Assembly: GCA_951812395.1 (NCBI GenBank)
Contig: CATOSD010000001.1
Location: forward strand, 1,709,108 to 1,773,107
Origin: an uncultured Dehalococcoidia bacterium
GTDB taxonomy: Bacteria; Chloroflexota; Dehalococcoidia; Lucifugimonadales; CATOSD01
Reading direction: 5' to 3'
DNA: 64,000 nt
The stretch's first letter is position 1; each line of letters begins with the position of its first letter. This document shows, piece after piece, positions 1-64,000 of this stretch. The position numbers were made by a program, and so were the translations under genes. The notes under the pieces were generated by a model. The model was not told the DNA's origin. It made no database searches and was given only the letters and a program-made list of their open reading frames with translations.

Positions 1-60
1 GAATACGCCGACGCGCTAACCCTGGGTAGCGCCATCGAGGGTCGACAAGATTTCACGTAG
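1..60 (+). CDS. C-terminal tail of an unidentified protein (5' truncated)
   Basis: Frame 1 is open from the window edge to a TAG at 58-60 and encodes 19 residues ending in IEGRQDFT. It lies upstream of recO on the same strand, so it could be the end of a preceding operon gene. It is too short to identify, and an open frame of this length could occur by chance. Confidence 0.3.
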   Translation, partial: EYADALTLGSAIEGRQDFT

Positions 61-140
61 CGCGGCGCACAATGTTTGGGAGAGCCATCGCGTCCGCGCC
101 GGGTTCGACGCAATTCCCCTCTAGCGCCGCTGGGACGCTT

Positions 141-935
141 ATGCCACGCAACAGAACATACAGCACCGAGGCCATCGTGTTGAAGCAGACCTCCTTGGGC
201 GAGGCGGACCGCGTCCTCACGCTGTTCACGCCGCATTTGGGCAAGTTGGGCGCCGTCGCGAAGGGTGTGCGGCGTCCGGCCAGCAGGACGGGCGGTCACC
301 TGGAACTTTTGAATCGGGTCAGTGTATCCCTGGCGCAGGGCAGAACGCTCGACGTGGTTACCGACGCCCAGGCGAGTCAGACCTTCGCCGGTCTGCGGTG
401 TAGTTTACCGTCCATATCGCGGGCTATGTACGCCGCTGAAATGGTGGACCGATTCTGCATCGACCGGTCCCCCAATCTCCAGGTGTACCGGCTGCTACTG
501 CAGGCGCTGACTATTCTAGACGCTGGGCCGGAGGCGCCAGTGTTGCTGCGGCACTTCGAGCTGCTGCTGCTGGAACACTCGGGCTATCGGCCCGAGCTGT
601 TCTGGTGCGTCGAGTGCCGCGCTGAGCTTCAGCCGTTGGACCACGCCTTCAGCAACACGCTGGGCGGCGTGCTCTGTCCCGTTTGCCGGCCGGGCGCCGA
701 CGGCCCGCTTACACAAGTGTCGCTGGGCGGCATGAAGGTGTTGCGATACCTCCAGCGCACGCCGGAGCTAGGGGCGTCCGCCAACCTCAGGGCCCCGGTC
801 CGCGTGGCGGCAGAGTTGGAGCGCATGTGCCACCTGTACGTTCGGCACATTCTCGACCGCGAGCTCAAGACCGCCGCATTCGTCAACACCGTAACCGGCC
901 TTCGCTCGCATCCCGTGAGAGACCGCGGCGCATAA
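141..935 (+). CDS. recO: DNA repair protein RecO
   Basis: RecO promotes RecFOR-dependent loading of RecA onto SSB-coated single-stranded DNA during gap repair. The product is about 264 residues, normal for the family. The N-terminus has the typical YSTEAIVLKQTSLGEADRVL pattern of the OB-fold. The C-terminal half carries a four-cysteine zinc finger (CVEC near residue 155 and CPVC about 25 residues later). I chose the ATG at 141 because it puts the conserved strand close to the N-terminus as in other RecO proteins. An upstream ATG at 72 would add 23 low-complexity residues. No strong ribosome binding site decides between them. The gene is followed by a 190-base gap and a tRNA gene. Confidence 0.9.
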   Translation: MPRNRTYSTEAIVLKQTSLGEADRVLTLFTPHLGKLGAVAKGVRRPASRTGGHLELLNRVSVSLAQGRTLDVVTDAQASQTFAGLRCSLPSISRAMYAAEMVDRFCIDRSPNLQVYRLLLQALTILDAGPEAPVLLRHFELLLLEHSGYRPELFWCVECRAELQPLDHAFSNTLGGVLCPVCRPGADGPLTQVSLGGMKVLRYLQRTPELGASANLRAPVRVAAELERMCHLYVRHILDRELKTAAFVNTVTGLRSHPVRDRGA

Positions 936-1128
936 AGCAGCCGGGCGCACCCTTCCCCATTCTCAGGACCTGGAGAAAAGCGTGAGCATTGAAGGCGCAC
1001 GTCTCATCGAGCCTGAAACCATTTCGCGCGGACAATTCGCGTTGTCGGCTGCGAGCACGGCGTAGTATCATGTTAGACGACCCCCGCGGCCACGGGCGCA
1101 CTGCGCTCACGGGCGCGGTCTTTGTCAA

Positions 1129-1204
1129 GCCCCTGTAGCTCAGGCGGATAGAGCATCGGTTTCCTAAACCGAGTGCCCCGGTTCGAGTCCGGGCAGGGGT
1201 ACCA
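1129..1204 (+). tRNA. tRNA-Arg (anticodon CCT)
   Basis: The cloverleaf can be drawn by hand. The acceptor stem GCCCCTG pairs with CAGGGGT (one G-T pair), the anticodon stem TCGGT/ACCGA holds the loop TTCCTAA, and the T arm is CCCGG-TTCGAGT-CCGGG. The anticodon is CCT, reading AGG arginine codons. The 3' CCA is encoded (1202-1204). The gene lies 19 bases from the 3' end of the convergent oxidoreductase gene. Confidence 0.96.
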
Positions 1205-1223
1205 GCTTGTAGCTGAGGCCTCC

Positions 1224-2213
1224 CTACGTGAGGTGGGGCAAGACCTCCTCGACGCACCTCCTGAACTGCGTCTGCTGGTCCCAGCTTGGGAAGCGCAGCA
1301 GTATGTCCGTGGCGCCCGCGTCGATAAAGCCCTGAAGCTGTTCGACGCATTGCTCGGGAGGACCGCAGGCCACCCAGCCCTCCACGGCCTCCCTGGAGTA
1401 GGTCTGGGGCGCGTAGTAGCCATCCAGGTACTTCTTCGATTCTTCGATTGCGGCGTCCCGGTCCTCGTTGATGTTGAGGTTGTAGTAGAGGGCACAGGGC
1501 AGGTCGTCGAAGCTCCGGTCATAGTCGGCCGCGTACTCCAGTATCCGACCTCGAAGCTCCGCGAAGTCAGCGGGAGGCCAGGCGGTCGTCATCCAGCCGT
1601 CTCCGAGCCTGGCAACCCTTCGTAGGTTGCGCTCCGTTACGCGCGCGTTCCCGGCCCTGAATCTCGGAGTGCCTATCACCCAGATGGGCGGCGGCTCCTG
1701 AACCGGCCTGGGCGCAACGAACGCCTCCTCAAGCTCGTAGAATCTGCCCTTGAACGTGACGCTCTCCTCTGCCCAGAGCCTGCGCAGGATTTCTATACCC
1801 TCTTCAAGCCTTGGGCCCCGCTCCCTGTTCTGAATGCCCATGTTGTTCAGTTCGATTCGGGCGAGATTCTGGGACTCAGGAACGCCCATACAGGCTGCCA
1901 TTATCATGCGGCCGTTGGAGAGCTGGTCCAGGCCGGCCCACTGGTAGGCCAGCACGATCGGGTGCCGGGAGGGGAAACTTGCCATACAGGCGGGCCCGAT
2001 CTTCACCGACTTGGTGCGGGCGGCGATTCCGGCCATCAGGACTATCGACTCCATCCTGGGCTTGGCCATAATCTGGTCGCCGACCCAGACGTGAGCGAAG
2101 GCGCCCGAGGAGTCGGCGGCATCCGCCATTTCGAGGAGTTCGGCTGGAGTCGTCAGGCCCAGCAGCACTCCCCTGTTCGACAGCGTCAGACCAAATCTCG
2201 CTGAGTTTGCCAT
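1224..2213 (-). CDS. Luciferase-like (LLM class) flavin-dependent oxidoreductase
   Basis: The 329-residue product looks like a bacterial luciferase-fold oxidoreductase of the F420/FMN-dependent type. Visible signs are the N-terminal strand FGLTLSNRG, the stretch VKIGPACMASFPSRHPIVLA typical of the barrel, the GWMTTAWPP segment in the second half, and a C-terminal FIDAGATDILLRFPS segment. The ATG at 2213 follows an AGGAGG-type site a few bases upstream. These enzymes use reduced flavin or F420 to oxidise or reduce small organic substrates; the substrate here cannot be told. It appears monocistronic, convergent with the tRNA. Confidence 0.85.
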   Translation of the reverse strand: MANSARFGLTLSNRGVLLGLTTPAELLEMADAADSSGAFAHVWVGDQIMAKPRMESIVLMAGIAARTKSVKIGPACMASFPSRHPIVLAYQWAGLDQLSNGRMIMAACMGVPESQNLARIELNNMGIQNRERGPRLEEGIEILRRLWAEESVTFKGRFYELEEAFVAPRPVQEPPPIWVIGTPRFRAGNARVTERNLRRVARLGDGWMTTAWPPADFAELRGRILEYAADYDRSFDDLPCALYYNLNINEDRDAAIEESKKYLDGYYAPQTYSREAVEGWVACGPPEQCVEQLQGFIDAGATDILLRFPSWDQQTQFRRCVEEVLPHLT

Positions 2214-2448
2214 GTCGTATCCTCCTGGGCCCCGGTTCTGGTTTCTAAACGACTACGCTCTCGCGGATACCCTCGACCACAGCCTCTCGACGGGTTGAGG
2301 CAGCCCTGGACCTAATCGGTTGGCGGCCCTGTGAGACTGGTCGAGGGACGTGCTAGGAGCGGCGCCATGCACCAACTGACCCAGGCAGGGCGAGATCTGC
2401 TGGTGAACCCTTGGCGCACTAAGCCGCAGAGACGCCGTCGCCAGCCGC

Positions 2449-2613
2449 CATATAGCCCATGCTACAGTTGGCACTCGAGTCAGTCAATCAAGTCGTCAAG
2501 TGGAGATCTTCGGCGCCTTCGGGTACGATTTCGTGATGATCGACTGTGAACATGGCTCCGCCAACCTGGACTAGGTCGAACACACTGATGCCGCGCTCGG
2601 CGTCTATGCTTGA
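2449..2613 (+). pseudogene. Remnant of an HpcH/HpaI aldolase/citrate lyase family gene
   Basis: In one frame the DNA encodes HATVGTRVSQSSRQVEIFGA followed by FGYDFVMIDCEHGSANLD, then TAG, VEHTDAALGVYA and TGA. The IDCEHG motif with the preceding GTRVS strand is the hallmark N-terminal part of HpcH/HpaI-type aldolases (2-keto-3-deoxy sugar acid aldolases). Only about 55 residues are recognisable, with a TAG at 2572-2574, no start codon and no barrel remainder. I see nothing convincing in the rest of the 2214-2938 gap. Confidence 0.7.
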
Positions 2614-2938
2614 CATTGATGTAACAGATGCATCAAATCTGAGCCTGGGACTTGGTGGAGGCCTTTGGTGTCAAATTCCAATACCCAGATTCCACGCCTG
2701 GCAAAGCGGATTCGAGCCTGCCCTTTGTGTCTCCCGGCCTGCGACGCGTAGATCTAGATTGCAGTCTCCAGCCGGAAAGTCCGCGATTCAGTACATGTAG
2801 GGGTACTTCCGAAGGCTCGAGCCAAGGATCGAAATGCTGCCGGTGTCGAACGGGCCGGAACTCTTGCTGAGTGTCGCCTTCTACCAGCAACGATAGAAGG
2901 CTGTACCCGCACCGGCACCCATGAACTGGAAGTGGATC

Positions 2939-4327
2939 CTACGCGTAGCTCGCTTGAGATTGCGTTTTCTGGCGGTTGATTTTCCAGGGCCTGCGTTTGA
3001 ACCGGAGGCCCAGGCCCCGCTCGATCTCTCGCCACTTGCGTTCTTCATCCGGAGTGATAAGCGTCACCGCCTCCCCAGATCGGCCCATTCGGCCAGTTCG
3101 GCCAACCCGGTGTGTGAAGAGCAACTCTGTATCCGGCAAGTCAAAGTTGATGACCCGCCCAATGTCCTCGACGTCGAGGCCTCTGGCCGCGACATTGGTT
3201 GCAACCAGGATTGGGGCGTCGCCGGAACGGAAGGCCTTCATAACACGCTCGCGGGCGTTCTGACTGAGGTTGCCTTGGAGCGCTCCAACCGGATACCCCA
3301 TGCCGTCGAGTTGCTTTGCCAGCTTCTTGACGCCGTGCTTCGTCTTGGCGAAGACAATAGCCCGTGCGCCGCACCGGTCGTTCAGCAGATCCCGGAGGAC
3401 CTCGATCTTATCGCTCTTCTGGACGGTGTACACGAGGTGTTCCACCGTAGGCAGGGTTTGCAGGTCTGGGTCCACTTCTACCGTTACCGGCTCTTTGAGA
3501 TGTTTCGCCGCGGTGTTGGCAACCCAGTTGGGCATAGTGGCGGACATGAGCGCCGTCTGGCGCTCCGAGGGAGTCTCGCCAAGGATCGCCTCGACATCGT
3601 GGGCGAAGCCCCTGTCCAGCATCTCGTCCGCTTCATCCAGGACCATGAATCGCACCGAACGCAGGTCTAGAGTGCCCTGGCGCACGTGGTCCAGGGTCCT
3701 GCCAGGCGTGCCAATCACGATCTGGGCGCCGCTCCTCAACGCCGCATACTCCGGTTTCAGCGACCGTCCGCCATAAAGTAGCATCACCCGGAGGCGCCGT
3801 GACGATGCCAGGGCCTCTGTGACTTCGGCCACCTGGATAGCCAATTCCCGCGTGGGCACCAGCACGAGCGCCTGAACCCGCCTCACCGACGAGTCGCACT
3901 TCTCCACCATGGGGACGGCGAACGAGAGCGTCTTGCCGGACCCTGTGCGCGCCTGACCAATCAGGTCACGGCCCCGCAGCAGGTGCGGAATCGTCTTCTC
4001 CTGAATGGGTGTTGGTGTGGTTATGTCCATTCGCGCAATCGCCTGCCTGGTAGTCGCCTTCAGGGCTATTCCGGGGAAAACGGAATCCGAGGCGTTGGCG
4101 GTATCATCGCGAGACTCATCGTCCGTCACCGGCTCGTTCACGAACGATCTGGCCGCGGCTGGCTGGGAGATACGTCGGGCTCGATGGCACGGGACGCAGT
4201 ACACCGGCCTGTCCGGGCTTGGCAGGAAGGGTACGGACGTGGACGCTTTGCAGGCGGTGCAGATTGCGGGGTGGCGCTTCTTACGGTTGGATTCAAGAGT
4301 GCGGATTGTCGTGGGTGTGGATGGCAT
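2939..4327 (-). CDS. DEAD-box RNA helicase with N-terminal zinc ribbon
   Basis: The 462-residue product has the full helicase core: Q motif TPTPIQEKTIP near residue 105, Walker A ARTGSGKT near 126, PTRELA near 158, DEAD near 231, SAT near 262 and HRVGRTGRMG near 410. It should unwind structured RNA, for example in ribosome assembly or cold adaptation. Upstream of the core sits a small CxxC...CxxC ribbon (C23, C26, C44, C47) in the pattern VPFLPSPDRPVYC, which may bind nucleic acid. The ATG at 4327 includes this ribbon. The frame stays open further upstream to 4552 but that part is low complexity and unconvincing. The basic C-terminal tail is short. Confidence 0.9.
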   Translation of the reverse strand: MPSTPTTIRTLESNRKKRHPAICTACKASTSVPFLPSPDRPVYCVPCHRARRISQPAAARSFVNEPVTDDESRDDTANASDSVFPGIALKATTRQAIARMDITTPTPIQEKTIPHLLRGRDLIGQARTGSGKTLSFAVPMVEKCDSSVRRVQALVLVPTRELAIQVAEVTEALASSRRLRVMLLYGGRSLKPEYAALRSGAQIVIGTPGRTLDHVRQGTLDLRSVRFMVLDEADEMLDRGFAHDVEAILGETPSERQTALMSATMPNWVANTAAKHLKEPVTVEVDPDLQTLPTVEHLVYTVQKSDKIEVLRDLLNDRCGARAIVFAKTKHGVKKLAKQLDGMGYPVGALQGNLSQNARERVMKAFRSGDAPILVATNVAARGLDVEDIGRVINFDLPDTELLFTHRVGRTGRMGRSGEAVTLITPDEERKWREIERGLGLRFKRRPWKINRQKTQSQASYA

Positions 4328-4456
4328 ACGGATATGAAGTACCTCTTTCTGGTGGGTCGCGATGAGCCGGCGTGAGTCGGGGAAGACAGGACAGTGGGAA
4401 GGAGGGTAGTCGACTTCTGTACTGAGTCGGGGTACGCCGGTAACTGATGTTTGTCT

Positions 4457-4465
4457 ATTGTAACA
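4457..4465 (-). promoter_or_regulatory. Possible extended -10 promoter for the DEAD-box helicase gene
   Basis: On the minus strand TGTTACAAT gives an extended -10 (TGn plus TACAAT, five of six to consensus), about 130 bases upstream of the chosen start. No good -35 is visible. Confidence 0.35.
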
Positions 4466-5595
4466 GAAACTCTGTGAACGTATCCCAGTCCGCCCGCGCC
4501 TCGAGGCCGTTTCAGATTGCCCGGCGCTCTCAACACCGACACTCCCGGACAAGCGGGAAGCAAAAGATCTGTTAGTTTCTGTGACATGCTGTGCGCCTCG
4601 TAGCTGAGAGTGTCGCCGGTCCTTCGCGAATCTGTAATGCCCGGCGCGGGATATCTGGGCACATGTGTCGCGCCGCGTGGCAGAGTAGGACAGAGGCGCG
4701 GAGCAGGGTCAACCAGCCGTTCCGTCGCTGCCACAGGGCGTTCACAAAGGATGCCCGTACGGATGCCTGAGGCATGAATCCCTATTGGGGGTAGGGATTC
4801 CGGGCCGCGGGGTCTGTCCCTCGCCTGGGCGAGGGTAGCACGAATGTCCGTATGGTTCAAGAGCCCTGGCGAAATCGCCGGATCAGGGCGAATTCGTGGG
4901 GAGAAATGGCGCAGACGTGGGCCAGTGGTTGGGCGCCTGTAGGACGTTTGGGTGGCAGGGCCAGAGCACGGGTGGCGCAGGAGGGTGACAGTTTTTCCGG
5001 GGTGCTGGGGAGCGAAAGGGTCGGGTTTGGGCGAGGGGGGTGGGGCCGGGGCGTGCGTTGGGGAGTCAGCTGGGGGACATTTGCTCAACAACGTCAAGGC
5101 GATGGCCGCTGGTTCAAAGTTGGGCGTTGGCGGCAGGTTTTTCGCGAGGGAGATGGTTTTGGGCGCACCTAATGATTTGAAACAGGCTGCCCGCGCGTCC
5201 GTACATCGTCTGCGGTCCGGGAGGCGCTGGCCGAAGGCCAGCGCCTCCGCGAGAGTGCCTCCGCTCGACAAACCCACGTGCCGTTCGTCGCCCCGCTGCG
5301 GATAACAGGTCCGTCGGCCCCGACGAGATCAAACCCACGAACACTCCGAAGAGGAACAAGAGGATCCACTGCCGCGACCGGCATCAACAGCAGTTGGATG
5401 TCACGCGCACATTTGCTGAGAAAGAGGCTCATCGCTTCGTGAACGGAGCTTTCTGCTTTACGATTCAAATGTCAATCTGGCGATCGGTCGCAGGTGTTCG
5501 TGCAATGTTTCTTGGCCGCAGACAACCGGAGGACTCCACAGTTGAACCTCATGGACAGCCGGCTGAGCGATGACTAGAATGTTGCAGGTCAAACT
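4466..5595. other. Gene-poor divergent intergenic region with three perfect or near-perfect hairpins
   Basis: This stretch between the divergent helicase and epimerase genes has open frames on both strands, but none with family signatures, ribosome binding sites or sensible composition. Hairpins stand out. 4776-4800 is a 9-bp perfect stem with a 7-base loop (GAATCCCTA/TAGGGATTC). 4818-4835 is an 18-base perfect palindrome. 5220-5248 is a 13-bp perfect stem with a GAA loop. None is followed by a T run, so they are not classical intrinsic terminators. An unrecognised structured RNA is possible. Confidence 0.4.
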
Positions 5596-6543
5596 ATGAG
5601 ATATTGCGGCGACATAGGCGTCCTGATCACCGGCGCGGCAGGATTCGGCGGCTCCACTCTGACGAGGGAATTGCTGGCCCAGGGCTATCGTGTGACCGGA
5701 CTGGACATTGTGCCGCCCGGCCACGCCTTCCTGCTTCGCCGGGAGTTGTCAAATCCCAACTTCCGTTATCTCTGGAAAAGCGTCCAGGATATCCAGCCCG
5801 GCGACGTTGACGGCCATTCGGTGGTGGTGCACCTGGCGGCGCAGTCCGATGCGCCGCTCGCCTTCGACTCGCCGCGGTACACGGTTATGCAGAACATCGA
5901 GGGCGCCGTCGCGCTGTTGGAGGCGGTACGCCAGGCGGGTTGGGTCAGTAAGCTGATGTTCGCGGCGTCCGGCAACCAGATTGGGCGAGCGAGATACCTG
6001 CCGATAGACGAGGACCATCCGCTGACGCCGCACAACCCTTACGGATTTTCCAAGGCGGCGGCCGAGATGGCTCTCGGCGCCTGGCGGCTGGCCTACGGGA
6101 TCCCCTCAATCGTTCTGGGCACCGGCGTAGTAATCGGCCCCAACATGCGCAGGGAGGTCTTCATTTTCAAGTGGTTGTGGGACGCCTTACACGGCAACCC
6201 AATTGTCGTGGAGGGCGGAAGCCAGACCCGCGACCTGGCGTACATCGACGACGTGGTCAGGGGCTGGATACTCGCCCTCCAGGCGCCTGCTGAGGAGGTC
6301 GTTGGGCAGAAGTTCTTCGTAGGCTCCGGCACAGAACACTCGATAGATTTCCTCGCAAGAGCTTGCCGGGACGCCATCGGGAACGAAGTGCCTATCGAGT
6401 ACGCCGGATTTCGCCCCGGTGAGGAGGGCCATCGAGAGGCGTTCAGCGTGGAGAAGGCCCGAAGAGTCCTCGGCTTCACACCTGAACACTCACCCGGAGA
6501 AGCGATCGCGCTCACCGCCGAGTGGGTGCGAACCCTGCTCTAG
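5596..6543 (+). CDS. NAD-dependent epimerase/dehydratase (extended SDR)
   Basis: The 315-residue product is an extended short-chain dehydrogenase/reductase. It has the GxxGxxG nucleotide-binding loop (TGAAGFGG, residues 12-19), an acidic residue after strand 2 (GLDIVPP), the VVHLAAQ strand near residue 77, and the catalytic YGFSK (Y149, K153). Such enzymes epimerise, dehydrate or reduce nucleotide sugars or related substrates; the substrate is unknown. Its last 54 bases overlap the 3' end of the convergent phosphatase gene. Confidence 0.85.
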   Translation: MRYCGDIGVLITGAAGFGGSTLTRELLAQGYRVTGLDIVPPGHAFLLRRELSNPNFRYLWKSVQDIQPGDVDGHSVVVHLAAQSDAPLAFDSPRYTVMQNIEGAVALLEAVRQAGWVSKLMFAASGNQIGRARYLPIDEDHPLTPHNPYGFSKAAAEMALGAWRLAYGIPSIVLGTGVVIGPNMRREVFIFKWLWDALHGNPIVVEGGSQTRDLAYIDDVVRGWILALQAPAEEVVGQKFFVGSGTEHSIDFLARACRDAIGNEVPIEYAGFRPGEEGHREAFSVEKARRVLGFTPEHSPGEAIALTAEWVRTLL

Positions 6544-7182
6544 TCCCCTCCAGGCAAAGTGGAGCCTCTCGCCGTGCCGCCACATCAGCAGCCCATCCAG
6601 GTAACCGGGCCACCCTATGTCATCTACCTGCATCCTGTACAGGTGGGCGACCAGCACCGCCAGAATGGAGTCGTGGGTCACGTAGACGTTCAGGCTGCCG
6701 CCGTGGCGAAGGTGACTGGACGTCAACTCCAGTAGCAAGTCGACGCCCTCGGCGGTCGGCCTCATTCCGGAGGGAGGACTAGCATCGCATAGCTGGCGCC
6801 TGACTATCTCCAATATTCCGACGTCGAGAAACAGCGCGCCGGCGACCCTCGAATCCACCACGAACGGCCCGGGGTCGCCGAGCCGCCAGTCGAGCGCCAC
6901 TTCTTCGGGTAGTCCGGCGCCGCGAAGCATTGCCTCCGCCGTCGACACGCACCTCGGCAGCGGGCTGGCGGCAAGTTCCATTTCCGGCCGGATGTCGGAC
7001 AGCACCGCGCCCAGCCTCTCCGCCGACTCGACTCCGCGCGCGGTCAGCGGCACGTCGGCGCCGAACGTCCCCGGCGGGATGTCCTCCCGCTCTGCGTGGC
7101 GCAGAACCAGGGAAACGTCCGAGCGGGACGGTAGGGCCCGCAGCCGCCGCTCGAGCCACCTCTGGCGGCAAGGTTCGCTCAC
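6490..7182 (-). CDS. Histidine phosphatase family protein
   Basis: The 230-residue product has the phosphoglycerate-mutase-like catalytic motif LVLRHAERE (RHxE, where RHG is more usual) near residue 27, an arginine-bearing ASPLPRCVSTAEAM segment, and a second histidine in YVTHDSILAVL. The fold removes or transfers phosphate through a phosphohistidine. The start is a GTG at 7182 without a clear ribosome binding site, so the N-terminus is uncertain. The 3' end overlaps the convergent epimerase gene by 54 bases. Confidence 0.8.
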   Translation of the reverse strand: MSEPCRQRWLERRLRALPSRSDVSLVLRHAEREDIPPGTFGADVPLTARGVESAERLGAVLSDIRPEMELAASPLPRCVSTAEAMLRGAGLPEEVALDWRLGDPGPFVVDSRVAGALFLDVGILEIVRRQLCDASPPSGMRPTAEGVDLLLELTSSHLRHGGSLNVYVTHDSILAVLVAHLYRMQVDDIGWPGYLDGLLMWRHGERLHFAWRGLEQGSHPLGGERDRFSG

Positions 7183-7333
7183 TACCCGCTACCGCGCATG
7201 ACGCAGCTCACGGAAGCCGTCCCTGCGACGCCGAGCAGCTCGGACTCGGACTGGGCTGGCAACGCCCGGAACCGCCGCTCTGTACGTTTCTCACTCTGGA
7301 ACATGGGGCACCAAGAACACATTCAGGTCTAAG

Positions 7334-7360
7334 TTCTGCTTAATGTTGGTGGGATACCAA
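7334..7360 (+). repeat. Inverted copy of the 3' end of the small gene at 7596-7754
   Basis: This 27-base segment matches the reverse complement of 7602-7628 at 23 of 27 positions and reads, in the same codon phase, FCLMLVGYQ against FRLVLVGYQ. The two copies flank the small Gly/Lys-rich gene in inverted orientation, about 240 bases apart. Confidence 0.6.
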
Positions 7361-7397
7361 TTGCATCTAGCGGTTTCTTCGCCAGACGCAGACCACG

Positions 7398-7559
7398 TTA
7401 CTTCTTTACGTTGCCTCGATCAGGTCCCGACGGTTTACCAGTCGTGCTGGGATAGTTGGGGTTGTTGTTGCCGCCGCCACCCTTGCCGCCGCTACCCTTA
7501 CCACCTCCGCTCTTGCCGCCGCCTTTCCTTGCCTCGATGTACGTATGACCAATCTCCAT
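7398..7559 (-). CDS. Small Gly/Lys/Asn-rich basic protein (53 aa), unknown function
   Basis: ATG at 7559 is preceded by a near-perfect ribosome binding site (AAGGAGG, 6 bases upstream) and the frame runs 53 codons to TAA. The product begins MEIGHTYIEARK, continues with a run of GGGK/SGGGK/GSGGK units and NNN, and ends in a Pro/Gly/Lys-rich tail. It is strongly basic with no cysteine and no membrane segment. It sits 36 bases downstream of another small gene on the same strand, and both follow a radical SAM/methyltransferase block. It could be a precursor peptide, a nucleic-acid-binding tail-like protein or a small structural protein; nothing identifies it. Confidence 0.6.
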   Translation of the reverse strand: MEIGHTYIEARKGGGKSGGGKGSGGKGGGGNNNPNYPSTTGKPSGPDRGNVKK

Positions 7560-7595
7560 CTGTTGCCTCCTTATGGCCGCAGTTCTGGCGTGTGC

Positions 7596-7754
7596 TTAGG
7601 TCTGGTATCCCACCAAGACTAAGCGGAACTCGTTCAGATACCTGCCGCCATAGGTGGCAAAACAAAACCCGCAACTCGTGCGGTAGGCTGGCAGCAAGTC
7701 CGAGCGACTCTTCAAGCCTTCCGAGTTACGGGACGGAGGGGCAATATGTATCAT
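7596..7754 (-). CDS. Small CxxC protein (52 aa), unknown function
   Basis: ATG at 7754 has an excellent ribosome binding site (GGAGGTGA, 3-4 bases upstream), and the frame runs 52 codons to TAA. The product starts MIHIAPPSRN, carries SCGFCFATYGG (C28, C31) and ends NEFRLVLVGYQT. The last nine codons before the final threonine are duplicated in inverted orientation at 7334-7360. It lies 133 bases downstream of the methyltransferase fusion gene on the same strand and directly upstream of the Gly/Lys-rich small gene. It may be a real small protein or the C-terminal fragment of a larger decayed gene. Confidence 0.5.
   Translation of the reverse strand: MIHIAPPSRNSEGLKSRSDLLPAYRTSCGFCFATYGGRYLNEFRLVLVGYQT
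7602..7628 (-). repeat. Partner of the inverted 27-base repeat, inside the small CxxC gene
   Basis: This copy encodes FRLVLVGYQ at the end of the small CxxC protein. It overlaps an imperfect palindrome (CTTAG...CTAAG, 7595-7623) that can form a hairpin. Confidence 0.6.
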
Positions 7755-7830
7755 GGTTCACCTCCGACCCGTTTGGTCTTGGCTGCCAGTCTCGGTGAAA
7801 AGACCTTAAGGCAACCATAGGTCGACAATG

Positions 7831-7859
7831 AGAATACTACGTGCTTTCTGAAAATGCAA
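7831..7859 (-). promoter_or_regulatory. Weak candidate promoter for the two small genes
   Basis: On the minus strand TATTCT (four of six to the -10 consensus) lies 17 bases downstream of TTGCAT (three of six). If real, the small genes could be transcribed separately from the upstream methyltransferase gene. Confidence 0.25.
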
Positions 7860-7887
7860 ACGGCCTACAAGATAGCATAGCCGCCGC

Positions 7888-9579
7888 TCATACCGCCTTC
7901 GCCCGAATGACCGAACTGACGGAGCCAGACTCGGTCACGTCCACCAGCCGGAATCCCGCCTGTTCCAGGATGTCGCCGAACTGCTCCTCAGTGCGCTCGC
8001 AACCGTTGGTCATCACGAGCATGTTCAGGTCAAGCAGCCCACCGTTACCGGCTGCGTCGTCCAGCACCATCTCCACCAGGTACAGTGTGCCGTCATTTGG
8101 CATCGCCTCGCGGGCGCGGCTCAGTATGCGCGCGGCTTCACTGTCCGGCCAGTCGTGCAGCACCCTCGCGAGGATGACCGCGTCCGCCGAAACGGGCCAC
8201 TTGTCGAACAGGTCTCCCACAACGAACCGGCACCGGCCTCGCAGGTCCGCGGGCGTATCTGCGGCCTCGACCACTTCCGCCCTGTCCATGACCGTCGCCT
8301 CGAGGCCGGGAATGGAACGGAGCAGCGTGAATGCCAGCTCTCCCGTTCCGCCCGCAGCGTCCAGTATTCTCTCGTGCGCTGAGAAGTCTGTCGCCTTTGC
8401 GAGGTCCCGGTAGTCGTGTCTGGCGTATGTGGACATGGCCGAGTGATACACCGTCAAGTCGGAGGGCCTGTCCTGTATCCAGTCGAAAAAGCTCTTGCCG
8501 TACCGGTTCTCGAACGCAGACCGTCCGGTTCGGAGAGACTGGGTAACTCCGGCCCACGCCTGGTACGATTCCCTGCCCCAGTGCAGGGCCGCGTCCGCGA
8601 GTGAAAGCGGATGGCTGCTCGCAAGCAACGCCCCGCGCCCGGTGGGATGATACACACCCTCCGTGTCCTGGCGCGCCAGTCCCAGCTCGACCAGCGCCCT
8701 CATTAGTCTGGGGGCGACCGCGCTGTGCATTCCTCTACGCCGCGCGACCTCATTTGCCGACGCCGGAAGGCACTCGAACACGCCCAGCTCTACAGCAGCG
8801 TGGATCGTCTGCGTGCGCCAGAGGCCGACCATGTCGCCCGAAAGACTTTCGAGCTGTGAGCGCGACAGCCTTCTCAGTTCCACTAAGGTCTGCCCCGATT
8901 CGTCTATGACCTGCAGCGATCCGTCGAATCCCTCCACACGGGCCTGCCCGTTGTAGAACGGTTCTACGTTGTTGAACCGCTCGTCGTAAGAAGGCTTCCC
9001 CGACATGTCCACGTGATGCCAGCCTGCGGAGTCACGCGCGCGGGCGTGCCGCTTGTGGTAAACATCCAGGTCCTGAAACCACCGGCCATGTAAGAGCTTC
9101 CCCTGGGAGTCTACGTGGGTGTGCCTGCCGTCCTCCCTCTGCACAACGGCATAGCCGTCCTTGAAGTCGCCGGCATAGCGGTAGCGCTCCGCGTACGCGG
9201 GCGAGCCGTCGCGGCCGATGTGAAGGTAAGCATCGTCGGGCAGCCGCACGGCACAGCGCCCCTCCTGGAAGTTGCCGCACCAGGAGTAGCGCTCGCTGTA
9301 GAGCGGGCTTCCGTCGGGGAGGATGTGAAACCAGCCGTCCTGCGAATGGACCGCCGCGATACCCTCGTAGTACCCGAACGTTCGGACGTGGCGCGGTTCG
9401 TAGGCCGCCATACCGGCTGGTGTTATGTGGTAGGCACCCGAGTCGTCGTAAACCGGAGCGAGTCCGGGTTCGTGAAACTTCTCCACTCCTTTGAGTCGAG
9501 CCGGGTATGCTGGCCGACCTCGATAGATGTGGTGGGAAGCGTTCTCAGAAATCCTGTACTTGCGCCACTCGTCGCCCAT
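7888..9579 (-). CDS. WG-repeat domain fused to SAM-dependent O-methyltransferase
   Basis: The 563-residue product has two halves. Residues about 40-235 are tandem units of roughly 38 residues of WG/KWG-repeat type, for example GYYEGIAAVHSQDGWFHI and AGDFKDGYAVVQREDGRHTH, likely a beta-rich binding surface. Residues about 245-563 form a plant-O-methyltransferase-like enzyme: a helical dimerisation part (ELGVFECLPASANEVARRRG), SAM-binding LDAAGGTGELAF near residue 400, and the late motif LARVLHDWPDSEAARIL. Its ATG at 9579 overlaps the TGA of the radical SAM gene by one base (TGATG), so translation is coupled. The methyltransferase half resembles the separate gene at 23341-24366. Substrate unknown. 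Confidence 0.8.
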   Translation of the reverse strand: MGDEWRKYRISENASHHIYRGRPAYPARLKGVEKFHEPGLAPVYDDSGAYHITPAGMAAYEPRHVRTFGYYEGIAAVHSQDGWFHILPDGSPLYSERYSWCGNFQEGRCAVRLPDDAYLHIGRDGSPAYAERYRYAGDFKDGYAVVQREDGRHTHVDSQGKLLHGRWFQDLDVYHKRHARARDSAGWHHVDMSGKPSYDERFNNVEPFYNGQARVEGFDGSLQVIDESGQTLVELRRLSRSQLESLSGDMVGLWRTQTIHAAVELGVFECLPASANEVARRRGMHSAVAPRLMRALVELGLARQDTEGVYHPTGRGALLASSHPLSLADAALHWGRESYQAWAGVTQSLRTGRSAFENRYGKSFFDWIQDRPSDLTVYHSAMSTYARHDYRDLAKATDFSAHERILDAAGGTGELAFTLLRSIPGLEATVMDRAEVVEAADTPADLRGRCRFVVGDLFDKWPVSADAVILARVLHDWPDSEAARILSRAREAMPNDGTLYLVEMVLDDAAGNGGLLDLNMLVMTNGCERTEEQFGDILEQAGFRLVDVTESGSVSSVIRAKAV

Positions 9580-10667
9580 CAGCCCGGCGGCCTCCGCATG
9601 TTGCAGCCCTGGCACAGCACGTTTGTCATGTAGCCGGCCCGCAGGCGCTCGTAATCCGCGCTCTCCCAGATGTCGTACAAACTGGTCTCGTTCACGTTGC
9701 CGAAGTACCCGAGCGTTCGGCGCAATGCGTCCGGCGCGCAGCACGGGTTGAACCTGCCGTCGGAGGCCACCCACGCCTCCTGCCCCAGAAACGGGCACTC
9801 GCCCTCTGGCGCGATGTCTTCAGTCCCGTTCTCGTCGAGCCTGAAGATGTTGTCTAGCAGCACACGCTCTCCGTTCGGCAGTCTGTGGCGTTCGACCGTC
9901 TCGTAAGCCGAGTCCACGATGTCATTCCAGCGGGCGATGGCCTCGGGGCTACTCCGCATTGACTGGCGACGCATCTGGCTGAAGTGGACCCACAGGTGGT
10001 GGCCCTTCACCCTGTCGACTCCGAGGTCCGCGGCCAGCTCGACGATCCCGGGCAGCTCGTGCACGTTGACTTCCATGTACGTTAACTGGAACGTCACCCG
10101 GCAGCGGTTGCCGCCGCCGGCGGCGTGAGCGTCCCTGACGCCGATGAACGTCCGAACGTTCTCCACGACGGTCTCCCAGTCCGAGCCGAGCATTACGCTC
10201 TCGTAGGTCTCCTTCGTGGCGCCGTTCCAGGAGACCTTTACGTCCGAAGTAACGGGCACGATGCGCTCGGCCCACCGACTGGCTCCCAGCTTGGGGAAGG
10301 TCCCATTGGTCGTTAGGTTGAGCTTTACGCCGTACTCCCCGCACAGGTCCAGGATTTCGTCGAAGTGCCGGTAGAGCAGCGGCTCGCCCATCGTCGACGG
10401 GATGATCTCCCGCAGGCCCGTGCCCCTCGATTCTTCCATCACGCGCCTGATGAGGTCTATGCCCATCCGGCGCTTGGGGCGGCCCGCCATCCGCCTGTCG
10501 GTCTGCGTTGTGCTGTACGGCGAATGGTCCTCGCACATGATGCAGTGCAGGTTGCAGTCGTCGGGATTCGTGTCGAACGTGATTCGCCACGGACCGGAAC
10601 CCTGTTTCGCCACCATTTTCGCATTTGCAGTATTCTCGGCTACTGCTTCACTCATCGTCCCTGACAC
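9579..10667 (-). CDS. Radical SAM/SPASM domain protein
   Basis: The roughly 360-residue product has the iron-sulfur motif CNLHCIMC (CxxxCxxC, C38-C45) in a FDTNPDDCNLHC context, a (beta-alpha)6 core with TMGEPLLYRHF, and a C-terminal cysteine-rich SPASM-like part: CPFLGQEAWVASDGRFNPCC and later CQGCNMR. Such enzymes start radical chemistry on peptides or sugars, and the SPASM part binds extra clusters. The start is GTG at 10667 or ATG at 10655; both overlap the end of the glycosyltransferase gene. It is coupled to the methyltransferase fusion downstream. Relatives occur in both peptide-modification and surface-sugar loci. Confidence 0.85.
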   Translation of the reverse strand: MSGTMSEAVAENTANAKMVAKQGSGPWRITFDTNPDDCNLHCIMCEDHSPYSTTQTDRRMAGRPKRRMGIDLIRRVMEESRGTGLREIIPSTMGEPLLYRHFDEILDLCGEYGVKLNLTTNGTFPKLGASRWAERIVPVTSDVKVSWNGATKETYESVMLGSDWETVVENVRTFIGVRDAHAAGGGNRCRVTFQLTYMEVNVHELPGIVELAADLGVDRVKGHHLWVHFSQMRRQSMRSSPEAIARWNDIVDSAYETVERHRLPNGERVLLDNIFRLDENGTEDIAPEGECPFLGQEAWVASDGRFNPCCAPDALRRTLGYFGNVNETSLYDIWESADYERLRAGYMTNVLCQGCNMRRPPG

Positions 10668-11973
10668 CGCCTAACAGGCTGTCGTAGATTCTCTCCACCG
10701 AGAGCGAGTGCTCTACCATGTCCGGCACGCTTCCGTCCTCCGACTGCGCGTAACCCCTTGCGCCCAGCCGCCTGGCAAGCTCAGGGTCGTCGGCCAGTCG
10801 CTGCATCTGTGCCGCCAGGGAGCGCGGGTCGCGGTGGGTGAACAGCAGGCCATTCAGCTCGTGGCGGACGTACTCGGCCATCCCGCCGAAGTCGGCGGTG
10901 ATCACCGGCACCCTCGCCTGCAGCGCCTCGTGTATGACCAGGGGAGAGTTCTCCGCCCAGATAGATGGCGCCACGATTGCATCGCAGCGATCGAACACGT
11001 CGGCGACGATGTCCTGGTTTCTGTACTCTCCCATCCACTCGACTCGGTTGCCCGCGGACCCTGGCAGGCTTTGGGCCAGCGCCTTCAGGCCCTCTGTCTC
11101 GACTCCCCGGCACCGTCCCCATATGCGCAGCCTGGCATCGCCTGCAAGGCTGCCGAACGATTCGACGAGATGGTTCACGCCCTTCGCCGGTATGTGCGTG
11201 CCAATATACCCGAAAGTAAACGGCTCGCCGTATGCTCTGCTGCGTCCCTCCATGCGCTGTCTGTGAAATCCATAGTCGATGTACGTGAGCTTACTGTCCG
11301 GAATCCCGAATTCGTCCCTGTACCGGCGCATGAGGTACATCGAGGGAGCGATGAACACGTCGACGGCGTCGCACACCTCCCGAACGTGGGCCATCCTTCT
11401 GCCCACCCAATCGGTCCAGTAGGCGGCGTCGGTCTCATACTCCTCGTCTCCGCCTGAGAAGTAGCGCACGTAGCAATGTACGGCGCACTTTCTATCGTCC
11501 TGCCCGTCACACACCGCCCACACGTCCTCCGCGTTGGCCGGATACATCTGGATGAACTGGCCCCTGGGACACATCAGCCAGTAGTCGTGGAGCGTGAACA
11601 CGACCGGAATTCGCCGTTCCTTCGCCCGAAACACGAGCGAGGTCGAGAGATGGTTCAGGTGCCCGACGTGTACAACGTCCGGATGCAGTTCCTCCAGCAG
11701 CCGCCCAAACGCATCGTCTACGGCGGCGTGCCGGTAGCCGTCTCGCGCCCTCGCCATATTGATGAGGTGAAGCGTGATTCGGCTGTCGGAAGGGTCGGTT
11801 TCCTGCTGCGTGCCGTACTCGGGATGGAAGGCGTTCTCCTGCCTTGTGAAGACATGCACTTCGTGGCGGTCGGCAAGCGCCTGCGCCAGGCCCTGGGTGT
11901 ACACCTCGGACCCGGCGTTGTACCGCATCGGATAGCCGTGGATTACTTGAAGTATTTTCACCGTGCCACCCAC
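10648..11973 (-). CDS. Glycosyltransferase family 4 (GT-B fold)
   Basis: The 441-residue product begins KILQVIHGYPMRYNAGSEVY, the usual N-terminal strand and glycine loop of GT4 enzymes. The C-terminal donor-binding part has FGYIGTHIPAKGVNHLVESF, the VAPSIWAENSPLVIHEALQ motif with its conserved glutamates, and VITADFGGMAEYV. It should transfer a sugar from a nucleotide sugar to an acceptor at the inner membrane or cytosol. A GTG at 11973 is used here; a second GTG 12 bases later is equally possible. Its 3' end overlaps the radical SAM gene, and the RND gene ends 20 bases upstream. Confidence 0.87.
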   Translation of the reverse strand: MGGTVKILQVIHGYPMRYNAGSEVYTQGLAQALADRHEVHVFTRQENAFHPEYGTQQETDPSDSRITLHLINMARARDGYRHAAVDDAFGRLLEELHPDVVHVGHLNHLSTSLVFRAKERRIPVVFTLHDYWLMCPRGQFIQMYPANAEDVWAVCDGQDDRKCAVHCYVRYFSGGDEEYETDAAYWTDWVGRRMAHVREVCDAVDVFIAPSMYLMRRYRDEFGIPDSKLTYIDYGFHRQRMEGRSRAYGEPFTFGYIGTHIPAKGVNHLVESFGSLAGDARLRIWGRCRGVETEGLKALAQSLPGSAGNRVEWMGEYRNQDIVADVFDRCDAIVAPSIWAENSPLVIHEALQARVPVITADFGGMAEYVRHELNGLLFTHRDPRSLAAQMQRLADDPELARRLGARGYAQSEDGSVPDMVEHSLSVERIYDSLLGGVRDDE

Positions 11974-11993
11974 ACTGTTAGCCCCTCACCGGA

Positions 11994-14900
11994 TCAGGTC
12001 GCGGGCACCGACCTTCGGCCCAGGACGGCGGCGATTCGCTGGAACGTTTGCGGGATGCTTTCGTTGAATATGCTGTACACCACCGGCACCACCACGAGGG
12101 TAAGGGCGGTGGAGCTCATCAGACCGCCGATCACGACGGTCGCCAGCTCGGCGCTGATGATTCCGCCTTCGCCGGAAGATTCGACCGCCAGGGGCAGAAG
12201 GGCGAAGCTCGTCGTCATCGCCGTCATGAGAATCGGGCGCAACCGGACCCGTCCGCCGTTTATCAGGGCGTCGTAGACTCCCATGCCCTTCTCCCGAAGC
12301 TGCTCGACGAACGCTATAAGCACGATGGCGTTCGTCACCACGATTCCGATGAGGAGCAGGATGCCCATCATGGCGGGCAGGCCCAGCGTGCGGCCGGTGA
12401 TGACCAGCGCGGTGAACGCCCCGATGAGTGCGAATGGCAGCGTCAGCACGATGATGAATGGGTTTCTAAGGGATCCGAGGCTTGCCACCATTACGAGATA
12501 GACAAGGATTATCCCGATACCCATCGAGAGGAAGATGGCCTGAAATCCCTCTTCGATGTCCCCGAATATGCCGCCGCTAGAAACTGAAACGCCCGGAGGT
12601 AGTGAGGCCGTCGCGATTTTCTCGTCGACCAGGCGGCCGACAGTCTGCGTGTCTTCGGCAACGATGTCGCCCGTTATCGTGGCCGAACGCAGGCCGTCCG
12701 TCCTGCTGATTGTCACCGGTCCTTCGCTGACGACAACTTCGGCAAGCTCGCCCAGTGGAGCCGAACCGATTGGTCCGGTTATCGTGAGGCTCTCCAACGC
12801 TCCAATCCCGTTAGCCGAACCACGGTTGCCGGACAGGACGACGTCCGTAACCGACCCGTCGATTGTAATCCGCGTCACGGTCTCCCCGACGAGGTACTGG
12901 CTCACCTGAAGTCCTACTTCCCTGGTGCTCAGCCCGATGCGTGCCGCCTCCGCCGGATCCACCTGGATCGAGGCCTCGTCGCGGGCCTGAGCTATGTTGC
13001 TCTCCAGGTTGATGACCTCTTCGAGCGATCCTATCGAAGCCGTCAGCTTCTGGGTCGCTTCCGCTATGTCACCGTAGTTGGAGCCGGTTACGCTGATTTC
13101 TACTCCGCCCGTCGGAGGGCCGTCTACTATCTCCTGTATTCTGAGAGTTCGCCCCTCCTTGGTGAGCTTGTCCCTGAGGACCTGATCGATGTCTTCCGGA
13201 GCATCACCGGCGAGGTTCACAAGGATGCTGGCCTGGTTGAGCCCACCCGGCTGGCCGCCGGACGACAGGTTCGTAGCTCCGACCGTCGAGCTGTACACCT
13301 CCGCGACGGCCTGGACCTCGTCCTCGATTTCGATTACCTCCGCGAGAGTCCGGTCGGCTGGAGTGCCCGGCGGCATTCCCACCTCTATCTGCAGGTACCG
13401 GTCGCCGCCGCCTGAGAACAGCGTCACGGGGATGAAATACGTCAGTCCCATGCTTCCAACCGTCAGCACCAAGGCGGACACCAGCGTAATCGCCTTGTGG
13501 CGGAGCGTCCACCGGATGACAGGCGTGTACAGGCGCTGTATCCACGTTTCCTGCAGGAACACATCGTCCTCGTCGTCGACCTGTTCGGGAAGGTCGCCCG
13601 GACGCAGCAGGTAAGCCCCTAGCACGGGAACGGCCGTGAGCGCGACCAGCAGGGACGCCACGAGTGCGAAGCTGACCGTCAGAGCGAATGGGGCGAAGAA
13701 GGCGCCAACGAGACCCTGGATGAATGCCAACGGCGCGAACACAACTATGGTCGTCATCGTAGAAGCGAAGATCGCCGGACCGACCTCCGCGGTGGCTTCC
13801 AGAGCCGCCCTCCACCGCTCACGCCCCGCCTGGATGTGGCGATAAACATTTTCCAAAACCACGATCGCGTCGTCGACTACCCGCCCCACAGAGATCGCGA
13901 GGCCTCCCAGCGTCATGAAGTTGAGCGACAGGTCCTGCCACGAGAGAAGCAGCACGCCCGTGAGCACGCTCAGCGGAATCGACATTCCTATCACTATGGT
14001 GGGGCGAAGAGTGTTGGACAGACCCCGCAGAATAGTCGGCCTGAATGACAACATGAACGCGAACACCACAGTGACAGCGAACAGGAACCCGTACAGCGCC
14101 TCCTTCAACAAGGTGTCGATCTGCCCCTGGATGCTGGGCCCTTGGTCCGAAACAATGACGATCTCCACGTCCGGCGGCAGCCCCGCCAGCCCATCCAGCG
14201 CCTCCCGCACGCCGCTAGTAACGTCTATCGTGTTGGCCTCCGCCTCCTTGATGATTGACACGCCCACGCTGGGCTTGCCGTTCGTGCGCGATATGCTCGC
14301 CGGCGCCGCCGCCCCGAGGCTCACGTCCGCAACGTCACCGAGCAACACCGGCTCGGAGTCCGAAATCCCCACCACCAGGTTCTTGAGATCGTCGATGGAG
14401 TCGAGCGTGTGTGTTGTCTTAGCGAGGACGGCTTGCCTGCCATCGAAAATGGCGCCCGCGGGCAGGCTGACGTTATTGTCCCTCAGGGCGGACGATATCT
14501 GGAACAGCGAGACACCGTTCTCCGCGATCCTGTCAGGGTCCGCGGTGATCTGAACCCGTGGCTCGACCTCACCGGTAACCTGTACTTGGAGAACTCCCTC
14601 GACGTCTGAAATCGCGGGCAGAATGCGTGACTGGACTATGTCATCCAGCTCTGCGGCGTCTCGGTCCGAGAGAACGCTGAACTGTATGACGGGGAACTGG
14701 TCCGGGTTGAATCGACCAACCGAGGACTCCTCGACGCCGGGAACAAACGCTATGTCGTTCACTGACGCCGAAATTTGGCCCTCTGCCGCTGCCATGTCCG
14801 TCCCATACTCGAAGGTGGCCAAGACCAGGGAGTTGCCCTCGAAGGTCGTCGACTGTACGGACTCCAGCCCCGCCGTTCCCGAAATGGCCCGCTCTATAGG

Positions 14901-15098
14901 TGCGGTAACGTCGCGCACTACGGCGTCCGGGTTGGCGGACGGGTACGCTGTCGTCACCGTGACGAGTGGAAACTCGATCTCAGGGAACAGCTCTACGCGC
15001 AGCGAATTGTAGGCGACGACTCCCGCCGTCAGAACAATGATTATGGCAAGAACCGTAACCGTCCGGTTGCGGACCGCCAACCCGGTGATGAATCTCAT
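11994..15098 (-). CDS. RND-family efflux transporter permease (AcrB/MexB-like)
   Basis: The 1034-residue product is a full-length hydrophobe/amphiphile RND exporter. It has an N-terminal transmembrane helix (TVLAIIIVLTAGVVAY), porter domains, the central multi-helix bundle with GLAISVGRVVDDAIVVLENV (the conserved acidic relay pair), a second membrane domain, and the C-terminal GIVVTNAIVLIAFVEQLREKG motif. It exports substrates using the proton gradient. No membrane-fusion protein or outer-membrane channel gene adjoins it, which fits a single-membrane or partner-free system. ATG at 15098 follows GGAGAGG. The B12-sensor regulator gene lies 104 bases upstream on the same strand and could control it. 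Confidence 0.92.
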   Translation of the reverse strand: MRFITGLAVRNRTVTVLAIIIVLTAGVVAYNSLRVELFPEIEFPLVTVTTAYPSANPDAVVRDVTAPIERAISGTAGLESVQSTTFEGNSLVLATFEYGTDMAAAEGQISASVNDIAFVPGVEESSVGRFNPDQFPVIQFSVLSDRDAAELDDIVQSRILPAISDVEGVLQVQVTGEVEPRVQITADPDRIAENGVSLFQISSALRDNNVSLPAGAIFDGRQAVLAKTTHTLDSIDDLKNLVVGISDSEPVLLGDVADVSLGAAAPASISRTNGKPSVGVSIIKEAEANTIDVTSGVREALDGLAGLPPDVEIVIVSDQGPSIQGQIDTLLKEALYGFLFAVTVVFAFMLSFRPTILRGLSNTLRPTIVIGMSIPLSVLTGVLLLSWQDLSLNFMTLGGLAISVGRVVDDAIVVLENVYRHIQAGRERWRAALEATAEVGPAIFASTMTTIVVFAPLAFIQGLVGAFFAPFALTVSFALVASLLVALTAVPVLGAYLLRPGDLPEQVDDEDDVFLQETWIQRLYTPVIRWTLRHKAITLVSALVLTVGSMGLTYFIPVTLFSGGGDRYLQIEVGMPPGTPADRTLAEVIEIEDEVQAVAEVYSSTVGATNLSSGGQPGGLNQASILVNLAGDAPEDIDQVLRDKLTKEGRTLRIQEIVDGPPTGGVEISVTGSNYGDIAEATQKLTASIGSLEEVINLESNIAQARDEASIQVDPAEAARIGLSTREVGLQVSQYLVGETVTRITIDGSVTDVVLSGNRGSANGIGALESLTITGPIGSAPLGELAEVVVSEGPVTISRTDGLRSATITGDIVAEDTQTVGRLVDEKIATASLPPGVSVSSGGIFGDIEEGFQAIFLSMGIGIILVYLVMVASLGSLRNPFIIVLTLPFALIGAFTALVITGRTLGLPAMMGILLLIGIVVTNAIVLIAFVEQLREKGMGVYDALINGGRVRLRPILMTAMTTSFALLPLAVESSGEGGIISAELATVVIGGLMSSTALTLVVVPVVYSIFNESIPQTFQRIAAVLGRRSVPAT

Positions 15099-15201
15099 TT
15101 ACCTCTCCAGAGTGTCTTTAAGGTGTGTTTCGAGTGTTTCGCCTGAACGTACTGACCGCGAAGTGTGGCGAGTCCTTCGCTGCTGTCACGAGAACACCAC
15201 G

Positions 15202-16104
15202 TTACCGGCGCGGCGCCGAGTTGGGTCGTTCCAGGAGAACCGAGACTGGCACGTCCAGCGCGTGAGCAATTTTCAATGCCGCTCCGATCGTGAGGTTCTG
15301 CTTGCCACGCTCGACGAGGCTGATGTACGTGCGGTCGAGCCCGGAAGCCTCCCCCAGCGCTTGCTGAGTCATGCTCAGGTTCGACCTCGCCTCTCTGATC
15401 CGCTGCCCCATCAGGGCCAGTTGCTCTTCGAGCGATATTCTGTCTCTTGTCAGTCCAACTAACTGGCGCGCCTCGGTCAAGGCCTGCAGGGCATCGCCCG
15501 CGACGGCGTCGCATCCCTGGCTGCGTGCGTCCAGGTCCGTTCCATCGAGCGCTCTTCCACCGAGCAGAATCTTCGCAGCCGACCCGTTCCGTTCGCGAAT
15601 CGCTTCGGCGGCGGCCCTCGCGTTGGGGAGAGACTCGGTCTGGGTAGCAGACAGCGCAACGAGGTCGATGTTACGCCGCTGAACGTACTCGGCCAAGTCC
15701 TTGGCGGGCGTACCCGTCCACAGGAAATCGACGTCCCAACCGTCCATCGCCAGAAAATCGGCAATCATCCGCGCCCCGATCCAGTGCGGTTCCCCCTCTA
15801 CCGGTGTTACCACGGCCCTCATGCCCAGCCCAGCCTGTGGCTTCATCCCTTGACGGAGTGAGTTCATCACGTCTATCGTTATAGAGGTCGCCAGGTGCTC
15901 TTGGGCCACGTTGATCATACCCTGGCGCCACAGTTCACCAAGCCTGATCTGCGCGGGCACGAACACATCGAGATAGATGTCAACGCGTTCAACTCCTCGA
16001 CTCAGCGCCGTTTCTATCGCTGCGCGCGCGAGGCTAAGCTCACCGGCGACCAGGGCTTGGCCGTACTGCTCCCTGGTTTCCGCGAGAATGGCTTCACTAT
16101 CCAT
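15202..16104 (-). CDS. B12-binding (CarH/LitR-like) light-sensor regulator with C-terminal XRE HTH
   Basis: The 300-residue product has a helical cap and a cobalamin-binding Rossmann domain like those of the B12 photoreceptor CarH. Residues 59-70 read WRQGMINVAQEH, which is the Wx9EH cap motif associated with adenosylcobalamin photoreceptors. Residues 105-110 (EPHWIG) match the ExHxxG lower-ligand motif, with H107 the likely cobalt ligand. In known CarH/LitR proteins the DNA-binding domain is an N-terminal MerR type. Here it is instead a C-terminal XRE helix-turn-helix (about 235-292, with MTQQALGEASGLDRTYISLV). It is likely a B12-, and possibly light-, responsive transcription factor. It lies between the cobalamin operon and an RND exporter and has its own strong promoter. 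Confidence 0.82.
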   Translation of the reverse strand: MDSEAILAETREQYGQALVAGELSLARAAIETALSRGVERVDIYLDVFVPAQIRLGELWRQGMINVAQEHLATSITIDVMNSLRQGMKPQAGLGMRAVVTPVEGEPHWIGARMIADFLAMDGWDVDFLWTGTPAKDLAEYVQRRNIDLVALSATQTESLPNARAAAEAIRERNGSAAKILLGGRALDGTDLDARSQGCDAVAGDALQALTEARQLVGLTRDRISLEEQLALMGQRIREARSNLSMTQQALGEASGLDRTYISLVERGKQNLTIGAALKIAHALDVPVSVLLERPNSAPRR

Positions 16105-16175
16105 CCGGGTTCACCGGATAGGGATATCCGCACGCTGTGTGGGTAATAATAGACATAACAATATCATCCGTTAGT

Positions 16176-16204
16176 ATTATACAACATGCGTGCGGTCTTG
16201 TGAA
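16176..16204 (-). promoter_or_regulatory. Strong sigma-70-type promoter of the B12-sensor gene
   Basis: On the minus strand TTCACA (five of six) is separated by 17 bases from TATAAT (six of six), about 72 bases upstream of the start codon. The AT-rich leader downstream holds related motifs (TATTATTACC, TAATACTAAC) that could be operator half-sites for autoregulation. Confidence 0.7.
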
Positions 16205-16325
16205 AGAGGAAAGCCATCGGCAATCGTGCGAGCTCGGCTAGTCGCATGACGGAAGTGCGAGGTGCTTCCGACCCATCGCCGGCCCGTCTCAGAGCGGGAT
16301 TCCCCGGTCTGGCGGCCTGGACGCT

Positions 16326-16871
16326 TCAGTCGCTGGATTCCTTCAGCGGCATCGCCAGCCCGGCGGCCATGAAGTATACGTCATCCGCCGCCGCGGCCAC
16401 GAACTGGTTCACGCGCCCCAGCTCGTCGGCGAAGACGCGTCCCAACCGCGTCGGCGGCACAACGCCCAGCCCCACCTCGTTGCTCACGACCACCCACGAC
16501 GCGCTGCCGCGCCGGAACACGTCCAGCAGCCACTCCGTCTCCGTGAGAATTCCCGTACGTGAGGAGTCGATGTCCGTGCTCCTGAGCAACAGGTTGCTCA
16601 CCCACAGCGTCAGGCAGTCAAGCAGCACCGTATCATAACGGTTGGCTACGCCCGACAGCGCCCCAACCAGATCGACCGGCTCCTCCAGCGTGTCCCAGTC
16701 CGGCGGCCGGTCCCGCCTGTGCGCCTGGATGCGCGTCGCCATGTCCGAGTCCCCTGCCTCCGCGGTCGCAACGAACAGCACGCGCCCGCCGCCCTCTGAG
16801 GCGAGTCTCTGGGCGTAGCTACTCTTGCCCGCCCTTACGCCTCCGAGCACGAGCGTCAGCCGTTTACTCAC
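16326..16871 (-). CDS. cobU: Adenosylcobinamide kinase/adenosylcobinamide-phosphate guanylyltransferase
   Basis: The 181-residue product activates the cobinamide aminopropanol side chain, first by phosphorylation and then by GMP transfer, in nucleotide loop assembly of B12. It has the P-loop GGVRAGKSSYA (residues 10-20), the VATAEAGDSDMATRIQAHR segment with the guanylylated histidine, and VVSNEVGLGVVPPTRLGR near 125. Length is typical. It is the last gene of the cobalamin operon, 46 bases after cobS. Confidence 0.95.
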   Translation of the reverse strand: MSKRLTLVLGGVRAGKSSYAQRLASEGGGRVLFVATAEAGDSDMATRIQAHRRDRPPDWDTLEEPVDLVGALSGVANRYDTVLLDCLTLWVSNLLLRSTDIDSSRTGILTETEWLLDVFRRGSASWVVVSNEVGLGVVPPTRLGRVFADELGRVNQFVAAAADDVYFMAAGLAMPLKESSD

Positions 16872-16917
16872 AGTCTTGCTCCCCGCCCTGGGTGGGAGCG
16901 GCCCTCTCGGGCGCCCT

Positions 16918-17679
16918 CTACCACAGCGGCGCCCCGTACAACTCGGGGATAAGCGTGAAGAGGGCCACGCCCAGCAGCAACACCGCCACCTCCGTCACCT
17001 CGTTCACCGCGCCGTATGCGTCTCCCGTCATACCCCCCAGCATACGCGAAATCCACCGCCCAGTCCCCAGCGACACGATCACGGCCCCGCCCACAAGCAC
17101 CACGCCCGCGTACCCCAGCATTGCCGCGCTCGCAACCAGCGCCGTGGCGACTCCGAACGGCGCGTGCCAGCGGGCCGCCCCGTTCTGAAATGCCGTGCCG
17201 ATCCCCTGCTCACGAACGTACACGAACACGGCCATCGTTGTGAGCATCCCCAGCCGCGACAGGCACGGGAACACAAACAGCAGACCGGGCCGGACATCCC
17301 CCGGTATGCCGGAGAGGAGAGACCATTTCAGCAGGATCAGGCTCGCTCCGCCGGCCACCGCGAATGCGCCCACGTGGGTGTCCCGCAGTATCTCCAGTCG
17401 CCGTGCGGGCGTGTAGCTTCCGAACAGCCCGTCGCAGCAGTCCAGAAAACCCTCGACGTGGATGGCTCGCGTCAGCACCAGCAGCGCCGCGATCAGCAGG
17501 GCGCCGACCACGGGCGACGGCAAGGCGAGTCTCCCCGCGTAGTCCAGGCCCGCCAGCGTGGCCCCAAGCGCGAGGCCGACAACGGGGAAGTAGGCCCGCG
17601 CCCGCCCCATGTGCGGCGTGGCGCTCGGAGCGACCGGAAGGACGGTCAGGAAGCCTATCGCCGTCCGAAGGTCTCTCAT
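16918..17679 (-). CDS. cobS: Adenosylcobinamide-GDP ribazoletransferase
   Basis: This integral membrane enzyme joins adenosylcobinamide-GDP to alpha-ribazole (phosphate), the last step of nucleotide loop assembly. The 253-residue product starts MRDLRTAIGFLTVLPV, has the conserved HVEGFLDCCDGLFGSYTPARR segment with its acidic residues near 95-115, and several hydrophobic helices. The ATG at 17679 overlaps the cobT stop by one base (TAATG), so I place the start there rather than at the upstream open frame. Confidence 0.94.
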   Translation of the reverse strand: MRDLRTAIGFLTVLPVAPSATPHMGRARAYFPVVGLALGATLAGLDYAGRLALPSPVVGALLIAALLVLTRAIHVEGFLDCCDGLFGSYTPARRLEILRDTHVGAFAVAGGASLILLKWSLLSGIPGDVRPGLLFVFPCLSRLGMLTTMAVFVYVREQGIGTAFQNGAARWHAPFGVATALVASAAMLGYAGVVLVGGAVIVSLGTGRWISRMLGGMTGDAYGAVNEVTEVAVLLLGVALFTLIPELYGAPLW

Positions 17680-18755
17680 TACCGTGGGCCGCCCCCGTCT
17701 TCCGGCTCCCTGTCCGAAACGCCCGCCTCCGCGAAGGTCGCCATGTCGGCCAGGCAAGCCGCCGCCGCCTCCACCAGCCCCATCGCCAGCACCGCGCCCG
17801 TACCCTCTCCCAGCCTCATGCCGAGATCCAGCAGTGGCTTCAGTCCCAGGTGAGACAGCACGATCCGGTGCCCCGCCTCCGCCGACACGTGACCTGCCAC
17901 CATGTAGTCTCGCACGTGAGGCGAAAGGCTGCGCGCGATGAGACCCGCGGCCCCGGATATGAACCCGTCCAGCACGACCGCCCTGCGCGCATGCGCAGCG
18001 CCTAGCGCCACGCCGGCCAGCACGCCTATCTCGAACCCGCCCACCTTCGCCAGCACGTCAAGCCCGTCCGCCGGGTCGGGACGGTTGACTGCCAAGGCAC
18101 GCTCGACCACGCCGACCTTGTGCCGCATCTCCGGGTCACTGCGCCCCGTGCCCCTCCCCGTCGTATCGCTCGCCGGCCTCTCGGTGAACGCCGCGGTGAT
18201 GGCGCTCGACGCGGTCGTGTTGCCGATGCCCATGTCGCCTGTGCCTATGATGTCCGCGCCGCGCTCCGCCGCCTCCGTCGCCAGCCGGACGCCCGCCGCA
18301 ACGCAAGCCTCGGCCTGCTCTCGGGACATGGCCGGGCCGCGCGATATGTCCGCCGTGCCTCGGCCCGCTCTCACGGACCGCAGGTCCGGGTGATCGGGCA
18401 GGGGAGTAGCGACGCCGGCGTCCACGAACACCAGCTCCACGCCCGCCTTCATCGCCATGACGCTTACCGCCGCTCCTCCCGACAGGAAGCTGAGCACCAT
18501 CTGCGCGGTGACCTCTTGCGGATAGCCCGTGACGCCCTGCGCGACCACGCCGTGGTCTGCCGCCGCCACGACCAGCGTCTTGCCTCTCGGCCTGGGGCGC
18601 GGCGTTCGGAATATCCCAGCTAACTGGACAGACAACTCCTCCAAGCGTCCCAGGCTGCCCGGCGGCTTGGTGAGATTGTTCTGCCTCTGCTCCGCGGCTC
18701 GCATGGCGCGGGAGTCCGCGGGTCCAATGCCCGCGGCAACTTCTCCAATGTTCAA
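17679..18755 (-). CDS. cobT: Nicotinate-nucleotide:dimethylbenzimidazole phosphoribosyltransferase
   Basis: CobT makes alpha-ribazole phosphate from nicotinate mononucleotide and a lower-ligand base. The product of about 358 residues shows QNNLTKPPGSLGRLEEL near the N-terminus, VVAAADHGVVAQGVTGYPQE near residue 70, IIGTGDMGIGNTTASSAI in the middle and the conserved VLDGFISGAAGLIA near 255. I place the start at the TTG at 18755, just after the cobO stop. No in-frame ATG fits the family N-terminus, and the frame further upstream shadows cobO. Its stop overlaps cobS. Confidence 0.93.
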   Translation of the reverse strand: MNIGEVAAGIGPADSRAMRAAEQRQNNLTKPPGSLGRLEELSVQLAGIFRTPRPRPRGKTLVVAAADHGVVAQGVTGYPQEVTAQMVLSFLSGGAAVSVMAMKAGVELVFVDAGVATPLPDHPDLRSVRAGRGTADISRGPAMSREQAEACVAAGVRLATEAAERGADIIGTGDMGIGNTTASSAITAAFTERPASDTTGRGTGRSDPEMRHKVGVVERALAVNRPDPADGLDVLAKVGGFEIGVLAGVALGAAHARRAVVLDGFISGAAGLIARSLSPHVRDYMVAGHVSAEAGHRIVLSHLGLKPLLDLGMRLGEGTGAVLAMGLVEAAAACLADMATFAEAGVSDREPEDGGGPR

Positions 18756-18757
18756 CG

Positions 18758-19333
18758 TCAGAACTCTATACCCTGCTGCGCCCTGATACCCTTTTCCTCG
18801 TAGGGATGCTTGATCAGCTTCATCTCTGTGACCAGGTCGGCGCAGTCGATCAGCTCCTGGGGAGCGTACCGCCCGGTGATTATGACGTGCATCGTGTCCG
18901 GCCGCCGTTTCAGCGTGTCTACCACGTCGCCGACCTCGACCCAGCCGTAGTGCATCGCGTACGTGAACTCGTCGAGCACTACGATCTCCTCGTCGCCTTC
19001 CGCTATGGTGCGCTTGCACCGCTCCCACTGCTCAACCGCGAGGGCGGCTGTCCTGTCCATGTCCTTCGACAACCACGTGAAGCCGTCGCCAAGCCCATCG
19101 ATGGGAATGCCCAGCCTGTCCGCCGCCCGGTGCTCGCCGAACCGCGCGCCGGTGTGCTTGATGAACTGGAACATCCTGATGCGAAAGTCTCTCCCCCACG
19201 CGCGGAAGATCACGCCCAGCGCCGCCGTGGTCTTGCCCTTGCCCTCGCCCGTGTTGACTATAACCAGCCCGTTCCGGACTCGCCGGTACTTAACCAGTCC
19301 GTCGGGCTCTTCACCGCTTTCGCCTCCGCTCAC
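18758..19333 (-). CDS. cobO: Cob(I)yrinic acid a,c-diamide adenosyltransferase
   Basis: This CobA/CobO/BtuR-type enzyme transfers the adenosyl group of ATP to reduced corrinoid. The 191-residue product has the unusual P-loop VNTGEGKGKTTAALG (27-41), IVVLDEFTYAMHYGW near 115 and IITGRYAPQELIDCADLVTEM near 150. The GTG start at 19333 overlaps the btuD stop by four bases (GTGA) and has GGAGGTGA just upstream. Confidence 0.95.
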   Translation of the reverse strand: MSGGESGEEPDGLVKYRRVRNGLVIVNTGEGKGKTTAALGVIFRAWGRDFRIRMFQFIKHTGARFGEHRAADRLGIPIDGLGDGFTWLSKDMDRTAALAVEQWERCKRTIAEGDEEIVVLDEFTYAMHYGWVEVGDVVDTLKRRPDTMHVIITGRYAPQELIDCADLVTEMKLIKHPYEEKGIRAQQGIEF

Positions 19334-20226
19334 GTTTCACCTCCAGCCCTGGATTGAGCCCCGTTCCTGGCTGGCGCCACACGCGCTGTAGATTCGACGC
19401 GGCTCCGTGTGCTCATTCCATTCGTGGAATCATCGTCCGCCGGACCGATGAGACTGATTGCCAGAGCGCCGGTTACAGGGTCGCGGTAGACCGCCGACTT
19501 GACGCCAAAGGCGGCCTCTATCTTGGTAGGCGACAGCACCTCGTTGGGCGGCCCTTCCGCGAGCACACGCCCATCTTGCAACAGCACCAACCGGTCGCAG
19601 TAACGGGCCGCCAGGTTCAGGTCGTGGATGGCGGCAACAGCCGTGAGACCGTCGTCGACTAGCTGCCGCACCAAGTCCAGCACCTTGAGCTGATGGAGCA
19701 CGTCCAGGTTCGACGTGGGTTCGTCCAGCAGCAGGATGCGGGGCTTCTGCGCCAACGCTCGCGCGACGAACACGCGCTGACGCTCCCCGCCGGACAGCGT
19801 GTCGAGCGTCCTGTCGGCGAACGGCTCCGTTTCCGTAAGCCGCATCGCGTCCCGGGCGATGCGCTCGTCCTTGCTGCCCTCTATCTGAAAACGGCCAAGG
19901 TGCGGGTATCGGCCCATCAGCACCAGCTCCTTTGCCGTGAAGCCGTGCGTGTACGGCGCGATCTGCGGCACGAGCGCGAGGTCCGCGGCCACCTCCCTGG
20001 ACGAGAGGGTCTCGATGTTGGCGCCCTGTAGCCGCACCACGCCGTCCGGGCGCCCCAGTGCGCCGGAAATGGCTCGCAGCAGCGTGGACTTCCCCGCGCC
20101 GTTGGGGCCTATCAGGCCGACGAGCTGTCCCTCCTCCGCGCACAGGTCAACGCCGCGTAGCAGCGCCTTACCATCGATTTCGTAGGTGACGCCCCTTGCA
20201 TCGATCGCCTGTGTCGAACTGTGCAT
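19330..20226 (-). CDS. btuD: Cobalamin/iron-siderophore ABC transporter ATP-binding protein
   Basis: The 298-residue ATPase has Walker A GPNGAGKST (40-48), the signature LSGGERQRV and Walker B RILLLDEPTSNLD. Its family (FecE/BtuD) powers import of corrinoids or ferric chelates. A cobalamin riboswitch upstream and cobalamin genes downstream make B12 the likely cargo. The ATG at 20226 overlaps the stop of the binding-protein gene (TAATG). The last 40 residues, rich in Ser, Arg and Ala, extend past the usual end. Confidence 0.9.
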   Translation of the reverse strand: MHSSTQAIDARGVTYEIDGKALLRGVDLCAEEGQLVGLIGPNGAGKSTLLRAISGALGRPDGVVRLQGANIETLSSREVAADLALVPQIAPYTHGFTAKELVLMGRYPHLGRFQIEGSKDERIARDAMRLTETEPFADRTLDTLSGGERQRVFVARALAQKPRILLLDEPTSNLDVLHQLKVLDLVRQLVDDGLTAVAAIHDLNLAARYCDRLVLLQDGRVLAEGPPNEVLSPTKIEAAFGVKSAVYRDPVTGALAISLIGPADDDSTNGMSTRSRVESTARVAPARNGAQSRAGGET

Positions 20227-21413
20227 TACTGCTCCTCCGCCAGGCTGAATGGAACCGTCGATGGCTCGGGGAAGTCCTCCGGCCACAGTATCCGCGCCAG
20301 GTCTTCCACCCCCTTGATGTTCCAGTAGGAGAGCGTGGTGAAGTGCTTGCCCTCTACCACGTACACCTGGTCTCCCGCGATTGCCGGAATCTCCGCGAGC
20401 GCCTCGTTGTCGAACAGGCTCTGCCGAAACTCGTCGGCGCCGTACTCTTTTGGCTGCGCGATGACGATAACGTCCGGGTTCATGGCGATGACGCCCTCCA
20501 GGCTCGTCGTTTGGTTGCCGTCGACGCCCGCCTCTTCGGCCGCGTTGATGCCGCCGGCGGCGACGATGACCCCACCCTCCGTGGAGTTGCCGCCCGCCAC
20601 CCACAGCTTGTCCGAGTACCGCGTCAGCGCGAGCACTCGCGGCCTGGGTTCCGCCGCGCCGGTGATTGCGACAAGCGCATCATACCTGTCGCTCACTTCC
20701 TTCGCGAATTGCCTGGCGCGCTCCACCTCGCCGTATATGTACCCCATGAACAGGATGCTGTTGATTCGCGACTCGGGGTCATGCTTGAGCTCCGTCTGGA
20801 CCACCGGTATGCCCGTTTTCGACAGCGCCTCTATCGCCTCCGCCGGGAAGAACGGGCTGGTGACAACCACGTCCGGCCCCAGGGCGACGATCGTCTCCGG
20901 GTCCCGCGAAATCTCGGCAATATCCTGCACATGCGATGCGACGTTGGAGTACGTCGAGTCCTTCGTAACTCCTCCGACTCCCACCAACCGGTTCCTCGGC
21001 ACCAGCGCCAGCGTAATCTCGTCGTGACCAATGGACGCGGTGATGATGCGCAGCGGTTTGGCCGGTATGCTCACCAGCCCGTTCAGCCCCTCCACCTCGC
21101 GCGGCCAACCGAGATTGGACGGATCCACGATACCCCGCACGCCCTCAAGCGGGTTCGGCTCCGGCGTCGTTGTAGGATCGGGCGTTGCGGTGGGCGCCAC
21201 CGTGGGGGAAGGCGCCGCTGTAGGCGCCGGCGCGGCGGTCGGCGCCGGGGCCGGCACGGCAGTGGGGGCTAGCACGACCGTCGGCGGGACGGCGGTCGGC
21301 GGTACGGCGGGGACAGCGGTGGGATCCGGCGACTCCGACGAACACGCCGCCAATGTTAGCGCCAGCAGCAGGGCCAGCGGAACGGCGAGAGTGCGTAACA
21401 TTCCGATTGTCAT
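20226..21413 (-). CDS. btuF: Corrinoid-binding lipoprotein of the ABC importer
   Basis: The 395-residue product has a signal peptide with lipobox LTLAAC (Cys 24), then a Pro/Thr/Ala-rich linker of about 65 residues (PTAAPAPTAAPSPTVAPT), then a FecB/BtuF-type two-lobe binding domain from about residue 95 (GLNGLVSIPAKPLRIITASI, later VAGGNSTEGGVIVAAGG). The linker probably lifts the domain off the membrane. It captures corrinoid outside the membrane and hands it to the permease. ATG at 21413 follows AGGAGA. Confidence 0.9.
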   Translation of the reverse strand: MTIGMLRTLAVPLALLLALTLAACSSESPDPTAVPAVPPTAVPPTVVLAPTAVPAPAPTAAPAPTAAPSPTVAPTATPDPTTTPEPNPLEGVRGIVDPSNLGWPREVEGLNGLVSIPAKPLRIITASIGHDEITLALVPRNRLVGVGGVTKDSTYSNVASHVQDIAEISRDPETIVALGPDVVVTSPFFPAEAIEALSKTGIPVVQTELKHDPESRINSILFMGYIYGEVERARQFAKEVSDRYDALVAITGAAEPRPRVLALTRYSDKLWVAGGNSTEGGVIVAAGGINAAEEAGVDGNQTTSLEGVIAMNPDVIVIAQPKEYGADEFRQSLFDNEALAEIPAIAGDQVYVVEGKHFTTLSYWNIKGVEDLARILWPEDFPEPSTVPFSLAEEQ

Positions 21414-21438
21414 CTCTTCTCCTCTCGATGGGCGGGAT

Positions 21439-22518
21439 TCACAGCGAATACACCTGGCGCTTGTTCTTGATGAGCAGGAAAATGAAGAAGGGCGCGCCGA
21501 CGAACGCGGTCAGAACACCGACACGAAACTCGGCCGGCTGGACGATGGTCCTGGCAACGGTGTCGGCCACAATGACGAACACCGCGCCACCCGCGGCGCT
21601 GAGCGGCGCCAGCACGCGGTGGTCCGGCCCCAGCAGCAGCCGCAGCACGTGCGGCGTAACCAGGCCCACGAACGCGATTGTGCCGCTCACCGCCACCGCC
21701 GCGCCGGTGGCCAGCGCCGCCGCCGCCAGAAGCACCGGACGCGCGACGCTTACGCGCACACCCATCGACTTGGCCTCGTCGTCGCCCAACATCAACAGGT
21801 TCAGGTCGCGCGACATCAGCAGTACGACCGCGACGCCGCCCACGATAAGAGGAGCCGAGATGCGGACGTGCTCCCAGGAGCGGGAGTCCAGGCCGCCCGT
21901 CAACCAGAACAGGATCTCGCGGAGCGCCTCGTTGTTCGGCAGAACGATGATGATGGCCGATACGATGGCGCCCAGGAAGGCGTTGACCGCGACTCCGGCA
22001 AGCAGGAGCGTGGCCATCGAGAAGCGACCGCCAACGGCGGCGATGCCGTAAACGAGGAACGTGGCCGCTACTGCTCCAACGAACGCGAAGGTGGGAAGCG
22101 CCAGGAAGAACAGGCCCGTCATCCCGGTCGCGATGGCCACAACCGCGCCGACGGCGCCGCCCGCTGACACGCCGACAATCCCGGGGTCGGCCATCGGGTT
22201 GCGGAACAGTCCCTGCATCGTGGCCCCGGCTACACCGAGCGCCGCGCCTACCGAAGCCCCCACCACTATCCTGGGCAGCCTGATCTGTTCGATAACGAGC
22301 TGCTCAGTACGCCCGAAACCTGCCACGTCGAGTCCGATCATGGATAGCACGATGGACGCGACGTGGCTGGCGGGTATGTTTACCGGTCCGAGGCTCAGCG
22401 ATACCAGCGACGCCGCGAGAATCAACGCGCCCAGTAATAGAGCACCCACCGCGAGACGCGGGACTACGCCGGCTTGGCGGTAATCGCGCAGATTGGCGAG
22501 TCCAAGGACCCTTGACAA
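21439..22518 (-). CDS. btuC: Corrinoid ABC transporter permease (FecCD/BtuC family)
   Basis: The 359-residue membrane protein has about ten hydrophobic helices and the FecCD hallmarks LPRIVVGASVGAALGVAGAT, NPMADPGIVGVSAGGAVGAV and VGLVTPHVLRLLLGPDHR. The start is a TTG at 22518 with GGAGGTG six bases upstream. That Shine-Dalgarno site is inside a hairpin just downstream of the cobalamin riboswitch, so translation of the first gene of the operon is probably shut off when B12 is abundant. Confidence 0.92.
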   Translation of the reverse strand: MSRVLGLANLRDYRQAGVVPRLAVGALLLGALILAASLVSLSLGPVNIPASHVASIVLSMIGLDVAGFGRTEQLVIEQIRLPRIVVGASVGAALGVAGATMQGLFRNPMADPGIVGVSAGGAVGAVVAIATGMTGLFFLALPTFAFVGAVAATFLVYGIAAVGGRFSMATLLLAGVAVNAFLGAIVSAIIIVLPNNEALREILFWLTGGLDSRSWEHVRISAPLIVGGVAVVLLMSRDLNLLMLGDDEAKSMGVRVSVARPVLLAAAALATGAAVAVSGTIAFVGLVTPHVLRLLLGPDHRVLAPLSAAGGAVFVIVADTVARTIVQPAEFRVGVLTAFVGAPFFIFLLIKNKRQVYSL

Positions 22519-22523
22519 GTAAA

Positions 22524-22552
22524 CACCTCCGGCGGTCTCTCCGCTGGAGGTG
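22524..22552 (-). promoter_or_regulatory. Shine-Dalgarno-sequestering hairpin of the cobalamin operon
   Basis: On the minus strand CACCTCCAGCGG pairs with CCGCCGGAGGTG across a 5-base loop: 12 positions with one mismatch. The right arm contains the GGAGGTG that serves the btuC TTG start. No T run follows, so this looks like the expression platform of a translational riboswitch rather than a terminator. Confidence 0.75.
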
Positions 22553-22617
22553 TCGCTTTAGCTCCGGCCTCGATTGGTGCACTTCGGCCGGGGGACCCTC
22601 TCTTCTGCGGAGAGTGG

Positions 22618-22795
22618 TTACCCCCCGTATCAGGCAGGTCTCCTGGCTCGCGGGTGAATCTCGTTTGCCGGACCCTTCCTGATCAATCGCTCGACAGTGG
22701 GCATCGGCACAAGATCCCGCTTACAGTGGCGCTACCGCGGCGGCTTCTCACCGCCTTCCCTATTCTCCCTTACGGGCACCTGAACGGGCAGTTAC
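22618..22795 (-). promoter_or_regulatory. Cobalamin riboswitch
   Basis: Read on the minus strand, the leader contains AGGTGCCCGTAAGGGAGAA, then GGGAAGGCGGTGAGAAGCCG, then CGCCACTGTAAGCGGGA, and finally the B12 box AGCCAGGAGACCTGCCTGAT (22629-22648). Order and spacing fit the aptamer core of the cobalamin family. It lies directly upstream of the corrinoid importer and salvage genes. Confidence 0.93.
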
Positions 22796-22816
22796 TGTAT
22801 GTCAGTGGTGTGGAGA

Positions 22817-22845
22817 ATACTAGGTCCTTACTCCTTGTATGTCAA
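22817..22845 (-). promoter_or_regulatory. Sigma-70-type promoter of the cobalamin operon
   Basis: On the minus strand TTGACA (perfect) is 17 bases from TAGTAT (four of six). Transcription would start a few bases before the riboswitch aptamer, as expected. Confidence 0.75.
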
Positions 22846-22934
22846 GCTCTGCTCTCAGACGCGGCGACTTGACCGGCGAAAACCGTCCTGCTAGACTCGT
22901 GCCGAATCACCAAGGAGTACTCATCGCGGGGCAA

Positions 22935-23327
22935 CTAGAAACGTTCCGCACTGGCCTTATGCGAAAACGCCTCAAAAGACCAATGCTGAAGCGCCGCCGC
23001 CCGGTGGTCCCGCCAATGCGTGGCCGCGAGCGGCACGTGCTTCCCTGCGAACCTTAGCTCCCTCACCCAACACGCCGGGACGTCGAGTCCCACCCCCAGT
23101 TCCCCGGTTTCCGGCCCTGCCGTCGCCTCACGCCGCTGCCATAGCGCGTCGTAGCATTCGTTGCAAGCGCCAACCGTGAGGAGCTGACCGCCCCCCTGCC
23201 ACCCCGTGCGATCCGGGCTTTTTGCCAGACCACCGCGTTGCCGCGCCTTGGCGTGCGCCACGAACGGGCCGGTGCAGCGCCCGAACCACAAAATCCCAAC
23301 TCTTCGCGCTCTGTCGCGATCTACCAC
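22935..23327 (-). CDS. Uncertain hypothetical protein (about 130 aa)
   Basis: An open frame from a GTG at 23327 to TAG at 22935 encodes a coherent-looking protein with ILWFGRCTGPFVAHAKARQ, GACNECYDALWQRRE and CWVRELRFAGKHVPLAATHW. Codon third positions are GC-rich like real genes here. Against it, there is no ribosome binding site and the 5' end runs up to the divergent methyltransferase gene. I do not recognise the family. If it is not a gene, the 22846-23340 gap holds nothing else I can name. Confidence 0.3.
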   Translation of the reverse strand: MVDRDRARRVGILWFGRCTGPFVAHAKARQRGGLAKSPDRTGWQGGGQLLTVGACNECYDALWQRREATAGPETGELGVGLDVPACWVRELRFAGKHVPLAATHWRDHRAAALQHWSFEAFSHKASAERF

Positions 23328-23340
23328 ATGAGGTGAACTT

Positions 23341-24366
23341 ATGAACACGCAAGTAGTTTCAACAGTCCGAACGAGCCCCGAGTGGGTCAACGAACTGAGC
23401 CGCCAGTACTGGAACTCGGCTATTGTGAGGGCGGGCATCAACCTGAAGCTGTTCCCGCTCCTCGAGATCGAACCCCTCAACTCGAAACAGGTCGCCGAAC
23501 GCCTGGAGGCGGCCCCGCGATTCGTGGAGGCCTTCCTGGAGGCGGGCGTGGCCCTGGGGCTGCTCGAGAAAGCCGACGACGACCGATTCTCCAACTCGCC
23601 CGAGTCCGCCGCCCACCTGGTGCCGGGCAAGCAGGGCTACGTCGGCGACCTTGTGCTGCACATAACCAACCACTGGAATAGCTGGGGCAACCTCGACAAG
23701 CTAATAGTAGAGGGCAGGACCGAGCTTCCATTCGAAAACGGCTTCACAGACGTGCGAGGGTACTGGACCGACTACATGAACGGCCAGCACAACCGCGCCG
23801 TGTCCGGCCAGTCGGACAACCTGGTCAGGAGCGTGGACCTCTCGGGGAAGAAGAAGATGCTGGACCTCGGTGGAGGAGCCGGCAGCTACAGCATAGCCCT
23901 CTGCCAGCACAACCCGGAACTCACAGCCTACGTGGTGGACGCCAAAGAGCCCGTGGAGATCGCCGCGGAGCAGATTGCCGAGAGCGGCCTGGAAGACCGC
24001 GTCATCCCCGTCGAAGGGGACTTTGATCAGATGGAGCTGGGCAACGACAGCGACGTTGTCCTGATATCCGGGGTCGTGCTCATCAAGGGCGAAGAGGAGT
24101 GTCGCCGCCTGTTCCGCCGAGCCTACGACGCCTTGGCGCCGGGAGGCATGGTCATTGTTCAGGACTTCATGCGCGTGGATTTTAGCGACAAGCGAAGCTT
24201 CATGGACACCATGATGGACATGTACGTGCTGATCGCCTTCAGCCCGGGCGCCGGAGACCGCCACGGCGAAGAGTACGTCTCCTGGCTGACCGATGCCGGC
24301 TTTTCCAACATCAAGGAGACGGCGCTGCCCACACAACTCGCCATCATCACCGCCGAGAAGCGCTGA
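23341..24366 (+). CDS. SAM-dependent O-methyltransferase-like protein
   Basis: The 341-residue product has an N-terminal helical dimerisation domain (FPLLEIEPLNSKQVAERLEA) and a SAM-binding Rossmann domain with MLDLGGGAGSYSIAL near residue 180, VVDAKEP at the end of strand 2 and LAPGGMVIVQDF near 280. The layout is that of the plant-type O-methyltransferase family and it is related to the C-terminal half of the WG-repeat fusion at 7888-9579. ATG at 23341 follows GAGGTGA. Substrate unknown. Confidence 0.85.
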   Translation: MNTQVVSTVRTSPEWVNELSRQYWNSAIVRAGINLKLFPLLEIEPLNSKQVAERLEAAPRFVEAFLEAGVALGLLEKADDDRFSNSPESAAHLVPGKQGYVGDLVLHITNHWNSWGNLDKLIVEGRTELPFENGFTDVRGYWTDYMNGQHNRAVSGQSDNLVRSVDLSGKKKMLDLGGGAGSYSIALCQHNPELTAYVVDAKEPVEIAAEQIAESGLEDRVIPVEGDFDQMELGNDSDVVLISGVVLIKGEEECRRLFRRAYDALAPGGMVIVQDFMRVDFSDKRSFMDTMMDMYVLIAFSPGAGDRHGEEYVSWLTDAGFSNIKETALPTQLAIITAEKR

Positions 24367-24402
24367 GCGCGCGCGCCCACCCGGTGTGAACCGCCATTCC
24401 AA

Positions 24403-24445
24403 AGTCCCTTCCCCCTCGCAGGGGGAAGGTTAGTATGGGGGTGAC
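24403..24445 (+). repeat. Dispersed palindromic intergenic repeat, copy 1
   Basis: The core 24407-24429 is a near-perfect inverted repeat (CCTTCCCCC-TCG-CAGGGGGAAGG), followed by a shared tail GTTAGTATGGGGGTGA. It sits directly before the flavin oxidoreductase start, where its GGGGGTGA may serve as ribosome binding site. The same unit recurs at 32304, 34426, 39621, 39665, 55855, 57821, 57893 and 61560. Confidence 0.85.
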
Positions 24446-24450
24446 GGCCA

Positions 24451-25440
24451 ATGCTGACAACCCGATTCACCGAGCTACTGGGCCTGGACTACCCTGTGAT
24501 GTCCGCCCCGATGAGCAACCACAGCGGCGGCCACCTGGCCGCGGCGGTCTCGGCGGCCGGTGCCCTCGGCACCTTCGGCGGCACAAACAGCTTCGGCCCC
24601 GAATGGCTGCGTCAGCAGATAGCGCTCGTGCGGTCGCGCACCAGCAGCCCTTTCGGCGTGGGCTTCATCACCCACCTCATCGGCGCTGACCCAGCCAACT
24701 TCGAGATGGTCCTGGAGGAGAAGGTTCCGGTTGTCATCTTCTCCTTCTCCGACCCGGACCCGTGGCTGGGCCGGGCAAAAGACGCGGGCGCGCTCACCAT
24801 CTGCCAGGTTCAGTCCGCTGAGCTTGCGGAAATGGCGGTCCGCGCCGGTGCGGACGTGCTGCTCGCCCAAGGCAACGAGGCCGGAGGCCACACCGGCCGG
24901 ATGAACCTGCTGCCGCTGCTGGTAGGCCTGGTGGAACGATACCCCGAGATGCCGATTCTGGCCGCCGGTGGCATAACCTCGGGGAGGGCGCTCGCCGCGG
25001 TCCTGGCCGCCGGCGCCCAGGGAGCCTCCCTCGGCACCGCTATGGTGGCCACGCCCGAGGCGGTGGAGGTTCCGGACGCCTTCAAGGAGCGCATAGTCGG
25101 GTCCGATGGCCAGGACACGGCCTTTACACGGCTCTACGACCTGCTCGGGGACAACGCCTGGCCCGAAGGCATAGCCGGCCGTGTTTACCGAAATCGCCTC
25201 GTGCGCGAATGGGACGGCCGCGACGCGGACATCCTGGCCCACCGGGAGGAGTTGGTCACGGAGGTGGCAGCCGCCCGGGCGCGCGAAGACCCGGAAGTCT
25301 CCACAGTCTACATTGGCCAGGGCGCAGGGCAGGTCGAAGACATTCGCCCCGCGGCCGATGTGGTGCGACGGATCTGTGAGGACGCGGAGCGCGTTGTTCG
25401 AGAGCTGGGCAGGACGCGCGTCAACTGGCCCTCGCCTTGA
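24451..25440 (+). CDS. NAD(P)H-dependent flavin oxidoreductase / nitronate monooxygenase family
   Basis: The 329-residue product is an FMN-binding TIM barrel of the nitronate monooxygenase/YrpB family. It starts MLTTRFTELLGLDYPVMSAP, has LAQGNEAGGHTGRM with the characteristic histidine near residue 150, and FMN-phosphate-binding GGITSGRALAAVLAAGAQG near 173. Such enzymes oxidise nitronates or act as enoyl or quinone reductases; the substrate cannot be told. The only ribosome binding site candidate upstream of ATG 24451 lies in the dispersed repeat. It converges on the DUF1989 gene with 6 bases between stops. Confidence 0.87.
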   Translation: MLTTRFTELLGLDYPVMSAPMSNHSGGHLAAAVSAAGALGTFGGTNSFGPEWLRQQIALVRSRTSSPFGVGFITHLIGADPANFEMVLEEKVPVVIFSFSDPDPWLGRAKDAGALTICQVQSAELAEMAVRAGADVLLAQGNEAGGHTGRMNLLPLLVGLVERYPEMPILAAGGITSGRALAAVLAAGAQGASLGTAMVATPEAVEVPDAFKERIVGSDGQDTAFTRLYDLLGDNAWPEGIAGRVYRNRLVREWDGRDADILAHREELVTEVAAARAREDPEVSTVYIGQGAGQVEDIRPAADVVRRICEDAERVVRELGRTRVNWPSP

Positions 25441-25446
25441 GGCCCT

Positions 25447-26058
25447 TTACCCGTAGACCTCCAGCACCAGCTCCTTGCACCGGTCCCCGTTCAGATTCGT
25501 CTGGTCTTGCGGACACGCGGACACCACCGCGATCAGGTCTTCCATGGCCCGGAGCAGCACGTAGTCGCCTGGCTTCGCCACTGACTCGCGCGTGTCACGC
25601 GTCCCCTGCAGGTCGGCGATGGGCGTGTTCTGGAACAGATTGACGGGGTCCGGATAGCCCGGCGGCGAGTAGCCCAGTTCCCTCAACGCGCCGTTCAGAT
25701 TTTCCCGGCAGCTCGGGTGATCCTCGATTCCGAAATCCTCCGAGTACCGCAGGGTGTCGCACGCCGGGGCGAGCAGATCGTGTACCCCGACCGTGTCCTC
25801 TTCCAGCATGAACAACGGCTTGCGCCTGATGCTGAACAGCGGCTGCCCTACCTCCAGCCTGAACTTGCCCAGCTTGCTGCGCGTCTGGCTCGGCGAGAGC
25901 GTCTCGTCTAGCGAGTCCTGCACAAACGCGAACAGGTCGCCCACCTGCGGACCCTGCTCCGCGATCACCTTGAGCCGCTGGCCACGCTGCACCAGCACCC
26001 CCTTGCCCGACTGCACCGGAACTATCACACGCTTAACCGGATTGTCGCTGGTAGTCAT
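25447..26058 (-). CDS. DUF1989 / urea carboxylase-associated family protein
   Basis: The 203-residue product resembles the DUF1989 family, whose members include urea-carboxylase-associated proteins and the carboxyguanidine deiminase subunits CgdA/CgdB of guanidine degradation. Visible marks are GQRLKVIAEQGPQVGDLFAF near the N-terminus, CDTLRYSEDFGIEDHPSCRE (likely metal and catalytic Cys/His region), NLFQNTPI and KPGDYVLLRAMEDLIAVVSA. ATG at 26058 follows AGGAGG. It is the last gene of the arginase-family operon, 11 bases after the ninth ureohydrolase. Assignment to guanidino-compound chemistry is inference from family and position. Confidence 0.75.
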   Translation of the reverse strand: MTTSDNPVKRVIVPVQSGKGVLVQRGQRLKVIAEQGPQVGDLFAFVQDSLDETLSPSQTRSKLGKFRLEVGQPLFSIRRKPLFMLEEDTVGVHDLLAPACDTLRYSEDFGIEDHPSCRENLNGALRELGYSPPGYPDPVNLFQNTPIADLQGTRDTRESVAKPGDYVLLRAMEDLIAVVSACPQDQTNLNGDRCKELVLEVYG

Positions 26059-26069
26059 GCCGTCCCTCC

Positions 26070-27065
26070 TTACTCGTCGACGTCGAAGACCTTGGGGCCG
26101 ATGATTCCCAGAATGAACTGCGGCGCTAGCATGTTGGAGCGGTCCGTCGGGTCCAGCCGCGGAGACGTCTCGCAGAAGTCCATCGAGCCAATCGGGAATT
26201 TGGACAGTTCCCAGAGCATTCGCATCGCCATCATGGGCGTTATCGCCGCGAACACCGGCGAACCCGTTCCGGGCGAAAACCCCGAGTCCACCACGTCGAT
26301 GTCCATGCTCAGGTATATGTAATCGCAGCCGTCGATCGCCAGTTCCCCCGCCCGGCGCGCCACCTCGACAGGCCCCATATCCTGGACGTCCAGCCCTGTG
26401 AACACCGTCGCGCCGTTCCGCTTGATCGTGTCCGCCTGCTCGGCGTTCACGTACCCGTCGATGCCAATCCACACCATGTTCTTGGGTGATACCACCTCGA
26501 TCTCCGAGATGCGGCGGGCATTGGTGCCGTTGCTGTGCCTGCCGAACAGCGGCGTGATGTCCGTAAAGTCCAGGTGCCCGTCGATGTGGATGTATCCCAC
26601 CCGCACGTTGGGATTCAGTTCGGCAGCCGCCCTGGTGAAGCCCAGGCAGGAAGGGTAGCCCACAAAGTGGTCGCCCCCCAGGCAGACGGAGAACCCGCCC
26701 CGCTTCACCACCTCGTACACTCCGCCGGCCATCCCCTCCACGGCCCTGTCCATGTCAGTCGGGTACGAGTTGTAGTCGCCCACGTCCACCAGCTTGCTTT
26801 CAGGGGGAAGACTCAGCCGGCTGCCCGAGCCCACGTGGATCAGGCCGCCGTCGCCGGCGGGCCGCAGCTTGTCCGCCAACACCTGCGACCCCTCGCGGAT
26901 GCCGCGCGGTCCGTACCTGGCGCCCGCTCGGTGCCCGTGCGTGGAGTCGTGCGGCGCCCCTCCAATTGCCACCATGCCGGGCCTGATGTCATCGAAGTTC
27001 GCCTGGGGAGACTTGAGGAACGTCGTCGATCCGGAGTACCAGGGAACTGCCTGTTCTGTAGTCAT
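26070..27065 (-). CDS. Arginase/agmatinase-family ureohydrolase, paralogue 1 (metal ligands intact)
   Basis: The 331-residue product belongs to the ureohydrolase superfamily, which hydrolyses guanidino or formimino groups with a two-metal centre. The ligands are in place: GGDH (H133), DGHLD (D162, H164, D166), DID (D255, D257), and E299 in the CETSP segment. The usual DAH is DGH here. The N-terminal WYSGSTTFLKSP and the GGAPHDSTHGHRAGARYGP loop are shared with paralogues 2 and 4. The ATG at 27065 has GGAGGGT upstream, and only 3 bases separate it from paralogue 2. Substrate unknown; agmatine, guanidinobutyrate or guanidine are all possible in this family. Confidence 0.88.
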   Translation of the reverse strand: MTTEQAVPWYSGSTTFLKSPQANFDDIRPGMVAIGGAPHDSTHGHRAGARYGPRGIREGSQVLADKLRPAGDGGLIHVGSGSRLSLPPESKLVDVGDYNSYPTDMDRAVEGMAGGVYEVVKRGGFSVCLGGDHFVGYPSCLGFTRAAAELNPNVRVGYIHIDGHLDFTDITPLFGRHSNGTNARRISEIEVVSPKNMVWIGIDGYVNAEQADTIKRNGATVFTGLDVQDMGPVEVARRAGELAIDGCDYIYLSMDIDVVDSGFSPGTGSPVFAAITPMMAMRMLWELSKFPIGSMDFCETSPRLDPTDRSNMLAPQFILGIIGPKVFDVDE

Positions 27066-27068
27066 GGC

Positions 27069-28076
27069 CTACCCTCCTCGCAGGGGCGTCACGTCGAAGA
27101 TCCTCGGCGCAATTATTCCCAGCAGAAGCTCGGTTGACATCATGATGGAGCGCTCGGACGAGTCTATCCTCGGCGCCACCTCAACGATGTCCATGGCCGC
27201 TATGGGATACTTCCGCACCTCCTGGAGCATCTGAAGGCATATCTGGGGTGTTATCGCGTCGTTGACCACCGATCCCGTCGCCGGGAAGAAGCCCGTGTCG
27301 ATGAAGTCGATGTCCAGCGTCATATAGATGAAGTCTGTCCCGTCGGCGGCGTGCTCCGCCGCCCTGCGGGCGATCTCCACCGGCCCCTGCTCGTGAACGT
27401 CCAGGGCGGTGAACACCTTGCCGCCGTTCTTCTCGATGAGCGTGATCTGGTCTTCGTCAACCCAGCCGTGTATGCCGATCCACGCCATGTTCGGGTGTGA
27501 GATCACGTCGATCTCCGAAATGCGCCGAGCGTTCGACCCCTGGTTGTACCTGCCCCACACCGGGTTCACGTCGCCGTAGTCCAGGTGGCCGTCGAAGTGG
27601 ATGTAACCGATCTTGACGTTGGGATCGGCCTCCGCCACCGCCCGCGTGTAACCCAGGCACGACGGATAGCTGATGTAGTGGTCGCCGCCCATGCACACCG
27701 AGAAGCCGCCCCGCCGCACCACCTCGGCCACCCCTCCAGCGATTCCCCCTATCGATTTCACCACGTCCGTGGGATAAACGTTGAAGTCGCCCACGTCCAC
27801 GAGCCTGCTTTCCGAGGGGAGCGTCAGCCTCACGCCGGTGCTCAGATCCAGCAGGCCGCCGTCCCCCGTGTTTTCGAGCCGCTCGGTGAACGCCAGCGAC
27901 CCCTCCCGGATGCCCCGGGGGCCCATGCGCGTCCCGAAGCGGCTCGCGTGAGTGCTGTCGTGCGGCGCGCCGCCCACGACCACCATGCCCGGCTCGACCC
28001 GGTCAAAGCCGACCAGCGGCGACTTCAGGAAGGTCCGCGCCCCCGAAAACCAGGGCAGTGTCTCTGCTGTAGTCAT
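27069..28076 (-). CDS. Arginase/agmatinase-family ureohydrolase, paralogue 2 (metal ligands intact)
   Basis: The 335-residue product aligns without gaps to paralogue 1 over most of its length. Ligands are intact: H133 (GGDH), D162/H164/D166 (DGHLD), D255/D257 (DID) and E299 (VEVAP). The substrate-loop region GGAPHDSTHASRFGTRMGP is close to that of paralogue 1, so the two may share substrate class or form a mixed oligomer. It lies 26 bases after paralogue 3 with GGGGGTGA before the ATG at 28076. Confidence 0.88.
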   Translation of the reverse strand: MTTAETLPWFSGARTFLKSPLVGFDRVEPGMVVVGGAPHDSTHASRFGTRMGPRGIREGSLAFTERLENTGDGGLLDLSTGVRLTLPSESRLVDVGDFNVYPTDVVKSIGGIAGGVAEVVRRGGFSVCMGGDHYISYPSCLGYTRAVAEADPNVKIGYIHFDGHLDYGDVNPVWGRYNQGSNARRISEIDVISHPNMAWIGIHGWVDEDQITLIEKNGGKVFTALDVHEQGPVEIARRAAEHAADGTDFIYMTLDIDFIDTGFFPATGSVVNDAITPQICLQMLQEVRKYPIAAMDIVEVAPRIDSSERSIMMSTELLLGIIAPRIFDVTPLRGG

Positions 28077-28102
28077 GAATCACCCCCGGAATGGATGGGC
28101 CT

Positions 28103-29104
28103 TCAGGCCGTGCCCATGATGCGCGGATAGATGAACCTCAGAATCAGGTGAACGCCGAACCGCTGCCCGGTCTTTCCCAGCCCGTCGACCTCGATGATCG
28201 GGTTCAGCCCGCACAGGTCGAGCGCACCCACCTTGGTGTGCGTGAGCACGTCCATGGCCTCCCACAGGTCGATGTTTCTCATGCCGTCGAACGACGGCGC
28301 CGCCGTCCCGGCCACATATCCACCGTCCAGCACGTCGAGATCGACGCTCAGGTAGATGGAATCGCAGCCGTCGCCCGCCAACTCCGCCGCCTGTCGTGCG
28401 ACCGCCGATATCCCCTGGCTCCTCACGTCCGCCAGCGTGAACACGTTCAGCCCCAGCTCCCGCGCCATCTCCCACTGCTCGGAGCGGATGTAGCCGTTGG
28501 CGCCTACCCACACCATGTTCCTGGCCTCCGCCATGCCGCCGTCCAGTATGCGGCGCGCCGTCGCCCCCCTCCACACTCTGCCCCACGCCGGATCCTCGTC
28601 CCCCAAGTCTAGCTGGCTGGAGAACTGGATGTACCCGATCTTCGAACCACCGCGTTCCAGCACCGCGTCCTTGAAGCCCTGCACCAGCGGAAACGTGATG
28701 AAGTGGTCGCCGCCCATGATGACCGGAAGCGCTCCGGTGCGCGCGATCTGGTACATCGACTCCCGCAGCGAGGCCCGGTTCTTGTCCCACTCTATTGCGT
28801 ACACCGCAAGGTCGCCCAGGTCTCTGAGACTCTCCCGCACGCGCTCCGGGTTCACCCTTTCGCGGCTGTTTATCTCCACCGCCCCGGAGTCACGACTCTC
28901 CATGTGCGGGGCATAGTAGTTCGACGTCTCCCGGTACGCCCGCGGCCCGAACCTCGCCCCGATGCGCGACGTCGTGGACATGTCGTAGGGTACCCCCGCC
29001 ACCGCCACATGCCCCTCTCCCAGGTCCGCCGTGGTGGAGGCCGGCGCTCTCACGAACGTGAGTATCCCCGCCGTTCTCGGCAGCGGCTCCTTCCTCAGTG
29101 GCAT
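28103..29104 (-). CDS. Arginase-family paralogue 3 (DxHxD degenerated to SSQLD)
   Basis: This 333-residue protein keeps the fold and GGDH (H134) and DLD (D255, D257), but the central metal motif is SSQLD at 162-166, so the first Asp and the His are Ser and Gln. The late glutamate is also replaced (CGLNP, G299). Because two bridging ligands are missing, normal two-metal hydrolysis is doubtful. It shares FSSQLDLGDEDP and WRGATARRILDGG with paralogue 5. The whole frame is intact with a good ribosome binding site, so it is kept by selection rather than decaying. It may be a non-catalytic partner subunit. Confidence 0.87.
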   Translation of the reverse strand: MPLRKEPLPRTAGILTFVRAPASTTADLGEGHVAVAGVPYDMSTTSRIGARFGPRAYRETSNYYAPHMESRDSGAVEINSRERVNPERVRESLRDLGDLAVYAIEWDKNRASLRESMYQIARTGALPVIMGGDHFITFPLVQGFKDAVLERGGSKIGYIQFSSQLDLGDEDPAWGRVWRGATARRILDGGMAEARNMVWVGANGYIRSEQWEMARELGLNVFTLADVRSQGISAVARQAAELAGDGCDSIYLSVDLDVLDGGYVAGTAAPSFDGMRNIDLWEAMDVLTHTKVGALDLCGLNPIIEVDGLGKTGQRFGVHLILRFIYPRIMGTA

Positions 29105-29171
29105 GATGCTCCTCCCATGAACACGTCGCGCTGCGCCCCGTATTTCCCTCGTCGCCTGACGGATCTGCTGC

Positions 29172-30158
29172 TTACAGCGTGTCGAACACCTTCGGCGTAA
29201 TCAGCCGCAGCAGCGACTCTGCCGCCATCCTGGACGTGCGCCCGGAGTGGTCCAGCGCGGGTGAGTTCTCCACCAGGTCCATCGCGCCAATCGGGTACTT
29301 CGCCAGTTCGTCCAGTATCTTGAGCAGGTCCATAGCCGTCAGCGCGCCCATCGTCACCGACCCCGTTCCATTGGAAAACCCCGCGTCTATCACGTCGATA
29401 TCGAAGCTCATGTAGATGACGTCGCAGCCCTTGAGCGCCAGCTCCCCTGCCCGCTTCCCAACCTCCGCCGGCCCCATCTCGTGAATGTCCTCGCTCGTGA
29501 AGATGGTCCCCCCGTTTCGCCTTATCGGCTCCACCTGGTTCAGGTTGCAAGGCCCCTGTATGCCAATCCACACCATGCTGCTCGGGTCCATCACGTCGAT
29601 CTCGGATATGCGCCGCGCGTTAGTGCCGTTGTTGTACTTGCCGTTGGGCGGCGACTCGTCCGCGAAGTCCAGGTGCCCGTCGATGTGGATGTATCCCACC
29701 TTGACCCGCGGATTCGCCTCCGCGGCAGCCCGGCAGTACCCCAGGCAGGACGGATACCCCACGTAGTGGTCGCCGCCTAGACACACCGACCAGCCGCCGC
29801 GCCGCACCACCTCCGCGACGCCCCCCGCCATGCCCTCCGTCGCCTTCATCACGTCCGTCGGGTAGCTATTCAGGTCGCCGATGTCCAGCAGGCGCGTTTC
29901 ATCGGGCAGCGCCAGCCTCTTCCCGGTGGATATGTCTAGAAAGCCGTCCGACGACGCGTTTCGCATCTTGTCGAAGATCGGCAGCGATCCCTCTCTCACA
30001 CCCTTGGGGCCAAGCCGTTCGTTGAACCGCTCCCTCATCGCGTGCGGAGCGCCGCTGATGACGACGTTGCCAGGCTGTATGTCTCCGAAGTCCCCCAGCG
30101 GAGCGCGCATGAATGTCGCCGGCCCGGCGAACCAGGGCAGATTCTGTGAAGAAGTCAT
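29172..30158 (-). CDS. Arginase/agmatinase-family ureohydrolase, paralogue 4 (metal ligands intact)
   Basis: The 328-residue product has H131 (GGDH), DGHLD (D160, H162, D164), DID (D253, D255) and the glutamate in VENSP. Compared with paralogues 1 and 2, the N-terminal loop is shorter and different (SGAPHAMRERFNERLGP in place of the DSTHG type), which suggests another substrate. It lies 28 bases after paralogue 5 and 67 bases before paralogue 3, both degenerate copies. ATG at 30158 follows GGAG. Confidence 0.88.
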   Translation of the reverse strand: MTSSQNLPWFAGPATFMRAPLGDFGDIQPGNVVISGAPHAMRERFNERLGPKGVREGSLPIFDKMRNASSDGFLDISTGKRLALPDETRLLDIGDLNSYPTDVMKATEGMAGGVAEVVRRGGWSVCLGGDHYVGYPSCLGYCRAAAEANPRVKVGYIHIDGHLDFADESPPNGKYNNGTNARRISEIDVMDPSSMVWIGIQGPCNLNQVEPIRRNGGTIFTSEDIHEMGPAEVGKRAGELALKGCDVIYMSFDIDVIDAGFSNGTGSVTMGALTAMDLLKILDELAKYPIGAMDLVENSPALDHSGRTSRMAAESLLRLITPKVFDTL

Positions 30159-30186
30159 TTCGCACCTACTCCAAGCCGTGCTCGGC

Positions 30187-31176
30187 CTACGCCCACGCCA
30201 ACACCTTTTCGGACATGAACCTCACCACCAGCCACACCGCGAACCGCTGGCCAGTGGCCCCGGACATCTCCACCGTCGGATTCATGCCCACTACGTCCAG
30301 CGCCCCCACCTTCGTCCGCCTCAGCACGTCGACCGCCTTCAGCAGCTCCACATTCGTGAGTCCGTCGAAGGAAGGCGCGCCGGTCATGGCGACGTACCCG
30401 CCGTCCAGTACGTCGAAATCCACGCTCATGTACACGGCGTCGCAGCCGTCTCCCGCAATCTCGGCCGCCTGCTGGGCGACACGCACGATACCCTCGCGTC
30501 GGATGTCAGCCAGCGTGAACACGTTCAGGTCGAGCTCCTGCGCAAGCTCCCACTGGTCCGTGCGTATGTAGCCGTTCGTACCGACCCACACCATGTTCTT
30601 CGAGTCCACCGTCCCGCCGTCCAGTATCCGGCGCGCCGTCGCGCCCCGCCACACGCTCCCCCACACCGGGTCGGTGTCGCCCAGGTCGAGCTGGCTGGAG
30701 AACTGGATGTACCCGATCTTGGATCCGCCGCGCTCCCGCACCGCATCCCTGAACCCCTCCGCCAGCGGGTACGTGATGAAGTGGTCTCCCCCCAGGATGA
30801 CCGGCAGCGCGCCCGTGCCCGCAATCTGGCGCATCGAGTCTCGCAGGGCGTCCGCCGTCCGGTCCCAGTCCACGGGGAAGACGTTCAGGTCGTCCAGATC
30901 GATCACCCTCACGTTCTCGGGCGACTTCATCCTCTGGCCGGTGGTTATCTCCACCATCTCCCCGCGCTGCAAGTATCCGCCGTAGTAGCCAGAGGTTTCC
31001 CTGATCGCTCGGGGCGCGAACCGCGAGCCTATCCTGGACGTGCAGGAGAGGTCGTACGTCACGCCCGCAATGGCAATCATGCCCTCTTCGAGGTCCTCAA
31101 CGTCACCCTGCGGCGCGCGCATAAACGACATTATGCCCGCGATCCGTAGCTGCTCCTCTCCCTGCCTCAGCGTCAT
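30187..31176 (-). CDS. Arginase-family paralogue 5 (DxHxD degenerated to SSQLD)
   Basis: The 329-residue protein is the closest relative of paralogue 3. H131 of GGDH and DFD near 253 remain, but DxHxD is SSQLD (160-164) and the final glutamate region reads VVGMNPTVEM, again without the expected Glu. It shares the YIQFSSQLDLGD block and WRGATARRILDGGTV with paralogue 3. Start ATG at 31176 has AGGAGGAC upstream. It is likely a non-catalytic or altered-metal subunit. Confidence 0.87.
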   Translation of the reverse strand: MTLRQGEEQLRIAGIMSFMRAPQGDVEDLEEGMIAIAGVTYDLSCTSRIGSRFAPRAIRETSGYYGGYLQRGEMVEITTGQRMKSPENVRVIDLDDLNVFPVDWDRTADALRDSMRQIAGTGALPVILGGDHFITYPLAEGFRDAVRERGGSKIGYIQFSSQLDLGDTDPVWGSVWRGATARRILDGGTVDSKNMVWVGTNGYIRTDQWELAQELDLNVFTLADIRREGIVRVAQQAAEIAGDGCDAVYMSVDFDVLDGGYVAMTGAPSFDGLTNVELLKAVDVLRRTKVGALDVVGMNPTVEMSGATGQRFAVWLVVRFMSEKVLAWA

Positions 31177-31187
31177 TTTGTCCTCCT

Positions 31188-31240
31188 CGGTCCCTTCCCC
31201 CTATACTCCAACATGGTTCCCGCGGAGGCGGGAATCCAGA
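31188..31240 (+). repeat. Partial dispersed repeat and a second hairpin
   Basis: GTCCCTTCCCCCTAT (from about 31189) matches the left arm of the dispersed repeat but lacks the right arm. Just after it TTCCCGC-GGAG-GCGGGAA forms a separate 7-bp hairpin. It lies in the 135-base gap between paralogues 6 and 5. Confidence 0.5.
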
Positions 31241-31311
31241 GGTGGGGTTGGCTCGATGACCCCTTTCCCCATCTCGCTTTAGGGGCGGACCTGTGATCCG
31301 CCCGGCGCGAC

Positions 31312-32289
31312 TCAGCCCCCGAACACCCTCGGCGCGATCAACTCTATGATCGCCTCCGCCGCCAGCCTCTGCGACCGCCCCCGGATGTCCAGGTCCGGCG
31401 CCACCTCAACCACGTCCATCGCCCCGATCTTGTCATGCCGCGATAGCTCCAGCATCAGCGCCAGCAACTCGGCCGGCGTCAGCCCTCCGATGATCACGTC
31501 CCCAGTCCCCGACGCAAACCCGGAGTCCACCACGTCGATGTCCAGGCTTACGTAAATCGCGTCGCACCCGTCACCCGCCGCATCCACCGCCCGCTGCGCC
31601 GTTGCCTCGATCCCTTCGTCCTTCACGGCGTCCGCGGTGATGACCGTGGCTCCCGAGTCCTGCGCAAGCTCCCACTCCCGGTACGGGATGTATCCCTGCG
31701 TCCCCACGAAGGCGATGTTCTTCCCCTCCACCAGCCCGCCGTCAAGGATGCGCCGCACCGTCGCCCCGTGCCAGTCGGTGCCCCACACCGCGTCGCTTTC
31801 CCCCAGATCGAGCTGGCTCGAAAGCTGGATGAGGCCCACGTTGCCGCCGGTCGCGGACTTGAACCCCTCCACCAGCGGATACGTCACGTAGTGATCGCCC
31901 CCCAGCACCACCGGAAACGCGCCCTTTCCCACTATCGCGGATATGGCGTCTCTGCAAGAGGCCAGCGTCCTCGCCAGATCCATCGGGTACACCGGCAGGT
32001 CCCCCAGGTCGATAAGCGTGCCCTCACGCGGCAGACTGATCGTGCGTCCCGTGAGCACGTTCACCATCGACTGCGACGACGATCCCTGCACGTCGAAGAT
32101 GAAATCCGCGCTCGCCTCGCGGATGGACTTCGGTCCGTGCCGCACGCCCTGGCGCGAGCTCGACGTCCCGTCGTGCGTCACCGACGCCACGGCTACCGCG
32201 CCGGCGTTCAGCCCGTCTACGTCGCCTCTCGGCGCCCTGGCGAACGTGTTGATGCCCGCGAAGGATGGCAGTAGATCTCTTTCGTACAT
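31312..32289 (-). CDS. Arginase-family paralogue 6 (SSQLD, other ligands kept)
   Basis: The 325-residue protein has GGDH (H133) and SSQLD (157-161), so it lost the same Asp and His as paralogues 3 and 5. It keeps DIDVVDSGFASGTG and the glutamate in VEVAPDLD, which those two lost or changed. It is therefore an intermediate state. The N-terminal loop (VTHDGTSSSRQGVRHGP) is like that of the intact group. ATG at 32289 follows AAGGAGGAG. The 103-base gap upstream holds a dispersed repeat. Confidence 0.87.
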   Translation of the reverse strand: MYERDLLPSFAGINTFARAPRGDVDGLNAGAVAVASVTHDGTSSSRQGVRHGPKSIREASADFIFDVQGSSSQSMVNVLTGRTISLPREGTLIDLGDLPVYPMDLARTLASCRDAISAIVGKGAFPVVLGGDHYVTYPLVEGFKSATGGNVGLIQLSSQLDLGESDAVWGTDWHGATVRRILDGGLVEGKNIAFVGTQGYIPYREWELAQDSGATVITADAVKDEGIEATAQRAVDAAGDGCDAIYVSLDIDVVDSGFASGTGDVIIGGLTPAELLALMLELSRHDKIGAMDVVEVAPDLDIRGRSQRLAAEAIIELIAPRVFGG

Positions 32290-32303
32290 GGCTCCTCCTT
32301 ATT

Positions 32304-32344
32304 GTCCCTTCCCCCTCGCAGGGGGAAGGTTAGGATGGGGGTGA
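32304..32344 (+). repeat. Dispersed palindromic intergenic repeat, copy 2
   Basis: Nearly identical to copy 1: inverted repeat CCTTCCCCC-TCG-CAGGGGGAAGG with the tail GTTAGGATGGGGGTGA. It sits between paralogues 7 and 6 inside the ureohydrolase operon. Confidence 0.85.
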
Positions 32345-32392
32345 AGGCCCCTTGTTCAGGCTCGCCTCATCAAATCTGAACAGTTTCACCCT

Positions 32393-33367
32393 CTATGCCT
32401 GTCTCCTCAGGCTCACTCCCGCCAGAAAAGCCAGGAGCAGCCCCGCCGCGACTCTCGCCGCCGTCTCTTCCTCATCCAGATACGTGTAGAAGTCCACGAA
32501 GTCGAGCGCGGCCACTTTGGGCTCCTGGCCCAGTATGTACATGGCCTCCGCCATGTCCTCGCCCGAAATGCCGCCGGAAGTCGCCATCCTGGATATGGAC
32601 GCCAGCGGCAGGTCCAGCGCGCTCCCGTCGACCGTGACGTACACCGCGTCCGTCCCATCCGTGGCCGCCGCCACAGCCCTTCCGATGACTGACTCGATCC
32701 CCTCTCTCCGCACCTCGCGCGCGCTGACGATGGTCACGCCGTTGTCTACGGCGTACTGGTGCTCCGCCTGCGTTCCCACAAACCCGTGCACCCCGACCTG
32801 CGCCACGTTCCTGCCCTCGATGCCGGCCTCCGACTCCAGGATCGCCCTCATCGGCGTGAAGTCCGTCGGGCCGCCCTCGTCCAGGCTGCGCATGTCGCTC
32901 CGCGAGTCGAAGTGAACCATGCCCAGCTTCCTGCCCGTGGCCCTGGCATACGAGGTTGCCGTCAGCCACGTGACCGCCCCCGCGCCGCCCAGCACGACCG
33001 GGATGTACGACGAGTTGGCCTCGAACAGCGCCGGAAGCGTGGCCTCCATCCGCCGGATGTTCTCATCCACGAACGTCTGGTGTATCGACACGTCGCCGAC
33101 GTAGCGTACTTTCAGCCCCTGCACGTCGACGCCGTAGTCGGGATTGAACGTCGTAAAGTGGACAAACGCCCGTCTGATGTTGTTCGGCGTCTCGGTGAGC
33201 ACCGAGTCGACTATCGTCGACGTGTCCATCGGCGCCCCGATGATGCCCACGTCGATCTCCTCCTCGAAGTCCCACTCCGTTATCCAGTTGCTGACCCTTC
33301 GTTCGTCCCGGCCCTCGGTCTCCGAGAGCACCACAAGCTGCGGAGGGTCCAGATATTCGAGATTCAA
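32393..33367 (-). CDS. Arginase-family paralogue 7 (all metal sites lost)
   Basis: The 324-residue protein keeps the arginase fold outline but every ligand motif is altered. GGDH is GGAG (127-130), DxHxD is DSRSD (154-158, His to Arg), DxD is DGS, and the final glutamate is Asp (VDFYT). It cannot be a classical ureohydrolase. The N-terminus (EYLDPPQLV, NWITEWDFEEEIDVGI) groups it with paralogues 8, 10 and 11. The start is a TTG at 33367 with GGAGGA upstream, 18 bases after paralogue 8. I read it as a pseudoenzyme partner of paralogue 8. Confidence 0.85.
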   Translation of the reverse strand: MNLEYLDPPQLVVLSETEGRDERRVSNWITEWDFEEEIDVGIIGAPMDTSTIVDSVLTETPNNIRRAFVHFTTFNPDYGVDVQGLKVRYVGDVSIHQTFVDENIRRMEATLPALFEANSSYIPVVLGGAGAVTWLTATSYARATGRKLGMVHFDSRSDMRSLDEGGPTDFTPMRAILESEAGIEGRNVAQVGVHGFVGTQAEHQYAVDNGVTIVSAREVRREGIESVIGRAVAAATDGTDAVYVTVDGSALDLPLASISRMATSGGISGEDMAEAMYILGQEPKVAALDFVDFYTYLDEEETAARVAAGLLLAFLAGVSLRRQA

Positions 33368-33385
33368 GGCATTCCTCCTTCGAAA

Positions 33386-34363
33386 CTACCTGTACACCCT
33401 CTGCTTCCGCTCGTTCACTCCCGTCAGGAAGCTCATGATGATGTTGACCGCCAGCTTGGACGTAACGTCCCGCACATCCTTGATGCAGTCGATCTCAACC
33501 AGATCCATCACCTTCACCTTCGGATGGCGGCCCAGCAGGTACATCGCCTCCAGTATCTCGTGCGAGTCCAGGCCCCCCGGAGCCTCGCCGCCGGTCCCCG
33601 GTCCCCACGGCGTGTCCATAACGTCGATGTCCAGCGAAATGTAGATCGAGTCCGTGCCGTCCGAGGCCTTGTCCAGCGCCTCCTTGATGATGTCCCGTAT
33701 TCCCCGCCTCCGCACCTGCGCCGACGGGTACAGGCTTATCCCGTGCCCCTTGTTGAACTCGAACAGCTCCGACGACCCCAGGAAGCCGTGGAACCCGATC
33801 TGCACCGCGTTGTTCCCGTCCAGGTGTCCGCCCTCCAGCAGCTGCCGGAACGGCGTGCCCGACCCCGGACCGTTCGTGCGCCAGTCCCTCGTGTCCGGGT
33901 GGGCGTCGAAGTCGATCAACCCCACAGTCTCGCTTCGCGCGCCCTTGAACGCCCGGAACGAGGGCGCAGCCACCGAGTGGTCCCCGCCCAGCACAATCGG
34001 CACAAACCCCGAGTCGATGTTGTACACGTCAGTCAGGGCATTCTCGATGTTCTCGTGGCACCGGTACACGTTCGTTGGGTGCATCGCCACGTTCCCGATG
34101 TCCCTCACCTTCAGGTCCACCGGGTCGGTGTCGAAGTTTGCGTTTCGGGTGGCGAACCGGCGCAGAATCTGCCGGATCACGTTGGGCGCTGCCGCCTCGC
34201 CCGTGTAGCCGTAGGGTGCGCCTATGATCGCCGCGTCTATCGACTCTTCATAGTCCCACGGCGTAATCCAGTTGCTCAGCATGTTGTAATGCTGAATCGG
34301 GCGCGTCTTCGTAATCACCGGAGGTGGCAGCATAAGCTCTACCCTGCCGTTCTCAGGAGCCAT
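33386..34363 (-). CDS. Arginase/agmatinase-family ureohydrolase, paralogue 8 (canonical motifs)
   Basis: The 325-residue product has the textbook motifs: GGDH (H129), DAHPD (D153, H155, D157), DIDVMD and a glutamate in VEIDC. It differs from paralogues 1-6 in the N-terminus (NWITPWDYEESIDAAIIGAP) and in a longer loop after DAHPD, GPGSGTPFRQLLEGG, which suggests a different substrate. I use the ATG at 34363, which has AGGAGG 5-6 bases upstream, rather than the earlier in-frame start at 34378. Paralogue 7 follows by 18 bases. Paralogue 11 is its nearest relative. Confidence 0.9.
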   Translation of the reverse strand: MAPENGRVELMLPPPVITKTRPIQHYNMLSNWITPWDYEESIDAAIIGAPYGYTGEAAAPNVIRQILRRFATRNANFDTDPVDLKVRDIGNVAMHPTNVYRCHENIENALTDVYNIDSGFVPIVLGGDHSVAAPSFRAFKGARSETVGLIDFDAHPDTRDWRTNGPGSGTPFRQLLEGGHLDGNNAVQIGFHGFLGSSELFEFNKGHGISLYPSAQVRRRGIRDIIKEALDKASDGTDSIYISLDIDVMDTPWGPGTGGEAPGGLDSHEILEAMYLLGRHPKVKVMDLVEIDCIKDVRDVTSKLAVNIIMSFLTGVNERKQRVYR

Positions 34364-34383
34364 AGGTCCTCCTTCCAATTGCC

Positions 34384-34466
34384 TCCTCTCCCTTGATGGG
34401 AGAGAATTGAGGTGAGGGTGAAACAGTCCCTTCCCCCTCGCAGGGGGAAGGTTAGGATGGGGGTGA
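34384..34466 (+). repeat. Dispersed palindromic repeats, divergent copy and copy 3
   Basis: 34384-34421 is a related but diverged unit (CTCTCCCTTGATGGGAGAG plus GGTGAGGGTGAA). 34426-34466 is a standard copy with the CCTTCCCCC-TCG-CAGGGGGAAGG core. Together they fill the 111-base gap between paralogues 9 and 8. Confidence 0.8.
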
Positions 34467-34474
34467 AGTAGTCC

Positions 34475-35488
34475 CTAGCCCAGATCCAGCTTGTCGAACA
34501 GCCGCGGCGCCAGCACGTTTGTGATTCCCCTGCTCGCAAGCATCACCGTCCGCCCCGAGTGGTCCCACTCCGGCGCCACCTCGCACAGGTCGAAAGCCCG
34601 CAGAGTGTCGTATTCGTTTATGATGCTCATCGCCTGCAGGAACTCCTTGGCCTGTATCCCCTCGAACTCCGGCGCGCCCGTCCCCGGCGACTCCGAAGCG
34701 TCCACCACGTCGATGTCCACGCTCACGTACACCGCGTCTACCCCGTCCGACGCCGCCTCCATGGCCTCCCGGACGATCTCCTCGATGCCGCGCTGCAGTA
34801 TGTTCCGGGACGTCAGCATCCTCAGGTTGTGTTCCTTCTTGAGCTCGTACTGGTCCGTGTTCAGCCCGTAGCCGTTCAGCCCGACCCACACGATGTTCTT
34901 GAAGTCGATCGCCGGGTTTTCGCTGATCCGCCTCACCATCGTCCCGTGCGTATAGCGCCCGCCGATGCTGCCCGTCTCGTCGCGGAAGTCCGTGTGGCTG
35001 TCGAAATGGACGTAGCCCAGCCGCACGCCGTGCTGCCTCTCCACCATCCCCTTGGCAAAGCCGGTGAACGACGGGTACGAGACGTAGTGGTCGCCGCCCA
35101 GCACAATCGGAAAGCCGCCCCTCTTTACCACCTCCGACATCCCCTGGATCACGGAGTCGGTCGTCTTCATCAGGTCCGTGGGATAAATGTTGAAGTCGCC
35201 CAGGTCCGCCAGCTTCAGTTCGTCCTTCAGGCGCAGCGCCTCGCCCGTATCGACGTGAATTCGCGTATTGTCGATAGCGGTCTCGAACATCCCACGGCCG
35301 CCGAGCGAGGCCTCCCGGATCGCCCTCGGACCAAAGCGGGCGCCAACCCTGCCCTGCGGTATGCCGTTGTCGATGGGCACCCCCGCCACCACGGCCAGTC
35401 CCTCCGTAACATCCTCGACCTCGATGCCGGGCGACCTGAAGAACGACACCAGTCCTCCGTAGTAGGGCATCACTTCTCGTTCGTACAT
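34475..35488 (-). CDS. Arginase/agmatinase-family ureohydrolase, paralogue 9 (metal ligands intact), first gene of the array
   Basis: The 337-residue product has H134 (GGDH), DSHTD (D163, H165, D167), DIDVVDASESPGTG and the glutamate in CEVAPEWD. The N-terminal loop reads AGVPIDNGIPQGRVGARFGP. It resembles paralogues 5 and 6 in overall pattern (YYGGLVSFFRSP start) but keeps the catalytic motif they lost. ATG at 35488 follows GGAGG. It is the promoter-proximal gene of the ten-gene run 35488 to 25447. I see no convincing promoter or guanidine riboswitch upstream. Confidence 0.9.
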   Translation of the reverse strand: MYEREVMPYYGGLVSFFRSPGIEVEDVTEGLAVVAGVPIDNGIPQGRVGARFGPRAIREASLGGRGMFETAIDNTRIHVDTGEALRLKDELKLADLGDFNIYPTDLMKTTDSVIQGMSEVVKRGGFPIVLGGDHYVSYPSFTGFAKGMVERQHGVRLGYVHFDSHTDFRDETGSIGGRYTHGTMVRRISENPAIDFKNIVWVGLNGYGLNTDQYELKKEHNLRMLTSRNILQRGIEEIVREAMEAASDGVDAVYVSVDIDVVDASESPGTGAPEFEGIQAKEFLQAMSIINEYDTLRAFDLCEVAPEWDHSGRTVMLASRGITNVLAPRLFDKLDLG

Positions 35489-35689
35489 GAGAACCTCCTA
35501 ATTCGGCGTGACTCATCGCGGCCTGTTCAGGACGATTGTTCCGACGTTGCGCCAGGCAACAAATGTTGTATGACGGCGGGACTATTTCAGAGGCAACCCC
35601 TTCTTCCATGCCGCCCCGAAGCTCGGGAGGGCGCGATTGCCTTCCCAGACTGGCGGCGAACTTGCCGGCCGCCGGTCTCCTGACCGGCC

Positions 35690-36667
35690 TCAGAGCGCCC
35701 GGCGCGGCATCTCGTCCACTTGAACGGGGAAGTCGTCTATGAGGGCGCGGAAGGCGTCCGCGAGCGTGGAGCGCACTTCCATGTACTCCATCCCCAGTTC
35801 CGAGCGCGACTTCGAGCTGTCGATGATGGGCCGCGACGTGAAGCGCGGCGGCGAGTCAGGCAGGCCCGATCCTGGAAATGGCCGCCATCGGCGAGTCGTC
35901 GGTCTCGGCGGCCACCTGTGGAGGAGGATATCCAAGAGTCTCGGCCAGTATGCCAAAGTAGGCTTCCGATGTGAGCGTCTCAGCGCAAATCAGATAGCGT
36001 TCGCCTGGCTTTCCGCGTTCCATCGCCAGTAGCTGCCCCCGGGCCACGTCATCCACGTGTACTATCGGCGCCTTCAACTCCGGGTCTATCGGGTCCAGCT
36101 TACCTTCAGTATGAATCGCTTTACGGGAGGGTTCAGGTTGCGGTCGCCCGCCCCGTAGATGAGAGGAGGATTTATCGCGGTGACATACATGCCGGTCTCC
36201 GCGAACGACAGCGCCTCCAGTTCACCCAGGTACTTGCTGTGTCCGTATGGGTGAACGAACCCGTACCGGGGTTGTGCGTCTTCGGCAACAACCGTGCCCT
36301 TGGGGTGAATGCCGAACGCCGTGATGCTGCTGGTGTACACAGCCCTTGAGATGCCGGCCCGCCGACCCGCCTGGAAGACGGCCCGCGTCGCGGTGACGTT
36401 CGACCGGTAGTAGTCTTCCGGCCTCGCCCAGTCGTTGTCCACCAGGCTGGCCACGTGGTGAAGCTGCTCGCACCCTTCCATCGCGTCGGCGAGGAAGTCC
36501 ACGTCGTACAACTCGCCCCGGACGACCTTGATGTCGAGGGACTCCAGATGCTCCGTATCGCTGGTGTCCCTCGCGATTGCCGTGACCGCGTGACCCTGCT
36601 CCACCAGCATATCCGCCAGTCTCCGCCCCACGAATCCTGTGCCGCCCGTCACGAATACCCTGGCCAT
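35690..36667 (-). pseudogene. Decayed NAD-dependent epimerase/dihydroflavonol reductase-like gene
   Basis: From ATG 36667 the DNA encodes a clear extended-SDR N-terminus (ARVFVTGGTGFVGRRLADML, then the YGHSKYLGELEAL active-site segment) to about 36090, where the frame breaks. A second frame (36077-35856) continues with IVHVDDVARGQLLAMERGKP and TLGYPPPQV. A third (to 35690) gives RFTSRPIIDSSKSRSELG. At least two frameshifts and an apparent internal deletion of about 50 codons separate the pieces. It is a broken gene just upstream of the ureohydrolase operon. Confidence 0.8.
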
Positions 36668-36814
36668 GTCATCGCCTGGGCAGGTACGCGACAGTTCTCC
36701 TCTCAACCACAGCCACCCCCTAGAATTGCCCGAGCCTGAACAACCGCAAAGTATCACCTTGCCGCCACCCTGTCAACGCGCGAGTATGAGCAGACTGGGC
36801 CTTAGGTCTCCGGT

Positions 36815-36843
36815 TTCACTGCCCTTGGATAGACCGCTATAAT
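36815..36843 (+). promoter_or_regulatory. Promoter of the NTF2-like gene
   Basis: TTCACT (four of six) and TATAAT (six of six) are 17 bases apart, with the -10 ending 43 bases before the ATG at 36887. Confidence 0.65.
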
Positions 36844-36886
36844 TCCCTTTATGTTGGCCCTACCTGGACAAAGGATGGAATAGGCG

Positions 36887-37270
36887 ATGACGGAACAGGA
36901 CGTTCAGGATTGGCTGGATGAGTATGGCCGTGCCTGGGTGAATGGCGACCCGGACCACTTGGTGACTCTTTTTTCCGACACCGCCACTTATCGAGAAACG
37001 CCCTTCGACGTTCCGATGAGAGGACGACACGAGATACGCGAGTATTGGCAGAGCGGCGCAGCAGACGCACAGGAAAACGTTGAGTTTACTTCACAGGTCT
37101 GGGCGGTCAAGAATGACGTCGCGATTGCCGGCTGGCAGGCTCGTTTCACTCGAAGAGCATCCGGGGTGCAGGTCGATCTCGACGGAACATTTAGGCTTGT
37201 GTTTTCAATTGAACATGGAGCGCTTCGGTGCAAGATTCTCGAAGAGTGGTGGCATAGCAAAGAGTCCTGA
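36887..37270 (+). CDS. SnoaL-like / nuclear transport factor 2 family protein
   Basis: The 127-residue product has the usual pattern of this small cone-shaped fold: WLDEYGRAWVNGDPDHLVTL (first helix with GDP turn), SDTATYRETP, RGRHEIREYW, and a strand-rich second half ending ILEEWWHSKES. Members bind small hydrophobic ligands or act as isomerases, cyclases or polyketide-type enzymes; nothing here fixes the function. ATG at 36887 has AGGATGG upstream and a strong promoter. Confidence 0.75.
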   Translation: MTEQDVQDWLDEYGRAWVNGDPDHLVTLFSDTATYRETPFDVPMRGRHEIREYWQSGAADAQENVEFTSQVWAVKNDVAIAGWQARFTRRASGVQVDLDGTFRLVFSIEHGALRCKILEEWWHSKES

Positions 37271-37524
37271 GGCGGCCCGCGCCGCCAAGCTAACGGCCGA
37301 ACGGCGATCCGACGCCTCCCATTGTGGCGCCAGCTCCTACATGCGCAAAGAGCGTAGCCGAAGGTGCCTGCCCTTCGACGCCGGCTCAGCGGGGCATAGC
37401 CGCGTTGCAACAGAACCCAAGAGCCGTGGCTGAGAATCGACCAACGACCTCCTGATTGTCCATCGCATTAGTAGACACACAACGGGCGGGGCTGTAGCAT
37501 AGTGACAGCGAAAGGGGAGAGTCC

Positions 37525-37785
37525 GTGACGACCGAAAGCCGACTGGGTGTAGTCGAGGGGCGCACCGCCGAGCACGCCGCTGCTATCGCCGCGCTTCGGG
37601 ACGATATGCGGCAAGGGTTTGCCGACGTGCGAACCGAGATACGCGCCGTCAACGCGCGCATTGACGCGCTGGACTCCCAGGTTAACGCCCGCATTGACCG
37701 GCTCATACTGGCCTTGTGGGGAGTGGGAGCTGCCCTCGTGCTAGGTCAGGCCGGGGTAATCATCACCGTCGTTCTCCGCACGTAG
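37525..37785 (+). CDS. Small coiled-coil membrane protein
   Basis: The 86-residue product has a heptad-rich N-terminal part (MRQGFADVRTEIRAVNARID) and one C-terminal transmembrane helix (LILALWGVGAALVLGQAGVI). The GTG start at 37525 has AAGGGGAG seven bases upstream. The layout resembles small tail-anchored coiled-coil proteins found in many bacteria and phages. It appears monocistronic and its role is unknown. Confidence 0.65.
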   Translation: MTTESRLGVVEGRTAEHAAAIAALRDDMRQGFADVRTEIRAVNARIDALDSQVNARIDRLILALWGVGAALVLGQAGVIITVVLRT

Positions 37786-38265
37786 CGCCCGCGCTCTCGA
37801 CGCCCTGGCGTAGCTTGTTGACGGGGTTGAAGGCCCCTCCCTTATGGTCTTGCACTTCCCTGGGCCACCCCCATTGACACTCCCGTACATCCGTGCTATT
37901 CTCCTTCATATGAGGGCCGCCACCATTAACCGACTCGCCATTCACACCCGCCGAGGCCTCCCCTCGCCGGACGCCCTGGCGGCCCCGCGAGACACCCCAT
38001 CCCATTCCGACTCGAAGCCCCCGTCATTCACACCGTATCCCCTCGATTTCGTGACAATAGAACCACATCAACCGCCCCCGATGAAACACCCCTCAGCTAC
38101 GAAAAACACGGAATGGAACACTTTCAGCAAAGTCCGCGTTTGTAACGCCCGAGTCGTCGTGCTCGAACGCCCCGCCACCCACAGCGTTGACACCGTCCGC
38201 CTCCAGGCCATAACCTTCGCGCACACCGACCGGTATGAGGGAGCAGCAGAAACGGGGGATTCGCC
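37786..38265. other. Non-coding leader with a possible promoter before the class III aminotransferase
   Basis: No convincing gene is seen here. TTGACA (37874-37879) lies 17 bases before TATTCT (37897-37902) on the plus strand, a fair promoter about 365 bases upstream of the aminotransferase ATG. The plus-strand open frame after it (from about 37844) is rich in Pro/Thr/Ser and lacks a ribosome binding site, so I read it as leader RNA. Confidence 0.4.
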
Positions 38266-39606
38266 ATGATCGATGTGCCGCTGAAGGTAGACCTTTCAAA
38301 GTCCCTAGCCTACTTCGAGGAGGCGAGCCGCTATTCCCCCGGAGGCACGCCAGACGGCAAGAGCTGGGAGCAGGACCTCTTCTACGTCGAGCGCGCCAAG
38401 GGCAACCGGCTGTGGGACCTCGACGGTAACGAGTACATCGACTACAACGCCGGCGCCGGCCCCATCATCCTGGGCCACTCGCACGACGAGCTCGACCAGG
38501 CCGTGGTCGAGGCCATCTCCACGCGCGGCGTGCAGGTCGCCCAGCCCCACGTGCTCGAGGTCGAGCTGACCAGGAAGCTGCGCGAGATCATCCCCTGCGC
38601 GGACATGACTGCCCTCTGCAATGCCGGCACCGACACCCTCCAGTACGCCGTCCGTATGGCCCGCACCTACACCGGCCGCTGGAAGGTCGTGAAGTTCGAG
38701 GGCGGCTACCACGGATGGGCCGACGGTCTCGCCATCAGCAGCAAGCCCACCCTGGATGAAGCGGGGACTCTCTCGAACCCCAACACGGTCGCCGACACCT
38801 CCGGAGTGCTTCCGGCCATCCTCGACAATACCATTGTCCTACCCTACAACGACCTGGACGCCGCGAGCGAGCGCATAGAAAGGGAGAAGCGCGAAATCGC
38901 GTGCGTCATCGTCGAGCCTATCGTCCACGGCCACGGAATCCTGCCGAAGCCAGGCTTCCTACAGGGACTCCAAGAGCTATGCCAGTCGTGCGACGTGCCG
39001 CTCGTTCTCGACGAGATAATCACCGGATTCAGACACGACCTCGGCGGACTCCAGCGAAAGTGGGAGATCGAGGCCGACATGGCCGTCTACGGCAAGTCCA
39101 TGGCCAACGGCTACGTCATCTCCGCCGTCACCGGCCGCGAGGAGTTCTTATCCACCCTCTCCCCCGGCGGCCCCGCCTTCTTCTCAGGCACCTACAACGG
39201 CAACCCACTTTCGGCAGCCGCTACGCTGAAGACGATTGAGATCCTCGAACGCCCCGGCTTCTACGAGCGCCTCTACGCCATGGGCGACACGCTCAGGGCC
39301 GCCGTCAACGACGCCATCGACGAGCTTGGCCTGAACGCCACCTGCTACGGCTACGGCTCCGTGTGGGGGCTCTACTTCGAAAGGGAGGCTCCCGCCAACT
39401 ACCGCGACATTCTCCGCTACCAGGCCACCGGCGGGATGCGGAAGTTCGAGGCCTACGCCCGCCACATGCTCAACAACGGCATCTTCGTCCAGCCGGCGAG
39501 GGCGGCCCGCAACTACCTGTACGCCGCCCACACCGACGACGACGTCCAGCGCACTGTCGACGCCACCGTCGCCTTCCTCAGAGAGCACCAGTCGGCGCTC
39601 ACTTAG
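38266..39606 (+). CDS. Class III aminotransferase (glutamate-1-semialdehyde aminomutase-like)
   Basis: The 446-residue PLP enzyme looks like fold-type I class III: YSPGGTPDGKSWEQDLFYVE start, NAGTDTLQYAVRMAR near 120, PLP-phosphate GGYHGW near 146, VLDEIITGFR with the conserved Asp (D249), and Schiff-base lysine K277 in YGKSMANGY. It could be a glutamate-1-semialdehyde-type aminomutase or an omega-amino-acid transaminase. No haem genes adjoin, whereas ureohydrolases that release amines lie on both sides, so I favour transamination. ATG at 38266 has GGGGGA upstream. Confidence 0.85.
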   Translation: MIDVPLKVDLSKSLAYFEEASRYSPGGTPDGKSWEQDLFYVERAKGNRLWDLDGNEYIDYNAGAGPIILGHSHDELDQAVVEAISTRGVQVAQPHVLEVELTRKLREIIPCADMTALCNAGTDTLQYAVRMARTYTGRWKVVKFEGGYHGWADGLAISSKPTLDEAGTLSNPNTVADTSGVLPAILDNTIVLPYNDLDAASERIEREKREIACVIVEPIVHGHGILPKPGFLQGLQELCQSCDVPLVLDEIITGFRHDLGGLQRKWEIEADMAVYGKSMANGYVISAVTGREEFLSTLSPGGPAFFSGTYNGNPLSAAATLKTIEILERPGFYERLYAMGDTLRAAVNDAIDELGLNATCYGYGSVWGLYFEREAPANYRDILRYQATGGMRKFEAYARHMLNNGIFVQPARAARNYLYAAHTDDDVQRTVDATVAFLREHQSALT

Positions 39607-39620
39607 AGCCTATCCGACAA

Positions 39621-39705
39621 GTCCCTTCCCCCTCGCAGGGGGAAGCTCAGGATGGGGATGACAAGTCCCTTCCCACTCGCAGGGGGAAGGTCAGGATGGG
39701 GGTGA
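39621..39705 (+). repeat. Two tandem copies of the dispersed palindromic repeat
   Basis: 39621-39661 and 39665-39705 are both units of the CCCTTCCCCCTCGCAGGGGG type, the second with one arm changed (TTCCCACTCGC). They fill the convergent gap between the class III and class IV aminotransferase genes and might end transcription there. Confidence 0.85.
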
Positions 39706-39724
39706 CGTCCCGTAGCCGCCCGCC

Positions 39725-40639
39725 CTACCTCGTCGCCTGCAGCGCCTGGTCGACGATGTCCACACCAACCAGTTCGCTCCAAGCGGCCAGCAGCCGCTTG
39801 CTGACCGGGCCCGGCGCCTCATCCCCTATCCCCCTCCCGTCGATGGTAGCCACCGGCAGAAGTTGATAGATCGAGTTGGTCAAGAATGCCTCGTCGGCCG
39901 TGTAGGCGTCGTACGGCTGCAGGTCCTCCTCCACGACGGGAATTTCGAGCTGCTCCGCCAGATCGAACACCGTCATCCTGGATATGCCCTGCAGGATGCT
40001 CCGGTCGCTGGACGTGCGTATCGCCCCGCCGGAGACGATCATGAAGTTGCCTCCGACGTTCTCCGCGATGTTCCCGTCCTGGTCGAGGAGCACCGGGTAT
40101 GCGTTGGGGTCGATGTCGGCAGCCTGAAGCTGCGCCTGCACGAAGTTGGCCCGGCTGTAGTGCTTGGCCTTCGGGTCCAGCGAATTGGCCGAGTAGCTGC
40201 GAGCCGTCGGAAACACCACCGCGGCCCCGTCCTCGTAATAGCGGGCATGGCCGAAATCTATGGGAAGCGCCGTCACTATCACCGTCGGCGACATGTCTTC
40301 CATGGGCATGCCCTGGCTGTACGAGGGCGACCTCCCCCGCGTCACCACCTGCCTCACCGACCAGTCGCCGCCCGGCGGTCTCAAGCTCTCGTTCCGGCGC
40401 ACCACCTCCTCGGTAACCTCCGCCATCTCCTCCTGCGTCAGGCCGGGGTCGATGCGCGTGTACTGCAGCGAGCGGTAAAGCCGCTCCATGTGCGCCCTCA
40501 ACCGGAATATCTTCCCGTCGAACGTCCTCTCGACGTCGTATATCGAGTCCCCCATGAGGAAACCCCTGTCGAACGGGTCTATCTTCACCTCGCTGTAGGG
40601 CACCCACTCCCCGTTGAAGAACGCTGTAAATTCCTGCAT
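39725..40639 (-). CDS. Class IV aminotransferase (fold-type IV PLP), copy 1
   Basis: The 304-residue product belongs to the branched-chain/D-amino-acid/(R)-amine transaminase group: FFNGEWVPYSEVKIDPFDRG start, GDSIYDVERTF, RLRAHMERLYRSL, Schiff-base lysine in DPKAKHYSRANF (K159), and EDLQPYDAYTADEAFLTNS near the end. Start ATG at 40639 has AGGAGGAG upstream; the open frame begins earlier but without a site. It is the third gene of a set after paralogues 11 and 10, with 45 bases between, so it probably acts on the amine these release. Confidence 0.87.
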   Translation of the reverse strand: MQEFTAFFNGEWVPYSEVKIDPFDRGFLMGDSIYDVERTFDGKIFRLRAHMERLYRSLQYTRIDPGLTQEEMAEVTEEVVRRNESLRPPGGDWSVRQVVTRGRSPSYSQGMPMEDMSPTVIVTALPIDFGHARYYEDGAAVVFPTARSYSANSLDPKAKHYSRANFVQAQLQAADIDPNAYPVLLDQDGNIAENVGGNFMIVSGGAIRTSSDRSILQGISRMTVFDLAEQLEIPVVEEDLQPYDAYTADEAFLTNSIYQLLPVATIDGRGIGDEAPGPVSKRLLAAWSELVGVDIVDQALQATR

Positions 40640-40684
40640 CTTCTCCTCCTGTTCGCAATCCGGCTTCGTGTGCCTCATCGTTAA

Positions 40685-41686
40685 CTACGCATTCGGTCCT
40701 GCCTGCGGGTCGTCCCTGCTCTTGACGCCCGCCAGGAACGCCAGCATCAGCCCCAGGTACGTCCTGGCCACAATCTCCTTAACGTCATTGAATGTGTCGA
40801 CGCCAACCACGTCGAGGACCTGCACCTTGGGATTCCGGCCAATCAGGAATAGCGCATCCTCCAACTCGGTCACGGAAAGCCCGCCCGGTGCGGACGCCAA
40901 CGACGAGCCGCTCGCCGACATCTCCAGCGCGGTGGCGTCGACGCTGACGTAGATTGCGGCCACGTCCTCCCCGACAGTCGCTAAGGCTCTTTCGACCAAC
41001 GGACCCACGCCTTCACGCCGGGCCTGGCGCGCCGTGACCAGCGTGACTCCGCGGTCGGCGGCCCACCGCCGCTCCTCCGGGGAACTGAGGAACCCGTGGC
41101 TGCCGACGTGGAAAACGTTGCTTCCCGACACGCCGACTTCCGAGTCCAGTATGTCGCGGAGCGAGGTGGCGTCGCTGGGGCCACCCTCGGACACCGCGCG
41201 GCTGTCAACCTTGGAGTCGAATTGGATAACGCCTACGCTTTCCTCTCTGGCCCCAGCGAAGGCCCGTACTACGGGCGCCGTCAGCGTGCCATTGCCGCCA
41301 ACGACCAGCGTGACCATTTCCGGGGCCAGCGCGAATAGACCCGAAAACACCGCCTCAATTCGCCGGTGGTTCTCCATCACTTCAGTGACATGGAGCGCCA
41401 CGTCACCGACGTGCCGTACTTTCAGAGACTCGATGTCCACTTCGATGTCCGGGTTGTAGGTCGTGGAGTAAACCATCGCCTTGCGGATAGCGTTCGGCGT
41501 GGAGTCAGCCCCGGTGGGAAGTATGGATCCCTTCGCGATTGGAACGCCAACGATTCCGACGTCGATAGACTCTTCGAAGTCCCACTCGGTAACCCAGTTG
41601 CTGACGCGCCGCTCGTGCTCAGCCTCCCGCTGAGTAACCCGGACGATCTGAGGGGGATTGAGATACTCTATTGCTTGGCGTGCCAT
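40685..41686 (-). CDS. Arginase-family paralogue 10 (all metal sites lost)
   Basis: The 333-residue protein is the nearest relative of paralogue 7. GGDH is GGNG (130-133), DxHxD is DSKVD (157-161), DxD is DAT and the final glutamate is missing (VVGVD). N-terminal EYLNPPQIV and NWVTEWDFEESIDVGIVG are shared with paralogue 7. It follows the intact paralogue 11 by 16 bases and precedes a class IV aminotransferase. The conserved frame and pairing suggest a structural or regulatory subunit rather than a dying gene. Confidence 0.85.
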   Translation of the reverse strand: MARQAIEYLNPPQIVRVTQREAEHERRVSNWVTEWDFEESIDVGIVGVPIAKGSILPTGADSTPNAIRKAMVYSTTYNPDIEVDIESLKVRHVGDVALHVTEVMENHRRIEAVFSGLFALAPEMVTLVVGGNGTLTAPVVRAFAGAREESVGVIQFDSKVDSRAVSEGGPSDATSLRDILDSEVGVSGSNVFHVGSHGFLSSPEERRWAADRGVTLVTARQARREGVGPLVERALATVGEDVAAIYVSVDATALEMSASGSSLASAPGGLSVTELEDALFLIGRNPKVQVLDVVGVDTFNDVKEIVARTYLGLMLAFLAGVKSRDDPQAGPNA

Positions 41687-41702
41687 CTGACCTTCTCACC
41701 CA

Positions 41703-42680
41703 TTATCCGTGCTCGAGGCGGCGCTCTTTGAGCCCTACCAGGAATGCCGCCAACAGGCCGATTGCCATCCGGCTCGTGATGTTCCTAAGGTCCTTTAGCG
41801 GGTCCACTTCCACCAGGTCCAGAGCCTTGACCTTTGGGTGCTTACCTAGCATGTAGACGGCCTCGATGGCCTCCCGCGGCGCCATCCCGCCCGGCGCGGG
41901 AACGCCGGTGCCGGGCGCCGAGGCGTCTTCGATGGCGTCTATGTCGAAGGACACGTAAATCGCGTCCGTGTCTTCGCTCGCCTGGGCTATGGCCTCCTCC
42001 ATCACGGTGTCGACTCCTCGCCGCCAGACCTCCCGCGCCGGAATCTCCCGCACGCCCTTTCGCAGCGCGTACTCGTGCTGCGGAACGGCGGCCAGCGAAC
42101 CGTGAAGGCCGATCTGCACCGCGTTTCGACCCTCGATGTATCCGGCGTCTATGACCTGCCGGAACATCGTGCCGGCAGTCGGCCCGGAGAATGACGGATC
42201 GCCAAGGTCGTTGTGGGCGTCGAAGTCAATCAGGCCTGCCCGTTTGTAGTCATTGCCCTCTCTGAACGCCCTGATGGACGGCGCGGCGATTGCATGGTTG
42301 CCGCCGATGACGACGGGGATGAAGTCCGGGGACTCCTGGTAGAGCTCGGCCAGGCCCTCGCGGATGTTGGAGTGACACGTCAGCACCTCGGTGGGGTGCA
42401 TGCGTATGTCGCCGATGTCGCGTACTTTCAGGTCGCTGAAGTCCACCTCGAAGTCGTGGCTGCGTGAGGCGAACGCGAGAAACGCCTCCCGGATGGCGTT
42501 GGGGCCTTCGCCGGTGCCCTGGAAGTTGCGGTTGAAGTCGAACGGGACGCCGATTATGCCAACGTCTATCTCCTCCTTGAAGTCCCAGGGAGTCACCATC
42601 TCGGAAAGCATGTTCATCTCAGGGCTGATGATCATGCTTCGCGCGAGCTTGAGGCCAGGGGGTATAAGGTGATTTGCCAC
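41703..42680 (-). CDS. Arginase/agmatinase-family ureohydrolase, paralogue 11 (metal ligands intact)
   Basis: The 325-residue product has GGNH (H129 kept, Asp to Asn beside it), DAHND (D154, H156, D158), DIDAIED and a glutamate in VEVDP. The loop GPTAGTMFRQVIDAGYIEG matches paralogue 8. I place the start at the GTG at 42680, which has GGAG upstream and gives the IPPGLKLARS N-terminus comparable with paralogue 8. The longer open frame to 42905 runs through the promoter. It heads a three-gene unit with paralogue 10 and a class IV aminotransferase. Confidence 0.88.
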   Translation of the reverse strand: MANHLIPPGLKLARSMIISPEMNMLSEMVTPWDFKEEIDVGIIGVPFDFNRNFQGTGEGPNAIREAFLAFASRSHDFEVDFSDLKVRDIGDIRMHPTEVLTCHSNIREGLAELYQESPDFIPVVIGGNHAIAAPSIRAFREGNDYKRAGLIDFDAHNDLGDPSFSGPTAGTMFRQVIDAGYIEGRNAVQIGLHGSLAAVPQHEYALRKGVREIPAREVWRRGVDTVMEEAIAQASEDTDAIYVSFDIDAIEDASAPGTGVPAPGGMAPREAIEAVYMLGKHPKVKALDLVEVDPLKDLRNITSRMAIGLLAAFLVGLKERRLEHG

Positions 42681-42749
42681 TATCCAACTCCTTGGGCCGA
42701 TGGCCGGTTCGTGCCAAGCTCGGACGCGCCTCGACCAGGACGTGACCGG

Positions 42750-42779
42750 AACATAGCATTGTCCAAATAGGGCTGTCAA
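42750..42779 (-). promoter_or_regulatory. Promoter of the second ureohydrolase unit
   Basis: On the minus strand TTGACA (perfect) and TATGTT (four of six) are 18 bases apart, about 70 bases upstream of the GTG start of paralogue 11. Confidence 0.65.
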
Positions 42780-42936
42780 AGGTCGCCTGCCCAAGTCGGC
42801 CGGTCCTAAGTCTGCCACTGTCGTGATCTGAGAGGGTGCGGTTCCATGCAACTCGGCCTGCCAGACAATTGTATGGCCGACAACCGAGTGATACGCTCTC
42901 GACATCAGCGTACTTTAACGGCTGGAGGTCAATCTG

Positions 42937-44196
42937 TTGCTCAAGAAAGCGTCGCGTCCGCGATCGGCCTTCTGGGCACAGGTCCGAGGTGTTCGGACCC
43001 TCAGGTCGTTCCAGCACCGCGAATACCGCTTTCTGTGGACGAGCACGGTGCTCTGGTCTCTCGGCTCATGGATGCAGCGGATTGCCACTGCCTGGCTGGT
43101 GCTAACCATCACCGAAAGCCCGGTGTTCGTGGCGCTAGCATATGCCCTGTACTTCATGCCCAGCTTTGTTGTGGCGCTGTACGCCGGCACCGTCGCCGAC
43201 CAGGTAAACCGGCAAAAGCTGATGATGGCGATTCTTGGCATGAACGTGGCGGCCAGCCTGGCGCTGACAGTCCTCGTGATGACCGACGTCGCCCAATTGT
43301 GGTCGATCCTGTTCATCGTGGGAATCATAGGGGTAGGCACTGCCTTCAAGATTCCGACCTCTCAGACAATGGCCTTCGACGTAGTCGGTCCGGAAAGCGT
43401 GCTCAATGCCGTGTCGCTGCAGTCCGTCGGCATGAGAGCAGTAGGGGTGTTTGGGGCGGTAGCCAGCGGAGCATTGATCGAGACGGTGGGCATGGGTTAC
43501 GCCTTCTTGGCCGCCACGATGAGCTACACCCTGGGCCTGCTGATGATCAGCCTGATGCGCTATAAGGCGAGATCGCGCCCTGAGACGCGCGGCCCTCTGG
43601 CGGCTAACATTCTGGACGGCATGAGAATCTTCACGCGCTCGCGGCCGCTGTCGATCGTCCTGTTAATGGCGGTGTTGGCAGAGTCCTTCGGGCTGGGAGC
43701 GCTGGCCATGCTGCCTGTACTGGCCGCCGAGGGAGCACTGGGCGTAGGGCCCGACGGTCTGGGGATTATGCAGGGCGCTGTTGGAATCGGTGGCGGGATC
43801 GCCGCGATCACCATTGCGTCGTTCAGCTCGGTCGGACGCAAAGGTCGACTGATTCTCATTGCCTTTCTGTGCTACGGCCTCGCCACTATCCTCATCGGTC
43901 AATCGAACGTGTTCCTGCTGACGGTCTTGCTGCTCTGCTGCTTCGGCCTGGCGCAGTCCACTTTCGACACCATGGAGATCGTCATCCTGCAACAGAACGT
44001 ACCGGACGAGATGAGGGGCCGAGCGATGGGTGGGTGGCTCGTATGCGTGGGAGTGGGCCCGTTTGGCTCCTTGCTTCTTGGCTACCTCACCGAGTTGTTT
44101 GGCGTCCAGCGCGCCGTCGGCCTCGGCGGCGCGCTCATTGTCGCGGTCGGACTCATTCTGATAGTCGCCGCATCGAGGGTACGCGCGATCGAATGA
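42937..44196 (+). CDS. MFS transporter (12-helix, MFS_3/EntS-like)
   Basis: The 419-residue product has about 12 transmembrane helices and the loop-2 motif AGTVADQVNRQKLMM. The N-terminal FQHREYRFLWTSTVLWSLGS pattern is typical of the MFS_3 exporters related to enterobactin exporter EntS. The TTG start at 42937 has GGAGG eight bases upstream. It lies between the second ureohydrolase unit (divergent) and the second class IV aminotransferase (convergent). The substrate is unknown. Confidence 0.85.
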   Translation: MLKKASRPRSAFWAQVRGVRTLRSFQHREYRFLWTSTVLWSLGSWMQRIATAWLVLTITESPVFVALAYALYFMPSFVVALYAGTVADQVNRQKLMMAILGMNVAASLALTVLVMTDVAQLWSILFIVGIIGVGTAFKIPTSQTMAFDVVGPESVLNAVSLQSVGMRAVGVFGAVASGALIETVGMGYAFLAATMSYTLGLLMISLMRYKARSRPETRGPLAANILDGMRIFTRSRPLSIVLLMAVLAESFGLGALAMLPVLAAEGALGVGPDGLGIMQGAVGIGGGIAAITIASFSSVGRKGRLILIAFLCYGLATILIGQSNVFLLTVLLLCCFGLAQSTFDTMEIVILQQNVPDEMRGRAMGGWLVCVGVGPFGSLLLGYLTELFGVQRAVGLGGALIVAVGLILIVAASRVRAIE

Positions 44197-44238
44197 CGGA
44201 TATCGAGACGACGCTCGCCATTCCTCGACTAGCTGCGA

Positions 44239-45165
44239 CTAGCTGCCACGTTCCGATTGGGGAAGGTGGCTCAGGGCCTGATCCACGAAGTTCACGCCGG
44301 CGAGGTCGCTCCACGCCGCCAGCAGTCCTCTCGTGATCGGCCCGGGCATTTCGTCCCCAATGGGCCGACCGTTCAGCGTGGCGACTGGAGCTATGGAGTA
44401 GCTGGTGCTGGTTATGAACGCCTCGTCCGACTGGTAGACGTCGAACGGTGTGTAGTCGCCTTCCTGCACAGGGATATCCAGCGTTTCGGCAAGCTCTATG
44501 ACTGTCTCCATGCTTATGCCGGGGAGGACGTGGCGGCGATTAGGCACCTTTATCACGCCGTCGGCCACGAACATGAAGTTGGCCCCCGTGCACTCCGCCA
44601 CGTTGCCGTCCATATCCAGCATCAGGGCAACCGCGTCGGGGTGCGTCTCCTTGGCCTCGAACTCGGCCATGAAGTGGTTCATCTTGTTCGCGATCTTCGC
44701 CTTTGGTGACAGGCTCTGCGGCGGCGTCCGCCTGACGGCCGGAGTGATGATTCGCGTGCCATCGACGTATTGCCGCGCAAAGGTCGCGAAGGCCAGCGGC
44801 AGACAGTAGATCGCCACGTTCGCACCTTCGTGAAATCGTGTGTCGATCAGACCGCGGCTGACCACGTGGGTGATGGAGTAGTCGTCGCTCGGTCCCAGGA
44901 GGCGGCGATTCGACGCGACCACTTCCTGGGTGATCTCTTCCATCTCGTTCTTAGATAGCCCTGGATCTATCCGCGTGTAGAGTAGGGAGCGGTAGAGCCT
45001 GTCGAGGTGAGCGCCCAGCTTGAAGGGTTCTCCCCCAAACGTGCGTGTCATGTCGTAAACCGAATCTCCCCAGCGAAACCCCCTGTCGAAAACGGAGATA
45101 ACCGCCTGGCTTTCCGGCACGGTGTTGCCGTTCACGTATGCTACTCGCTCTGTGTTCTGGGGCAT
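44239..45165 (-). CDS. Class IV aminotransferase (fold-type IV PLP), copy 2
   Basis: The 308-residue product is a paralogue of the one at 39725-40639. It shares ISVFDRGFRWGDSVYDMTRT, KLGAHLDRLYRSLLYTRIDP and the C-terminal YQSDEAFITSTSYSIAPV segment. The Schiff-base lysine lies in LSPKAKIANKMNHF, and ECTGANFMFV follows as expected. ATG at 45165 has GGAGAAAG upstream. It stands alone here, not directly beside a ureohydrolase gene. Confidence 0.87.
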   Translation of the reverse strand: MPQNTERVAYVNGNTVPESQAVISVFDRGFRWGDSVYDMTRTFGGEPFKLGAHLDRLYRSLLYTRIDPGLSKNEMEEITQEVVASNRRLLGPSDDYSITHVVSRGLIDTRFHEGANVAIYCLPLAFATFARQYVDGTRIITPAVRRTPPQSLSPKAKIANKMNHFMAEFEAKETHPDAVALMLDMDGNVAECTGANFMFVADGVIKVPNRRHVLPGISMETVIELAETLDIPVQEGDYTPFDVYQSDEAFITSTSYSIAPVATLNGRPIGDEMPGPITRGLLAAWSDLAGVNFVDQALSHLPQSERGS

Positions 45166-45319
45166 ACTTTCTCCTTCCGTTCGCTGAGATCAGCGACTGC
45201 AATGCCGCGTTGACACGCATATCTGGGCCGCTTACACTCGCAGACACACGCGCTAAGGGGCCATTCTGGCGTCACCGTAAATCCATCCCAGTATGTAGTT
45301 CATCGGCGCAGGAGGCGAA

Positions 45320-45766
45320 ATGTCCTACAGCTGGTACATTGGGGTAGCCCTGCTCATACGGACCATTGTAGGGCTCGCGCTTTCACTCATTCTGGCTACG
45401 TGCGCCATGTTTGTCATTCGCACCCTCTTCGCGATTGCGGAGGGCGAATGGTCACGCCTGATTTTCGCATTCTTCTGGTTCTCGTCGGTGGGCATCGGCG
45501 GCGGGCTGGGCGGGTTCATCGCGTGGCTTAACCTTGAAAATGTCCGCACGTCCCGCAAGTTGTTCCTCACCACGCTGGCCGTCGTGTTGTTGGCCGCGAT
45601 CGGTGGGGCGTGGGGCGGCTACTATTACAAAGTGGTGCTGACCGACTCGCTTACTCCTTTCACTGGCGATGAAGTCACGTCCACGGCGATATTCGGGGCA
45701 GCCGTCGCGGCCAACCTCGTTGTCGTGCCTATCGGTCTCTACTGGCGCAATCGCCACGGGTGGTAG
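45320..45766 (+). CDS. Small polytopic membrane protein
   Basis: The 148-residue product has four predicted membrane helices: IRTIVGLALSLILATCAMFV, the FAFFWFSSVGIGGGLGGFI region, LFLTTLAVVLLAAIGGAWGG and AIFGAAVAANLVVVPIGLY. ATG at 45320 follows AGGAGGCGA. I do not recognise a family. It lies between the class IV aminotransferase and the convergent ABC permease gene, whose stop is one base away. Confidence 0.65.
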   Translation: MSYSWYIGVALLIRTIVGLALSLILATCAMFVIRTLFAIAEGEWSRLIFAFFWFSSVGIGGGLGGFIAWLNLENVRTSRKLFLTTLAVVLLAAIGGAWGGYYYKVVLTDSLTPFTGDEVTSTAIFGAAVAANLVVVPIGLYWRNRHGW

Positions 45767-45767
45767 C

Positions 45768-46700
45768 CTAGTCGGTGCCTCGCAGAGCGGGGTCCAGTAT
45801 GTCCCTCAACCAATCTCCAATCTGCTGCACTCCGAGGACTATCAAGGTGAGGGCGATGCCTGGGAAGCTTGACAGCCACCAGCCGTTGTGGAGGTAGCCT
45901 CTACCCTCCTGCAGCATCTGACCCCAGCTTGCCGTTGGGGGCTGGATGCCCAGGCCCAGGAAGCTCAGCCCGGCCTCCAGCAGAATCACCCTGGCCATAT
46001 CCAATGTAGCCACTACGAAGAGAGAGGACAGTGCGTTAGGCAGGATGTGGCGGATCATTATGATCTGCGTGTTTGCGCCAACCGCCCTCGCCGCCGTGAC
46101 GTACTCCGTCTCCTTGATGCTGAGAACCTGGCCCCGCATGGTGCGGGCATAGGTAACCCATCCCGTCAGCGCGATGACCAGCGTCAGCTTGATGAGGCCG
46201 GGGCCCAGAGAGCCGATTATCGCGATGGCAACCAGGATGCTGGGCATACTGAGCTGGATGTCCGCCAGCCCCATTACGACCTCGTCGATGTACTTTCGGA
46301 AGCTGGACTCACCGGAATAGAAACCCGCTATCAGCCCGGCCGCCGTGCCGGATACGGCGCCGATGACCACGGCCGCGAATCCGATGCCAAGGGATATGCG
46401 GGAACCGTGCAGCACCCGGCTGAGCACGTCCCTGCCGAGGTCGTCGCTGCCCAGAATGTACGTGCGGCCGCTTCTCTCGACGGGAGTAAGGCTGGGAGGC
46501 TTGAGTACGTCGGTCAATTCCTGGTCGAGAGGATCGTAGGGGGAGATCACGTTTGCCAGGATGGCGCCCATGGAGAACAGGATTAGCATGACGATACCGA
46601 ACCACGCCATGAATCGTATCCTCAGCCGTTTTATCTTCTGAAGTAGGCTGAGGTTCGCGTTTCTCCGGAGTGGCGCTATTGCGACGCCTGTATCCTGCAT
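45768..46700 (-). CDS. Peptide/opine-type ABC transporter permease (DppC-like)
   Basis: The 310-residue inner-membrane protein has the N-terminal helix (MAWFGIVMLILFSMGAILAN), the DppC-type extracytoplasmic segment HILGSDDLGRDVLSRVLHG (YILGSDDLGRDVL here) and the EAA-like loop EYVTAARAVGANTQIIMIRH. It is the third gene of a binding-protein/permease/permease set that should import oligopeptides or related cations such as opines or guanidino compounds. No ATP-binding genes follow in the window. Confidence 0.9.
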   Translation of the reverse strand: MQDTGVAIAPLRRNANLSLLQKIKRLRIRFMAWFGIVMLILFSMGAILANVISPYDPLDQELTDVLKPPSLTPVERSGRTYILGSDDLGRDVLSRVLHGSRISLGIGFAAVVIGAVSGTAAGLIAGFYSGESSFRKYIDEVVMGLADIQLSMPSILVAIAIIGSLGPGLIKLTLVIALTGWVTYARTMRGQVLSIKETEYVTAARAVGANTQIIMIRHILPNALSSLFVVATLDMARVILLEAGLSFLGLGIQPPTASWGQMLQEGRGYLHNGWWLSSFPGIALTLIVLGVQQIGDWLRDILDPALRGTD

Positions 46701-46715
46701 GGTGTTACCGAAGGG

Positions 46716-47690
46716 CTAGCTGTACCTGATCCGCGGGTCCAGAAAGCCGTAGATCATGTCTACGATGAGGTTTACCAGGACGAATATGGAAGCAATCACG
46801 ATAATCGCGGCCTGCACCACCGCGAAGTCCCGCTTCTGTATGGCCTCTATGGCCTCGCGACCGAGGCCCGGCCAAGCGAACACCGTTTCCGTGATGACCG
46901 CTCCCGCGAGGAAGAAGCCAGTCTGAATGCCCACGATAGTGACCACGGGTATCGCGGCGTTCTTCACCGCGTGTCTCAGCAGGACGGCGCTCTCGTGAAG
47001 CCCCTTGGCCCTCGCGGTGCGTATGTAGTCCTGCCTGAGCACCTCCAGCATCGCGGATCGCGTGATGCGCGCGATGATGGCCATGGGGAGAAATGCCAGC
47101 ACTATCGCCGGCAGGACAAGGTGCTTCAGTCCATCCAGCGTGTGAAAGCTGAAGTTGAGCAATTCGACCCCGAAGAAGGCCGTTGCGTCGCCACGGCCGT
47201 GCGTAGGGAACCACCCAAATTGGACCGAGAAGACCAGGATCATGATAATGCCCATCCAGAAGCTGGGCCAGGCCTGGCCTAACACGGCAACGGACATCAC
47301 CGCCTGGTCCGACTTCGATCCCCTCTTTACGGCGGCGTAGATTCCCGCGGGAATGGCGAGAACGATGGTAATTATGAAAGAGGCTACCGCCAGCTCCAGT
47401 GTTGCCGGCAGGCGCGCGCTCACGAGCGAGAGCGCGGACTGATGCCTCCAGATCGAGTCGCCCCAGTCGCCGTGAAGAATGTCCCACCAGAAGTCGCCGA
47501 ACTGCACGATAAGGGGGCGGTCGAGTCCGAGCTGCTTGCGGATCACCTCCTCCTGGCCGGGTTCGACCCGTTCGCCGAGCATCATCCCCACGACGTCGCC
47601 GGAAAGGCGAGTCGTAAAGAAGACGATGGAGGAGATTATGATCAGGACTACAAAGGCCCGAGGTATGCGTCTTGCAAGGAATCTGCCCAT
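46716..47690 (-). CDS. Peptide/opine-type ABC transporter permease (DppB-like)
   Basis: The 324-residue protein starts MGRFLARRIPRAFVVLIIIS, typical of DppB, and has about six membrane helices. The periplasmic EEVIRKQLGLDRPLIVQFGD segment and the EAA loop DYIRTARAKGLHESAVLLRH match the family. It pairs with the DppC-like protein 15 bases downstream. The binding protein gene lies 153 bases upstream. Confidence 0.9.
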   Translation of the reverse strand: MGRFLARRIPRAFVVLIIISSIVFFTTRLSGDVVGMMLGERVEPGQEEVIRKQLGLDRPLIVQFGDFWWDILHGDWGDSIWRHQSALSLVSARLPATLELAVASFIITIVLAIPAGIYAAVKRGSKSDQAVMSVAVLGQAWPSFWMGIIMILVFSVQFGWFPTHGRGDATAFFGVELLNFSFHTLDGLKHLVLPAIVLAFLPMAIIARITRSAMLEVLRQDYIRTARAKGLHESAVLLRHAVKNAAIPVVTIVGIQTGFFLAGAVITETVFAWPGLGREAIEAIQKRDFAVVQAAIIVIASIFVLVNLIVDMIYGFLDPRIRYS

Positions 47691-47843
47691 GTGGACTTAC
47701 ACTTCACCTCTCAGCCGTGAAGCCTTGCCTAACCGACACCGGCGGGCAATTGAGCAATGGCCCGCCGGCGCCTGACGTGTTTTCTAGTGGCTTGTGGGAC
47801 TAGCCGCTTTGCTGTCTGACGCTTGGCGTTGCGAAGCGTGTGG

Positions 47844-49526
47844 CTAGCGCTTCTTGAACAGCCAGACGTAGGCTGCCTCGCGCTTCTCCACCTTCCAGTC
47901 CCACTCGTTAGAAACGCCGTAAACGAAGTTCAACTGGTATAGGCTCAGTATTGCGTAGGACTTGTTAAGAGCTGCGTAGGCCTCCTTCCACTTGGCGTTA
48001 CGAGCCGCCCCAACGGGCAGGACTTTGGCTTCGTTGCCTATGCGGATCCAATCGTTGATGTACTCGTCCTCCCAAACGCCGGGAGAGGTCTCTTCCCAGC
48101 CGCACCAGCGTATGGTGGTAACCTCTGGGTTCACGCCTCGCCAGTGCCAGCCCTCCGGGTCGCCGTGCGTGTCGACCGGCAGTCTGAACTGGTAGTCCCA
48201 GTCGCATGCGCCCGCGCCGGTCTTCTCTTCCCGGATGGCGTCGTCTGCGATGAACGCCTCGGCGTTGATGCCGGCTTGCGACACCATGTCGGCTACCACC
48301 TGGTTCTGCCTGACATCCTCGTTGTACACGCCCCTGGGGGCGAGGAACTCGATCGGCTCGTCGTTGTACAGGCCCTCTGCCTTCAGCTCCGCGACGAGCC
48401 TCTTGGCGTTGTCGAGGTCGTAGTTGGGGAATGGAGGCTCGTTCGCGTCGTAGATGATGCTGGTCGACGGCACGTTTCCGCGAAGCAGCGAGCCGAATCC
48501 GCCGAGAACGTCTTTGAGGACGGTCTCTCTGTCGATGGCCTCGCTTATCGCCTGGCGAAGCCTTCTCTCCTTGAGCGCGGGCTCGCGACCCACGTTGATG
48601 TAGTAGACCTGGACGTCGAACTGCCCCTCGGACATGATCCGATGGTCCGGGCTGTTGTTGATCGTCTCCACCTGCGGTATGAGCGGGTTGACCAGCCAGT
48701 CGATTTCGCCGCTCAGAAGCGCTGCAAGCCTGGTCGCCGGGTCCGGTATTGCGAAGACGGTCGCCTTTTCGGGCATGACGCTTGCCTGTGGGCCGAACCA
48801 ATCCCGGTTCGCCTCCAACTCCACCTTCTCCAGCTCTACCCAGTCCACGAACTTGTAGGCGCCAGTGCCGCCTCCAATGGGGCGGAGCCTGAAGTTGTCG
48901 AGACCAACCTCGTTCAGCAGGTCCACGTTCTCGATGCCGTTGAAGAAGTTGGTCTCCTCGAACGGCTGAATCGGGTGGGGCGTGTCCAGCGTCCAGCTGA
49001 GGGTGTGCGGACCCTCCACCGTGATGTCTATCACGTCCTGGTAGTAGGGAGTGCCCCTCAAGGCAGGTTCCGCGTTCATCACGTGCTCGACGGCCTTCTT
49101 CGCTGCCTCGGCGTTGAAGGGATCGCCATTGTGGAACGTTACACCCTCGCGGAGTGTCCACGTCCACTTGGTGAAGTCGCTGTTCGTCTCCCACGCGGTG
49201 GCGAGACGGCCTGACAGCTCGTCGTCGATGATCTCGACTAGCGGGTCCCAGATGTTCTTCTGGAACAGCACATTCTGGAGCGACGCCCTGTCTCTGCTGT
49301 ACATGCTGTTGGGCTCGGCGCCCTGCGCCATCCGAATGTGCTCTGTGGCGGTGACGTCGGCGGGAGCTGCCGTCGCAGGGACCGGGGTTGGTTGCGCCGC
49401 GGCGGCAGGTGCGGCAGTGGGCGCCGCATCCTCCTCCTCGTCAGCGTCTCCACAGGCAAGAACAATCGTCATCAAACCTGCCAGGACAATGGCCAACCAT
49501 GTGTACCGCATTCGTATTGACAACAT
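47844..49526 (-). CDS. Peptide/opine-type ABC transporter substrate-binding lipoprotein (family 5)
   Basis: The 560-residue product has a signal peptide with lipobox IVLAC, an acidic and Ala/Pro/Thr-rich linker (DADEEEDAAPTAAPA), and the DppA/OppA-type binding domain with LATAWETNSDFTKWTWTLRE and GVTFHNGDPFNAE, the family signature. ATG at 49526 has AAAGGAGGTAA upstream. The nearby ureohydrolases and aminotransferases suggest a cationic or guanidino substrate, but sequence alone does not show it. It has its own good promoter. Confidence 0.9.
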   Translation of the reverse strand: MLSIRMRYTWLAIVLAGLMTIVLACGDADEEEDAAPTAAPAAAAQPTPVPATAAPADVTATEHIRMAQGAEPNSMYSRDRASLQNVLFQKNIWDPLVEIIDDELSGRLATAWETNSDFTKWTWTLREGVTFHNGDPFNAEAAKKAVEHVMNAEPALRGTPYYQDVIDITVEGPHTLSWTLDTPHPIQPFEETNFFNGIENVDLLNEVGLDNFRLRPIGGGTGAYKFVDWVELEKVELEANRDWFGPQASVMPEKATVFAIPDPATRLAALLSGEIDWLVNPLIPQVETINNSPDHRIMSEGQFDVQVYYINVGREPALKERRLRQAISEAIDRETVLKDVLGGFGSLLRGNVPSTSIIYDANEPPFPNYDLDNAKRLVAELKAEGLYNDEPIEFLAPRGVYNEDVRQNQVVADMVSQAGINAEAFIADDAIREEKTGAGACDWDYQFRLPVDTHGDPEGWHWRGVNPEVTTIRWCGWEETSPGVWEDEYINDWIRIGNEAKVLPVGAARNAKWKEAYAALNKSYAILSLYQLNFVYGVSNEWDWKVEKREAAYVWLFKKR

Positions 49527-49617
49527 CCGGTTACCTCCTTTGAGGAAGGGGAAGAACATCCAAGAGCTCCGTTGACGTCCCGGTGGTCCGTCTTCGAGCC
49601 TGTCTCATGTTGGTGGT

Positions 49618-49646
49618 AAGATAGACACTCGGTTAAGGCTTGTCAA
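49618..49646 (-). promoter_or_regulatory. Promoter of the ABC importer operon
   Basis: On the minus strand TTGACA (perfect) is 17 bases from TATCTT (four of six), about 92 bases upstream of the binding-protein start. I see no gene in the rest of the gap up to 50018. Confidence 0.7.
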
Positions 49647-50018
49647 CTTGAAGAGACATGCCGGATTCCCACCAGCCTCTGTCTGTGAGAACCCTGCAAC
49701 CAGAAATGCAAGGCACGTCGGCGGGCCACACAGGAATGTGAAGCGCGGCTGGCCTTTGGAAATTCCACAGCACAACAAGTCTGCTGGCCTCGTCGCAGTT
49801 GACGTTGACACATGTCGATTGAGCCTAAGAAGTGTTGCCCGTCCCCCTATTTCTCAAAGGACGTGATCTCCAGACCCCGTGGCGTTCGAACGGCCGCGCA
49901 TCTAACCTCAAGAGCCGGGTGTCTGAACACCGGTGCCCGAAGTGCACTAGGATGGACTGTAAGTCATCATGAGAATGGGAATTGGCGTTTGGGAAGTCGT
50001 ACGATATGGAGGAAGCAG

Positions 50019-50528
50019 ATGGATTCAATGCAGATAGTTCGCATGGGGCTGGAAGAGTATTACGAGGACCTGACGAGGGCGCTGGATGGCCTTACGCGGG
50101 AGGAGCGCCGCTTCCAGCCCGGCCCCGAGGCGCACCACATCGACTTCGCCGTCTGGCACATGGCCAGGGTGGAGGACACCTGGGTACAGAGATTCGCCAG
50201 GGGCGTGGAGCCGGTCTGGGCCCGTGACGGATGGGAGGGAAGGGTGGGAATACTTGCCACGGAGGGCGGGTACGGGTACTCGGCCGAACAGGTCCGCGAT
50301 CTGCCCCGATTCGACCTCTCAGACATCATCGAGTACTACGAGAGCGTTCGAACGGAGACTTTCGCCTACCTCGAATCGCTGACCGAAAGTGACCTCGATC
50401 ATGCTCCAAGCCGCGACCGGCCCGGCTACACCATCGGCAGGATGTTCAGCCACCTGATCGTGGAACAGGCGCAACACACAGGTCAGGTCGCGTACCTGAG
50501 AGGCCTCCAGCGCGGCCTGGACAGATAG
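50019..50528 (+). CDS. DinB-family protein
   Basis: The 169-residue product has the four-helix DinB/YfiT-like pattern: GLEEYYEDLTRALDGLTREE first helix, FAVWHMARVEDTW with the first metal histidine, and HLIVEQAQHTGQVAYLRGL near the C-terminus with the second and third. Such proteins are metal-binding and often act as thiol-dependent transferases or detoxification enzymes. ATG at 50019 has GGAGGAAG upstream. The open frame runs further upstream to 49812 but without family similarity. Confidence 0.8.
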   Translation: MDSMQIVRMGLEEYYEDLTRALDGLTREERRFQPGPEAHHIDFAVWHMARVEDTWVQRFARGVEPVWARDGWEGRVGILATEGGYGYSAEQVRDLPRFDLSDIIEYYESVRTETFAYLESLTESDLDHAPSRDRPGYTIGRMFSHLIVEQAQHTGQVAYLRGLQRGLDR

Positions 50529-50738
50529 TGTCCCTGCTCTACCGGGACGCAATCTAGCCGGTGCGTTGTGACCGGCGGTACAACTAACTGGAGTGGGCAT
50601 CACGCGGATCGCGTGATCTCGCTGTAAGTCATAGGCGGCAGGCAGATAGCCCACTCGGCGATGGAGTCGGTCCGCTAGCTTCCTCATCTCTTCGGGTGTG
50701 CGGCATTGGGTCAACTGTCGAACGTGGTAGAGCGGCGC

Positions 50739-53504
50739 TCACGCGGATGGGCCGTGGTCTTCTGGAGAGAGTTGGCGCATCCGCATTCTTACGAGGCGCA
50801 ACTCCTCGTATGAGTACTCATCGCCCAACAGGTCTTTCACGGGCCTCAGCAGTTCGGCGCCTGCCTCGAGGAAGGCGTGCTCGATGCGCTGGTATCGCCG
50901 CGGCTCGGGCATGAGGTGTGCGATGTCGGGCGCGTCGCCGTCGCTCGTGAGCTGCTCCAGGTGATTGAGCACGCTGCCCTCGGTGATGTCGCGTTCGCGG
51001 GCGATCTCGGCAATCGCCAGACCCTCGCGCAGCAGGCCGAGTGTCACCGCATGTGTGCGGCCGCTGGGCGACTCGGCCCCGGAGCGGCTCAGTCTCGACG
51101 TGACGGCTGATGGTCGACGGCCGAGCCTTGCCGCAATCTCGTCGATCGAACGGCCTGACTCGAACATATCCTTCAGTTGAAGCTCTTCCTCTGGCGCCCA
51201 TATCTCGTGTGCGCGTGGATGTGATCGCATGGTGTGGTCGATGTACGAGGCATCCTCATGTGCTGAAGGGGAAGATTGTGATTCGCCGGAGACGCCGTTC
51301 TCTTGAAGCAACTCCCTCAGGGGCCGCAGCCGGCTCGGATCGCGCAGCCTTCTCAGGGCCTTGCGCTCTATCTGCCGCACCCGCTCCCTGGATACACCCT
51401 GTCCGGTCGCTATCTCCTGAAGTGTGTGCTCACGCTCGTCTTCCAGGCCGAACCTGCGGCTGATCACGTGGGCTTCGCCCTCGCGAAAGCTGGAGAGCAC
51501 GCTGCCGACGTGGCCGCGTAGCGTGTCGCGAACGGCATCGTCCAAGGATGAGAGGTCGACAGGGTGGTCGAAGACACGCGAAAGCAGCCTCTCGTAGGGC
51601 GTCTGCGGTGGAAGGGACACTTCATGGGTCGTCGAGGTCGCGTCCGGCGTTGCTCCGGTCTCGGCCACGTGATCGGCGATGGCCGCGAGAAAGCGGTCGC
51701 CAAACTGGTCCGCCTTCGTCTTGCCCACTCCCCTGACATCGAGCAGGGAGCCGCGGTCCCGAGGCAAACCTGTCGCCATTTCGCGCAGCGAAGCGTTGCT
51801 GAACACGTGGAACGCGGGGACGCCGAGCGAGTTTGCGATCTCAAATCTTAGTGAGCGCAGTTTTTCGAACAGGCCAGCATCGTGTTCTTGCGGTTCGCCT
51901 TTCCCAGGCGACCCAGCCTCGGTCCTCCTGAAAAGCTCTATAGTCTCGCGACCACTGAGAAACTTCCTGCCATCCGGTGTGACCGAAAGTGTTGGGAACT
52001 CCCCGGTCGCCCGGGCGACCAGGCCCCTTTCGATGAGCTGGTCCGCGATGTCGATCAGTTCATCTTTGGAGGTGTCCCGGGAGATGCCGTGGACGGACAG
52101 CCTGTCGTGGCCCAGGTCCAGAACGCGCTTGGCGCGGCTGCCCCGGAGCACGTCCACGACGTAGCTTACTCCGAATCGCTCACCGGTCCGAATTATTGCG
52201 GATAGCACCTTCTGGGCGGTCACCGTGCCGTTGTAGGCAACACCGACAGGGGAGGGCATATCTTTCGCGAGGCAGTGGTCGCAGGCGACGCAGTTGTCCT
52301 GGGCCAGTTGCTCGCCGAAGTAGTCCAGGAGAAACCTGCGGCGGCAAGTCCTACCGGCTCCGTATTCGACCATCTTCGCGAGCCTCTGTTTCGCGGCCTC
52401 TCGCTCCGGTGCGCTTTCTATCTGGTCGATGAAGTAGTCTTGCTTCATCTTGTCCCGGTATGAGAAGAACAGCACGCACTCGCTGGGTTGGCGGTCCCGC
52501 CCGGCCCGCCCGGTCTCCTGGAAGTAGCCTTCGATGGTCTTGGGCAGGTCGTAGTGGACGACGAGTCTGATGTTCGGTTTGTCCACGCCCATGCCGAAGG
52601 CTATCGTGGCGACGATGATGGGAATCTCGCCGCTGATGAACCGTTCCTGGGTCTGCCGGCGAACGCTGTCTTCCAGCCCGGCGTGGTACGGGAGCGCTCT
52701 GAAACCCTTGCCGGACAGGCGCGAGGCCAGATCTTCGGTGTCCTTTCGCGAGAAGCAGTAGACGATGGCCGAGCCGTCGCCCAGCTTTTTGAGCATGGCG
52801 TCCAGCTTCTCGAAGCTGCGCCGTTTGGGGATCACCCTGTAGGTTAGATTCGGGCGGTTGAAGCTGGAGACGAACCGCTGGGCCTTGGGCATCCTGAGCT
52901 GGTGAAGTATGTCACCGCGGACTCTCTCGGTGGCCGTGGCGGTGAGCGCGATCACGGGGGTGTCGGGAAACCAGTCTCGCAACGCCTGTAGGTTTCGGTA
53001 GTCGGGCCGGAAGTCGTGGCCCCATTCCGAGATGCAGTGGGCCTCGTCGATGGCGATAAGGCTCGGCTTTACGGCGTGGAGAAAGTCGCTGAACCGGGGC
53101 ATCAGCAGCCGTTCCGGCGCGACGTAGAGGATGTCCAGGCGGCCGTGATATGAGTCCACCTGTACGCGGCTGACTTCGGCCTGCGTCATGGTGCTGTTGA
53201 TGAAAGCGGCCCTGACGCCCTTGGACCTGAGCGCGTCGACCTGGTCTTTCATGAGGGCGATCAGCGGCGAGACTACCAGGGCTACGCCGTCGAGCAGCAC
53301 CGCCGGCAGCTGGTAGCAGATGGACTTGCCACCGCCAGTAGGCATGAGCACCAGGGAGTCGCTTCCGGCGAGCACGTTCCGGATGACGTCTTCCTGGTGA
53401 GGAAGAAAACCGTCGTGCCCAAAGCGCCGTTTCAGCGCACTCACCAGGTCGGAATCGGCGGCCTCTTTGTAGTCACGCATATGGGTCTGGTCTGCTGCCG
53501 TCAC
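50739..53504 (-). CDS. recQ: RecQ-family ATP-dependent DNA helicase with extra C-terminal HTH modules
   Basis: The 921-residue product has a standard RecQ part: Walker A MPTGGGKS (54-61), DEAH (153-156) followed by CISEWGHDFRPDYR, SF2 motif VI QETGRAGRDRQP (329-340), the zinc-binding Cys set (C387, C405, C408, C411), the RQC winged helix to about 520, and an HRDC domain (about 544-618). After it come a sigma-70 region-4-like helix-turn-helix (TLQEIATGQGVSRERVRQIE, 694-713), a Myb/SANT-like segment (768-806) and a second helix-turn-helix (AIAEIARERDITEGSVLNHL, 830-849). It unwinds DNA in recombination and repair. The tail is about 300 residues longer than a typical RecQ. Confidence 0.9.
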   Translation of the reverse strand: MTAADQTHMRDYKEAADSDLVSALKRRFGHDGFLPHQEDVIRNVLAGSDSLVLMPTGGGKSICYQLPAVLLDGVALVVSPLIALMKDQVDALRSKGVRAAFINSTMTQAEVSRVQVDSYHGRLDILYVAPERLLMPRFSDFLHAVKPSLIAIDEAHCISEWGHDFRPDYRNLQALRDWFPDTPVIALTATATERVRGDILHQLRMPKAQRFVSSFNRPNLTYRVIPKRRSFEKLDAMLKKLGDGSAIVYCFSRKDTEDLASRLSGKGFRALPYHAGLEDSVRRQTQERFISGEIPIIVATIAFGMGVDKPNIRLVVHYDLPKTIEGYFQETGRAGRDRQPSECVLFFSYRDKMKQDYFIDQIESAPEREAAKQRLAKMVEYGAGRTCRRRFLLDYFGEQLAQDNCVACDHCLAKDMPSPVGVAYNGTVTAQKVLSAIIRTGERFGVSYVVDVLRGSRAKRVLDLGHDRLSVHGISRDTSKDELIDIADQLIERGLVARATGEFPTLSVTPDGRKFLSGRETIELFRRTEAGSPGKGEPQEHDAGLFEKLRSLRFEIANSLGVPAFHVFSNASLREMATGLPRDRGSLLDVRGVGKTKADQFGDRFLAAIADHVAETGATPDATSTTHEVSLPPQTPYERLLSRVFDHPVDLSSLDDAVRDTLRGHVGSVLSSFREGEAHVISRRFGLEDEREHTLQEIATGQGVSRERVRQIERKALRRLRDPSRLRPLRELLQENGVSGESQSSPSAHEDASYIDHTMRSHPRAHEIWAPEEELQLKDMFESGRSIDEIAARLGRRPSAVTSRLSRSGAESPSGRTHAVTLGLLREGLAIAEIARERDITEGSVLNHLEQLTSDGDAPDIAHLMPEPRRYQRIEHAFLEAGAELLRPVKDLLGDEYSYEELRLVRMRMRQLSPEDHGPSA

Positions 53505-53844
53505 TTATCGGCATCTCTCTTCAGGGCGCCCGTGGGTGATGATATTGCCCAAAAGTGTGTCATCCTGGGACATTCTGTGCCACCTCATAGCCGGTAGACC
53601 CTTATGGCTGCGCCACCTGGAGGGGCCGCAGTTCCCGGGTCTGGGTATGAATGGCCCGGAATCGCCCACAAATGTCTCAGGTTCGTGGGAGGCTCCAACT
53701 GCCGAGTTCGTGGGCGCCGGATTGCGGGCCAAGTGTGTCACGGAGGGGAGAGTAGCACGGTTGTGCGTAGAAATCAAGAGGGGTAAGCAGAATCGACTCG
53801 GCGTCGGCATAGCAGAGTGGGGGGAGTGGTAAGGGCGTGGCGTG

Positions 53845-53874
53845 TTGGCCCGTCCGCGTCCGGTGGTGTACAAT
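53845..53874 (+). promoter_or_regulatory. Candidate promoter of the decarboxylase operon
   Basis: TTGGCC (three of six) and TACAAT (five of six) lie 18 bases apart, about 60 bases before the first gene. The rest of the 53505-53934 gap shows no convincing gene. Confidence 0.5.
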
Positions 53875-53934
53875 TCCCCGCGGTGAATTTACCGCCGTTT
53901 CGGCGCTAGGGGTGCTGTAATCGACGAGCAACTT

Positions 53935-54183
53935 GTGATAGAGGCGGCCACGCTGACGGGCATCGGGATGGCCACGGCGTTCGGCCTGCTGCTCCTGTTG
54001 ATCGTCGCCGTTGTCGCGGTCAGGCTGATCTGCGGCGTGCTGTTCGACCGCGGTGGCGCGGAGACGGGTGACCTCACAACGGGCGAGGACGATTCGCGGG
54101 ACAAGGCGCTGGCCGCGGCGATAGCCGTTGCAACACTCGCTTCACGACCCAGGCCCATTGTGCGCCGTGAAGACCGGGCTTGA
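53935..54183 (+). CDS. OadG-like sodium-pump decarboxylase gamma subunit
   Basis: The 82-residue product has one N-terminal transmembrane helix (GIGMATAFGLLLLLIVAVVA) and a short Asp/Ala/Arg-rich cytoplasmic tail, the usual shape of OadG/MmdD-type subunits that hold the decarboxylase complex together. The GTG at 53935 is the best start visible, though no strong ribosome binding site precedes it. It is followed directly by the beta subunit gene, which supports the call. Confidence 0.7.
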   Translation: MIEAATLTGIGMATAFGLLLLLIVAVVAVRLICGVLFDRGGAETGDLTTGEDDSRDKALAAAIAVATLASRPRPIVRREDRA

Positions 54184-54227
54184 GCGGGTGACGGGGCGTT
54201 CCGCGTGAATGAACTGAGAGTGAACAC

Positions 54228-55385
54228 TTGACCGAGCTCTTGGACTTTATCGGCTCGACGGGCTTCGCGAACTTTGACTGGCGAAACGGGGTTATGCTCC
54301 TCGTCGCCTTCGTCTTCATCTACCTCGCCATCACCCGCGACATGGAGCCTTACGAGCTGATACCCATCGGCTTGGGCATCATCGTGGCGAACCTGCCGCT
54401 CACCGGCCTGATGGAACTGCCGACTGCGGAATCGGATTTCCAAGACTCGGGCGTGTTCGGTGTCATCTTCCACTACGGGCTGTCGTTCTGGAACATTCTG
54501 CCGCCTATCATCTTCCTCGGGCTCGGCGCGATGACCGACTTCGGACCGATCATATCCAATCCCAAGATGCTTCTCCTGGGCGCGGCGGCCCAGGTGGGCA
54601 TATTCCTCGCCTTCTGGGGCGCACTCGCCGCGGACCTGCTTCCATGGCTGTCGTTCTCGCTCCCCGAGGCGGCCGCCATCGGTATCATCGGCGGGGCAGA
54701 CGGCCCGACGACGATCTTCCTTTCCGCCAAGCTGGCACCAGAGCTTCTGGGCATTACCGCTGTCATAGCCTACTCGTACATGGCCACGATCGCGTTCATT
54801 CAGCCGCCGCTGATGCGTCTGCTCACGACTCGCAAGGAGCGGGAAATCGTGATGCCGCCGCCGCGCGAGGTGTCCAAGCGCGAGAGGCTCATTTTTCCGC
54901 TGGCGGCCATGATCATTATCATCCTGGTCGTGCCGCGCGCCGCGCCGCTGATAGCGATGTTCATGATTGGCAACCTGTTCCGGGAGAGCGGCGTCGTCCC
55001 CCGCCTCACCAATTCCGCGTCCAACGAGCTGCTGAACATTGCCACCATTCTGCTTATGATAACCGTGGGTACACAGTTATCGGCCGAGCGCGTGTTCAAC
55101 TGGGAGACGCTGGCGATTCTGGGACTGGGATTGGCCGCGTTCGCTTGTGGCACAATGGGCGGACTTCTCTTCGCCAAAGTGATGAACCTGTTCTTGAATG
55201 AAAAGATCAATCCTCTGATCGGGTCGGCGGGGGTGTCGGCAGTGCCGATGGCGGCGCGTATCACCCACCACATGGGGCAGGAGACGAATCGGAGAAACTA
55301 CCTGTTGCAGCATGCTATGGGGCCGAACGTTGCGGGTGTGATCGGCTCCGCCGTCGTGGCGGGCGTGTTTATATCGCTGGTGTAG
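54228..55385 (+). CDS. Sodium-translocating decarboxylase beta subunit (OadB/GcdB/MmdB family)
   Basis: The 385-residue membrane protein couples decarboxylation of a carboxybiotin to sodium export. It has the family marks LGLGAMTDFGPIISNPKMLL and IGIIGGADGPTTIFLSAKLA near residue 150 (the Asp is in the sodium path), plus the C-terminal INPLIGSAGVSAVPMAARI and MGPNVAGVIGSAVVAGVFI. A TTG at 54228 is used. The biotin carrier gene follows by 6 bases. No carboxyltransferase alpha subunit is in the window. Confidence 0.93.
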   Translation: MTELLDFIGSTGFANFDWRNGVMLLVAFVFIYLAITRDMEPYELIPIGLGIIVANLPLTGLMELPTAESDFQDSGVFGVIFHYGLSFWNILPPIIFLGLGAMTDFGPIISNPKMLLLGAAAQVGIFLAFWGALAADLLPWLSFSLPEAAAIGIIGGADGPTTIFLSAKLAPELLGITAVIAYSYMATIAFIQPPLMRLLTTRKEREIVMPPPREVSKRERLIFPLAAMIIIILVVPRAAPLIAMFMIGNLFRESGVVPRLTNSASNELLNIATILLMITVGTQLSAERVFNWETLAILGLGLAAFACGTMGGLLFAKVMNLFLNEKINPLIGSAGVSAVPMAARITHHMGQETNRRNYLLQHAMGPNVAGVIGSAVVAGVFISLV

Positions 55386-55391
55386 GCGCAT

Positions 55392-55838
55392 ATGCCTCAG
55401 ACGCTCAGAGTGATGGTGAAGGGCAAGTGGTACACCGTGGAGGTGGGCAGCCTCCTCGAACAGCCCGTGCGCGCGCTGGTGGATGGCGAACCGTTCGACG
55501 TCGACATCGAGTCGAGCACTCCGCAGGGGGAGGATGCCCAGGTCGAGGCGGAGTCCGCACCGGCGGAAGAGCCGACGGGCCGACCGGACAACGCCCCCAT
55601 CGAGATTTCCCGTCTTCCCATCCCCATCAAGGAATTTCGCTCGCCCATGCCCGGCGTCATCATCTCGGTGGACGTGAGAGAGGGCGACGAGGTCATAGTC
55701 GGTGACCAGATCTGCGTACTGGAGTCGATGAAGATGCGGCAGGTGCTGCGCGCGGACTGGTCCGGCGTGGTGCGGCACATACACGTTGAGCCGGGCCAAC
55801 AGGTGATGGACGGCAACCTGATCGCAGAGTTGGAGTAG
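55392..55838 (+). CDS. Biotin carrier subunit (biotinyl domain)
   Basis: The 148-residue product has an N-terminal MVKGKWYTVEVG strand like that of OadA/GcdC carrier proteins, an acidic/Pro-rich linker (about 42-72), and a C-terminal biotinyl domain with PMPGVIISVDVREGDEV and the biotinylation site VLESMKM (K114). It moves CO2 between the carboxyltransferase and the membrane beta subunit. ATG at 55392 lies 6 bases after the beta gene. Confidence 0.92.
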   Translation: MPQTLRVMVKGKWYTVEVGSLLEQPVRALVDGEPFDVDIESSTPQGEDAQVEAESAPAEEPTGRPDNAPIEISRLPIPIKEFRSPMPGVIISVDVREGDEVIVGDQICVLESMKMRQVLRADWSGVVRHIHVEPGQQVMDGNLIAELE

Positions 55839-55854
55839 CGGCGTGGGTCAGTCC

Positions 55855-55962
55855 GTCACCCCCATCATAGCCTTCTCCCATCAAGGGGGAAGGGATTTTT
55901 CTCAAGGACTTTGGTAAAACGTTCCTTCCTCCTCGGTGGGGATGGTCAGTTTACGGGGGTGT
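55855..55962 (-). repeat. Dispersed palindromic repeat, inverted copy plus a diverged copy
   Basis: 55855-55900 is the dispersed repeat read on the minus strand (CCCTTCCCCCTTGATGGGAG with a GGGGGTGAC end). 55921-55962 is a diverged plus-strand copy (TTCCTTCCTCCTCGGTGGGG) whose GGGGGTGTGG tail lies just before the amidohydrolase ATG and may act as its ribosome binding site. Confidence 0.75.
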
Positions 55963-55970
55963 GGAACGAC

Positions 55971-57200
55971 ATGAGCGAAATGAGAACGTGGGCGATCAGG
56001 TCCGCCCGCCTGTTCGACGGAACGGGAGCGCCGCCAATAGACGATGCGGTCGCGCTGATCGAGGGAGAGCGAGTGGCAGCCGCAGGTCCGGCATCCGACG
56101 TTGTGATTCCGAACGGCGTGGAGATGCTGGACGCGGGCGACGCGACGCTGCTGCCCGGCCTGATCGACGCGCACGTACACATGCTCCACACCGGTTCCGC
56201 GTCCAGCGGGGTGGACTCCCGGGCGATGAATGACCGGCAGCTTCTGCTGGTGGGCGCGCGCAACTCTCTGGCGGCGCTAAGGAGCGGACTGACTACGGTG
56301 CGCGATTGCGGTGATCACGATTACATGACGCTGACGCTGCGGGACTCCATCGCGGAGGGAGCGATTCCGGGGCCGCGTATGCTGTGTTCCGGGCCGGTGA
56401 TCACGTCCACGGCGGGGCAACTGTGGTGGACCGGCATCGAGTGCGACACTCCGGACGATCTTCGGCGGGCGGTGCGGACGCTGGCAAAGAACGGCGTGGA
56501 CTTCATCAAGCTGATGGGTTCGGGGGGCAACGCGACGCCAGGCTCGAACCCGGAGGTGTCACAGTACGACGAGGAGGGCTACCGCGCTGTGGCCGACGAC
56601 GCCCACCGTCTGGGCAAGAGGGTGGCCGTTCACGTTCACGGTGTGGACGCCATACGCATGGCCGTGGACGCGGGAATGGACACGCTGGAGCACTGCCCGT
56701 TCAGGGCGAACGGGGGCATCGAGTACGACGCGGAGTTGGCCGAGGACATCCGGCAAAAGGGAATAATCGTCAGCATCGCGATGCCGGCGACGTGGTATCG
56801 GCTGAGGGCTGAGGACATGCGCGACGTGAGGGCGCACCCGGGGCATTTGTGGGAGAGCCGGCCGGATAGCATCCGGGAGATGTACGAGGCGGGCGTGAAG
56901 CTGGTGGTTAGCAGCGACCAGGGGTCCACCGGCACCGCGATAGACGAGCTGCACCTGCTGATGGCTTACCTCGTGGAGCGCGTCGGGATGTCGCCGGAGT
57001 CGGTGATTCACGGCGCGACTGGGTTGGCGGCGGAGGCATTGGGGATCGAGGGCGAGTTGGGCACGATAGAGCCGGGCAAGCTGGCGGACCTGGCGGTGGT
57101 GGAGGGCGACCCGTTTGCGGACATGTCGGTGGTGGCCCGCGTGCGGACGGTTGTCAAGGGCGGGCGGATCGTGGTGCGGGACGGGGCGGTGGTGGTGTAG
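55971..57200 (+). CDS. Amidohydrolase (imidazolonepropionase/prolidase-like)
   Basis: The 409-residue metal-dependent hydrolase has the amidohydrolase pattern: LLPGLIDAHVHML (H68, H70), the carbamylated-lysine segment VDFIKLMGSGGNATPG near residue 180, HVHGVDAIRMAVDAGMDTLEH with two further histidines, VVSSDQGSTG with the metal Asp, and the C-terminal ALGIEGELGTIEPGKLADL. It probably cleaves a cyclic amide or a C-N bond in a small molecule or dipeptide. I use ATG 55971; the open frame starts 60 bases earlier within the repeat. Confidence 0.88.
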   Translation: MSEMRTWAIRSARLFDGTGAPPIDDAVALIEGERVAAAGPASDVVIPNGVEMLDAGDATLLPGLIDAHVHMLHTGSASSGVDSRAMNDRQLLLVGARNSLAALRSGLTTVRDCGDHDYMTLTLRDSIAEGAIPGPRMLCSGPVITSTAGQLWWTGIECDTPDDLRRAVRTLAKNGVDFIKLMGSGGNATPGSNPEVSQYDEEGYRAVADDAHRLGKRVAVHVHGVDAIRMAVDAGMDTLEHCPFRANGGIEYDAELAEDIRQKGIIVSIAMPATWYRLRAEDMRDVRAHPGHLWESRPDSIREMYEAGVKLVVSSDQGSTGTAIDELHLLMAYLVERVGMSPESVIHGATGLAAEALGIEGELGTIEPGKLADLAVVEGDPFADMSVVARVRTVVKGGRIVVRDGAVVV

Positions 57201-57219
57201 GGGGGCGTGAGGCCTCCGG

Positions 57220-57636
57220 CTAGGCGGGCCTGAACTTCACCAGCGTCGTGTCCGGCGTGACCGCGTCGAAGTCGGCGACGACTGGCATGTTTATCGCTAG
57301 CTCGTCGTGCGGGCAGTCCACGATGTTCGACACCATGCGCACTCCCTCGTCCAACTGCACTATCGCGTACACGTAGGGAGATTCCGCGCGGAAGGCCGGG
57401 TGGGCCGGCTGGTGTACGATGGTGTACGAGTAGACGCGGCCCCTTCCACTCGCCGAAACCCAATCGAGGTCGGACGAGAGGCACTCGGGGCATAGCTCGC
57501 GCGGGTAGAAGAAGACGTTCGAGCAGGTGCGACAGTGCGGCAGGACCAGTTCGCCGCGCCTGGCAGCGTCCCAGAAAGGCGCGGTGAGCTGCGGGTTGAT
57601 TGGAACCGGGAGCGGTTTGCTGTATTCGGTGGTCAT
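57220..57636 (-). CDS. Zn-ribbon/OB-fold (DUF35) acyl-CoA-associated protein
   Basis: The 138-residue product has a rubredoxin-like zinc ribbon (CRTC and CPEC, about residues 35-50, with FYPRELCPECLS) followed by an OB-fold (GRGRVYSYTIVHQPAHPAF, VYAIVQLDEGVRMVSNIV). DUF35 proteins act with thiolase or hydroxymethylglutaryl-CoA synthase partners. The thiolase gene lies 300 bases upstream on the same strand, separated by dispersed repeats, so they are probably a pair. ATG at 57636 has GGAGGT upstream. Confidence 0.9.
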   Translation of the reverse strand: MTTEYSKPLPVPINPQLTAPFWDAARRGELVLPHCRTCSNVFFYPRELCPECLSSDLDWVSASGRGRVYSYTIVHQPAHPAFRAESPYVYAIVQLDEGVRMVSNIVDCPHDELAINMPVVADFDAVTPDTTLVKFRPA

Positions 57637-57820
57637 TGTTGACCTCCTCCGGCCCTGCCTGCTGATTGTGGCCGCCATGGGTACGGTTTCACCCCATCCC
57701 TTCGACAGGCTCAGGGCAGGCTCTAACCCCGTATCGAGGACGGGGCAGGCTCTTCTCCCATCAAGGGCTTACAGGGGTATGTTTTGAGAAAAACGGGGGT
57801 TGTATCGCGTCCGGCGCCCT

Positions 57821-57917
57821 CATACTGACCTTCCCACTGCGAGGGGGAAGGGACTCTAGAGGGAGGCTGATTTCCTACACTCACATTTGCCACACCCCAT
57901 CAAGGGGGAAGGGACTC
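57821..57917 (-). repeat. Dispersed palindromic repeats between thiolase and DUF35 genes
   Basis: 57821-57858 (CCTTCCCACTGCGAGGGGGAAGG) and 57893-57917 (CACCCCATCAAGGGGGAAGG) are two units of the dispersed family. Upstream of them, 57680-57790 contains further repeat-like pieces (CTTCTCCCATCAAGGG and CCCCGTATCGAGGACGGGG). Confidence 0.75.
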
Positions 57918-57935
57918 TGGAATTCTCTTTGGCTG

Positions 57936-59084
57936 TTAGAGCGTGTTCTCGGAACCGAGAACCAGCGAGCACATCTCGCTCGCCGTGCCCCCTCAACCAT
58001 TCACCATGCATAAATCGTTGAGGGCCACCTGTCGCATTCCCGCCTTGCCCATTATCTGGCGCGCGCCCTCTATCACGTGGCGGAAGCCGCCGGCGAGGCC
58101 AGGCTGACCGCCAGATAGCTGGCCGCCGTCGGTGTTTATTGGGAAGCTACCCTTGAAGGTGGTGTCGGTGGATTCGTAGAACGGTCCGATTTCACCCTTT
58201 TCGCAGAATCCGGCATCTTCGAGGCTCACGGCCACGAGGATCGTGTATCAATCGTAGAATTCGGCGAACTGCATGTCACCCGGAGAGTATCCCGCCATCT
58301 GAAATGCGCGGGCAGCCGACACCCTGGTCGGAGTCTCGGTGATGCGCGGGACCTGCCAGATGTTGGCTGGGCCCTGCTCGAGCCCGGCGCCCAGAATGTA
58401 CACCGGCCTGTTGGGAAGCGCCTTGGCGCGCTCAGGCGTGGTCACGATGCAGGCGGCGGCGCCGTCGCATGGCATGACTGTCTCCAGAATGTGGAGCGGG
58501 TAGTTGATGTAGCGCGACTCGAGCACATCGTCGGCGGTGATGGGCTGGCCGTAGAACGCCGCATTTTCGTTGGGCACCGCGTTGAATCGCTCATCGACGG
58601 CGACTTTTGCCATCTGCTCGGGGGTGGTGCCGTACTCGTACATGTGGCGGGTGAACATCAGGCCATAGCCGGTGTTCGCTCCGGCGGCGGGGCCGAACGG
58701 CTCCTCCCACTCCGAGCGGACGCCCGGGGGACCACCGCCGGAGCGCTCGGCGCGGGAGCTGCCCATGACGACCAGTACGGTTTCGCAAAGGCCGGCGCTG
58801 ATAGCGGACGCCGCGACGGTGGTGGCCGTCGCACCGCTCGCGCCCTGCATGGTGACTCCGGTGGCGAACGTGGGCCGTATGCCGATGTACTCGGCCATGG
58901 CGGCGGGAGCGGCGCCGGTGCCGTCGGTGACTATGCCGTCGATGTCGCTCTTACTGATACGGGCATCCTGGATCGCCAGGCGCGCCGCCTCGGCGTTGAG
59001 GCCGTATAGAGTTCGGTCGGGGTGTGTACGCCGCGTGGGCACTTCGCCGATTCCCACGATTGCGGCCTTGCCTCTGAGTGTCAC
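57936..59084 (-). CDS. Thiolase-family protein interrupted by two in-frame TGA codons
   Basis: Reading from GTG 59084 (GGAGG upstream) gives a thiolase-like protein: KAAIVGIGEVPTRRTHPDRT, GASGATATTVAASAISAG where many thiolases have the nucleophile Cys, CDGAAACIVT, then MQFAEFYD-TGA-YTILVAVSL-EDAGFCEKGE, NTDGGQLSGGQPGLAGG, CMVNG-TGA-GGTASEMCSLVLG and TAA at 57936. The TGAs are codons 279 (58248-58250) and 364 (57993-57995). Both sides keep one frame and the 382-residue total is normal for the family. At the first, relatives often have Cys (YDCFT/YDCYT). Either this is a recent pseudogene or TGA is recoded, for example as selenocysteine. The DUF35 gene downstream is its usual partner. Confidence 0.7.
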
Positions 59085-59284
59085 GACAGGCACCTCCTGT
59101 TACGGTATGAGGGCGAGATCCCTAGCGCGCCAGAGAGCCTTGCTCAGGGCGCCATACTACCACAGACGCGTAGAAGGCGGGCAGCATCGCGCAGGCCCAT
59201 CAGCGTCCGCGTTCGCGGCGATGTGGTATAGTAGGCAATTGCGCGCGGGCGCGTCCAATCCTATGACCCGGCGGTAGCAGGCCT

Positions 59285-60802
59285 ATGTCAGTGCTTAACG
59301 CTATCAAGCCTCTTATGACGTCGCGGAGACGCCGAGAGGTTTTGGTGGCGGTCACGGCAGCTTACATGCTCGTACAGTTGTCCAGCATGCCCGTCGCCCT
59401 GTCTCTGCCCACGCTCGCCACCGAGTTTGGCGCGGGATTCGACGACACAGCGTGGATTGTGACGGTGTACCTGCTGATGCTGGGCAGCTTCGTGCTGCTC
59501 GGCGCGCGCATGGGCGACCGGTTCGGCCACGAGCGCGTGTTCGCTCTGGGAATCGTCGCCTCGCTCGTCGGCTCTCTGCTCATCGCGGTGTCCAACGATC
59601 TGTGGCAGATCGTCATGTGGCGCGGTCTGACCGGCTTCGGGTCGGCCATGATAATGGGCAACGCCAACGCAATACTCGCCGCCACCTACCCGGCGGAGAT
59701 GCGTGGCCGCGCGTTCGCCATGCCGATAGTGGGCGCCCGGTTCGCCACGCTCCTGGGCATGTTTCTGTTCGCCGCGTTCCTCCAGTTCTTCACCTGGCGG
59801 CTCGTGTTCGTGACGTTTCTTCCGATGGGACTGATTGCGGCGGCGGCGGCCATCCCGATGATCCGCAGCAGCAAGCCACCATCGCCGGAGGAGCGCGAGG
59901 CCGCCGCTCCGGGGGGAATCGACTGGATTGGCGCTTTCCTGCTGGTGGCCACCGCGGCGGTGCTCGTCCTCTCCGGCAGCCACCTGCACGCGGGCGAGGA
60001 GTCGTTCACGTCCCAGGACGGCCTGACCTACCACCTTCCGATGCACGGCTTTTTCCTTGTTCTGCTGCTTGCGTTTGTAGTGGTGGAATGGCGGTTCGCG
60101 AGGTCGCCTATCGTGGAGTTGCGGCATTTCAAAGAGAAGTACTTCTCCATGTCGCTAATCTCCAACACCACCTTCCATTTCTCGATGCTGGCGACAATGA
60201 CGCTGGTGCCTATACTGGTGGAAGAAGGCTTCAACCAGGAGCCGATAGTGGTGCCTTTCGTGCTGCTGCCCAACCAGGTGATGGGGGTGTTCGTCTCGAT
60301 GGCGGCCGGCTGGGTGTATGACCGCTACAATCCCAAGTTACTGCGTCCCGGCGCGATGCTGATGATAGCCGGCGGCTTCTTGTTTCTGGGCCTGTTCGCT
60401 CGCAGCGTGAAGCTGTGGATGATCCCGATCCTGATGCTTCCAATTTCTATCGGCTCGTCCATTTTCAACCCGATAAACAACGCGACGGTGATGAGCGCGC
60501 TTCCGTTGCGGCACCGCGGGATTGCCTCCGGTATGCTGGAGACGACCCGCGAGATGGGCCACGCCTTCGGCGGCACCGTTTCGGCCACCGCGCTCGCTAT
60601 GGTGCTGCCGGCCGGCATCGCGCACCTGACGAGTGAGCAGGCGAGCCCGCACTATTTCGAGGGGTTCGTGTTCTCGTGCCTGCTGGTGGTGTTCGTGATG
60701 GTGGCGGGCGGCGCGGTCGCATACTTTCACAAGGCCGCCAGGGCGGAACCGCCGGCGGTGCAGCCGCGGCCCTCCTATGAGTCGGCGGGAGCGGACGCCT
60801 AG
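59285..60802 (+). CDS. MFS transporter, DHA2 (14-helix) drug-efflux type
   Basis: The 505-residue product has about 14 membrane helices. The N-terminal MPVALSLPTLATEFGAGFDD and VTVYLLMLGSFVLLGARMGD with motif A (GDRFGHERVFALG) match EmrB/QacA-type exporters. The motif C-like GFGSAMIMGNANAI is also present. It likely expels hydrophobic compounds with proton antiport. ATG at 59285. It runs before a haloacid dehalogenase-like gene with 40 bases between. Confidence 0.88.
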   Translation: MSVLNAIKPLMTSRRRREVLVAVTAAYMLVQLSSMPVALSLPTLATEFGAGFDDTAWIVTVYLLMLGSFVLLGARMGDRFGHERVFALGIVASLVGSLLIAVSNDLWQIVMWRGLTGFGSAMIMGNANAILAATYPAEMRGRAFAMPIVGARFATLLGMFLFAAFLQFFTWRLVFVTFLPMGLIAAAAAIPMIRSSKPPSPEEREAAAPGGIDWIGAFLLVATAAVLVLSGSHLHAGEESFTSQDGLTYHLPMHGFFLVLLLAFVVVEWRFARSPIVELRHFKEKYFSMSLISNTTFHFSMLATMTLVPILVEEGFNQEPIVVPFVLLPNQVMGVFVSMAAGWVYDRYNPKLLRPGAMLMIAGGFLFLGLFARSVKLWMIPILMLPISIGSSIFNPINNATVMSALPLRHRGIASGMLETTREMGHAFGGTVSATALAMVLPAGIAHLTSEQASPHYFEGFVFSCLLVVFVMVAGGAVAYFHKAARAEPPAVQPRPSYESAGADA

Positions 60803-60842
60803 GCCGCTCAATCAAGGCGGCGTTCAATCTGGAGGCGCAACT

Positions 60843-61556
60843 ATGAGTCTATCCAAGGTCAAGGCGCTTACGTTTGACGTGTTCGGCACTGTCGTCGATT
60901 GGCGGGGCAGCCTGATTCGGCAGTTGGAAGAGCTTGGCCGCGAAAAGGGGCTCGAGGTGGACTGGGCGGTTTTCGCCGACAGGTGGCGCGGCGGGTACGG
61001 ACCGTCGATGGGACTCGTCCGGGGAGGCGAACTACCCTGGACGAGGATCGATGACCTTCACCGCATGATTCTGGACGGTCTGCTGGTCGAGTTCGGCATC
61101 GACTGCCTGAATGAGGAAGAGAAGCAGGACCTGAACAAGGTGTGGCACAGGCTGACGCCCTGGCCCGACTCGGTGGAAGGCCTCACAAGGCTGAAGAGCG
61201 GCTACGTAATCGCCACGCTGTCTAACGGCAACGTCGCGCTGCTCACCAACATGGCCAAATACGGCGGACTGCCCTGGGACTGCATTTTGTCTGCCGAGCT
61301 GATGAAGCACTACAAGCCGGACCCTGAGAGTTACCTGGGCGCGGCATACCTGCTTGGACTCGAACCGCATGAGGTGATGATGGCGGCCGCCCACAAGGGG
61401 GACCTTCGCGCCGCGCAGGAGGTTGGGCTCAGGGCCGCGTTCGTGCCGAGGCCGGGCGAGTGGGGGCCGGACCGTGAGATCGATTGTACCCCCGAATCCG
61501 ACTTCGACGTCAATGCTACGGACTTCAACGATCTGGCGCAAAAGTTGGGGCTGTAG
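60843..61556 (+). CDS. Haloacid dehalogenase type II / HAD-family hydrolase
   Basis: The 237-residue product has HAD motif I LTFDVFGTVVDWRGS (nucleophile D12), motif II ATLSNGN near residue 124, motif III lysine in MKHYKPDPESY near 160, and AAAHKGDLRAAQEVG for motif IV. The DVFGTVVDWR pattern is typical of 2-haloacid dehalogenases, which replace halide with hydroxyl on 2-haloacids, though some act as phosphatases. ATG at 60843 follows GGAGGCGC. Confidence 0.88.
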   Translation: MSLSKVKALTFDVFGTVVDWRGSLIRQLEELGREKGLEVDWAVFADRWRGGYGPSMGLVRGGELPWTRIDDLHRMILDGLLVEFGIDCLNEEEKQDLNKVWHRLTPWPDSVEGLTRLKSGYVIATLSNGNVALLTNMAKYGGLPWDCILSAELMKHYKPDPESYLGAAYLLGLEPHEVMMAAAHKGDLRAAQEVGLRAAFVPRPGEWGPDREIDCTPESDFDVNATDFNDLAQKLGL

Positions 61557-61559
61557 GGG

Positions 61560-61602
61560 AGTCACCCCCATCCTAACCTTCCCCATCAGAGGGGGAGGGA
61601 TG
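61560..61602 (-). repeat. Dispersed palindromic repeat, inverted copy
   Basis: Read on the minus strand this is CCCTCCCCCTCTGATGGGGA followed by GGTTAGGATGGGGGTGAC, the same layout as the copies at 24403 and 32304. It follows the HAD gene stop by 3 bases. Confidence 0.8.
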
Positions 61603-61656
61603 TTTGATAGGCCCGCCATAGCCAGCGACAAGTGTACTTTACAAGGAGAACGCCAA

Positions 61657-62511
61657 ATGGGAAAGCTGGATGACAAGGTTGTTGTGGTGACGGGCGCGAG
61701 CCGCGGAATCGGCGCCGAGATCGCCAGGGTGTTCGCGGCTGAGGGCGGCAAGATTGTGTGCGCCGCGCGCACGCTGCGCGAGGGCGACCACCCGCTGGAG
61801 GGATCGCTGGACACCACGGTCGCCCAGATCCGGGAGGCGGGCGGCGAGGCGACGCCGTCGACCGTCAACATCTCGCTGCCGGAGGACTGTGAGCGGCTGA
61901 TGCAGGAGGCGCGCGATGCCTACGGCCCGGTGGACGTGCTGGTGAACAACGCGGCTCTCACCTATTTCATACCGATCAAGGACTATCCGTTGAGGCGCTG
62001 GATGCGCTCCTGGGCGGTCAACTTCCACGCCCCGTTCACACTCAGCCAGCTTGCGCTGGAGGACATGATACCGCGCGGCACGGGGAGCATAGTGAACATC
62101 TCGTCCGGCGCGGCCATCGGCCCCGGGCGCGGCCCCTATCCCGACGCGCCGGCCAACAGCGGCGGCACCTGCTATGGCGCGGAGAAGGCGGCGCTGGAGC
62201 GGTTCACGCAGGGCCTGGCGCAGGAGGTGTACCAGTACGGCATCTCCGTCACCTGCGTGTCGCCCTCGCAGGTGGTGCCCACGCCGGGTACGGTGTTTCA
62301 CAACCTGGTGAGCGGTATGGACGACCCCCGGGGCGAGCCGGCGGAGCTGATGGCGCAGTCGTCGCTGCTTCTGGCCAGCGAGCCGCTGGACAAGGTGACA
62401 GGCCGAGTAACGTACAGTCAGCAGATACTCAAGGAGTTTGGCTGGATCGAGGACGCCAAGGGCACCGGGGTGGACCCGGCGAGGCCCGGCAGCGGATACA
62501 GCCTGGTCTAG
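61657..62511 (+). CDS. Classical SDR oxidoreductase
   Basis: The 284-residue product has the cofactor loop TGASRGIG (12-19), NNAA near residue 98, the catalytic serine in NISSG (near 150) and YGAEK (Y173, K177). It should oxidise a hydroxyl or reduce a keto group with NAD(P). The insert around residues 155-170 and the C-terminal DPARPGSGYSLV tail are longer than usual. I use ATG 61657 with AAGGAGAA upstream; the earlier open frame overlaps the HAD gene. Confidence 0.88.
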   Translation: MGKLDDKVVVVTGASRGIGAEIARVFAAEGGKIVCAARTLREGDHPLEGSLDTTVAQIREAGGEATPSTVNISLPEDCERLMQEARDAYGPVDVLVNNAALTYFIPIKDYPLRRWMRSWAVNFHAPFTLSQLALEDMIPRGTGSIVNISSGAAIGPGRGPYPDAPANSGGTCYGAEKAALERFTQGLAQEVYQYGISVTCVSPSQVVPTPGTVFHNLVSGMDDPRGEPAELMAQSSLLLASEPLDKVTGRVTYSQQILKEFGWIEDAKGTGVDPARPGSGYSLV

Positions 62512-62557
62512 CCCGTCTCGGCGGACGGCTCCAAGCCAAGCGAGGGGAGGATACGCC

Positions 62558-62842
62558 ATGAAGCCTTCGCACGTGACCGTTTCGCAGCGAATGCCCAACG
62601 CCTTTTGACTGGGTTGAGGCGAGTTCCTTGCCCGTGAGGTAAACAAGCTGCCCGGAATCATCGACGTTTCGTTCGAGATGGAGACGCGTTTGGCGTCGGT
62701 CACGTTCGACCCGGCCGAGGTTGGCGAGGACGCGATACGCGCCGCGATCAGAGAGGCTGACCGCCGCTCCGCCGCCGAGGGCGAGGCGGCGCCTGAGGTC
62801 GGCCTGCTGCTGGGCGAGGAAGACCCCGGGGACGATGGCTGA
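62558..62842 (+). CDS. Heavy-metal-associated (HMA) domain protein with TGA at both CxxC cysteines (candidate selenoprotein)
   Basis: From ATG 62558 (GGGGAGG upstream) one frame reads MKPSHVTVSQRMPNAF, TGA, LG, TGA, GEFLAREVNKLPGIIDVSFE, then ASVTFDPAEVGEDAIRAAIR, to TGA at 62840-62842: 94 codons. The fold is that of CopZ/MerP-type metal chaperones: beta strand, CxxC at the start of the first helix, LPGI-DVSFE, VTFDP and DAIRAAIREA. The CxxC pair is exactly the two TGA codons, 62606-62608 and 62615-62617. No other stop occurs in the frame. GGCGAG-TTC-CTTGCC (62618-62632) forms a 6-bp stem right after the second TGA. The end overlaps the DUF169 gene by 8 bases. The simplest active reading is UxxU; a decayed gene remains possible. 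Confidence 0.65.
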
Positions 62843-63578
62843 CGGCGCCCCGAAAGAATACACGTCGTTGGACGGATTCGAGCTCGCTCAGCTACTTGCC
62901 GACAAACTCGACCTTGCGCTGACGCCGGTGGCGCTCGCGTTCGTCGAGCGTGAGCCGGCTGGCGTCGCTCCGCTGGGCAAACAACCGCCTTCGTTTTGTA
63001 CTCTGTGGCGCTGGGCAGAGGAGCGGCCGGTCTACGTGTCCGCTGAGCAGCACACCGGCTGCGAGATCGGCGGCATGGTGGCCGGGTTCGTCTCGGAGGA
63101 AGGCCGCGAAGAGCGCCTGGCCGCGCAGCTAGAGGCGATGTGCGAGGCGGGACAGGGCGAGATGGACGAGATCGCCCGGACGCCACGCTTCTCGGGCGGA
63201 AACGCAGGCGTGGTGTACGGTCCGATATGGGACATGCCCGTGCCGCCCCAGCTTGCGCTCATGTGGGCCACGCTGCCACAGATGGGGGTGATGCAGGAGG
63301 TGATGGGGACCATTCTGTGGCGGAACAACTCACAGGGGGCCGCGTTCACACGGCCCGCCTGCGGCGTGCTGGCCATAGCCGACGAGAGGGGTATGCCTGC
63401 CATGTCGCTGGGGTGCCTGGGAATGCGGGTGTACACAGGCATACCGCCCAGCTACTTCCTGATGGCCGTGCCCGCGGGACGGCTGCCGCAACTGGCGTCC
63501 GGCCTTGCCGCAATGGAAGACGCCAGTGAGCGCATGGAAAAGTACGCAGAGCGGATGAGGCAGGGGCGCCCGTCCTGA
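62835..63578 (+). CDS. DUF169 family protein
   Basis: The 247-residue product resembles DUF169 proteins: FELAQLLADKLDLALTPVAL near the N-terminus, FVEREPAGVAPLG, FCTLWRWAEERPVYVSAEQH with a Cys and a CEIGG motif near residue 75, and SLGCLGMRVYTGIPPSYFLM near 200. The biochemical role of the family is unknown. ATG at 62835 overlaps the 3' end of the HMA gene by 8 bases, so the two are probably translated together, which argues that the HMA reading frame is used. Confidence 0.75.
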   Translation: MADGAPKEYTSLDGFELAQLLADKLDLALTPVALAFVEREPAGVAPLGKQPPSFCTLWRWAEERPVYVSAEQHTGCEIGGMVAGFVSEEGREERLAAQLEAMCEAGQGEMDEIARTPRFSGGNAGVVYGPIWDMPVPPQLALMWATLPQMGVMQEVMGTILWRNNSQGAAFTRPACGVLAIADERGMPAMSLGCLGMRVYTGIPPSYFLMAVPAGRLPQLASGLAAMEDASERMEKYAERMRQGRPS

Positions 63579-63618
63579 GCCGGCAAACCGGCAGTGCGCC
63601 GGACGGAGGAAACCGAGC

Positions 63619-64000
63619 ATGGACATAGTCATCATCAACGGCAACGTTCACACGATGGATTACCGCGATACGCTGGCGCATGCGGTGGCCATCCAAGGCG
63701 GCAAGATTGCCGCCATCGGCTCGAATGCCGACGTGGAGGAGTATCGCAGGCCTGGCGTTCCGGTGATCGACGCTTCGGGCCAGACCGTGATGCCAGGGTT
63801 CATCGAGCCGCACGACCACCTGGCGGCGCAGCCCGCCTGGAAACTCGCGGTGGACGTGACTACGAACCCTGAGATGTCCATTCAGGATGTGGTGGACAGG
63901 GTGCGCGAGCGCGCGGCCAACACGCCGCGCGGCGAATGGGTGCGTGGCATTGGCTACGACCAGACGTTTGTGGCCGATATGCGTCACCTAAACAAGCACG
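63619..64000 (+). CDS. Amidohydrolase (YtcJ-like), 3' truncated by window end
   Basis: From ATG 63619 the frame encodes DIVIINGNVHTMDYRDTLAH, GGKIAAIGSN, GQTVMPGFIEPHDHL with the HxH metal motif, and WVRGIGYDQTF, then runs off the window after 127 codons without a stop. This is the N-terminal part of the YtcJ-type branch of metal-dependent amidohydrolases. GGAGG lies 9-13 bases upstream. Confidence 0.85.
   Translation, partial: MDIVIINGNVHTMDYRDTLAHAVAIQGGKIAAIGSNADVEEYRRPGVPVIDASGQTVMPGFIEPHDHLAAQPAWKLAVDVTTNPEMSIQDVVDRVRERAANTPRGEWVRGIGYDQTFVADMRHLNKH

Follow-up and report, generated by a model that had tools for sequence, protein, structure and literature searches.

An eleven-gene ureohydrolase array in a Dehalococcoidia genome probably encodes heteromeric enzymes with metal-free partner subunits

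The window analyzed here, a stretch of 64,000 nucleotides on a 2.3-Mb contig of an uncultured Dehalococcoidia bacterium (G000; listed completeness 95.76%, contamination 6.38%), carries 11 intact ureohydrolase-family ORFs in one locus, all on the minus strand and nine of them adjacent (Table 1). An earlier note had described these genes, the nine-gene run and the DUF1989 gene at its end, and had assigned the proteins to the ureohydrolase superfamily. All of these features are present, and 11/11 copies pass the PF00491 cut-off in profile searches, with 13 such genes found genome-wide. The window flanks (L041 and L042) contain no additional ureohydrolase. Pairwise protein identity between copies is 17–64%, and DNA identity is at most 74% among the 12 longest inter-copy matches, the maximum being that of U3/U5 over 837 bases. 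Because of this low identity, and with colinear orthologues in another assembly, a misassembled or recent repeat is ruled out.

Table 1. Genes of the ureohydrolase locus and its neighborhood (positions in the window; percentages are identities to the gene or genome named).
Feature	Position	Strand	Type and metal ligands	Remarks
DUF1989 gene	25447..26040	-		29 bp after U1, closes nine-gene run; 144.8 bits vs Pfam cut-off 27
U1	26070..27065	-	C, six intact	
U2	27069..28076	-	C, intact	67% to W5 of G083
U3	28103..29104	-	D, degenerate (SSQLD; active-site Glu to Gly)	26 bp upstream of U2; 56% to W4 of G083
U4	29172..30158	-	C, intact	70% to W3 of G083
U5	30187..31176	-	D, degenerate	28 bp upstream of U4; 63% to W2 of G083; predicted fold kept
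U6	31312..32289	-	E, degenerate (SSQLD)	69% to W1 of G083
U7	32393..33367	-	B, degenerate (GGAGA, DSRSD, VDGS)	
U8	33386..34378	-	A, intact	HutG-like; 18 bp upstream of U7
U9	34475..35488	-	F, intact	
Class III aminotransferase	38266..39606	+		Glutamate-1-semialdehyde aminomutase-like, below NCBIfam cut-offs; 37% to G071
Class IV aminotransferase	39725..40678	-		6 bp after U10; 44% to G071-array homologue
U10	40685..41686	-	B, degenerate (GGNGT, DSKVD, VDAT)	Predicted fold kept
U11	41703..42905 (ORF; homology from ~42620)	-	A, intact	16 bp upstream of U10
Second class IV aminotransferase	44239..45165	-		47% to G071 homologue
Importer permease, DppC/OppC type	45768..46700	-		54% to G071
Importer permease, DppB/OppB type	46716..47690	-		55% to G071
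SBP_bac_5 solute-binding protein	47844..49559	-		Oligopeptide/opine/nickel-type importer; 31% to G071 homologue

In the tree, the copies split into six supported clades, designated types A–F. The same types recur in two Chloroflexota MAGs, G071 (82% complete; genes V) and G083 (80% complete; genes W), so that the array is not confined to one assembly. Gene order is kept there in parts, with A-B and E-D-C in G071 and E-D-C-D-C in G083, the latter colinear with U6–U2 at the identities given in Table 1. A-B and D-C genes are closely spaced, with the gaps of the window listed in Table 1; in the other arrays, ORF coordinates give gaps of 10 bp (V1-V2), 25 bp (V4-V5) and 17 bp (W2-W3), and an overlap of 4 bp (W4-W5). 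From type E to type D the gap is 135 bp at U6-U5, 172 bp at W1-W2 and 24 bp at V3-V4, so that E lies close to D in only one of the three arrays. In G071, the type D gene V7 comes after type A instead of type C, so that the pairing admits exceptions.

Such copy numbers are rare among relatives, 76/78 of which carry 0–3 ureohydrolase copies. Per-genome counts from one further search, capped by how many candidates were scored (6 rather than 13 for G000), do not enter this census. The class and phylum searches covered samples, and G071, which has both B and D, came from the relatives set and has no row in either. Type D occurred in 2/393 genomes of the class sample (G000 and G083), 2/400 of the phylum sample (G000 and G652), 1/3 in the family of G071 and 1/1 in the order of G083, and type B in 1/393 of the class sample (G000). 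The type B model matched 4/301 phylum genomes (G000, G465, G669 and G514), the last three of which were rejected as carriers, having single intact type-A-like genes. A named-genome search returned 3 loci, with one distant archaeal match (L064, Euryarchaeota, 24% identity). Array sharing between orders could also reflect lateral transfer.

The earlier note had treated all 11 copies as enzymes, but five are without needed metal ligands. All six His/Asp residues that ligate the two-metal centre are kept in U1, U2, U4, U8, U9 and U11 (6/11), and two or three of them are missing in U3, U5, U6, U7 and U10 (5/11). SSQLD replaces DxHxD in U3, U5 and U6, and the ligand motifs of U7 and U10 read GGxG, DSR/KxD and VDGS/VDAT. 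This loss is preserved by type across genomes: with other genomes included, the first DxHxD position changes from Asp to Ser in 9/9 type D/E rows and the GGDH His to Gly in 3/3 type B rows. The active-site Glu is likewise replaced by Gly in 6/6 type D rows. Ligand loss goes further in V3 (1/6 kept) and W1 (2/6 kept), and V4 and V7 also lose more. U3, U5, U6, W2 and W4 retain the His, one Asp of DxHxD and both Asp of SxDxD; with four of six ligands, U3, U5 and U6 might therefore bind one metal. At the position of the GGDH His, the present alignment shows Asn in B. subtilis HutG, so that one ligand change alone does not prove inactivity.

The degenerate copies are under coding constraint similar to that of the intact ones. 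NG86 estimates between genomes, with dS near saturation, gave dN/dS of 0.23/1.95, 0.30/1.18, 0.39/1.50 and 0.33/1.37 for degenerate pairs and 0.23/1.25, 0.26/1.15 and 0.33/1.09 for intact pairs. The remaining three of the ten pairs, taken within a genome, gave 0.29/1.04 and 0.27/0.88 (degenerate) and 0.40/0.84 (intact). AF2 models of U5 (mean pLDDT 86.0, pTM 0.88) and U10 (mean pLDDT 85.6, pTM 0.90) show the ureohydrolase fold and match ureohydrolase structures across almost the full length. A special divergence of the N-terminal loops, also suggested earlier, is weak and not clear-cut: mean identity over 55 pairs is 29% before GGDH and 35% after it; within types, the two values are 57/57 for C (3 pairs), 54/70 for D, 45/47 for A and 51/42 for B (1 pair each).

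Types C–F form their own clade (support 100/100), separate from GdmH, 9fek and 3nip; GdmH and 9fek make their own 100/100 pair outside it, and MefH alpha and MefH beta are mutually closest rows. The tree left out the split type F gene of G064, in two pieces (L040), the G071 copies L060 and L061, and L085–L087; its alignment retained the ligand columns, and L077_12209 ends at a contig end. AU tests reject a clade of type B with MefH beta (p-AU 2.2e-8), a clade of types D and E with MefH beta (p-AU 7.0e-7) and a single origin for all degenerate copies, B, D and E together (p-AU 0.00033). As judged from these phylogenies, ligands were lost separately in B and D/E, and separately from the metformin-hydrolase beta subunit.

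The gene neighborhood offers clues to the pathway. An SBP5 protein, two permeases and class III and IV aminotransferases accompany the ureohydrolases both in the window and in G071, and these shared neighbours point to the breakdown of an imported compound with a guanidino or amidino group. The dedicated guanidino- or amidine-compound pathway put forward in the earlier note is thus plausible, although mixed-subunit complexes are favored over eleven distinct enzymes. Free guanidine as its substrate gained no specific support: at the gathering threshold, positions 20000-52000 of the window contain no guanidine riboswitch, a cobalamin riboswitch being the sole match, and HypA (PF01155) has no match in G000, G071 or G083, the control having matched in 7/14 genomes. 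The DUF1989 gene scores below the UAAP cut-offs; the carboxyguanidine deiminase CgdAB consists of two DUF1989 subunits and occurs with guanidine carboxylase. Urease has no match within the window. Elsewhere, there is one strong urease-alpha match in G000 (C2:894238), together with a few weak ones in G000 and G083.

Overall, the locus probably encodes several heteromeric ureohydrolases in which the metal-free paralogues are putative partners of the catalytic ones. Several mixed-subunit enzymes are favored over eleven separate ones because five copies have lost ligands yet stay under selection, and mixed-subunit complexes also because the succession of intact and degenerate copies is conserved. 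Types A, C and F would possess the two-metal centre and be the subunits that split a guanidino or amidino group, while B, D and E, presumably non-catalytic and metal-free with the fold kept, would assemble with intact paralogues into mixed trimers or hexamers and may shape or cap the active sites of these partners. Likely units are A+B (U8+U7 and U11+U10) and C+D (U5+U4 and U3+U2), perhaps plus E (U6). Counting against this reading, neither U9 nor U1 has its own degenerate neighbour, and the searches for a guanidine riboswitch and for HypA gave no match, unlike in the precedents that depend on nickel. The SBP5-type importer would take up the substrate, and the ureohydrolase products would pass to the neighbouring class III/IV aminotransferases.

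Other explanations have to be weighed against this one. A set of eleven independent homomeric hydrolases that differ in their guanidino or amidine substrate, with the odd residues as adaptations to other chemistry, would agree with the large divergence between copies and with the PF00491 matches of all of them. This is unlikely, given the two or three ligands missing in five copies, the greater losses of the orthologues V3 and W1, the absence of conserved replacement residues from the examined ligand motifs and the additional loss of the active-site Glu in type D. Coding constraint that persists without catalytic residues would also be expected of stand-alone binding or regulatory proteins, such as substrate sensors or chaperones, not assembled into enzymes. 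However, the 324–333 aa of the five degenerate proteins leave no space for an extra domain, the U5 and U10 models are matched by ureohydrolase structures over almost their entire length, and B and D adjoin catalytic paralogues in other genomes also, making this quite unlikely.

The ligands retained in U3, U5, U6, W2 and W4 could make type D/E proteins one-metal enzymes whose site consists of the remaining His and Asp residues, but same-clade V3, V4, V7 and W1 lose additional ligands, and we regard this as very improbable. Decaying amplification, with the degenerate copies as dying pseudogenes or an assembly artefact, is hardly credible: a copy number well above that of relatives speaks for it, whereas intact ORFs, orthologues in other assemblies and dN/dS far below 1 speak against it.

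Within the heteromeric reading, a bolder version is possible, if doubtful. E-D-C would be a ureohydrolase with three components, in which one catalytic subunit and two different metal-free ones form a heterotrimer that doubles to a hexamer. The array as a whole would be combinatorial, with catalytic subunits sharing or exchanging non-catalytic partners to reach several substrate specificities. If true, conversion of a subunit into a partner through metal-site loss would be a recurrent route in the superfamily, taken five separate times on the present tree, metformin hydrolase included. The locus makes testable the gain of essential pseudoenzyme subunits, the interchangeability of partners and the nature of a substrate needing so many. 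Likewise, counts of PF00491 genes would overcount enzymes.

Among solved structures, formimidoylglutamase HutG (3m1r) is the nearest relative of U8 (177 bits) and U7 (149 bits) by sequence and of U10 by fold. The copies scanned score below the TIGR01227 HutG equivalog cut-off (229.15), the best three of the nine being U9 (172.4), U8 (172.3) and U11 (169.1), and, unlike HutG, type A here has an adjoining degenerate sister, type B. The guanidine hydrolases GdmH (7esr) and 9fek and guanidinopropionase (3nip) are the nearest solved relatives of U4 (111 bits) and U5 (119 bits), but they stand apart from the C–F clade, and the locus has no guanidine riboswitch at the gathering threshold. A tandem arrangement is also described for putative Limnocylindrales, which we take to be a Chloroflexota order. 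Their tandem ureohydrolase genes are said, in the passage cited, to have evolved independently (PMC11399263). Metal-free pseudoenzymes resembling arginase occur in eukaryotes and prokaryotes. Their function is called elusive, they have the ureohydrolase fold without the two-metal centre, and the passage describing them includes no partner array of the kind proposed here (PMC11271267).

The closest parallel is metformin hydrolase, an alpha2beta4 heterohexamer whose beta subunit lacks some metal ligands yet is essential (PMC11399263, PMC11271267). In the passages cited, this composition is termed unprecedented (PMC11399263), the enzyme, described in 2024, is termed the first two-subunit member of the arginase family (PMC11271267), and relatives of the pair are counted at 56 gene pairs across four phyla. 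As in metformin hydrolase (MefH / MetCaCb / MfmAB) and dimethylguanidine hydrolase (DmgH), an intact gene with six ligands adjoins a degenerate one (here U8-U7, U11-U10, U5-U4 and U3-U2), and the degenerate subunit retains the fold, as predicted here for U5 and U10. MefH operons are described as including nickel chaperone genes (PMC11399263), hypA/hypB being the ones expected nearby, in contrast to the HypA result in G000, G071 and G083, and the AU tests place types B and D/E outside the MefH beta lineage. The best reading is a working mode like that of metformin hydrolase in a different lineage, a design that seems to have arisen independently, on two occasions within one genome, and that is common to different orders. 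Whereas MefH and DmgH are each encoded by a gene pair, the present locus appears to have multiplied this design into an 11-gene array.

The earlier note had described eleven ureohydrolase genes in the window, and all eleven ORFs (U1–U11) lie where it had placed them, nine in succession and two further on, all on the minus strand (table below). They account for 11 of the 13 PF00491 genes detected in the genome (G000), and the window is an interior portion of a 2.3-Mb contig. Among the copies, protein identity is only 17–64%, and at the DNA level none of the 12 longest matches exceeds 74%. Across 79 genomes, comprising G000 itself and 78 relatives, ureohydrolase matches number zero to three in 76 of the 78 relatives, five in G064 (two of them resembling pieces of one split gene) and nine in the Chloroflexota MAG G071. 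Nine of the eleven ureohydrolases (all except U2 and U4) were scanned with NCBIfam models, none of which reached its cut-off.

Aligned on the metal-ligand motifs of the superfamily (GGDH, DxHxD and SxDxD), the window copies split into two kinds of protein. The active-site Glu and the full set of six ligands are present in U1, U2, U4, U8, U9 and U11, the intact copies. In U3, U5 and U6, SSQLD stands in place of DxHxD, with two ligands gone, and U7 and U10 have lost three (GGAG/GGNG, DSRSD/DSKVD and VDGS/VDAT). With two or three ligand residues replaced, these five of the eleven copies are, judging from sequence, unable to assemble the usual two-metal centre. The columns were checked against solved enzymes: all six ligands are present in the alpha subunit of metformin hydrolase (MefH) and in every other solved enzyme included, except HutG 3m1r, which has Asn at the first His column. 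MefH beta deviates at five of the six ligand columns in this alignment; the metformin-hydrolase paper counts four replaced residues.

A tree of the window copies with homologues from G071 (L039) and from a second Chloroflexota MAG, G083 (L057, L078, L079), resolves six clades, every one supported: A (U8, U11), B (U7, U10), C (U1, U2, U4), D (U3, U5), E (U6) and F (U9), of which A, C and F are intact. Clade A is sister to B (92/87), and both lie in the HutG portion of the tree (99/94); C–F form their own clade (100/100), also holding three copies from G652, a genome of another class, and D and E are sisters within it (90/95, unstarred). The tree requires five intact/degenerate changes; our reading assigns one each to B, D/E and MefH beta and the other two to G652. 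Topologies uniting B, D and E (p-AU 0.00033), B and MefH beta (p-AU 2.2e-8), or D, E and MefH beta (p-AU 7.0e-7) were rejected.

Features of the window and of related loci
Feature	Genome, locus	Position (strand)	Remark
Nine consecutive ureohydrolases	Window	26070–35488 (-)	
Two further ureohydrolases	Window	40685–42905 (-)	
Cobalamin riboswitch RF00174	Window	22616–22798 (-)	94.7 bits; upstream of next row
Apparent cobalamin uptake and synthesis cluster	Window	~17679–22518	By eye
NAD-dependent epimerase/dehydratase gene	Window	36086–36757 (-)	Directly upstream of U9; apparently continues downstream in other frames (region 35690–36757, by eye)
RecQ-like helicase ORF	Window	50739–53504 (-)	Apparent sigma-factor-like helix-turn-helix stretch within (by eye)
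Type F-like ureohydrolase	G064:C110, L040	2172–3105	Split over two overlapping ORFs, 57 and 50% to U9
Further array	G652:C280, L077	7060–12924	Own degenerate and intact sister pair; array cut off by contig end
Degenerate copy, GADLD	G652, L077	7060–8049	Tree sister of next row
Intact copy	G652, L077	8053–9015	Adjoins previous row
Degenerate copy, GCELG	G652, L077	12209–12924	Truncated by contig end
Tandem pair, all ligands kept	G614, L080	2599–4745	
Tandem pair, all ligands kept	G083:C163, L078	224–2318	
Lone intact type-A-like gene	G465, L085	6324–7379	Adjoins cytosine/purine/allantoin-type permease
Lone intact type-A-like gene	G669, L086	2273–3256	Adjoins branched-chain-type ABC importer

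Gene order recurs in other genomes. The five copies W1–W5 of G083, which shares the class of G000 and is placed by the kinship assignment in a different order, run E-D-C-D-C and correspond one-to-one with U6–U2 (identities 69, 63, 70, 56 and 67%), the tree pairing U6-W1, U5-W2, U4-W3, U3-W4 and U2-W5. This common order may reflect ancient inheritance or lateral transfer. In G071, a solute-binding protein (SBP5) and two permeases precede A-B-(AT-IV)-E-D-C-(AT-III)-(gamma-glutamyltransferase)-A-D, where AT denotes class III or IV aminotransferases; the final pair departs from the A-B and D-C pairing. Those pairs are spaced by 10–28 bp or overlap, and other spacings are mostly larger (U9-U8 96, U7-U6 103 and U4-U3 67 bp), with U2-U1 (3 bp) as the exception. 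Type E lies 24 bp from D in G071, 135 bp away in the window and 172 bp away in G083, so gene order is the main ground for linking it to the D-C pair. In G652, five ureohydrolase ORFs lie at a contig end. Some tandem pairs consist of two intact members, as PMC11271267 likewise reports.

The dN/dS of degenerate pairs falls within the range of intact pairs (ten pairs computed), and because dS is near saturation the claim extends only to values well under 1; one pair, U11-V6, is not one-to-one, V1 and V6 of G071 being jointly sister to U11. AF2 models of U5 (pLDDT 86.0, pTM 0.88) and U10 (pLDDT 85.6, pTM 0.90) adopt the ureohydrolase fold. For U5, Foldseek places guanidinase 9fek and guanidinopropionase 3niq at the top, and metformin hydrolase 8ryi_C ranks ninth; U10 matches HutG 3m1r best, followed by metformin hydrolase.

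SBP5-type import, AT-IV and AT-III, together with the gamma-glutamyltransferase of G071, point to an imported guanidino or amidino substrate that is amino-acid-like or peptide-like. Free guanidine gained no specific support. What type A acts on may be hinted at by the transporters beside the type-A-like genes of G465 and G669.

Metformin hydrolase, according to PMC11399263 and PMC11271267, is an alpha2beta4 heterohexamer in which alpha alone binds metal and beta is degenerate yet essential. The window array holds the same ingredients, intact and degenerate paralogues, and from this likeness the best explanation would be that types B, D and E serve as non-catalytic partners of A and C, possibly also of F. 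The E-D-C order, two degenerate genes followed by an intact one, parallels the one-alpha-two-beta trimer of MefH and suggests, by analogy, an alpha-beta-beta' make-up for its product. Among the matches listed in the literature searched on Chloroflexota arrays and on ureohydrolases in tandem, as heteromers or as pseudoenzymes, only the metformin-hydrolase papers came close; in one sentence, PMC11399263 mentions that putative Limnocylindrales have a tandem arrangement of their own. Set against metformin hydrolase, the window array would share its principle, has a separate origin and is far larger.
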